Shown piece after piece: positions 1-29,452 of a stretch of 29,452 nucleotides of DNA. The translations under genes were made by a program, and so were the position numbers. Source of the DNA: a virus; the IMG/VR virus record IMGVR_UViG_3300021963_000485, positions 1 to 29,452 of that record; one strand, written 5' to 3'. Under the pieces are notes generated by a model. The model saw only the letters and a program-made list of their open reading frames with translations, searched no databases and was not told the DNA's origin. Every line of letters starts with the position of its first letter. The stretch's first letter is position 1.

Positions 1-165
1 GGCTTCGGGCTGGCCGCCGATGGTGGCCAGGTCGATGAAGATGTCCTCGCGGAACTTGCCCTCCTGGGGCGTGCCCTTCTCGCCCAGGCCGCGGATGTTG
101 ACCCAACCCTGGTCGGGGCAGCCGCCAAAGACGACGGACAGATAGGAGTCGATCTCGGCCTTCAT
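1..165 (-). CDS. Putative phage replication protein (primase/helicase type), N-terminus only
   Basis: The ORF starts at an ATG that overlaps the stop of the upstream HTH gene (ATGA) and stays open to the window edge, so only about 55 residues are visible. It begins MKAEIDSYLSVVFGG and continues with a segment containing NIRGLGEKGTPQEG and FREDIFIDL. The opening (a short helix, then an FGG...GWVNIRG strand) resembles the first residues of phage-encoded primase, primase-polymerase or DnaB-type proteins, but no catalytic motif lies inside the window. Its place after the helicase and exonuclease genes fits a replication role. The gene is certain by overlap and frame; the function is a weak inference, and another large replication protein is equally possible. 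Confidence 0.45.
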   Translation of the reverse strand, partial: MKAEIDSYLSVVFGGCPDQGWVNIRGLGEKGTPQEGKFREDIFIDLATIGGQPEA

Positions 166-512
166 GGCAGGAGCCGGTTGTTCCGGTTCGGGACCTGGAG
201 GCCCTGGAACTTGATGAAACGGGAAATGTTGTGAGCGCCGACGTCGCCAAGCTCCTTGGCGATCTGCGCGTGGGTCATGCCCTTGGCGCGCAGCGCGACG
301 ATCTTCGCCTCCCAACCGGTCTTGTCGTACTTGTAGCCCTTGCGCTTGCGGCGGTTGCGCCACTCAAAGCCAAGGATCCGGGACCAGTTGCGCAGCGAAG
401 ACGCGGACCAGCCCATCCATTCGGCGGCCTGGTTGACGTTCATCCCGGAGCTGTTGGCCCGGTGCATGAGCGGCAGCAGGGCCTTGATCCGTTCCATCCG
501 GGCGTAGGTCAT
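162..512 (-). CDS. Small double helix-turn-helix DNA-binding protein
   Basis: About 116 residues, very basic, with two segments that look like helix-turn-helix units. The first is around MNVNQAAEWMGWSASSLRNW; a basic linker rich in Arg and Lys follows; the second is around the segment with THAQIAKELG and NISRFIKFQG. The layout suits a small phage regulator or a DNA-binding accessory protein. I chose the ATG at 512 because AAGGG lies just upstream. A GTG at 548 overlaps the stop of the previous gene (GTGA) and would add 12 residues, but it has no ribosome site. The stop overlaps the next gene's start by 4 nt, so the two are probably translated together. The target and role are not known. Confidence 0.7.
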   Translation of the reverse strand: MTYARMERIKALLPLMHRANSSGMNVNQAAEWMGWSASSLRNWSRILGFEWRNRRKRKGYKYDKTGWEAKIVALRAKGMTHAQIAKELGDVGAHNISRFIKFQGLQVPNRNNRLLP

Positions 513-544
513 CTCGACGCCCTTGAAGCTGAAGCGCGCGCGTT

Positions 545-847
545 TCACAGGAGCCGGATGAAGATGGGTGTGCGCGGGCCGACGTAGGCGCCGGTGACGT
601 TGAAGCTCATGTGCTCCAGGGCGTCCTCCTCGGTCATGCCGTCGCGGATGCGAAAGATCTCGATGCACTTGTCGTAGCTGTAGGCGACGACCGGTTCGGA
701 GACGCCCTCGGTGATGCCGATGATCGCGGCGTCGAGCCCGTCGGCCACGAGCATCTCGCCGTCGGCGTGTTCGTCTACCAGGGCGCGCAACGCCTTGCCC
801 TCCTTTTCGAGCTGCAGGAGCTCGCGCTTGCTTACTTTTTTAGCCAT
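545..847 (-). CDS. Conserved hypothetical phage protein, about 100 aa
   Basis: The protein starts MAKKVSKRELL and has a helical, charged N-terminal part followed by a compact region with EPVVAYSYDKCIEIF, a DGMTEEDALEHMSFNV segment and a C-terminal GPRTPIF. The 'EEDALEHMSFNV..AY.G..TPIF' pattern recurs in small phage proteins of unknown function that sit among replication genes. The start at 847 lies inside the last codons of the exonuclease gene (16-nt overlap), so translation is probably coupled. The leader is C/A-rich with no Shine-Dalgarno. No enzymatic motif is visible. The ORF can be extended upstream to 895, but that would overlap the exonuclease by over 60 nt and add a low-complexity His/Pro/Thr tract, so I prefer the short form. 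Confidence 0.7.
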   Translation of the reverse strand: MAKKVSKRELLQLEKEGKALRALVDEHADGEMLVADGLDAAIIGITEGVSEPVVAYSYDKCIEIFRIRDGMTEEDALEHMSFNVTGAYVGPRTPIFIRLL

Positions 848-1596
848 TTCGGTGTGGTTGGTTGGGGGTTTGTGGTGATTGGTTGGGCCCAGCATGTGCC
901 CTTGAAGTCGCAGAACTTGCAGCGGAAGTCCGTGGACTCCCGGCCGATCCGGTTCAGCTCGATCGGCGAGCTGGAGCTGACGACCCGGACGGCCCGGTCG
1001 CTGGCCTCCTGGGCCGCCAGGGCGTCGAAGGGGATGATCTCCGCGTGGACCTCGCCGGTGTTCCGGTTCTGGATCGTGAAGACGCAGACCTGGAGCTCCA
1101 TGTAGGCCATGTAGACCTGGGCCTGGGCGTAGTACAGGGGCTTCGCGACCTTGATGCCCTTGGTCACGGCCTCCTTCCAGCCCTTCTCGTTGAGGGCCTT
1201 GTTTTCCCAGAGAGCGGGCCAGGCGACGCCGGCCGGACCGCCCAGGATCACGCCGTCAATGTGGCCCTTGAGCTTGCCCCCACCGGCCGAGAAGCCGAAT
1301 TGCTTGCCGTCTTCGCCCTCGGTCAGGAGCTGGAAGCCGGCGCGCTTGAGGTACTCGGCCATGCGGGCCTCGCCGTCGTGGCCCATGTCAAAGATCCGAA
1401 GGGTGTCGGCCTTGAAGTCGGCGTCCGGCTTGGCCTTGTGGTACATGTAGCCGAGCTTCCGGTCGCACGGGTCGCCCCACATGGAGGCGCCCAGGTATTG
1501 GCGGCGCTCCTGGCCGGCGCGTTTGGCGAGCATGGCTTCACTGAGTGATGCGACGACGGCGGCGGCCACCGGGTCCGGTGTTTGTTCCTGGAACAT
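832..1596 (-). CDS. PD-(D/E)XK exonuclease of the RecB/Cas4 type with a predicted Fe-S cluster
   Basis: A 254-residue nuclease. The PD-(D/E)XK core is visible: GHIDG around residues 111-115 (Asp114), then WENKAL with Glu131 and Lys133, and the RecB-type Q-x3-Y motif at Gln158-Tyr162. One Cys near the N-terminus (Cys44 in GDPCDRKLGY) and three near the C-terminus (Cys226, Cys229, Cys235) form the 1+3 pattern that holds a 4Fe-4S cluster in Cas4 and AddB nucleases. The likely role is resection of double-stranded ends for recombination or replication, working with the neighbouring helicase, SSB and Sak4-like ATPase. The ATG overlaps the helicase stop by one base (TAATG), indicating coupled translation. 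Motifs are seen directly; the Fe-S cluster and the partners are inferred. Confidence 0.85.
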   Translation of the reverse strand: MFQEQTPDPVAAAVVASLSEAMLAKRAGQERRQYLGASMWGDPCDRKLGYMYHKAKPDADFKADTLRIFDMGHDGEARMAEYLKRAGFQLLTEGEDGKQFGFSAGGGKLKGHIDGVILGGPAGVAWPALWENKALNEKGWKEAVTKGIKVAKPLYYAQAQVYMAYMELQVCVFTIQNRNTGEVHAEIIPFDALAAQEASDRAVRVVSSSSPIELNRIGRESTDFRCKFCDFKGTCWAQPITTNPQPTTPKWLKK

Positions 1597-3302
1597 TAGT
1601 TGAGGATGGTGCGCTGGATGCGGGGTTCGTTAATCTTCCAGGTGATCAGGCAGCACGCGAGGTACTTGGTCATGCCGAAGGCCATGCCCCCGGCAAGGCC
1701 AAGCAGTGACAGTTGCTTGTCGGAAGCCGGTTGCGACAGCCAGCGTTTGGTCTTCTTGGCAGCTTCTTTGTCGCCGTGCGCGCGCAGGAAGTCGTCGGCC
1801 GAAGCCAGGGCCTGCAATTTGTCCTTGGATCGGTTAAGGAGGTTCACCGAAGTCTCACGACGGCCACCGACGGCATGCCACATCCCGTCATGGTCGACCA
1901 GGCACGCCCAGGCGTCGATCCCGTTGGCCATGGTGACGGCCCCGTCGAACATGTCCTGCCACCGATAGGGCGAGAGCTCCATTAGGTGGATCTCGGTCAT
2001 CACGAATTCCTCCAGGGGCTTGCGCGGTTCGCGTTCGCCGGCCTCGGTCTCGTGGATGTGGCCGCACACCGGGCAGATCTTGACGCCGGCTGGGATCTCG
2101 ATCCCGCAGCCCTCACAGGCCTTCATGCGGCCGCCGCTCTCGCGGTCCTGGCCGACAGTCGGGTCGGACTCGATCGAGCCGTGGGTCAGCAGGGAGTAGC
2201 CGAAGTCCAGGACGATGCAGTCGGATTTCAGGGCGTTGGGGTACCGGGCCGGGTCGACCTTGCGCAGCCCGCGGCCGATCATCTGGATCATGGTGCCCTT
2301 GTAGGAACAGGGGCGCAGCAGGACGACGCAGCTGACGTCCTGGCAGTCCCAGCCTTCGGTCAGGACGGCCACATTGATCAGCACCTGGATCTCGCCCTTG
2401 TCGAAGGCCTTGAGCACCTTGCGCCGGGCCAGGTCGGGCAGATCGCCGTGGACCATGTCGGTCTTGATGCCGGCTTGCTTGAACCCCTCCATGACGTGGC
2501 CGGCGTGGGAGACAGTGGAGCAGAAGACGACAGTCTTGCGGTCGCCGGCCTTGTCCTTCCACTCCTGGATCACGCGGTCGTTGACCGCCTGTTTGTCCAT
2601 GATCTTGGACACCTGTTCCATGTCGAAGTCGGTCGCCGTGGTCTTGACATTGGCCAGGTCGCCGCGGATGTCGCAGTCGATCACGAAAAACCGGGGCTTC
2701 ACCAGGAACCCGGACGAGATCAGCTCGCCCAGGGTGATCACGTCGGAGATGTTGTCGAAGGCCTCGCGCAGGGCCGCGCCGTCCCCGCGCTGCGGGGTGG
2801 CCGTGACGCCGAACACCTTGAGCGCCGGGTTCATGGTCCGGGCGTGGTTGATGATGTTGCGGTAGCTGTTGGCGGCCACATGGTGGGCCTCGTCGATCAC
2901 CAGCAGATCCAGCTTGGGCATGGACTCCAGGTTGTCCTGGCGGCACAGGGTCTGGACCATGCCGAAGGTGACGCCCGGCGACCAGCGCTTGCGGGCCGCG
3001 GTGTACAGGTCGGTCTCGATCTCCGGGGCGACCGCCTTGAAAGTGGACCGGTTCTGAGCCACGAGCTCATCCCGGTGTTGGAGGATCAGGGCGCGGCCGC
3101 CCATGCGCTTGGCCACGGCCGAGAGCATGACAGTCTTGCCGGCGCCGGTTGGCGCGATCCCCAGGGTGTTGCCCTTGGACTCAAGGGCGTCGATGCAGCG
3201 CTGGACGAAGTCGCGCTGCCGTGGGCGTAGTTGCATGTCGGTATGCAGGATGGGGGGCGTCGGGATAGGCCGTCCAACCGGAGGCTTCACCGATGAAGGC
3301 AT
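1596..3302 (-). CDS. Superfamily 2 DEAD/DEAH-box helicase with zinc ribbon
   Basis: 568 residues. Motif I is APTGAGKT (50-57), motif II DEAH (137-140), motif III TATP (167-170) and motif VI QMIGRGLR (340-347), giving a complete two-domain SF2 helicase. A C4 zinc ribbon follows (Cys396, 399, 410, 413). The tail after about residue 420 has no clear domain; residues 530-568 are hydrophobic and helical. The build resembles phage and bacterial SSL2/RecG-like helicases used in replication, recombination or repair. It is the first gene after a terminator-like hairpin. The strong AAGGAGGAG lies about 20 nt from the ATG, too far for a normal ribosome site, and no in-frame ATG, GTG or TTG lies between; the next ATG is at residue 23, just before the helicase core. 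I keep 3302 as the start with moderate confidence in it. Confidence 0.9.
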   Translation of the reverse strand: MPSSVKPPVGRPIPTPPILHTDMQLRPRQRDFVQRCIDALESKGNTLGIAPTGAGKTVMLSAVAKRMGGRALILQHRDELVAQNRSTFKAVAPEIETDLYTAARKRWSPGVTFGMVQTLCRQDNLESMPKLDLLVIDEAHHVAANSYRNIINHARTMNPALKVFGVTATPQRGDGAALREAFDNISDVITLGELISSGFLVKPRFFVIDCDIRGDLANVKTTATDFDMEQVSKIMDKQAVNDRVIQEWKDKAGDRKTVVFCSTVSHAGHVMEGFKQAGIKTDMVHGDLPDLARRKVLKAFDKGEIQVLINVAVLTEGWDCQDVSCVVLLRPCSYKGTMIQMIGRGLRKVDPARYPNALKSDCIVLDFGYSLLTHGSIESDPTVGQDRESGGRMKACEGCGIEIPAGVKICPVCGHIHETEAGEREPRKPLEEFVMTEIHLMELSPYRWQDMFDGAVTMANGIDAWACLVDHDGMWHAVGGRRETSVNLLNRSKDKLQALASADDFLRAHGDKEAAKKTKRWLSQPASDKQLSLLGLAGGMAFGMTKYLACCLITWKINEPRIQRTILN

Positions 3303-3356
3303 GGTAGCCGGGATGGAACCGACTCCTCCTTACTTTCCTGCCACGCCCCTTACCTT

Positions 3357-3387
3357 GAAAGAGAACCGGCCAGGTTTCCCTGGCCGG
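3357..3387 (-). terminator. Probable intrinsic terminator after the SSB gene
   Basis: On the minus strand the SSB stop codon is followed within a few bases by a perfect 9-bp stem, CCGGCCAGG / CCTGGCCGG, with a GAAA tetraloop on that strand (plus coordinates 3366-3374 and 3379-3387), and then TTCTCTTTC. The U-tract is interrupted, so termination may be partial. It splits the Sak4/SSB unit from the helicase/exonuclease unit and sits in a 91-base gap. Confidence 0.65.
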
Positions 3388-3393
3388 CGTTGA

Positions 3394-4098
3394 TCAGAAC
3401 GGGTTGTTGCCGTTGTTGTCGAGACCAAGATCGCCGTTGGCGCGCTTGGTGATCCACTTCGGGCCGTTGTTGATGGTCGGCTGGGACGGGGCGGCCGGGC
3501 GAACCTGGGGCTGCACCGGAGCCTGGGCGGGGGCGCCGAAGGCGGGCTGGCCGAACGCGGTCTTGCGCGCAGCCGAGCCGTCGCCGGTCAGCTGGGACCA
3601 GAGCTTGCTGGTGCCCGAGGTGGGCGCCGGGGACAGGAATTCGGCGACCTCGTTCTTGTCGTCGTAGCCCTGCTCGCCCTTCTTGATCTTGACCTTGATG
3701 GCGACAGTCAGGCCTTCCAGCGCGGCGATCACCTGGTTGAAGGCGACGCCGTTGAACTTGTCGTAGGACCGGGCGTCCAGGGGGTTGAACACGCCGGCGG
3801 CCTCAAACATGCGGCACATGGCGGCGAGGCCCATCGCGGCCCCGTCGTTCTTGCCTTCGTTGCGGAGGGCCTGGTTCTGGTTGCGCTCATCCTGGGGGTT
3901 GCAGACGATGGTCCAGACCTTGCGGCCGGTGTACGGGCCGTCGGAGATCGTGAGCTCCAGGTTGGCGTAGGTGCCGCCCGTCTTCTTGGACTCCTTGATG
4001 CCGGTCGGCTTGACGACGGCGAACGCGAGCGTGCCGTGCGGGATGAGGGGCGCGCTGGAACCGGAGGAACCGGAGGCGCCGGATTGGGAGGTGAACAT
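3394..4098 (-). CDS. Phage single-stranded DNA-binding protein
   Basis: 234 residues. The N-terminal two thirds (about 20-155) reads like an OB-fold phage SSB of the DUF669 type: KPTGIKESKKTGGTYANLEL, the strand with GRKVWTIVCN, and LTVAIKVKIKKGEQGYDDKNEV leading to 'VAEFLSP'. The C-terminal third is Ala/Pro/Gln-rich and disordered, and ends in NNGNNPF, a possible partner-binding tip like the tails of other SSBs although not strongly acidic. It follows a Sak4-like ATPase; Sak4-family phage annealing ATPases are known to work with a cognate SSB, so the pair probably forms a recombination unit. The leader is A/C-rich (runs of A and CCC) with no Shine-Dalgarno. The family call rests on motif pattern and context. 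Confidence 0.75.
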   Translation of the reverse strand: MFTSQSGASGSSGSSAPLIPHGTLAFAVVKPTGIKESKKTGGTYANLELTISDGPYTGRKVWTIVCNPQDERNQNQALRNEGKNDGAAMGLAAMCRMFEAAGVFNPLDARSYDKFNGVAFNQVIAALEGLTVAIKVKIKKGEQGYDDKNEVAEFLSPAPTSGTSKLWSQLTGDGSAARKTAFGQPAFGAPAQAPVQPQVRPAAPSQPTINNGPKWITKRANGDLGLDNNGNNPF

Positions 4099-4127
4099 GA
4101 TGTTTTTTGGGTTTTTTGGGTTGGTTT

Positions 4128-4985
4128 TTAGGATGCCTTTTGCGGCAGAGTGGTGACGATGTTGGTGTCAATGCGCTGGCCGGTGCGGATCTTGGCGATC
4201 AGCTCGCCCAGGTGGGGCGGCTCGACCATGTCCAGGCGGCCGGAGCGGTCCTTGGCGGGGTAGCCCCAGGGGTTCATCTGGGTGCAGACCAGCCCGCGGT
4301 AGCCAAGGCCTTCCGGCGTGGTGAAGGATTGCAGGGTGACGACCTGGTCGAAGATCCCCGGCAGCTCGCGCCCGGTCTTGGAGCCCTCGATCTGGGGCGT
4401 CCAGGAGATGCGGTTCAGGTCGTCCTTCTCGGAGTCGAGGATGCCGACCACGATGATCGACTTGTTGCTGTGCTGCAGATGGGTCAGCCAGCGGATCATC
4501 TCGCGGCCCAGGAGCCCGTAGGCGCCGCGATTGTCGGGCTTGCCGGTCTTCTCGGACATGGCCTCGGGCTGGATCTGCGACCACTTGAGGGCCTCGCGCG
4601 AGGCGACAGTGATGGAGTCCACGAAGATGGTCGTGTACTTGGACAGGTCGACGCCGGCGAACACCTCGGCGACCTTGTTGTACATGGCCTGGCTGTAGGG
4701 GCCATCCCGGTCGGCGGGATCGGGCCCGCCGATGTAGAGGGCGAGCGCGCGGGCGATCTCCCAGGGGTGGGCGCCCAGGCCGATGGCCGCTTCGCGGACA
4801 TCCAGCACGTCGCCGGACCAGTCCTGGATGGCGAGGGTGCCGGCCTCCAGGTCCACGAACAGCGTGGTCTTGGGGTCGAGCGTGCGGGCGAGCGTGGTCT
4901 TGCCGACTCCGGACGGGCCGAAGATGGCGATGTTGATCTTGGGGACGGCCTTGAGTCGGTCGTCCGCTTTGATGATGCGGATCAT
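4128..4985 (-). CDS. RecA-fold ATPase, Sak4-like phage recombinase
   Basis: 285 residues. Walker A is GPSGVGKTT at about 23-31, and a Walker B-like strand TIFVDSI lies near residue 118-125. The protein is a single RecA-fold core, as in the AAA_24 / Sak4 group of phage single-strand annealing and strand-exchange ATPases. The segment with IIVVGILDSEKDD and the Gln/Thr-rich loop near LPGIFDQVVTLQSF fit the sensor and DNA-binding part. Length is typical of the family. It directly precedes the SSB gene. The leader is C/A-rich (CCCAACCCAACCGACATC) with no Shine-Dalgarno. Alternative: a DnaB-like or packaging ATPase; size and neighbours favour Sak4. Confidence 0.75.
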   Translation of the reverse strand: MIRIIKADDRLKAVPKINIAIFGPSGVGKTTLARTLDPKTTLFVDLEAGTLAIQDWSGDVLDVREAAIGLGAHPWEIARALALYIGGPDPADRDGPYSQAMYNKVAEVFAGVDLSKYTTIFVDSITVASREALKWSQIQPEAMSEKTGKPDNRGAYGLLGREMIRWLTHLQHSNKSIIVVGILDSEKDDLNRISWTPQIEGSKTGRELPGIFDQVVTLQSFTTPEGLGYRGLVCTQMNPWGYPAKDRSGRLDMVEPPHLGELIAKIRTGQRIDTNIVTTLPQKAS

Positions 4986-5011
4986 GATGTCGGTTGGGTT
5001 GGGTGGAAAAC

Positions 5012-5446
5012 TTACGCCAGGCTGATCTTGGGGTCGGTGTGCTCGACAGTCCGGGCCTCGTTCAGGGAGGCGATCAGGGTGTCGTCGGTCAGGGCCTTGT
5101 AGGTGGTCTCCTTGACGGAGAACTTGATGCTGAAGATCTTCTCAACCTTGTCCCAGGGCATCTCGGCGGCTACCGCCTGGAGGCGCTTGGAGTCCCAGGT
5201 GATCTTGGGCTTGAGCTCGTAGTTGAGCTTCACGCCGTCGATGTCCACAGTGATGGACCCCTGGGTCTTTCCGGCCTCGGCCAGGGCCGCGGCAAGCTGG
5301 TCCTTGGTGCGCTCGTTGAGGGCGTTCTGGATCGTGGCCTTGGCAGCTTCCAGCTTGGCAATAGCCAGGTCGAGCTTGCGGATGTTGTCAGCCAGCTCCG
5401 GCACGGAAGCGCGCGGAAGCTTGGTATCGGGATTGATTTCAGTCAT
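5012..5446 (-). CDS. Conserved hypothetical replication-region protein, 144 aa
   Basis: The N-terminal half (about 18-65) is a predicted amphipathic helix or coiled coil (ELADNIRKLDLAIAKLEAAK, then a charged stretch). The C-terminal half has a small beta segment (SITVDIDGVKLNYELKPKITWD) and a helix with EKIFSIKFSVKE. Similar small proteins sit next to recombination ATPases in phages; the function is unknown to me. Its ATG lies inside the end of the HTH gene (ATGACTGA, 8-nt overlap), so it is probably translated by reinitiation. No catalytic residues stand out. Confidence 0.7.
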   Translation of the reverse strand: MTEINPDTKLPRASVPELADNIRKLDLAIAKLEAAKATIQNALNERTKDQLAAALAEAGKTQGSITVDIDGVKLNYELKPKITWDSKRLQAVAAEMPWDKVEKIFSIKFSVKETTYKALTDDTLIASLNEARTVEHTDPKISLA

Positions 5447-5732
5447 GTCGGTTTTGGTGGATGGAATTGGGTCCGGGTAGGAGCGTGCGAACGTACTCAG
5501 AAATGATGAGGGGCTTGCCCTCGCGCTTGGCCAGCTCCATCAGGATCAGGAGCTGGGAGGACGGGATGGATGTGCGCTCGGTCCATTTCTCGATCGTCTT
5601 GACCGAGATGCTGTGGCGCATGGTGGTGTTCAGCCGGCGCCACAGCTCAGTGCGGCCGCCGAAGCGTTTGATGATGGCTTTGACATCAAGCTGATACATC
5701 GGGATGAACGGACCCTGCCCGGCCCAGGTCAT
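5439..5732 (-). CDS. Small HTH regulator, carph-isopro/YdaS-like
   Basis: About 97 residues. The core VKAIIKRFGGRTELWRRL, then SVKTIEKWTERTSIPSSQLL and LILMELAKREGKPL follows the 'I...FGG...L...L....V..W..R..IP......L..LA.REG' pattern of carph-isopro and YdaS/Cro-like helix-turn-helix proteins. These bind DNA as phage regulators. It stands between the putative lysis genes and the replication module, a sensible place for a switch. The start is uncertain: ATG at 5732 and at 5699 (MYQLDV) are both possible and neither has a good ribosome site; a GTG at 5792 would overlap the preceding gene by 35 nt. The stop overlaps the next gene. Confidence 0.7.
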   Translation of the reverse strand: MTWAGQGPFIPMYQLDVKAIIKRFGGRTELWRRLNTTMRHSISVKTIEKWTERTSIPSSQLLILMELAKREGKPLIISEYVRTLLPGPNSIHQNRHD

Positions 5733-5757
5733 CGCGCAACCACAATTTGTAGGACTG

Positions 5758-6081
5758 TCAGCGGTTCTTTGCGACCCGGTAAATGATAGCACCTAGCACG
5801 GCCGTGGATCCGAACGCCATGGCCAGGGCGATGTCGCGCGTGGCCTTCATGGCCAGGGTCGCCTGGCTCAGCTGGTGCTCCAGGTTCTTGTCGTCGGACT
5901 TGACCCCGGCATCAGTGATCAGGAGGGCCATCGTGTTGGAGTCCTGGAAACTCTGGATCGTGTATTGCAGCAGCCAGGCCGTGACCCCGGCGCACAGGAT
6001 GGTCACGATGGCCGATACTCCTACGGCGTAGATGTCGTTAGCGTTTCCGCTTTCCGGCTTTGGCTTGAGCTTTGGCTTCAT
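5758..6081 (-). CDS. Small membrane protein with two TM segments, putative lysis-cassette member
   Basis: About 107 residues from the ATG at 6081 (MKPKLKPKPE). A short basic N-terminus is followed by a hydrophobic stretch (IYAVGVSAIVTILCAGVTAWLL, split in the middle), a charged loop of about 45 residues (HQLSQATLAMKATRD), and a second hydrophobic stretch (LAMAFGSTAVLGAIIY) with a basic tail. The start lies inside the previous gene (44-nt overlap). Two-TM topology next to other small membrane proteins suggests a holin, an anti-holin or another lysis accessory, but no family is recognised. A longer form from 6147 would overlap more; I prefer 6081. Confidence 0.6.
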   Translation of the reverse strand: MKPKLKPKPESGNANDIYAVGVSAIVTILCAGVTAWLLQYTIQSFQDSNTMALLITDAGVKSDDKNLEHQLSQATLAMKATRDIALAMAFGSTAVLGAIIYRVAKNR

Positions 6082-6394
6082 CGAGCTTGGCGTTGAGCTT
6101 GGTTCGGACCATGGCCAGGGTCCAGTCGGCGACTTCCGGGGCCGCATAAGACAGGGCGCCCACGGCCGCGAACTGAAGGTGGATCGAGCTGATGTATTCC
6201 TTCACGACCATGGAGCTGAAAAAACCGACGACGCACGCGACGAAGATCCGGCGGGCCACATACCCGATCGACTGTTTCTCGGTGCTCATGACCAGGCGCG
6301 CGGTCATGGCGCCGGCGCCCAGGGCCGCTGCCGTGGCCCCGTCGCGGATCACCTGGTTGACTTCGTCAGGGTTGTTCGGGGGAGGGGGGCTCAT
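6038..6394 (-). CDS. Small membrane protein, holin-like
   Basis: 118 residues from ATG 6394 (MSPPPPNNPDEVNQ). The N-terminal 30 residues are soluble. Then comes a Gly/Ala-rich stretch (TAAALGAGAMTARLVM), a polar KQSIGYVARR turn, a strong hydrophobic segment IFVACVVGFFSSMVV, and a weaker one (LQFAAVGALSYAAPEVADW). The tail is long and very basic (ends KAGKRKR). Two or three membrane segments with a charged C-terminus fit a class II or III holin. It overlaps the genes on both sides (29 and 44 nt), typical of lysis cassettes. Holin identity is inferred from size, topology and place. Confidence 0.55.
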   Translation of the reverse strand: MSPPPPNNPDEVNQVIRDGATAAALGAGAMTARLVMSTEKQSIGYVARRIFVACVVGFFSSMVVKEYISSIHLQFAAVGALSYAAPEVADWTLAMVRTKLNAKLDEAKAQAKAGKRKR

Positions 6395-7073
6395 TGACTG
6401 TGTCTCGGGCTTTGTCGAAGGCGATCCAGGCCAGGAGCCCGGCGCCCATGGCCAGGGTGGATCCGGCGATCCAGGCGAACCAGGGGCTGTCGATAATGTA
6501 GGGAATGGCGCCGGCAAAGGCCCCGGCCAGGAGCAGCGGGGCGCCTTTCTTGATGCTGGCAAAGGCCATGGCCAGGCCGCCGGCGACGACCAGGACGGCC
6601 CCGGTCAAAGTCCAGATCTTTCGATCAGAGTCCTTTTCGATCCGGACCAAGTCGGCCTGGAGCTGCTTGTTCTGGTCCTTCAGCGCCTTGATCTCGGCTG
6701 CGCTTGCAGCCGCGCGCTTCTCGCCCTCGTTCCAATCGGCCGTCAGCTTGGTCAGGACCTTGCGCGCGTATTCCATCTGGGCCTGGTAGGCCTTGTCGTC
6801 CTGGGCCGCAGCCCGGGCAAGCGCGAAGGCCTTGTCGCCCTCGCTGGCCGGCGGCAGATAGGCCTGGGCTAGCTTGGCCTCGGATCTTACCACGGCCGGC
6901 CTCTCGGCGTTGGTCTCGATCGCCACCAGGGCGCCGGCCACCCGGCCGTCGATCTTGTCCTGGGTCTTGCCGATCTTGTCCAGGGCTTCGCTGCCGGGGG
7001 ACGGCTGCGGATCAGGGGCCGGCGGCGTGGCGCAGCTGGCCAGGATCAAGGTGACTGCCAGGAGGGCCTTCAC
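6366..7073 (-). CDS. Lipoprotein with coiled coil and C-terminal TM segments, candidate unimolecular spanin
   Basis: 235 residues, GTG start at 7073 overlapping the stop of the 46-aa gene (GTGA). The N-terminus MKALLAVTLILASC is a lipoprotein signal with lipobox LASC (Cys14). Ala at +2 favours sorting to the outer membrane. A Pro-rich linker and a long charged helical region follow (about 85-148, ending near EIKALKDQNKQLQADL), and then two or three hydrophobic segments (about 152-225). An N-terminal lipid anchor plus a C-terminal membrane anchor is the layout of phage T1 gp11-type u-spanins, which bridge the two membranes at lysis. This one is longer than T1 gp11 (235 against about 130 residues). 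Alternatives are an o-spanin partner of the 46-aa protein, or an unrelated membrane lipoprotein. Confidence 0.6.
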   Translation of the reverse strand: MKALLAVTLILASCATPPAPDPQPSPGSEALDKIGKTQDKIDGRVAGALVAIETNAERPAVVRSEAKLAQAYLPPASEGDKAFALARAAAQDDKAYQAQMEYARKVLTKLTADWNEGEKRAAASAAEIKALKDQNKQLQADLVRIEKDSDRKIWTLTGAVLVVAGGLAMAFASIKKGAPLLLAGAFAGAIPYIIDSPWFAWIAGSTLAMGAGLLAWIAFDKARDTVNEPPSPEQP

Positions 7074-7210
7074 TTTTTGAATTCGTCGGCGATGGTCTTG
7101 GCCTTCAGCTCAAGGCGCTGGGCCTTGGCGACATTGTTGCGGTACAGCAACGCGCCGCCGACGGCACCGGCGATGAAGGAAAAGGCAGAGGCTAGGAGCA
7201 GGGCGATCAT
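7070..7210 (-). CDS. 46-aa single-TM protein
   Basis: The ATG at 7210 gives MIALLLASAFSFIAGAVGG, one hydrophobic N-terminal segment, followed by a short basic helical tail (KAQRLELKAKTIADEFKK). The stop is at 7070-7072 and overlaps the GTG of the lipoprotein gene by 4 nt, which argues that it is a real translated unit. It lies 8 nt after the stop of the giant ORF and has no Shine-Dalgarno (TCATCACC before the ATG). The topology suits a pinholin-like protein or a very short inner-membrane partner of the next gene; at 46 residues it is too short to span the periplasm. Confidence 0.6.
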   Translation of the reverse strand: MIALLLASAFSFIAGAVGGALLYRNNVAKAQRLELKAKTIADEFKK

Positions 7211-7218
7211 GGTGATGA

Positions 7219-10200
7219 TTATTTACCAGGGGTGGGTCGGGGTTGGCGATAATTGTATGGGTTCTTGGGCTCCCTCTTTTTGTCGGGTGACTCCGGTTGC
7301 GTGGCCTCGATCGCCATGTTGGACAGGGTCGTGTCGTTCATGGCCATGGACATGGCCGCGCCGGCAATCGGGTGAATGGCGGCAGCGCCGGCCACCGCAG
7401 CGCCTTTGATCGGCGGAATAGCAGCTTTGACAGCAGCCTTGTTGGCGGCGGCCATGGCCCTGGGCTGCTTTTCTTCGTCGGCCATGCTGGCCTCCAGGTA
7501 CTTCTTTCCGGCGCGCCCGACGTTGATCGCGTGCTGGCCGGGGATGCCGCCAGGCGGCTGATCGCGCGCGATGAACTTGATGGCCTGTTCGACCTTGGGG
7601 CCGAAAATGCCGGCGTAGGAGGCGGCGTCGGTGAACTGGGCCCACCACGGATCGTTCTCGTGCTTCACAGTGGCCTCGGTCGGGAACAGCTCGCGCCGAA
7701 GCTTGAACATGGCCGAGAAAGCGATGGCCGCCAGGGGCAGCATCATGGTCGGGGCGGCCAAGCGCAGCCGGTCGGCCAAGGTGTAGTCGCCACTGGAGAT
7801 CGCGCGCTTGGCGTTGTCGTAGATACGGCTGTTGGCCTCGGCCGCGTAGGAGTAGCTGAAGCTTTGCAGCTGCAGGAACATCTTGCCGAAGATGTTATCC
7901 TGGAACACCGGCCGGTGGGCTCGGTTGGCTCGGATCGCGGCCTGGTTCGTGAACCGGACCTGGGCCTCCTCGTACAGCTTGGACATGTCGCTTCCGTCGG
8001 TCATGGCGGCCAGGCGTTGGCTGCGGGGCATGGCGTTGATCCCCTGCAACCAGGAGATGAAGGCCTGGTGCTGGGCCTCGGGAACGCCCAGCTCGACCAG
8101 GTCCTGGCCGGCTGACCGGCTGGTATCCATCCCGAACATGTTCATCCAATGGTTGCCGGAGATCATGCTGCACAGGTCGCCGATGTAGCTGTGTCCCAGG
8201 GCATGGGAAGCCTGTTGCTTGGCGGTTTCCGTGGCCTCCATTAGGTTGGCCTTGTAGACCCGGTTGGTCCACCAGCGCATCTTGGGGTTCTGGTTGTCCA
8301 TCCCCAGCTCCATGCTGTGGGTGGTCATCCAGGCGTCTTCCAGGCTATTCTGGATGGTGCCGATCTGCTCCCCGTATTGCTGCCAGAAGCTGCCTTGGCT
8401 GAGCCGGTTGACCAGGGGTAGGTCGCGGCTGATCTCATTGAGCGCCCGGGCCCAGGTCTCGCCGTAGGCGCGCAGCGCGTAGATCGGGCTGCCGGCCCTG
8501 ATCCCCATGGCGATGGGCTCAAACAGGTTGCTCATGAAGCTCTTGCCCAAAGAGGTGGCAGCCGTGTACAGGGCTACGAAATCCATGAACCCCTGGCCCT
8601 TCTTGCCCAGGGTAGGGGTGCCTACGCCGGCTGCCTGGCAGACCAGCTGGTGCATTTCCTCGATCACCTCGTGGGGAACCCCTTCGGCTTCCATGCCCTG
8701 GGAATACTTGGCCCAGCCCGTGCCGTCCGCGCCGAACCGGCGGGCCAGCTCCGCGCTCTTGGTGGCGCCGCCGATGTAGCGGGTGATCACCAGGAAGGGG
8801 TCGTTGGACTGCCAGGCGCGCATGATGTTCTGGGCCTGGCGGCCGAACACGCGCTCCTTTGCGGTGTTTTCGCGGCCCCCCGGGCTGGTCAGGTCAAACA
8901 GGCTGCCGAACTGATCGGCGCCGATCCCGCGGACATGGGTGTTGTACAGGGCCAGGGCCGAAGCCGCGGCTGTTGCATCGAGCTCAGGGCCGGACATGGT
9001 CTTGGACAGCTCGATCTTGTAGGCGCGCTCGGCATCGGCCAGGAACTGGGTCCGGTTTTTGATGATCAGGTCGGAATTGTAGACGACCGGGAAGTAATCC
9101 TGTACCTGGCCCAGGTCTTCGCCGGCTTCGACCCGGTAGGCGTGCAGCTCGGCCATCAGCTTCTTGAGATTGTCGGCCATCTGGCCGACGAAGCCGCCGT
9201 CCAGGTTGCGTCGACCTGTGATCATGTCGGTCAGCTTCTCGTAGAATTGCTCGCGGCTGGCCGTGGTCATGGCGCCCAAGTGGTCGCGCATGGGTTCCAT
9301 GATGTCCCGGAACCGGTTGGTGAAACGGCCCCTGGCGGTGGAGATCGATGTCGGCAACGATCGCGGAGCCGCGCTGCCCTGCATGCCGGGGCGGTTGTGG
9401 ATGATGTCGGCCACGGCCTGGATGGAGGCGCCCGGAAAACGGCGGGCGTTCTGGTGGGCCTTGACGCTGATGCCGCTGAAGTAACGCAGCGTGACGACGT
9501 CCCAGGCCTTTTGCATCGCGGAGACTTCCGGGTTGACCGGAGCAGCGCCCGTCGGGGCCGCCATGGAATAGCGGCGCGACGGCTTTATCGGCGGGGGGGA
9601 TGTCGGGGTCGGGTTCTGCATGTCGCCGCCGACTTCTTCGGAAACGCTTGTTTCGTTAACTTGTTCGGCCGCGTTCTTGGCTCCCTGGGGCGTTGGTGCC
9701 TTGTTTTCAAATTCCTCAAGCGAACCGGCGGTGCTTCCGGCCAGGAGGTTTTCCTGCATCTTCCCGAAGTCTTCGGCTTTTTTCCTGATGTCCAACGATC
9801 CATTGGCGATTTTCTCAATGGTCTTCGGGCCATGCCCCATGTCATCGCCTTCGTTGGCAGATCCGACCGGGAAAACTGTGCGGACAGTCATCACGTTGTC
9901 GACAGGGGTGAGCACGACCTGGATGCCGGTCTCCATGTCAACAAGCGTCACCTTGGTGACGTTTCCGTTGGCATCCTTGTATTCGATCCGATGCTTGGCG
10001 TTGGCGATCGTGTAATTCACGGCATCTATGATGCCCGCGAATACATCAATGCGCGACTGATCCAGGTTTCGTCTAAAATCAGTGCCTTCCTTTTTAGCCC
10101 GGATTGCCGCGTGACGGGCGGTGATGGCGCCGGCGTGCTTCAGTAGGTGGGCAAGCCCGAACCCGGACTCCTCGCCCAAGGTGCCTGTGCCGGCCAGGCC

Positions 10201-12789
10201 CTTCTTGCCGGAGTACTGCATGCCGCGCTGCAGGACAATCTGCTGGCCCATGTATTTCTGGGTGATCGCTCCAGGCTTGAATTCACTGGCAGGGTCCTGA
10301 GGGTCGGTTCCGATCCTGCCGGCGGCCACGGCGTCAGCCGTGTAGAGTTTCTCGCCAGCGGGGCCGGTCGCGTTGACTTCGCTGAATGTCCACTGGTCGT
10401 ATTCCGGGCTGAGATTTCTAAGGACCTCAGAAAGCTCTTTGACGGCTTGCGGGTAGCCAGGAGTCAGCATCTTGCCGCCGGCTTCAGAAAGCTTCGACAC
10501 AACCTCCTCGGGTTTTTTGGTCTTATCGTCCATCCCTTGGGTGGCCTTAAAGGCCTCGACGCCGGCGGCATTCAGGCTGAAGCGCTTGCCGGTGGGCAGC
10601 CCTTCGTTTGACTTGCCTCGCTCGGCCTGGCGGTTGACGGCCGACACGGCCATGATCTCCAGGTCGGCGGTCGTGAAGGCGCCCAGGCCAAACTTCCGGC
10701 CGAACTTGTTCCAGACGGCCCGGCGCACGAAGCCCAGGAACCTTTGCCACAGGCCCAGGGCCTTCTCCTTGTCGCTGGCTCTGGATCGGGCGTTGTGCAC
10801 ATAGGCCCCGACCTCCTCCATCATCACGCCGGCGAAGGCCTTGCGGTCGAAGTCATCGCCCCAGTTGCCGGCCGGATCGAGCATTTCGTCCATCAGCTGA
10901 TCGATCTCGGCGTCCGACATGTCGAAGTTGCCGAAGTCCTGGTAGCGTTGTGCGTTCTTGATGTACTTGGAGAACTTGCCGCCGGCGATCTTGGAGACGG
11001 CGCCCCGGAACCGGCCGTCCATGAGCATGGCCCAGGTGGCCATGCGGACGGCGTCTTCGGCGATCTTGTCGCCCCCGGCTGCGCGCTCGCGCATGTCGAA
11101 GAAAAACTCCTGGACCGAGGCGATGTCGTCGCCGAAGCCGAGGTGCTGGCCGAGCTCGTGCAGGATGATGGCTTTCACCTGAGCCTTGTCGTCCAGCATG
11201 TCGGCCATGATGTAGGTCTTGCCCTTGTGGGCCCAGCCCTGGGCGCCGGTTGTCTCGATCTGTTCCTGGAAAGTCAGGTTCAGGTCCTGGTCCCAGTTGC
11301 CTTCGGCGAACACGACCAGGCCGGAGTCGATCATGGCCTTCACGACATCGCGGCCGAAGATCTCCTCGGCGGCGGCGATGACTTCCTCCTTGCTCATGGC
11401 AGCCGATGGCAGGGATCTGTTGGATCCCTGGCTGAACAAGCGGCGTCCTTCGCCGGGCTCAAACACTTCGGGCATGCCATCGCCGGTGAAGTCGTAGCCC
11501 TTCACCTTGTCCACATCAACGCCGATGTATTCGGCCAGCTCCTGCTTCACCTGTTGCCGGAATGTATCGTCATTGATCCGGCCGGCCAGGGACACGCGGA
11601 TCACATCTCCGGTGGCGTCGATCCGGCCATGGGCCGCTCCGGCCAGAAGACCGGGCATGAACATTTCTTCCCAGTCCAGGTGGGTGGCCTTATCGCCGAT
11701 CCTGTTCCCGTACAATTTTTCGTGCAATTCCTGTTCGTTAATGATCTGGAGCTTGCCCTGCTTGTCGTAGGCCCAAAGCCAGGTTTTTTGCCGGGCTTCC
11801 TTGCCGGGTTTGTGGCCGATGTCGGTCCACCACTGGATCCGCTTGGCGCCGGGCAGCTCGTTCTTGGCGCGCAGCTCGGCCTGTTTTTTAAGCCAGGCCT
11901 GGCGGCCCCCGCCTGGGATTGCCTGGTTCTCGCCGTCGTCGTAGGCGGCGCCGGGTTCAAAAGCGCCAGGGGATCCGCTATCAAATCCGTTTCCGTCGGA
12001 ACCCGAAAAATCCAAGGCGACTGCGCGCTGGTTTGATCCGGTGATCTGGCCGTCCTTGATGGCCTTCTCGACGGCCTCCCGGACTGTGGACCTGATTTGC
12101 TCGGTGGTCATGCCCTCGTGGGCGTAGCCAAGGCCGCCAAGCGCAATGATCGGCTTGCCGTCCCTCACCTCGACGCGGCCAAACGCGATGGAATTCTTCC
12201 AGATCTGGGAGGACCCGACCGACGTAGCCATCTCCCAGTCGTTGTGCGTCAGGTCGTCCAAGTTGATGCTGCCGTCGTCGTTTGCGTAATAGTCGATGTC
12301 GTAATTCTTACCGGGAAGGGTGTATTGGATAACCTCGCGTCCCTTGCGGTCGGTCTCAACGTGCTTGTCTACGCTCTTGGAGACGATTTCTTGGAGGTCG
12401 GACACGCGGACAACGCGCATCCTGCCGTCCTTGCCGACGACGAACATGTAGCTGTCCTTGACCTTGTCCGGATCGTGGCCGATCTCGGTGTAATAGGCTG
12501 GGTTCCTTTCGGGCTTGGCCTTTAGGAAAGCCTCGCGGCCGCCGCCAGGGATCGCCTGGTTCTCCCCGTCGTCGTAGGCCGCGCCGGGCTCGTTCATGCC
12601 CTGGGCTTCCTGGCGGTCGCGCAGCCACTGCTCCTGGGCGTCCATCTCGATCGTGTTGATCTCGTCGCGCTGGGCGTCGGTCATGTTGGCCCCGGCCTGG
12701 GCGCGGGCGTCGGCCGAAGCGGCGGCCACATGCGCGGCCAGCTGCCCGAGCTCGGCGTCGCTGAGCGTGTCCAGGCCGAAGTCGGCCAT
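7219..12789 (-). CDS. Giant internal virion / polyvalent protein with zincin and BECR-nuclease-like domains
   Basis: 1856 codons in the position of T7 gp16. Residues about 64-447 are two copies of a ~200-aa unit, each opened by EPGAAYDDGENQAIPGGGR. A metallopeptidase motif HELGQH lies at 544-549 (His544, Glu545, His548), and residues about 735-1010 contain GFGLAHLLKHAGA and an end like the BECR nuclease folds of phage 'PBECR' domains. From about 1075 the protein is long, helical and Trp/Gln-rich, with a hydrophobic segment (APTMMLPLAAIAFSAMF) near 1675 and an Ala-rich tail, like podoviral ejection proteins that enter the cell with DNA. R-F/Y-S motifs (about 448, 735, 1073) separate the parts. 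The ATG has AAGGAGG 14 nt upstream, which is too far; the frame is open back to the A10 run, so it may also be made as a frameshift extension of the 1313-aa ORF. No transglycosylase domain is seen. Domain calls are by motif only. Confidence 0.85.
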   Translation of the reverse strand: MADFGLDTLSDAELGQLAAHVAAASADARAQAGANMTDAQRDEINTIEMDAQEQWLRDRQEAQGMNEPGAAYDDGENQAIPGGGREAFLKAKPERNPAYYTEIGHDPDKVKDSYMFVVGKDGRMRVVRVSDLQEIVSKSVDKHVETDRKGREVIQYTLPGKNYDIDYYANDDGSINLDDLTHNDWEMATSVGSSQIWKNSIAFGRVEVRDGKPIIALGGLGYAHEGMTTEQIRSTVREAVEKAIKDGQITGSNQRAVALDFSGSDGNGFDSGSPGAFEPGAAYDDGENQAIPGGGRQAWLKKQAELRAKNELPGAKRIQWWTDIGHKPGKEARQKTWLWAYDKQGKLQIINEQELHEKLYGNRIGDKATHLDWEEMFMPGLLAGAAHGRIDATGDVIRVSLAGRINDDTFRQQVKQELAEYIGVDVDKVKGYDFTGDGMPEVFEPGEGRRLFSQGSNRSLPSAAMSKEEVIAAAEEIFGRDVVKAMIDSGLVVFAEGNWDQDLNLTFQEQIETTGAQGWAHKGKTYIMADMLDDKAQVKAIILHELGQHLGFGDDIASVQEFFFDMRERAAGGDKIAEDAVRMATWAMLMDGRFRGAVSKIAGGKFSKYIKNAQRYQDFGNFDMSDAEIDQLMDEMLDPAGNWGDDFDRKAFAGVMMEEVGAYVHNARSRASDKEKALGLWQRFLGFVRRAVWNKFGRKFGLGAFTTADLEIMAVSAVNRQAERGKSNEGLPTGKRFSLNAAGVEAFKATQGMDDKTKKPEEVVSKLSEAGGKMLTPGYPQAVKELSEVLRNLSPEYDQWTFSEVNATGPAGEKLYTADAVAAGRIGTDPQDPASEFKPGAITQKYMGQQIVLQRGMQYSGKKGLAGTGTLGEESGFGLAHLLKHAGAITARHAAIRAKKEGTDFRRNLDQSRIDVFAGIIDAVNYTIANAKHRIEYKDANGNVTKVTLVDMETGIQVVLTPVDNVMTVRTVFPVGSANEGDDMGHGPKTIEKIANGSLDIRKKAEDFGKMQENLLAGSTAGSLEEFENKAPTPQGAKNAAEQVNETSVSEEVGGDMQNPTPTSPPPIKPSRRYSMAAPTGAAPVNPEVSAMQKAWDVVTLRYFSGISVKAHQNARRFPGASIQAVADIIHNRPGMQGSAAPRSLPTSISTARGRFTNRFRDIMEPMRDHLGAMTTASREQFYEKLTDMITGRRNLDGGFVGQMADNLKKLMAELHAYRVEAGEDLGQVQDYFPVVYNSDLIIKNRTQFLADAERAYKIELSKTMSGPELDATAAASALALYNTHVRGIGADQFGSLFDLTSPGGRENTAKERVFGRQAQNIMRAWQSNDPFLVITRYIGGATKSAELARRFGADGTGWAKYSQGMEAEGVPHEVIEEMHQLVCQAAGVGTPTLGKKGQGFMDFVALYTAATSLGKSFMSNLFEPIAMGIRAGSPIYALRAYGETWARALNEISRDLPLVNRLSQGSFWQQYGEQIGTIQNSLEDAWMTTHSMELGMDNQNPKMRWWTNRVYKANLMEATETAKQQASHALGHSYIGDLCSMISGNHWMNMFGMDTSRSAGQDLVELGVPEAQHQAFISWLQGINAMPRSQRLAAMTDGSDMSKLYEEAQVRFTNQAAIRANRAHRPVFQDNIFGKMFLQLQSFSYSYAAEANSRIYDNAKRAISSGDYTLADRLRLAAPTMMLPLAAIAFSAMFKLRRELFPTEATVKHENDPWWAQFTDAASYAGIFGPKVEQAIKFIARDQPPGGIPGQHAINVGRAGKKYLEASMADEEKQPRAMAAANKAAVKAAIPPIKGAAVAGAAAIHPIAGAAMSMAMNDTTLSNMAIEATQPESPDKKREPKNPYNYRQPRPTPGK
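11449..12600 (-). repeat. Tandem ~200-aa domain duplication inside the giant ORF
   Basis: Two protein-level repeats, roughly residues 64-276 and 277-447. Each begins with EPGAAYDDGENQAIPGGGR, then has 'Y/W-x-x/D-IGH.P' with a 'DK/DG..G.L' strand, a 'TH.DWE' motif, a 'GR' strand with an I/V-rich follow-up, a helix ('TTEQIRSTVREAVEKA' against 'NDDTFRQQVKQELAEY') and a closing DF(S/T)G(S)DG before the next FEPG. The opening 20 residues are nearly identical; the rest has diverged. At DNA level only the opening ~60 bases stay close, with mainly synonymous changes. Confidence 0.75.
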
Positions 12790-12854
12790 GTCCTGGCGAA
12801 TGACCTCCTTGAATTGGTCGACCAGGCCGGCCTCGTACTCGGCGTCACCCTCCG

Positions 12855-12893
12855 CTACCGCTTCGTCTTTTTTTTTTGGTCTCCGGAGAGACC
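12855..12893 (-). promoter_or_regulatory. Putative -1 frameshift or transcription-slippage site joining the two giant ORFs
   Basis: On the minus strand the 1313-codon ORF ends in A10 (plus 12868-12877) followed by G. In frame this gives the heptamer A AAA AAG, the slippery sequence used by E. coli dnaX, then ACG AAG CGG and TAG. After a -1 slip the next codons (GAC GAA GCG GTA ...) are open for 26 codons to the ATG of the 1856-codon ORF. Immediately 5' is a 6-bp hairpin GGTCTC-TCCG-GAGACC (12878-12893) with a GGAG seven bases before the heptamer. A net +1 A by RNA polymerase slippage would give the same frame. An A-run sequencing or assembly error is the plain alternative. Confidence 0.55.
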
Positions 12894-15800
12894 TTGTTCG
12901 ACGACGTCCTGGAGCGATCCAGGCGCCTGGGCTTCGCCCTGGCCGCGGTTGTAGTCGGAACCGGACTCCTTGAAGTCGGTGCTGTAGCCGATGATGTGCC
13001 GGCTAAGCGTGACCTCCTGGTTGTTCATGGCGTCCAGGGCAGTCAACTTTGTGGCGTTGGCGACCTTGCTCATGTTTTCGATGACCTTGACCGCGGTGGG
13101 CATGTCCAGGCCGGCGGTGTAGATGAACATGTTGACAGCTCCGGACCGGTCCACGCCGGCGGCGTATTTGGCGAACCCGGGTTGCTTGGTCCCGGGGAGA
13201 TTGGCCTTCATGGCTTGCATGACATCGGCGTCCAACGGGATCGCAGCCACGGGCCGGTTGGAGTTGTCGGCCAGGATGATGCCAGGCTGGTCAGGGCCGA
13301 ACACCTCAAGGAACTTTTTGCCGAGCACCATGGGATCGCCGAGCGCTTCGGTGCTTTGGCTGACCCGGTAGGAGAACATCCGCTCGGTCAGCGGAACGCT
13401 GAACTTGCGGGGCATCGGCTTGATGTTTTGGCCGGACAGGATGCTGCCGCGGTTGTCCATGTAGGCGAACTTGGACCCGGCGACGGCCATGGTGGCCATG
13501 TACCTCAGGCCGGCGGCGTCGCAAAGGTTCTGGACGGCGTTGGCAGCGCCCAGGTCGGCCGGGGACAGGGAGCTCTTGCCGGACGGGTGGTTGTGGATGA
13601 ACCAGACCTGGGCGGCGCCAGGGGTGCTGGCCGCGGTGCCGATCAGGATGCCAGGATTGAAGCCGGCCGAGGCCGGGCCGCCAAGCTGATGGCTGGCGAT
13701 CTGGATCGGGCGCCCCTGCTTGTCGGTGATGAGGAGAACGATGTTTTCCTGGGGGCGCTTGCGCATGCCGGCGACGACATGTGCGGCTTCCTCGGGCGTC
13801 TTGACGAATTCGACGCCGGACGAGATCTTGCCGACTGTCGAATGTTCGACGAACTGATCCAGCATGGCGTCGGACAGGCCGAACTTGGCCATCTGCTCGC
13901 CGGACAGGCGGCCGAACACACCAGGGGTGGCGTCCAGGCGCGGGAAGTCGGAGACGCCCAGGCCAGCAGGGCCGGCGGCGGGCTTCTTGGCGCGGGGCTT
14001 GCGGGTCTTCTTGATGATCGGTTCGGCGGGCTGCGCGTTTTCCAGGCTGCTGGGCTGAGCACCGGCGCCGGCTTCGCGCTCCTGGCGGTCAAAATCAGCC
14101 TGGGCGTTAGGATCATCCGGGTTGGTTTCGCTGGCAGCTTCGCCTTCCTCGACGCCCATGCCCTGGCTGACGACGTCGCCCAGGGACTGCGGAGCTTCGC
14201 GCTCGATCGGAGCTTGGTCGCCTTCGCCTTCGGCGCCGTATTCGGTGCCAGGTTCGTTGAAGCCGGTGCGCTGGCCGGTGCTCATGCGGCCCCCGGTCTT
14301 GTCGCCGGATTGGTAGGACGCGGCGTTGCTGAACTGCGAAATTACCAGATTGCTGAAATTCTTTTTGTTGTTGATGACGTCCAACACCTCGACCTTTTGG
14401 CCGCCGACGCGGAGGATGGCCTTCTGGAGGTTCGTGACGGCGTCCGTCCTGGTGTCGTTCCCGGAGGTGCCGACATCGTTGGGGCCCATGCTGATGATCA
14501 CGCTCTCGGCGTTGGACCGCTCTAGAGCGGCCATGAGCATGGCAAGCGGGTTGTTCCAGGCGCCCGGGCCGACGTCCTTGTTAAACTTTTCGCGGCGGTA
14601 AGTGCGCTTGTCCTGGTCGCCAGGGGCGCGATCGCTTTCCTGGCCGATGTAATCGCGAGCCTGGCCCTGCTCCGGGTAGATGATCGAGGCAGCCGAAGAC
14701 ACGTTCCGCATCTCGGAGATGCTCATCTGGATCACGCCTACCAAGCGGCCGGCCTTGTCGAGCATGGCGACGCCTGGGAGATTACGGAGAAGCGGAGGGA
14801 TCTGCTCGATCGCGTCCTTCGGTTCGGCGATGCGCGGGAAAAGCGCTTCTTTTCGGACCTCAAACATGCGCTCAACGACCTGGAGTTTGGTCGTCGCGAT
14901 GCCTTCGTCGATGCGATCGTCAAAAACGACGACGTTTTTCACCGATCCTTCGTTCCAATTATTGGGCAGCTTGGTGTTCGCCGTGTTGATGGCGTCCGGG
15001 GTTTTGTTGACCTGGTCGCCGCCCGGGTGGAAGATGTACTTTGGGACCATCGTTCCTTCGTAAGCGTCGCCGTCGGTGACAACCAGCGAGCCGCCAAAAC
15101 GAAGGCCAATCGGCTCCATCGTCGCGGCAATTTTTTGAGCAGCCCCGACGTCAGCTTGCGAGAACCGGGTCGTGGTCGACGGGTGATTGTGCACCAGGTA
15201 AACAGTGCGGGCGCCCCGGGTGCTGGCGGCTACGCCGGCCAGGATGTGGGGGACGAAATTAGCGCTCGAAATGGCCCCGAGCTGATGGCGCAGGATCTGG
15301 AGCGGACGGCCCTGGCCGTCCAGGATCACGAGCATTAGGTTTTCCTGGGGCTGCTTGCGGAGATATTCGTAGGCCAGGGCGGCGACATCGTCGGCGTTGT
15401 CCATCGGACGATCCGGGACAGTCATCTCGCCGACTACGGCGCGATCCACGAACTGGCTTAGGACGGCGCGCGTCAGGCCTACGCGAGCGAGGAGATTTGG
15501 GGAGATGCCCTTGTTGCCCTGGGAGAAGCGGCGGCCATCCCGGCCGACAACGACCAGCTCGCCGCCTTCAATCGAAGACTCGGCCGGACGGGTGTTCTGC
15601 AGCGGAGAGCCGGCGAACGCGGGCTCAAGCTCGGGCTCGACCGGGGCTTCGGCCGGCTGCTCCTGGGGCTGCTCGATCGGCGCCGGCTCATCCGGGCGCT
15701 CGTAGGGAGACGGGGTGTACGGGCGACCGGGGTCGTTGCCGTCGGCGCGCTGGTTGGCGCGGCGCGCAGCCAGGGCTTCCGGGAAGTCTTCCTGGGGATT

Positions 15801-16796
15801 GACCGCATTGGGATCGGTTTGCAGCGGGGCACCGCGGCGAGCCGGCTGCTGCGGGGCAGGAGCGGGGGCTACGGGCGCGGGGGCGGGAGCCGGAGCAGCT
15901 TGTTGAACAGGAGCCGGAGCGACCGGAACAGGGGCGGCGACGGGGGCCGGCGCGGGGGGCTGAGCCGGAAGCCCGGCGGCGCGCTGGGTAGCTTGGAAGG
16001 GAGCCGGGGGCTGATACGCCGGTTGAACCGGGGGCTGAACTGGGGAAGATCCTGGGACATAGGGCTGCTGCGGAGCCTGGACCTGTTGAGCCGGCTGGGC
16101 AAACAAAGAAGCCATGCCCTGGGGGGCGGCAGGAGCCGGGGCCGGGGCTGCGGGCTGGGCGATCCCGGGGGCCTGGGGGAAAGCAGCCTGGGGAGCCATC
16201 TGGGGGGCGGCAATTGGGGCCGGCGCGAACGGCTGCTGCGCGAGCTGCGGGATCTGGGGGGCCTGAGGCGGAGCGCCAAGGGGCGACTGACCACCCAGGC
16301 CGCGGGAGACTAGATCAGCCAGGGTCGTGGCGCCGGTGATCGCCTGGCCCTGGGCCTGGCCCATGGCGAGCTGCGGGGGGACCTGGGGCTGGGCAAAGGG
16401 CGACATGGCCGGAGCCATGGTCGGCGCCATGCCGGCGTCGTAAGAGGGAAGGCCGGCGCCCAGGGCGGGCGACGACATCGGATCAACCTGGGGCTGGCCG
16501 ATCGGACCGAGGCCCGCGGTGCCCATGCCGAACAGCGAAGACAGATCAGTGGGCGCGCCCTGGGGTACGCCTTCGGGCCGGGCGAACGGGTTCAGGATCG
16601 TGTCGACGCCGCTGGTCGGCATCGGTCCGGTGGCCTGGCGCGTAGCCAGATCGGCCTGGCCGGCGGGCGTTGACGCCTTTGCGGCGTCTTGGGCTGCAAT
16701 AAGCGCTTGGAGCTCCTGGCTTTGCTGCATCGCGCGGTCAAGCGCGTCAGTGTTGGTCGTCTTGGGGCCAGTGTTCGTGGTAATTCTTACAGCCAT
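12855..16796 (-). CDS. Large internal virion / polyvalent protein with two RadC-like JAB metalloprotease domains
   Basis: 1313 residues. About residues 60-400 are low-complexity Pro/Ala/Gln-rich and probably disordered. Then comes a unit of about 400 residues (422-824) and a second copy (962-1270). Each has a helical lead, a 'PQEN..L.I.D.QGRP.QI..HQLG' strand pair and the JAMM signature: His536, His538, Ser546, Asp549 in unit 1 (HNHPSTTTRFSQAD) and His1068, His1070, Ser1078, Asp1081 in unit 2 (HNHPSGKSSLSPAD). Both are followed by a homologous 'ERMF' domain. RadC-like JABs are known in phage polyvalent proteins, thought to be injected with DNA and to blunt host defences; zinc peptidase activity is inferred. 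The ORF ends at the A10 slippery run. Start ATG 16796 has an AT-rich leader and no Shine-Dalgarno. Confidence 0.85.
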   Translation of the reverse strand: MAVRITTNTGPKTTNTDALDRAMQQSQELQALIAAQDAAKASTPAGQADLATRQATGPMPTSGVDTILNPFARPEGVPQGAPTDLSSLFGMGTAGLGPIGQPQVDPMSSPALGAGLPSYDAGMAPTMAPAMSPFAQPQVPPQLAMGQAQGQAITGATTLADLVSRGLGGQSPLGAPPQAPQIPQLAQQPFAPAPIAAPQMAPQAAFPQAPGIAQPAAPAPAPAAPQGMASLFAQPAQQVQAPQQPYVPGSSPVQPPVQPAYQPPAPFQATQRAAGLPAQPPAPAPVAAPVPVAPAPVQQAAPAPAPAPVAPAPAPQQPARRGAPLQTDPNAVNPQEDFPEALAARRANQRADGNDPGRPYTPSPYERPDEPAPIEQPQEQPAEAPVEPELEPAFAGSPLQNTRPAESSIEGGELVVVGRDGRRFSQGNKGISPNLLARVGLTRAVLSQFVDRAVVGEMTVPDRPMDNADDVAALAYEYLRKQPQENLMLVILDGQGRPLQILRHQLGAISSANFVPHILAGVAASTRGARTVYLVHNHPSTTTRFSQADVGAAQKIAATMEPIGLRFGGSLVVTDGDAYEGTMVPKYIFHPGGDQVNKTPDAINTANTKLPNNWNEGSVKNVVVFDDRIDEGIATTKLQVVERMFEVRKEALFPRIAEPKDAIEQIPPLLRNLPGVAMLDKAGRLVGVIQMSISEMRNVSSAASIIYPEQGQARDYIGQESDRAPGDQDKRTYRREKFNKDVGPGAWNNPLAMLMAALERSNAESVIISMGPNDVGTSGNDTRTDAVTNLQKAILRVGGQKVEVLDVINNKKNFSNLVISQFSNAASYQSGDKTGGRMSTGQRTGFNEPGTEYGAEGEGDQAPIEREAPQSLGDVVSQGMGVEEGEAASETNPDDPNAQADFDRQEREAGAGAQPSSLENAQPAEPIIKKTRKPRAKKPAAGPAGLGVSDFPRLDATPGVFGRLSGEQMAKFGLSDAMLDQFVEHSTVGKISSGVEFVKTPEEAAHVVAGMRKRPQENIVLLITDKQGRPIQIASHQLGGPASAGFNPGILIGTAASTPGAAQVWFIHNHPSGKSSLSPADLGAANAVQNLCDAAGLRYMATMAVAGSKFAYMDNRGSILSGQNIKPMPRKFSVPLTERMFSYRVSQSTEALGDPMVLGKKFLEVFGPDQPGIILADNSNRPVAAIPLDADVMQAMKANLPGTKQPGFAKYAAGVDRSGAVNMFIYTAGLDMPTAVKVIENMSKVANATKLTALDAMNNQEVTLSRHIIGYSTDFKESGSDYNRGQGEAQAPGSLQDVVEQGLSGDQKKKTKR
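12985..15532 (-). repeat. Duplicated JAB-plus-ERMF unit
   Basis: Protein-level duplication. Unit 1 starts at the GRRFSQ motif (near 15532) and unit 2 at GRLSGEQM (near 13908). The aligned landmarks are 'GL(T/S)(R/D)A(V/M)L(S/D)QFV', 'VGE/K', 'RKxPQEN', 'QGRP(L/I)QI', 'HQLG', 'ASTxGAxxV', HNHPS, 'A(D)(V/L)GAA', 'ERMF', 'A(M/I)LDxxGR-like', and 'VEVLDVINN' against 'LTALDAMNN'. Similarity is clear at protein level and weak at DNA level, so the duplication is old. Both metal-ligand sets are intact, so neither copy looks dead. Confidence 0.75.
15590..16620 (-). repeat. Pro/Ala/Gln-rich low-complexity tract
   Basis: Residues about 60-400 of the 1313-aa protein are built of irregular PAP, APV, QPP and APQ runs, for example APAPAPVAPAPAPQQPARR. 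At DNA level this gives many short GGGGC/CCGG-like repeats. It is probably a flexible linker that lets the protein thread through the portal; that role is inference. Confidence 0.6.
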
Positions 16797-16848
16797 AAAT
16801 TTAGGATTTTTCTTTGGTCGTCTTTAGCAACGAATTTCAGGTCTACAT

Positions 16849-19239
16849 TTAGTAGGTGATCCGCGGCGGGTTCTCCCGGCGCCAATCTTCGTTTTCAAAA
16901 GTCACATCAACCAGGGAGCCATCAGGACCTCGCTTAAAATGTTTAATCAGTTTTCCGTTTCTGACCCTCGGGGGAGGCACGGGTTGATCGGCCGCAAGCT
17001 CAACACCCCCAAAAGGCAGGATTGGCTGGTTCTGAACACGCCCACCCATGGCTTGCTGCTGTTGCCCGATGTTGCCGCCTTCAGGCGGGGGCGCTTCCAC
17101 CTCATCAGTGTAGCCGCCAAGCGGCTTGCCGGTATCCGGGTCTAGGCCCAGGTCCCTGGCGATCATGTCGTCCAGATCTCCATGGCCGGACATCAGCGCA
17201 AGCTCCTCGGCGAACTCCATCAACTGTTCCATGGTCCTGCCTTCGGCTTGTTGAAGGCTTGCAACAATTTCATTCACGGATCTATTGGCGCCTCCCATGG
17301 CTTGCATGGCCGCTGCCGCGTTTGTCCTGGCTCGCTGCATCAATGCCGTGTCGGGGTTGCCCCTGCCGGTGGCGGCGCGCATGAACAAGCTCATGTAAAT
17401 GCCAATCGCTCCGGCAGAGTCGCGCTGCTCGGCCATCTCCAGGGCTTTTTCGTCCTTGTCCGGGCCGTAAGACTCGTACTGCTTGCGAAGGGCTTTCTGG
17501 AATGATCCGACCAACCCTTGGCCGGCCTGTACGCCGGCGGTTGTGTCTTTGATCGTACCCACAAAAACTTCGGTAAAGTATTCTTCAAAGCCTTCCTTGG
17601 CTGCCTCCTCAAAAACATTCAAGGCCCTAGGGGCCAGGAGCTTCGTGAACACCTTTCTGTTCCCGATCCGCATGGCAGCCTTGAGAAGGCTGCCTTCCTT
17701 GGAAAACTTGCCGGCTCCGGCCAATTTGAAGGCCTTGTCCAGGCCAACGTCCAGGACGGCTGCAGTACCGGCTTCAGCCAACCCTGCCACATGGGCGTAA
17801 TTTACGATCCTGGCTAGCTCCTTCTGGAATTCCTTGGGGTCCTTGTCGTGAAGCTTGACGATCTCGTCCATAACCTGGTCGGCCGGCTTGTTGATGTCGA
17901 TGTCATGGCCGGCCAGCCAGACCGCCATCGTGTCCATGAATTCCGCGTTGGTCGAAAGCGACTTTGTGACGGCAGCCGAGGCTACTCTGCCGGCAGCCGG
18001 GCTGAGCAAGCTGCCAACCATCGACGCCATCATCGGGGCCCCGGTGGCCATGCCGGAAGATGCGGCCGACTGGGTAGCCCAGGACAGCAAATCGCCTACG
18101 CCGCCTTCGCGCGCCTCGCTCAAGGTCTTGAAACCGGCCGCTGTCCTCCAACCCATGGCGCTTTCATTCCCGGCTCTGTTCGCGTCCGAAAAAGCGCGCA
18201 TCGATTTCCTTGCTTTTTCGATGTTCAGGCTGGCCGCCTTGCTGTCCACGATCTCCTGGAGCTGGTCGGGAGACATGTGTTCGATTTCGCCGCCGTATTC
18301 GTCGATGATGGACTGCCTTATAAAATTGCTGATTTCAAACGGCTCATTCATGTTCACGCGCGGCTCACCGGCAAATCGATTGACCGATGCCGGCGGCGCG
18401 CTGAAATCGACCTGAACCGATCCAGGAGGTTGGGCCAGTTTTCCTAGGTAGCTTCCGACATCCCAGAAATTGGATGCCTTGACGGAGTCATTGACGCTGC
18501 CTCGAAATGCGTTGATCGCACCTACAGTGGCGCCAACGCCCGGGATGTGGGAGACATTCTCGGGAATGATCTTCTTTTTCGGGTCGTCAGGATTGTTGAA
18601 ACTGAAGGCGATCGACGGGCTGCCATAATGAGCAGCGACAGCCTGGTCTCGTTTTGCGATAGCCCAGGCGGTTAGGTAGGTTTTCTTGGCATCCTCCCAT
18701 TCCCTGGTCTCAAGGCCGGCTGCTTTTCTCTTTTCAAAAGCATCCCTCGCGTAGCCGCCGACGGCCGTCTCCACCAGCGGATTTTGAATGTCGTAGGGGT
18801 TGAACATCCCCATCTGCCGATCGAACTCCAAGACATCGGCGCCTTGCGGTTCGGCTTCCGGGACGATGTAGGATGTTTCTCGGTTTCTGTCGTAACGATC
18901 AGGAGTCTGCTTGATCAGTTTCTTTGGGACGCCTCCGGTAAGGAATTTCGGATCTGAATGAACTACATCGGCCCGGATCCTGAACTTTCCTTTGTCGTCC
19001 TGCTCAAACGCTGACTCCCCGTAGTTTTCCAGGGCGTATTGATAGGCCTCGTCGCCGGACATCGCGAGGATTTGCTGGCCTGGCTTGGCCAGCTTGCTGG
19101 CGTCAAAAAAAACAGGGTTTAGATCTGGGGCTGTAGGAAACTTTCCAGGCGTGTAGCTTGGCTGAGCAGCACGTGGTTGTTCCTGGCTTGGCGCTGATCC
19201 GCGCTTCAGCCATTCCTCGTAATTGAACGGAGCGGCCAT
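16849..19239 (-). CDS. Putative internal virion (ejection) protein, about 796 aa
   Basis: It starts MAAPFNYEEWLKRG; the ATG at 19239 and an upstream TTG at 19245 (overlapping the preceding stop) are both possible. The N-terminal 110 residues are Pro/Gln-rich and then polar, and the middle (about 330-620) is long and helical with Ala/Gly/Ser-rich, weakly hydrophobic stretches (TGAPMMASMVGSLLSPAAG) that could insert in a membrane. The C-terminus is Gln/Pro-rich and ends in a small basic segment (KHFKRGPDGSLVDVTFENED). Size, composition and position match T7 gp15-type ejection proteins. No lysozyme or transglycosylase motif is seen. It directly precedes the JAB protein across an AT-rich 52-nt gap. 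The function is inferred from synteny. Confidence 0.7.
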   Translation of the reverse strand: MAAPFNYEEWLKRGSAPSQEQPRAAQPSYTPGKFPTAPDLNPVFFDASKLAKPGQQILAMSGDEAYQYALENYGESAFEQDDKGKFRIRADVVHSDPKFLTGGVPKKLIKQTPDRYDRNRETSYIVPEAEPQGADVLEFDRQMGMFNPYDIQNPLVETAVGGYARDAFEKRKAAGLETREWEDAKKTYLTAWAIAKRDQAVAAHYGSPSIAFSFNNPDDPKKKIIPENVSHIPGVGATVGAINAFRGSVNDSVKASNFWDVGSYLGKLAQPPGSVQVDFSAPPASVNRFAGEPRVNMNEPFEISNFIRQSIIDEYGGEIEHMSPDQLQEIVDSKAASLNIEKARKSMRAFSDANRAGNESAMGWRTAAGFKTLSEAREGGVGDLLSWATQSAASSGMATGAPMMASMVGSLLSPAAGRVASAAVTKSLSTNAEFMDTMAVWLAGHDIDINKPADQVMDEIVKLHDKDPKEFQKELARIVNYAHVAGLAEAGTAAVLDVGLDKAFKLAGAGKFSKEGSLLKAAMRIGNRKVFTKLLAPRALNVFEEAAKEGFEEYFTEVFVGTIKDTTAGVQAGQGLVGSFQKALRKQYESYGPDKDEKALEMAEQRDSAGAIGIYMSLFMRAATGRGNPDTALMQRARTNAAAAMQAMGGANRSVNEIVASLQQAEGRTMEQLMEFAEELALMSGHGDLDDMIARDLGLDPDTGKPLGGYTDEVEAPPPEGGNIGQQQQAMGGRVQNQPILPFGGVELAADQPVPPPRVRNGKLIKHFKRGPDGSLVDVTFENEDWRRENPPRITY

Positions 19240-19241
19240 GC

Positions 19242-20372
19242 TCAACGAGCCCGCTGAAGGATGTTGATCGGGTGGTTCGGATTGTCAGGTTTCATTCTAG
19301 CCACAGCGCCAACGCTGAAGAATTTGTGCTGGAACGACACAGTGCCGTCCTGTGGGTTGATCACGGGAATTCTGACAATCATGTATTCGGGAGCATTTGA
19401 AGGATCAGTAGCTGCTTGCTTCATAATTTGATCCACTTCGGCTTGGCTGCTGACAGCCGGGGTTGGGACTGATTGCTCGGCGACCTGTCTATTCATTTCT
19501 CCGGCGTAAATGCGCTCAACCAGGTCTTTTACTTCAGGGCTGTTTGGGCTCATCCCCAGCGTGTCACCGACCATGACTGCCAACTGATTTCTAGCCCCAA
19601 GAAACGCATCAGATCCGTACCTGACATCGGCGTTCGCAACGACCTTTTCTTTTAGGCCGTTTGCGTCCATCCAGGCACGCCAGGCATCGGTTGCATTGTA
19701 TTTTCTTTTATCTTCAGGGAGAGAAGCTGTTTCGGGCGTCACTGTGTATCGTTCGTTTCCGGTCCGTAGGCCGGTTGCACTAAAGGCCCTGTTAAAATTG
19801 TCGAAAGCTTGAGCCGGATTAAACGTGATCTTTCTTCCACCCCAACGTTTTCGTTCTTCAAATTCCTTTGAAAGCTCCTCGTTTTTGGATGCAGCTGCGG
19901 AAGCTTCAGCTTTTTTTAGGGCTTCGGCTTGCTTGGCGGCTTCTTTTTCGTCCCGTTTGGCTTGGACGCCGGCCTTGTAATCGAACGACCTGTTATCGGC
20001 ATCGATCTTGGCCTGTTGCTGGGCGTTCCATCGGCCAGGGCCGAACGGGACCGCCTGGCGGGCGTCCCCTAGATCGGCCATCGCCTGGACAAATTCCTGG
20101 TACGCGACCGGATCTACGAATTCTCCGCGAGCCGGGTCGAACCCCTTGCCGCCCAGGAGCTCACCAACGCGCTTGTTGGCCAGCTGCTGCCGGATCTGGG
20201 CCTGGTTGCGCAGCTCGTTGTAGTCCTCCTGCTGGATGCCGCGGCGCGCCTCGGCGGCCTTGGCCGGATCCAGCCCGAAGATGTTGGCGATGTTGCCGCC
20301 GATCTGGGCCCATGCGGCCAGGTTGGGGTCCTGCTGCTGCTGGCGTGGGGCGTATCCGGAATAGTCAGGCAT
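19242..20372 (-). CDS. Putative internal virion protein, 376 aa
   Basis: It starts MPDYSGYAPRQQQQDPN. The N-terminal part (about 20-70) is helical with GGNIANIFGLDPAKAAEARRG, then a short hydrophobic bit. The middle (about 120-180) is a highly charged Lys/Glu/Ala coiled coil, and the C-terminal half is compact with LQ/DT-type strands (MIVRIPVINPQDGTVSFQH). It lies 2 nt after the gp14-like gene and touches the next, so it belongs to the same translational run. No family is recognised with confidence. Its position between gp14-like and gp15-like genes suggests a core-stack or ejection component. The 3' half is visibly less GC-rich than its neighbours. Confidence 0.65.
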   Translation of the reverse strand: MPDYSGYAPRQQQQDPNLAAWAQIGGNIANIFGLDPAKAAEARRGIQQEDYNELRNQAQIRQQLANKRVGELLGGKGFDPARGEFVDPVAYQEFVQAMADLGDARQAVPFGPGRWNAQQQAKIDADNRSFDYKAGVQAKRDEKEAAKQAEALKKAEASAAASKNEELSKEFEERKRWGGRKITFNPAQAFDNFNRAFSATGLRTGNERYTVTPETASLPEDKRKYNATDAWRAWMDANGLKEKVVANADVRYGSDAFLGARNQLAVMVGDTLGMSPNSPEVKDLVERIYAGEMNRQVAEQSVPTPAVSSQAEVDQIMKQAATDPSNAPEYMIVRIPVINPQDGTVSFQHKFFSVGAVARMKPDNPNHPINILQRAR

Positions 20373-20374
20373 GG

Positions 20375-21211
20375 TTATTGGATTTCGTTGCCTTTCTTGG
20401 GCCTAAACAAGTTAACAAGGTTCATGAAGGCCGGGCCTTTGTTAGTGGTTGCAAAGGTGGACCAGTCGAGGTCGCTTCCCTTGTAGAGTCGGTTGGTCTG
20501 CAGGTGCAGATAATTGCCATCCCCGACAGGCTTGAGCGTGTTGGACCCGTCCAGGGAGTTAAGGAAGCCCATGTCATCCGCCGCAGCGTTTGCGGCCTCC
20601 TCGGCAGTCTGAGCGCCTACCCCGGCCCCGGCGGCCATGCCGCTAAGGGTGCCGATCGTGGACAGGGCCGAGCCGATGTTCTTCATGTTGTCGCCGGCGC
20701 GGCTGGCAAAGTCCAGCTCGGCGCCCGAGGCTGCGGCCGATCCGGCCATGTTGCCGGCGATGATGCCCTGGCCCAGGCGCATCCGGGCGTTCTTGATCGC
20801 GTTGAGCTGGGCGGCGTCGCCAAAACCGGCGAGCTTGGCCTTGGCGGCGGCCTCCATGCTGGAGGCAGCCTTGCCGGAAGCCGACCGGACGCGCGACTCG
20901 TCCGCAACGATCTGGGATTTGTTGCCGTAGGACGAGCCGATGTCGGCAGCCGAGCCAGTGGCCTGGGCCGCGGTGGCCGCAGCCTGGCGATCCGCGATGG
21001 CTTTGTCCTCGGCCTTGATCGTGTTGGCCTGGGTTTCCGACCCCAGGGACTCGTTGAACAGGGCGTCGGCTTCATCCCGCATCTTTTTCTGCCTGAGGCT
21101 CTCGGCCGCCTGGACATTGTTCATGGCCTTGCGGGTTTGGGAGGCAGCCTTAGCCTGAGCGGCCGTTCCAAGGGCGGTGGCTACCAGGGAAGCTGTGGCG
21201 AAGTCGCACAT
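20375..21211 (-). CDS. Internal core protein, T7 gp14-like
   Basis: 278 residues, MCDFATASLVATALGTAAQAK. It opens with Met-Cys and a hydrophobic alanine-rich helix, then a long helical, Ala-rich, charged region without Pro. T7 gp14 has the same start (MCW) and build and is ejected into the outer membrane to begin the DNA channel. The C-terminus (about 210-278) has extra NLFRPKKGN and Trp/Leu segments. AGGAAG stands about 6 nt before the ATG, one of the few clear ribosome sites here. It begins 1 nt after the stop of the other MC-protein. The family call rests on start, composition, size and order. Confidence 0.65.
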   Translation of the reverse strand: MCDFATASLVATALGTAAQAKAASQTRKAMNNVQAAESLRQKKMRDEADALFNESLGSETQANTIKAEDKAIADRQAAATAAQATGSAADIGSSYGNKSQIVADESRVRSASGKAASSMEAAAKAKLAGFGDAAQLNAIKNARMRLGQGIIAGNMAGSAAASGAELDFASRAGDNMKNIGSALSTIGTLSGMAAGAGVGAQTAEEAANAAADDMGFLNSLDGSNTLKPVGDGNYLHLQTNRLYKGSDLDWSTFATTNKGPAFMNLVNLFRPKKGNEIQ

Positions 21212-21212
21212 G

Positions 21213-21830
21213 TTAGCTTCCTACAGTCCTTTCCTTGGAAGGGCTGATAGATCTCATGGGAAGCCCGTAGGCCTGGAGGCCTGGGGCCCGGCGATCGTAG
21301 GCGCCGGCCTGGCTGGCCTGGCCAAGGAGCCCGGTGGTGTTCTGGAACATCATCCCGATCGGGGAGATGGACGGCTGGCTGGCTGCGATCGCGGCGCGCG
21401 AAAGGGCGCCCTGGGCGGCAGCCTGGGCGTCGCCTGTGGCGTTCAGCTGGCCTACCAGGTCGGACCGGTTCTGTTCGACCTGGGTGCGCGCCTGGTTGGC
21501 GAAGTCCAGGGCCTTGCCGGCGACATCGGCCTTGTTCACATCCATCTGGCGCTGCAGCTCGCCTTCGTTCGCGGTTCGGACGCTGGAGTCGGTCAGCCCG
21601 GATCGAGCCAGGTTGAATTGCATCTGCTCCTTGGTCTTGTCGAACTGATCGTTCAGCTGGGGCATCGTGGACGCGGTGAAGGCGTCCTTCCGGCGATCGT
21701 AGAAGTCGGAGTTGAATTGCTTGAAGGTGTTGTCGATCGAAGCCATGCCTTGCTTGATGCGGGCCTGGCGCGCGGCTTCATCCGCGCGCGCCATCGCGCC
21801 GTAATCGGGGCCGGAGTTGGAGAAGCACAT
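21213..21830 (-). CDS. Second small internal core protein, gp14-like
   Basis: About 205 residues from the ATG at 21830, which lies 5 nt after the preceding stop and gives MCFSNSGPDYGAMARADEAA. The protein is mostly helical and rich in Ala/Gln/Asp, with a Phe/Asn motif FKQFNSDFYDRR and a tail with GMMFQNTTGLLGQASQAG. Met-Cys start, size and place (after gp13-like) fit a core protein like T7 gp14 (196 aa). Two such genes in a row suggest duplication or subfunction, but sequence similarity between the two is low. An ORF start at 21905 would overlap the previous gene and lose the MC start, so I reject it. Confidence 0.6.
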   Translation of the reverse strand: MCFSNSGPDYGAMARADEAARQARIKQGMASIDNTFKQFNSDFYDRRKDAFTASTMPQLNDQFDKTKEQMQFNLARSGLTDSSVRTANEGELQRQMDVNKADVAGKALDFANQARTQVEQNRSDLVGQLNATGDAQAAAQGALSRAAIAASQPSISPIGMMFQNTTGLLGQASQAGAYDRRAPGLQAYGLPMRSISPSKERTVGS

Positions 21831-21835
21831 GATGG

Positions 21836-22315
21836 TCAGTTTGTTTTCGCCGGTTGTCTGGTCCAGCTGTAAGTGAAAAATGTCTCCCCGTTTTTTCCGT
21901 AGCACGGGTGCTCCGACTCTTTGGAGGCGCCGAGCACTTCAAGCCACCGGTGCGCTTCCTCGTGGGTGGAAAGTGACTTGCACTCTCCGCGCACGAACGT
22001 GTCCGACATTACGGCGGGGATGAGGATCCGCTTCACGGCCTTGGTCGTGTCGAACGCAACCTCCTTCCATCTGTCGGTGGCGAACATGAACACCGAGAAA
22101 ACGCCGGGCCACATCTCGTGCGCGCCTACGACGCAGACCGGTTCGCCGTCGTCGGCCAGGGCCACGAAGCCGGGCGGGTTTGCCTTGTCGATCAGCTCGG
22201 CGATCACATGGGGGTCGTGACTCCACCGGGTCGCGAAGATCTCCTGGCGGTCCATTTCCCGCATCCTGGACGCCACATGGAGGACGGGCTTCAGTGAGAT
22301 CTCAGCCAGCTTCAT
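21836..22315 (-). CDS. T7 gp13-like protein with acetyltransferase-like fold (DUF2833 type)
   Basis: About 159 residues from the ATG at 22315 (MKLAEISLKPVLHVASRMRE). Landmarks: 'MREMDRQEIFATRW' near the start, 'GFVALADDGEPVCVVGAHEMWPG' strand pair in the middle, 'FMFATDRW', and 'CKSLSTHEEAHRWLEVLGA' then 'GKNGETFFTYSW' at the end. This order matches the phage gp13 family, which resembles GNAT acetyltransferases without known activity and is needed for T7 virion maturation. The start lies 14 nt inside the nozzle gene. ATGs at 22336 and 22351 would lengthen it. Good family confidence from the repeated pattern 'RE.DR.E' and GNAT-like strands. Confidence 0.75.
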   Translation of the reverse strand: MKLAEISLKPVLHVASRMREMDRQEIFATRWSHDPHVIAELIDKANPPGFVALADDGEPVCVVGAHEMWPGVFSVFMFATDRWKEVAFDTTKAVKRILIPAVMSDTFVRGECKSLSTHEEAHRWLEVLGASKESEHPCYGKNGETFFTYSWTRQPAKTN

Positions 22316-25300
22316 GTTTGGAGTGGAGATCGTCATAGTGGACCAGGACATTGGCCAGGCGGGAGTAGCCCGGGTGTTCGCTGGTCAGCCTGACGCCGAT
22401 GTGGGTGCCGATGCCGGTCGCCGGGATCTTGCCCAGGGCGAAGGACGGCTGGGTGAAGGTGGCGATTTCGTCCCGCGCGTTGGCGTTGGTGTAGTCGAAG
22501 CCCATGAACACCTTCCAGGTGCCCTGGCAAGTGATGTCCACGCCATTGACGGACTTGAATGTCCCGGGCTTGTTGGCGTCCAGGTAGGGGAGCTCGACCA
22601 CGACCGGGCAGCTGTCGTATTCGGAACCGCTGTTGCCCCCGTACAGGTAGATCTTGTTGCCGGCCCGGAGGTAGACCTTGTCCCTGAAGGCGACCATCTC
22701 ATCGACCTGGAAGCCGAGCACATACTCGCTCCAGGCCAGGATGTTGGACCCCTTGAAATACGACAGGACGAACAGGCGCGATCCGATGCTGATCCAGTAC
22801 CGGCCGTCGATCGGCTCGATCAGGGCCTTGGCTTCCGCGCGCTGCGCGGGCGTCAGGCCGGCCAGGATGGAGATCACGATCTCGTCGATCGGGGAGCCGA
22901 TGTCGTTGGCGTAGGCCGCGTCCGTGCTCTCGCGCGACTGCAGCGACCGGACGCCGTTGTAGGACAGGTAAAAAAGATCGGTCGCGCCGACCGAGACCAC
23001 GCTGTTGGGCGCCAGGCAGCCGGTGTTGTCCAGGATCTGTTTCTGGGAATTCTGGTTCGGATCGGGGTCGAAGAACCACAGCTGGCAGTTTCGCTCGGTG
23101 AACACCGCGATGTTGTTCTGGTAGACGCCGGCCCCGGTCAGGTCGTCCCGGCCGCCAAAGTTATTCGACATGTCGATGAACCCGGACCCGGTATCGTAGG
23201 TGTCCCACTTGACCGGGTTGTTCAGGGATGAGAAATACAGGGTGGAACCGATGCCGATGTATTCCTTGCCCTTGTAGGTGAAGCAGAAGATCCCCTTCTT
23301 GCCGGCCATGCGGGTCGCTCCGAACTTGTAGGGGGTCTGAGGCCGGGCCGGATCCGTGATCATGACCCAGCATTTATTGCCGACTGTCGGCGTACCGGTG
23401 AAATTGATCCGCACGATCTTTGGTTGGCCTGGGATGCTGTCGCGGCCGCCTGAAAAGGCCGTCTTTGCGGACAGGATGACATTGCCGGATGTCTGGAAAT
23501 TCAGGGGCTTGTTGTTGCCGGCTTCGCCGCTAACCGCAGCGGAGATCGTCACGCGGGCGCCATCGCGTGTTGCGCTGTAATTATGGGTGCCGGATCCGTG
23601 GTTGATGCTGTCCACGATGTCGATCGCCAGCTGCTCGACGCCGGTCGTGAAATACTGGGACTTGTCCGGCTTGGCAGTACCCATTGTAACCGGGTCCACA
23701 TCGGAAAGTAGCTCAACATTGTTCGCCACGATTGAGTCCACGGAATTGCGAACGCCGTTAATCAAGACACCAGACCCGCCCCCTTCATAGCCGGATGAAG
23801 ACATCCGGACAAGAAACCTGGTTGGGTCGTAAGGACTGACCATGGCTGTGCTGGTGTTCAACAATTCATACATGTACTGCGATGGAGGCTGAATGTTTGC
23901 ATTACTGATGAATTCCACCCAGACGCCTCGCCCGTTGAACGCGGCTCCCATCTTAGATGTCGTGCTGATGCCAAACGTAGCCGGGTCGTTCTTGTTCCAT
24001 CCGCCGCCGTAATTAGCGTAGCTGGATGAGATCCTGGAATTGGTCGTGTTGGTGTTGATGATGTACGAGATTGCGTAGCAAAGCTTCTGGTTCGCATCCC
24101 ATGCGTCACCGCTGGTCAGGCCGGTGTAGGGCCAGACAATCTGATCCGGGGCAACCCGGTCGATGCCGGTGATCTCAATGTCATCAGCCGGATCAGGTGT
24201 GTCAGGATCTGCCGTAATGAAGATGCCGGTGATGCCAGGGACTGCGTGGCCGTTTAAACGGCGGAGAGTGTGGCCTGTGTAGGCGTGGCCGCTCGTGCCG
24301 GCTGCTACTGTGAAGGACGCCGTGGCCGTTTTTGCGGCGATTGTAGCGGACGAATTCTGGATCGTCTCGATCGTGTACGCGCACGGGCTGTCAATGTAGG
24401 CGTCCACCTTGAAATCGACATTGGCCGGGCCGGTGATCGTCATGCTGGTCCCGTTGACAGTCGTGGTCGTTGAGACTGAGTATTGCCGGATCTGGTCGTT
24501 GTTGGAGCTGTCCAGCTCGTAGTTGTCCTGGGCGATCTGGAAGCCGCCGCGCATCAGCTCGGCGATGCTGTCCACGAACCGGTACAGGCCGCCGTAGTAT
24601 TCGCGGTAGACGCCATCGGTGAAGGCGCCTACCAGCTTGCCGTCATAAAACGGCAGGACATCCCCGTTGGCGAATTTGGCCAGGACGAACGACTTGCCGC
24701 CGTAGACAGTCGAGAAGACGATCCCGGTCATCTGCACCTTGTCCGGGTGATCCAATTCAACGACAGTTACATTGGTGTAAATTGACGTTATTCTTTGGCG
24801 AATAGTTTTTCTGTTCCAAATCAAAGGAATACTGAGTTGTCGCACGCCATCATCAAATGGCTGCAACGGAATTGTCTGAGAAATAACGATCGCAATGTTA
24901 GATACACCCTGCTCAGAAACCCACGCACCACGAATAAATGGAGACGGGTATGTGATGTTGGGATTTCCACCTCCGGTTAGATCCACATAAACGTCTTTTG
25001 GAACATCAAACGCATGACCCTTGAGTATCGAAAATGGGACGCCTGAGTGCTGATTGTAGACTTGGAACCTACTGGCTGTAGCAGATGTGGCGCTATTCCC
25101 ACCCCAATTGTACGACAAGCTTGTGCTGTAGTTTCTCTCAATGTTGACGATCATCATGTCGCCGTAATCCAATGTTTTTGTGTCTACATCAAGCACCACG
25201 CCTTCCTGCACCAACCCGTCGTCACAAACGAGAATGACTGAATACTGACCACCTTTTAGCCTCACATAAAATGAATTTTGAAGCGGACTGTTTTGGTTTG

Positions 25301-25769
25301 GTTGATCAAAACTAATTTCAATTGTTTCACAATTTTCAGGGATCTGTATTTGCGGATCAGAGACTGAAAGTTGTGGAAGGTCCAATTCGTGAGTTTCGTT
25401 CGCTGGCCGGTTTCCGAAGCGGTAATAAAGTTTGTCATGGGCGATCGTAGCTACACCCCAATCAGTCGAAGAAATGTAAAGAAACCTGATCCATCGGCCG
25501 GCGTTGTACCAGGAAACCTGTTGATAACTGGTCGTGAAGACAGTCACGCCTTCGCTGGTCGACTCCATCCCGTAGGTGCCTTCAAACGGGTTCTGGTGTT
25601 CGGTGTCCACGCCGGCGTCCACGGCGACGAAGGCCTTGCGCTTCTCGATCTCGCCCCCGCGGGTGACATGGACATTCTCGGCCTTGATCAGCATCCCGGG
25701 CGCGGACACCAGGTCCGATCGCCGGCGGTCCAGGCCGCCCTTGAAGCTCTCGACGACGATGTAAGGCAT
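22302..25769 (-). CDS. Tail nozzle / tail tubular protein B-like, 1155 aa
   Basis: It starts MPYIVVESFKGGLDRRRSDL, the conserved opening of podovirus nozzle proteins, followed by 'SAPGMLIKAENVHVTRGGEIEKRKAF'. T7 gp12 forms the distal tail tube; this protein is much longer (1155 against 794 residues). The C-terminal part has nozzle-like beta repeats: 'MAGKKGIFCFTYKGKEYIGIGSTLYFSSLNNPVKW', 'NNIAVFTERNCQLWFF', 'IGSRLFVLSY'. The start overlaps the adaptor stop (TGATG). Residues about 95-330 are coded by DNA of clearly lower GC than the rest. No cysteine-rich or enzymatic motif is evident. The call rests on start, length class, repeats and position after the adaptor gene. Confidence 0.8.
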   Translation of the reverse strand: MPYIVVESFKGGLDRRRSDLVSAPGMLIKAENVHVTRGGEIEKRKAFVAVDAGVDTEHQNPFEGTYGMESTSEGVTVFTTSYQQVSWYNAGRWIRFLYISSTDWGVATIAHDKLYYRFGNRPANETHELDLPQLSVSDPQIQIPENCETIEISFDQPNQNSPLQNSFYVRLKGGQYSVILVCDDGLVQEGVVLDVDTKTLDYGDMMIVNIERNYSTSLSYNWGGNSATSATASRFQVYNQHSGVPFSILKGHAFDVPKDVYVDLTGGGNPNITYPSPFIRGAWVSEQGVSNIAIVISQTIPLQPFDDGVRQLSIPLIWNRKTIRQRITSIYTNVTVVELDHPDKVQMTGIVFSTVYGGKSFVLAKFANGDVLPFYDGKLVGAFTDGVYREYYGGLYRFVDSIAELMRGGFQIAQDNYELDSSNNDQIRQYSVSTTTTVNGTSMTITGPANVDFKVDAYIDSPCAYTIETIQNSSATIAAKTATASFTVAAGTSGHAYTGHTLRRLNGHAVPGITGIFITADPDTPDPADDIEITGIDRVAPDQIVWPYTGLTSGDAWDANQKLCYAISYIINTNTTNSRISSSYANYGGGWNKNDPATFGISTTSKMGAAFNGRGVWVEFISNANIQPPSQYMYELLNTSTAMVSPYDPTRFLVRMSSSGYEGGGSGVLINGVRNSVDSIVANNVELLSDVDPVTMGTAKPDKSQYFTTGVEQLAIDIVDSINHGSGTHNYSATRDGARVTISAAVSGEAGNNKPLNFQTSGNVILSAKTAFSGGRDSIPGQPKIVRINFTGTPTVGNKCWVMITDPARPQTPYKFGATRMAGKKGIFCFTYKGKEYIGIGSTLYFSSLNNPVKWDTYDTGSGFIDMSNNFGGRDDLTGAGVYQNNIAVFTERNCQLWFFDPDPNQNSQKQILDNTGCLAPNSVVSVGATDLFYLSYNGVRSLQSRESTDAAYANDIGSPIDEIVISILAGLTPAQRAEAKALIEPIDGRYWISIGSRLFVLSYFKGSNILAWSEYVLGFQVDEMVAFRDKVYLRAGNKIYLYGGNSGSEYDSCPVVVELPYLDANKPGTFKSVNGVDITCQGTWKVFMGFDYTNANARDEIATFTQPSFALGKIPATGIGTHIGVRLTSEHPGYSRLANVLVHYDDLHSKHEAG

Positions 25770-26470
25770 CAGTAGGGCCGGTCGTCCCGGACGAAGCGAC
25801 CGCCGACGATCCGAAGGCGCTCGGCGCGATCCACGCCGCCGCCATAGATGAAGCGATCAGTCTTGAGCCCCATGCCCTTGAGGCGGTTGAAATGGGCCTG
25901 GGCCTGGCTCAGCTTGGCCGTGGCGTCGGCGGCCTTGGTCCGCGCCAGGTACTCCGCGGCCGCGTACAGGACGATCAGGGTGTCGTCCAGGGTGGCGATG
26001 TCGGCCGAATTGACCAGGGGCGCCAGCTTCTTGACGGCCTTGAACCGGACGATCTGGCTGCTGGTGGTCGGGACGGGCCAGACTTCAAACTGGTTGCCCT
26101 CGTAATGGCGCCACCGGACGACCGGCTCGGTGTGGCCGCCGGCGTCGGAGTCGTGGTTGTTGTACTGCGCCGGGCCGATGCCGTAGTCGATCGGGTGCCA
26201 GATGCTGCCGTATTTGACGTGCGACTCGACGATCCGGTCGAAGTCGATGTCGTTGTCGAAAGTGTAGTACCGCTGCCCGGCGATCAGGGGCTCGTCCCGC
26301 TCGATCATCCCGAAGGACCAGTCGAAGTCGTTCCACAGGCGCTGCTGGGTCCGGCGCAACAGGTTGTCGAATTGCTCGATCGTGTTCACGCCCATGGCCA
26401 CGTTCGGGGAAGCCCCGATCTCGGCCTTCAGCTGGTCGCGTAGGGCCAGCAAGCTGGTTCCCCGGGCCAT
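25769..26470 (-). CDS. Tail adaptor / tail tubular protein A-like (SU10 adaptor type)
   Basis: 233 residues. The pattern fits the podoviral adaptor fold that joins portal and nozzle (T7 gp11, phage SU10 adaptor): an N-terminal helix ALRDQLKAEIGAS, then FDNLLRRTQQRLWNDFDWSF, 'RYYTFDNDIDFDRIV', 'YEGNQFEVWPVP', and a helical C-terminal half with DDTLIVLYAAAEYLART and AHFNRLKGMGLKTDRF. Length is typical. The gene sits 3 nt after the small post-capsid gene and overlaps the nozzle start by 1 nt. No Shine-Dalgarno is visible before its ATG. Confidence 0.8.
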   Translation of the reverse strand: MARGTSLLALRDQLKAEIGASPNVAMGVNTIEQFDNLLRRTQQRLWNDFDWSFGMIERDEPLIAGQRYYTFDNDIDFDRIVESHVKYGSIWHPIDYGIGPAQYNNHDSDAGGHTEPVVRWRHYEGNQFEVWPVPTTSSQIVRFKAVKKLAPLVNSADIATLDDTLIVLYAAAEYLARTKAADATAKLSQAQAHFNRLKGMGLKTDRFIYGGGVDRAERLRIVGGRFVRDDRPY

Positions 26471-26473
26471 GGC

Positions 26474-26791
26474 TTATTCGGCAGCCGCGGCCTTCTTGGC
26501 GGGCTTGGTATCGGATTTCTGGATCTCCAGGCCGACTTCCTCAAAGGTGCTCGGCAGCTTGGGGAAGGTGCCGGCGTAGACCTTGGAGAAGACCTGGGCG
26601 CCGTATTCGTCCTTCAGGCGGGCGACCTCGGCGGCCTGGGTGCGCTTGGTGACGACCAGGCCCTGGCCGTTGACGACGGCGTCGGAACCATGGACCTCGC
26701 GCAGCAGGGGCACCTCGGCCGCGGTGACGGACCGGACGACAGTGTGTTGGACATTCCCGTTCAGCAGGATCTCAGCGATGGCGGTTTGCAT
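26474..26791 (-). CDS. Small protein between capsid and adaptor, 105 aa
   Basis: It begins MQTAIAEILLNGN, has a compact middle (ITAAEVPLLREVHGSDAV-like region with VNGQGLVVTKRT) and a Lys/Ala-rich tail. It is the first gene after the capsid terminator. Similar small genes in this slot can be head-completion or decoration proteins, but nothing here identifies it. The ATG at 26791 has only a weak CAGG upstream. The coding potential is supported by tight packing (3 nt to the adaptor) and by a GC-rich third position. Confidence 0.65.
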   Translation of the reverse strand: MQTAIAEILLNGNVQHTVVRSVTAAEVPLLREVHGSDAVVNGQGLVVTKRTQAAEVARLKDEYGAQVFSKVYAGTFPKLPSTFEEVGLEIQKSDTKPAKKAAAAE

Positions 26792-26825
26792 ACCTGGATG
26801 ATCGTGCTTGGGCTGGCTAGCTGCG

Positions 26826-26857
26826 CAAAAAGAAAGGGGGCCCTGAGGGCCCCCTTT
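26826..26857 (-). terminator. Strong intrinsic terminator after the major capsid gene
   Basis: The minus strand has a perfect 11-bp stem AAAGGGGGCCC / GGGCCCCCTTT with a 3-base loop TCA (plus 26833-26843 and 26847-26857), followed by CTTTTT. It is about 20 bases downstream of the capsid stop, in an 88-base gap. T7 also has its major late terminator directly after the capsid gene, so this one may set high capsid output against lower expression of tail and core genes. Confidence 0.85.
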
Positions 26858-26879
26858 GTGTAGGACATCCTGATCCGGA

Positions 26880-28004
26880 TTAGTCGACGATCGCCTGGTA
26901 GACGCCGCAACCCGAGAGCTGCTTGGCCACCATGCCGCCCGTCCAGGTCATCGCCTTGTAGATGACATACTTGTCCTCAGGGCGGGCCGGGTTGTGGGTC
27001 TTCTTGTCTTCGCCGTCCATGACGTACATCTGGATCGCATCGGTATCGATGAGATAGCAGAAGTTGGTCCGGGTGTTGTTGCCTTCCTCGCCGTCGACGT
27101 CGCCGTTCTGGGTCGGAGCGTAGCCGGGGAGATCGTCCAGGGTCGGGTCGTAGACGAACTCGCCGACGCCCAGGAGCTCAGTGGCGCCCATGCCGACAGT
27201 GTTCGTGCCCTTGGAGAAGCCCGTCATGGAGTAGAAGCCCTTGTTGTGGATCTCCTTCTCCAGCAGCTCCAGGAACCCGGAACCGCACAGGATGGTCGTC
27301 GGCTTGCCGCCGTAGCGCTTCAGCTGACGGATCTCCTTGCGGAGGCCGTCGATGATGTTGGTCTGGCCGGCGACATAGCCGAACTGGCCGGACCGGTTGC
27401 GCCAGAGCGGATTGGCGGCGCGGGACAGGCCACCGGTGGTGCCGACAGCGTTCAGGTCCACAGTGCCGCCGGTGATGGCGAGGCCGGGCTTGATGAAGCT
27501 GGAGAGGCCGGGGACCTTCTTGGCGTCGGTCGTGCCGTCCTTCCAGAGCATCGTGTTGAAGCTGCGGGCCCAGCCTTCGGTCATGTCGTCGAGCTTGGCC
27601 TTGAGGATGTTGGTCAAGACAGTGGCGTCGCGGCCGCTGTGCTTGCTGGTGTTCTCGCCAGTCACGGAGTCAGTGACGGAGATGCCGTCGATCTTGAGCT
27701 CGGTGAGGGTGACGGAGATGCCGGCGTGGATTTCCTTCCAGGGGTAGAACACCCGGCGGGTGTTCTGCGGGTTGGAGTAGGAAACCTGGTCGTCGCCTTC
27801 GTAGCCGGAGATCGAGGGGAGCTCGGACTGGAAGGAAACCGGGAGGGAGATGTCGCCCTTGCCGCCCGGGAAAGTCTGCTGGCGCTTGGTGAAGACGCCG
27901 ATCAGGGGCTTTTCCTGGATGGTCTGCTTGAAGGCGTCGGACTTCACGTGGAAGTCGAGCGCCGAGGCGACGATGTGGTCGAGGGTGGAGAAGGAGTTGG
28001 CCAT
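26880..28004 (-). CDS. Major capsid protein
   Basis: 374 residues from MANSFSTLDHIVASALDFH. It resembles podoviral HK97-fold capsid proteins: an early segment 'KRQQTFPGGKGDISLPVSFQ', a helix-rich core with 'LTNILKAKLDDMTEGWARSFN', 'QLKRYGGKPTTILCGSGFLELLEKE' and a C-terminal beta region 'MYVMDGEDKKTHNPARPEDKYVIYK', ending GCGVYQAIVD. It lies after the scaffold gene and before the strong terminator, the T7 gene 9-10 order. The leader is C/A-rich (AACCAGATACCACC) with no Shine-Dalgarno, unexpected for a gene needing high output. The call rests on context, length and fold-like pattern. Confidence 0.8.
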   Translation of the reverse strand: MANSFSTLDHIVASALDFHVKSDAFKQTIQEKPLIGVFTKRQQTFPGGKGDISLPVSFQSELPSISGYEGDDQVSYSNPQNTRRVFYPWKEIHAGISVTLTELKIDGISVTDSVTGENTSKHSGRDATVLTNILKAKLDDMTEGWARSFNTMLWKDGTTDAKKVPGLSSFIKPGLAITGGTVDLNAVGTTGGLSRAANPLWRNRSGQFGYVAGQTNIIDGLRKEIRQLKRYGGKPTTILCGSGFLELLEKEIHNKGFYSMTGFSKGTNTVGMGATELLGVGEFVYDPTLDDLPGYAPTQNGDVDGEEGNNTRTNFCYLIDTDAIQMYVMDGEDKKTHNPARPEDKYVIYKAMTWTGGMVAKQLSGCGVYQAIVD

Positions 28005-28028
28005 GGTGGTATCTGGTTCGTGTTTGGT

Positions 28029-29096
28029 TTAGGAGCCTTGCAGCCCCATCCGGACCAGGTCCGCGAGGGATCTGGGGGCCGGCGTTGTTGAAGCGGACGA
28101 CAAAGAGCTGGCTGGGGTCCTGAGCGGCATCGTCCTCCCTGCCAGCGGCCTGAGGCGAGCGTTCACGTCGGTAAGGGCGCGTTGTGCGATCTTGATTGCA
28201 TCCGACGGATTGCTGGCTGGCTGCTGGGTCAGGAGAGCCTTCACCCGGTCCTGCACCATCTCGTATTTTTGGGACCAGTCGGGATCCTTCGCCCGTTCTG
28301 CCTGTTCCCAACGCATGACGGCGGCGACCATCTGATTGGAGTTGTCGATCGCCTGTTGGCGGGCGACCATCTCCTGCTCAGCCTGGATGCGCTGCTGTTC
28401 TTCCACCTGACGGGCGTATGAAAACTCACGCTCGGCCTCAAGCTGCGCGAGGCGCTTCGCGGAGTCCGGATCGATGTAGCCGTTGTCCAGCTTGTCCTTG
28501 ATCTCCGGGGGAAGTACATCCCCCGTGAAACGGGCCAGGTTCTGGACATAGCCCTGCAGCTGCTGGTAGGCGGCCGCGGGGTTGGTCTTCATCAGCGCCA
28601 TCACAGTCATGCCTTCGGCCATTTCCTGAGGGGTCAGGCCGTTGGTCTTCATGAACGTGGTGATCTTTCCGTACTGCTCAGCCGCCGGCTTGAAGCTGTC
28701 GCGTTCAGCGATCATCGCTTTCCATCGGGGGTGGTTGTGGAACGGCAAGTCGGACTGCACTTCGGAGCCGTCCTTCTGCGCCTGGCTGTCCTTGCCTGGC
28801 GCATCGTTAGGCTGTCCCGGTGCGGGAGTCGACTGTACCTTCGCGGTGGACGGGTCCGCGGGATCCTTCGCTTCAAACGCCGTTTTTACGACATCCAGCA
28901 AACTATCCTTCTTAGCGTCCTTGTCGACCGCCGGCGACGAACTGGCAGTCCCTTCATTTAGCGTCGGTGCCGTCTCCTGCCCCGTCCCGATATCGGGGGT
29001 CGAAGACTGCGTGACCTCGGCCGGAGCCGGGGTCGGGTCGTGTGTGGCCGGAGCTGACGAAGCTTCGGCGGGCGTTGTTAGCGTCGAATTGTCCAC
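28029..29096 (-). CDS. Capsid scaffolding protein
   Basis: 355 residues from a GTG at 29096 with GGAG close upstream. The first 110 residues are Thr/Ser/Pro/Ala-rich and disordered, and the middle and C-terminal parts are helical and charged (KRLAQLEAEREFSYARQVEE, then Gln/Glu-rich), with a Met-rich stretch in between. The basic C-terminal tail (ARLRPLAGRTMPL, ending LADLVRMGLQGS) is typical of scaffolds, which bind the capsid protein through a helix there. Position directly before the major capsid gene supports the call. The ribosome site and start codon lie in a 12-bp hairpin, so translation may be controlled. Confidence 0.75.
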   Translation of the reverse strand: MDNSTLTTPAEASSAPATHDPTPAPAEVTQSSTPDIGTGQETAPTLNEGTASSSPAVDKDAKKDSLLDVVKTAFEAKDPADPSTAKVQSTPAPGQPNDAPGKDSQAQKDGSEVQSDLPFHNHPRWKAMIAERDSFKPAAEQYGKITTFMKTNGLTPQEMAEGMTVMALMKTNPAAAYQQLQGYVQNLARFTGDVLPPEIKDKLDNGYIDPDSAKRLAQLEAEREFSYARQVEEQQRIQAEQEMVARQQAIDNSNQMVAAVMRWEQAERAKDPDWSQKYEMVQDRVKALLTQQPASNPSDAIKIAQRALTDVNARLRPLAGRTMPLRTPASSLSSASTTPAPRSLADLVRMGLQGS

Positions 29097-29123
29097 GACT
29101 CCGATCTTTCGTCGGAGCCGTGG
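29093..29123 (-). promoter_or_regulatory. Hairpin covering the scaffold ribosome site and start codon
   Basis: The minus strand reads CCACGGCTCCGA, loop CGAAAGA, TCGGAGTCGTGG: 12 bp with one G-U pair. The 3' arm contains the GGAG ribosome site and the GTG start, so the folded form would block initiation. With no T-tract after it, it is not a terminator. Sequestration is inferred from pairing. Confidence 0.55.
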
Positions 29124-29147
29124 CTTTGCAATCCGCGCACTTCCCCC

Positions 29148-29452
29148 TTATTGGGGGCTAGGAGTCGGCAGCCCGTACATCTTCGGCTGCGGCATGTTGG
29201 GCACCTGGGCGTTGCCGCCGGGAGGAGCTCCAGGAGCCGCGGCTTCAGGGCCAGGCATCGGCGCACCGCCCATGGCCTCCGGGCCGCCGGCCATCTGGGC
29301 CTCGCCCATCTGCTTTTGGGCGTTCTGCTGGACGATGGACGGAATGGCGGCCTTGACGGCTTCAGCCATGTCCACGCCGTCGTCCATGCGCTTGATCGCC
29401 TCCTTGGCCAGCCAGGTCGGGTCAATGCCCGGGATCTGGATCAGGAGGGGCG
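29148..29452 (-). CDS. Probable portal protein, C-terminal part
   Basis: About 100 residues of an ORF open at the window edge, ending with TAA at 29148. The visible part starts LLIQIPGIDPTWLAKEAIKR, has a helix MDDGVDMAEAVKAAIPSIV and ends in a Met/Gly/Ala/Pro-rich tail (EAQMAGGPEAMGGAPMP). The position upstream of scaffold and capsid, as in T7 gene 8, and the helical C-terminus followed by a flexible tail fit a podoviral portal protein (the dodecameric DNA gate). Without the core the call is contextual. Confidence 0.6.
   Translation of the reverse strand, partial: PLLIQIPGIDPTWLAKEAIKRMDDGVDMAEAVKAAIPSIVQQNAQKQMGEAQMAGGPEAMGGAPMPGPEAAAPGAPPGGNAQVPNMPQPKMYGLPTPSPQ

Follow-up and report, generated by a model that had tools for sequence, protein, structure and literature searches.

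A fragment of a tailed phage, an IMG/VR virus record 29,452 bases long to which no host genome belongs (analysed whole, and hereafter the window), carries no copy of two short sites, ACSGT and GAWTC, which the phage very probably purged under a putative Type II restriction–modification of its host; we infer that a restriction endonuclease of the host was the agent. Site elimination is a long-known anti-restriction strategy that has been surveyed systematically, with 7.1% of orthodox Type II sites eliminated and under 0.5% for restriction–modification of other types (Rusinov et al. 2018, PMC6286503). The phenomenon is known, and the window adds a clean new case of it, possibly with a Type II specificity that is undescribed. 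Phages whose hosts are unknown cannot be plated; a purged genome reveals the DNA words that those hosts cut, and the one family considered here yields about 15 purged words; several are sites of known enzymes, which serves as an internal check, and a few are not. Purges differ among phages that are ~80–95% alike, and restriction specificities, together with shifts in the host or in its defences, can be inferred from viral metagenomes alone.

Missing words in the window

Neither ACCGT nor ACGGT occurs on either strand of the window, as the preliminary description had stated. An order-3 Markov model predicts 35.0 copies on the two strands, and a shuffle that exchanges synonymous codons among the genes of the window, with every protein and the codon usage preserved, predicts 38.2 ± 4.1 (z -9.2); tens of copies were indeed to be expected, although an earlier hand estimate of about sixty was high by a factor of ~1.7. 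With the codon-shuffle expectation as the Poisson mean, the probability of finding none is ~3e-17. Codon shuffling gave this word the lowest z-score of the 512 pentamer classes, the outcome that had been named as support; under the Markov model it was the third lowest, and the two words that rank below it there, CCTGC (51 observed, 114 expected) and CCAGC (141 and 204), are far from absent.

ACCGT had been described as one asymmetric pentamer; the site is not asymmetric, nor is it the only one missing. Each of ACCGT and ACGGT reads as the other on the opposite strand, and the two therefore constitute one palindromic site, ACSGT, whose centre is degenerate; on the coding strand each of the two orientations is at zero. 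GAATC/GATTC (GAWTC) is likewise at zero, against 23.9 copies expected under the Markov model and 36.5 under the codon shuffle, and GCAGGY (GCAGGC/GCAGGT) is a third, nearly purged motif, with two copies against 58 expected by codon shuffle. Every one of the remaining zero pentamers (ATATG, ATATA, GTATA and CTATA) includes the tetramer ATAT or TATA, and the genome is G+C-rich. Words neighbouring the missing pentamers occur at normal counts or above expectation. In particular, ACAGT/ACTGT (ACWGT) is kept, with 37 copies against 17.5 expected, so that the missing site is ACSGT; ACNGT, the Tsp4CI-type site, was rejected on this count.

Taking elimination as an observed/expected ratio below 0.1 at an expectation above 15, both sites qualify under either model (ACSGT 0/35 and GAWTC 0/24 by Markov; 0/38 and 0/37 by codon shuffle), and both combine two-fold symmetry with absence in both orientations. 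The purge criterion used across the family, when applied to codon-shuffled genomes, returned 0 matches in 50,515 tests. Given this rate of false positives and the shuffle z-score, the absence of ACSGT is independent of codon use, composition and protein sequence.

The gene content of the window is that of a tailed phage, with capsid, SU10-type adaptor, large structural proteins, helicase, exonuclease, ATPase and an SSB-like protein. The search of the window genes returned no methyltransferase or restriction enzyme; the helicase was considered as a restriction enzyme and rejected, its Pfam 'ResIII' and PADLOC REase matches spanning the helicase domain only. Among the structural genes, a 1313-aa protein (12855-16796) contains two RadC/JAB-like stretches (PF04002), which are unusual in a virion module.

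Table. Positions of features in the window, and related contigs purged of CCTGA
Feature	Position	Strand	Basis or remark
Region with zero ACSGT and zero GAWTC	1..29452	both	Pentamer counts; purge spans the whole fragment
Cas4-domain exonuclease (phrog_1990)	832..1596	-	Recombination module
DEAD/ResIII-type phage helicase (phrog_16)	1596..3302	-	
Remaining GCAGGY copy 1	1810..1815	-	Reads RCCTGC on +; motif count
Sak4-like annealing ATPase (phrog_124, PF13479)	4128..4985	-	
Remaining GCAGGY copy 2	20500..20505	+	Motif count
Major capsid protein (phrog_9953)	26880..28004	-	Served to find and order relatives
CCTGA-purged contigs			L056-L058, L062-L067, L084, L086, L089-L094, L099, L104, L109-L112, L116, G015

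Loss across the phage family

Searches of IMG/VR with capsid, helicase and tail proteins gave more than 90 loci, and pentamers were counted in contigs of at least 9 kb. As the preliminary description had anticipated, the gap extends to related phages: ACSGT is also absent from G001, G002, G003, G006, L030, L031 and L035, and G005 has 1 copy against 74 expected. Where present, the capsid proteins of G001, G002, G003, G006 and L030 are 84–99% identical. GAWTC is absent from the nearest kin of the window and from G003, and near normal in G005, G006 and L035. Loss is lineage by lineage for ACSGT, GAWTC, GTWAC, CASTG, CCSGG, GCWGC, ACGT, GTAC and CGCG, among other words, each of which is gone from certain phages and has normal counts in their relatives. 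Thus G003 and G006 are without ACGT, CASTG and GTWAC; G015 is without GTAC (0/88 observed/expected), CCTGA (0/113), ACTGG, GAWTC and CASTG; G007 has CCSGG at 2/71; L119/G024 has GCWGC at 1/73 and ACSGT at 5/67; and L122 is without ACGT, AGCT, CCGG, CGCG, GATC, GCGC and CASTG. The 4-base palindromes purged in the family include ACGT (0/104), GTAC, CGCG (0/79) and CTAG. The six tetramers missing from L122 (IMGVR 3300042549_004128) are at zero in only 12,836 bases, with 33 to 56 copies expected of each.

The purged set is strongly enriched for symmetry: of the 32 quasi-palindromic pentamers, 13 have been purged from one contig or more, compared with 4 of the 480 others (Fisher p 3e-14, odds ratio 81). 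The contigs are kin, hence the number of distinct words is the fair statistic. A greedy gene caller admitted some antisense reading frames in the relatives, which slightly blurs the codon-shuffle expectations and leaves the Markov figures unaffected.

On a capsid (MCP) tree of 55 rows, the state of ACSGT changes five times, at least four of these changes being forced by well supported branches; the purged state is found in the window clade, in L070, in L111/L112 and in L119. ACSGT was purged at least four times. Pairwise alignments record how sites were lost. Between L124 and L119 (82% identical), none of the 21 ACSGT sites of L124 is conserved, compared with 15 of 29 copies of the look-alike TCSGA; in the alignment of the 3300047276 contigs with the window, the corresponding counts are 0 of 26 and 16 of 38. 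Replacements fall at all five positions of the site, including A>G, A>C, T>C and T>G, which argues for selection and not for one kind of mutation. The commonest replacement is ACTGT, a central C-to-T transition (5/21, 9/26 and 9/28), which agrees with ACWGT being harmless.

That transition is also what a mutational or compositional cause might leave, be it methylation-driven deamination, codon bias, dinucleotide bias or chance. Such a cause is almost certainly not the explanation, and as the main one it is refuted by the codon-shuffle and pairwise data: changes affect every position of ACSGT, the shuffled expectation lies far above the count, mutational bias would leave residual sites where zero is observed, and relatives of similar composition have normal ACSGT counts (72/80 in G015, 35/41 in L065). 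The absence in both orientations, the repeated loss within the family and the diversity of the substitutions, together with the codon shuffle, strongly support the earlier proposal that a DNA-targeting system selected against ACCGT; one agent then offered, an enzyme encoded by the phage itself, is disfavoured (see below).

Two members of the window clade, G004 and G011 (both 3300047276), retain about half of the expected ACSGT sites (27/44 and 25/53), spread over the contigs, and this partial depletion looks like relaxed selection once the pressure had gone. The absence could by extension be a relic, left by an ancestral purge under a restriction system since lost from the present host. We consider this unlikely for the window, because long neutral drift would regenerate some sites and the count is exactly zero in the window, G001, G002, G003, G006 and L030.

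Non-palindromic words are purged in the family as well, namely CCTGA, ACTGG, ACGGG and CCCAG, with GCAGGY in the window clade. Asymmetric CCTGA/TCAGG is the commonest purged pentamer of the family, lost from 21 related contigs (see table), and ACTGG and ACGGG behave in the same way in fewer contigs. GCAGGY, which is asymmetric unlike ACSGT, is also near absent in G001-G006, G011/L034 and G015 (0 against 80 expected in G005), normal in G007 and present in L124; in the window, GCAGGR stays close to expectation (46 against 52). CTCTTC, the EarI site, is at zero in the window, G001-G005, L030, L031 and L034, with codon-shuffle expectations of 8 to 13 where computed, but L111, L112 and L124 have 7 to 10 copies. 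The non-palindromic words imply that not every pressure on these phages came from an ordinary symmetric Type II system, and the agents behind them could be Type IIS or of another kind.

For CCTGA, ACGGG and GCAGGY themselves, Type III, BREX or Type IIS recognition would fit. Extended to the two sites missing from the window, however, recognition by a defence other than Type II (Type III, BREX, DISARM, phosphorothioation-dependent restriction or a CRISPR PAM) is very unlikely. The asymmetric, often strand-biased avoidance of the Type III/BREX kind was looked for and not seen with ACSGT, which is symmetric and zero on both strands; GAWTC too has two-fold symmetry and no copy in either orientation, the purged set as a whole is enriched for symmetry, and sites of other restriction–modification types are eliminated in <0.5% of cases (PMC6286503).

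Cargo genes that retain sites

In two members of the family, the copies of purged sites that are present are confined to genes that appear to have been acquired. L032, 95% identical to the window, has 5 ACSGT and 2 GAWTC sites, all at 7397-7918, within one 615-bp DNA-methyltransferase-like gene (7364-7978); its other 11.8 kb contain none, and the chance of the seven sites clustering there by random placement is ~7e-10. The gene resembles phage DNA cytosine methyltransferases, with at most 54% identity to phage proteins, some of them annotated as such. Clean backbone, 94–97% identical, adjoins it on either side, and L030 carries a different gene at the same position, one that we take to be PAPS-reductase-like, which identifies the position as a cargo locus. 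The matching flanks and the L030 cargo at the same place also make it unlikely that L032 is an assembly chimera. In G007, both remaining CCSGG copies (36470 and 37084) likewise lie within its C5 methyltransferase gene.

The simplest reading of these islands is recent import of unpurged genes, and site-bearing islands would accordingly mark recently arrived genes. A putative link between the methyltransferase-like gene and tolerance of the sites, or a protective role, is also possible. Seven sites are tolerated by L032, and restriction is therefore not absolute in all of its hosts. L032 and G007 are distant members of the family, and in each the site copies lie inside methyltransferase-like genes (L032:7364-7978; L028:16297-17472, which is G007). 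A search of 26 records (the window and relatives) for the two main DNA methyltransferase families gave a match in G007 only (PF00145 at 36324-37412); in the window clade, where the records are partly fragments, neither PF00145 nor PF01555 was found.

The L032 island also bears on whether the agent is the phage's own, a nuclease that cuts ACSGT in, for example, host or rival DNA and obliges its own genome to stay free of the site. Phages do encode site-specific nucleases, and the window lacks the terminase/portal side of the genome and some of its early region, where such a gene could be located. Against this, L032 bears five ACSGT sites in its cargo gene, no annotated window gene fits the role (the ResIII/REase matches being those of the helicase domain), and single phages of ~45 kb lack many different words; the sets of unrelated words missing from L122 and from G015 would require many phage nucleases. 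A nuclease of the phage is accordingly a highly improbable agent.

Candidate agents and known specificities

Sites that combine two-fold symmetry with a central S or W are typical of the orthodox Type II enzymes, and the quasi-palindromic form of ACSGT and of most other purged pentamers of the family points to an ordinary, two-fold symmetric Type II system in preference to Type III, BREX or a phage-encoded enzyme. Under host Type II restriction, the bacterial hosts would carry, or would recently have carried, restriction–modification cutting ACSGT and GAWTC. Phage DNA entering unmethylated would be cut at any such site, and variants with fewer sites, arising mostly through small substitutions, would survive until none were left ('no sites, no cleavage'), at which point the phage would be immune to that enzyme. 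The window resembles the published eliminations (PMC6286503) in its observed/expected ratios below 0.1, and in its short two-fold symmetric sites, and, as far as the searches for PF00145 and PF01555 in the partly fragmentary clade records go, in having no apparent methyltransferase of its own; it differs in that many sites turn over within one uncultured phage family.

The preliminary description named no known system with this site. ACSGT was not found as a motif in the restriction literature among the 5.39 million papers searched (REBASE lying outside their scope); the broader ACNGT is the site of Tsp4CI, HpyCH4III, Bst4CI and TaaI. These share with ACSGT the AC.GT outer bases and a single central base; of the ACNGT words only ACSGT is missing from the phages, ACWGT being retained, so that the specificity suggested here is narrower. 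GTWAC was likewise not found in the restriction literature searched, and GAWTC does co-occur with restriction there. Several other purged words match known Type II specificities: CASTG (TspRI), CCSGG (NciI), GCWGC (TseI), CTNAG (DdeI), CGWCG (Hpy99I), ACGT (MaeII) and GTAC (RsaI). ACSGT may be a new specificity, a lead and not a result. We give roughly even chances to the broader proposition that it is the site of a Type II system not yet described, the family being a record of turning-over host specificities of which some (ACSGT, GTWAC, CCTGA and GCAGGY) have no known enzyme.

Attempts to name the host yielded distant kin. A capsid-profile search of genome contigs gave only relatives at 31–45% identity (in Pseudovibrio, Vibrio hannami and a Deltaproteobacteria MAG), the same profile, run on 385 genomes from the class to which Pseudovibrio belongs, returned one more strong match, again among distant relatives only, and tRNA genes in the relatives gave no host lead. 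The closest named phage, Microcystis phage Mae-Yong1326-1 (MCP 40%), has a normal ACSGT count (71/66) and is therefore no pointer to the host of the window.

The other site purged from the window coincides exactly with GAWTC, the site of TfiI and PfeI, and is distinguished from GANTC, the HinfI and CcrM site, by the intact GASTC of the window (GACTC 40 observed, 35 expected). GANTC is the CcrM methylation site in alphaproteobacteria. All or nearly all GANTC, GAWTC and GASTC alike, is gone from three relatives with links to cultured or binned bacteria, L052 (Rhizobium phage RHph_N65), L053 and L055, yet the records of L053 and L055 are those of a deltaproteobacterial MAG and of Vibrio hannami.
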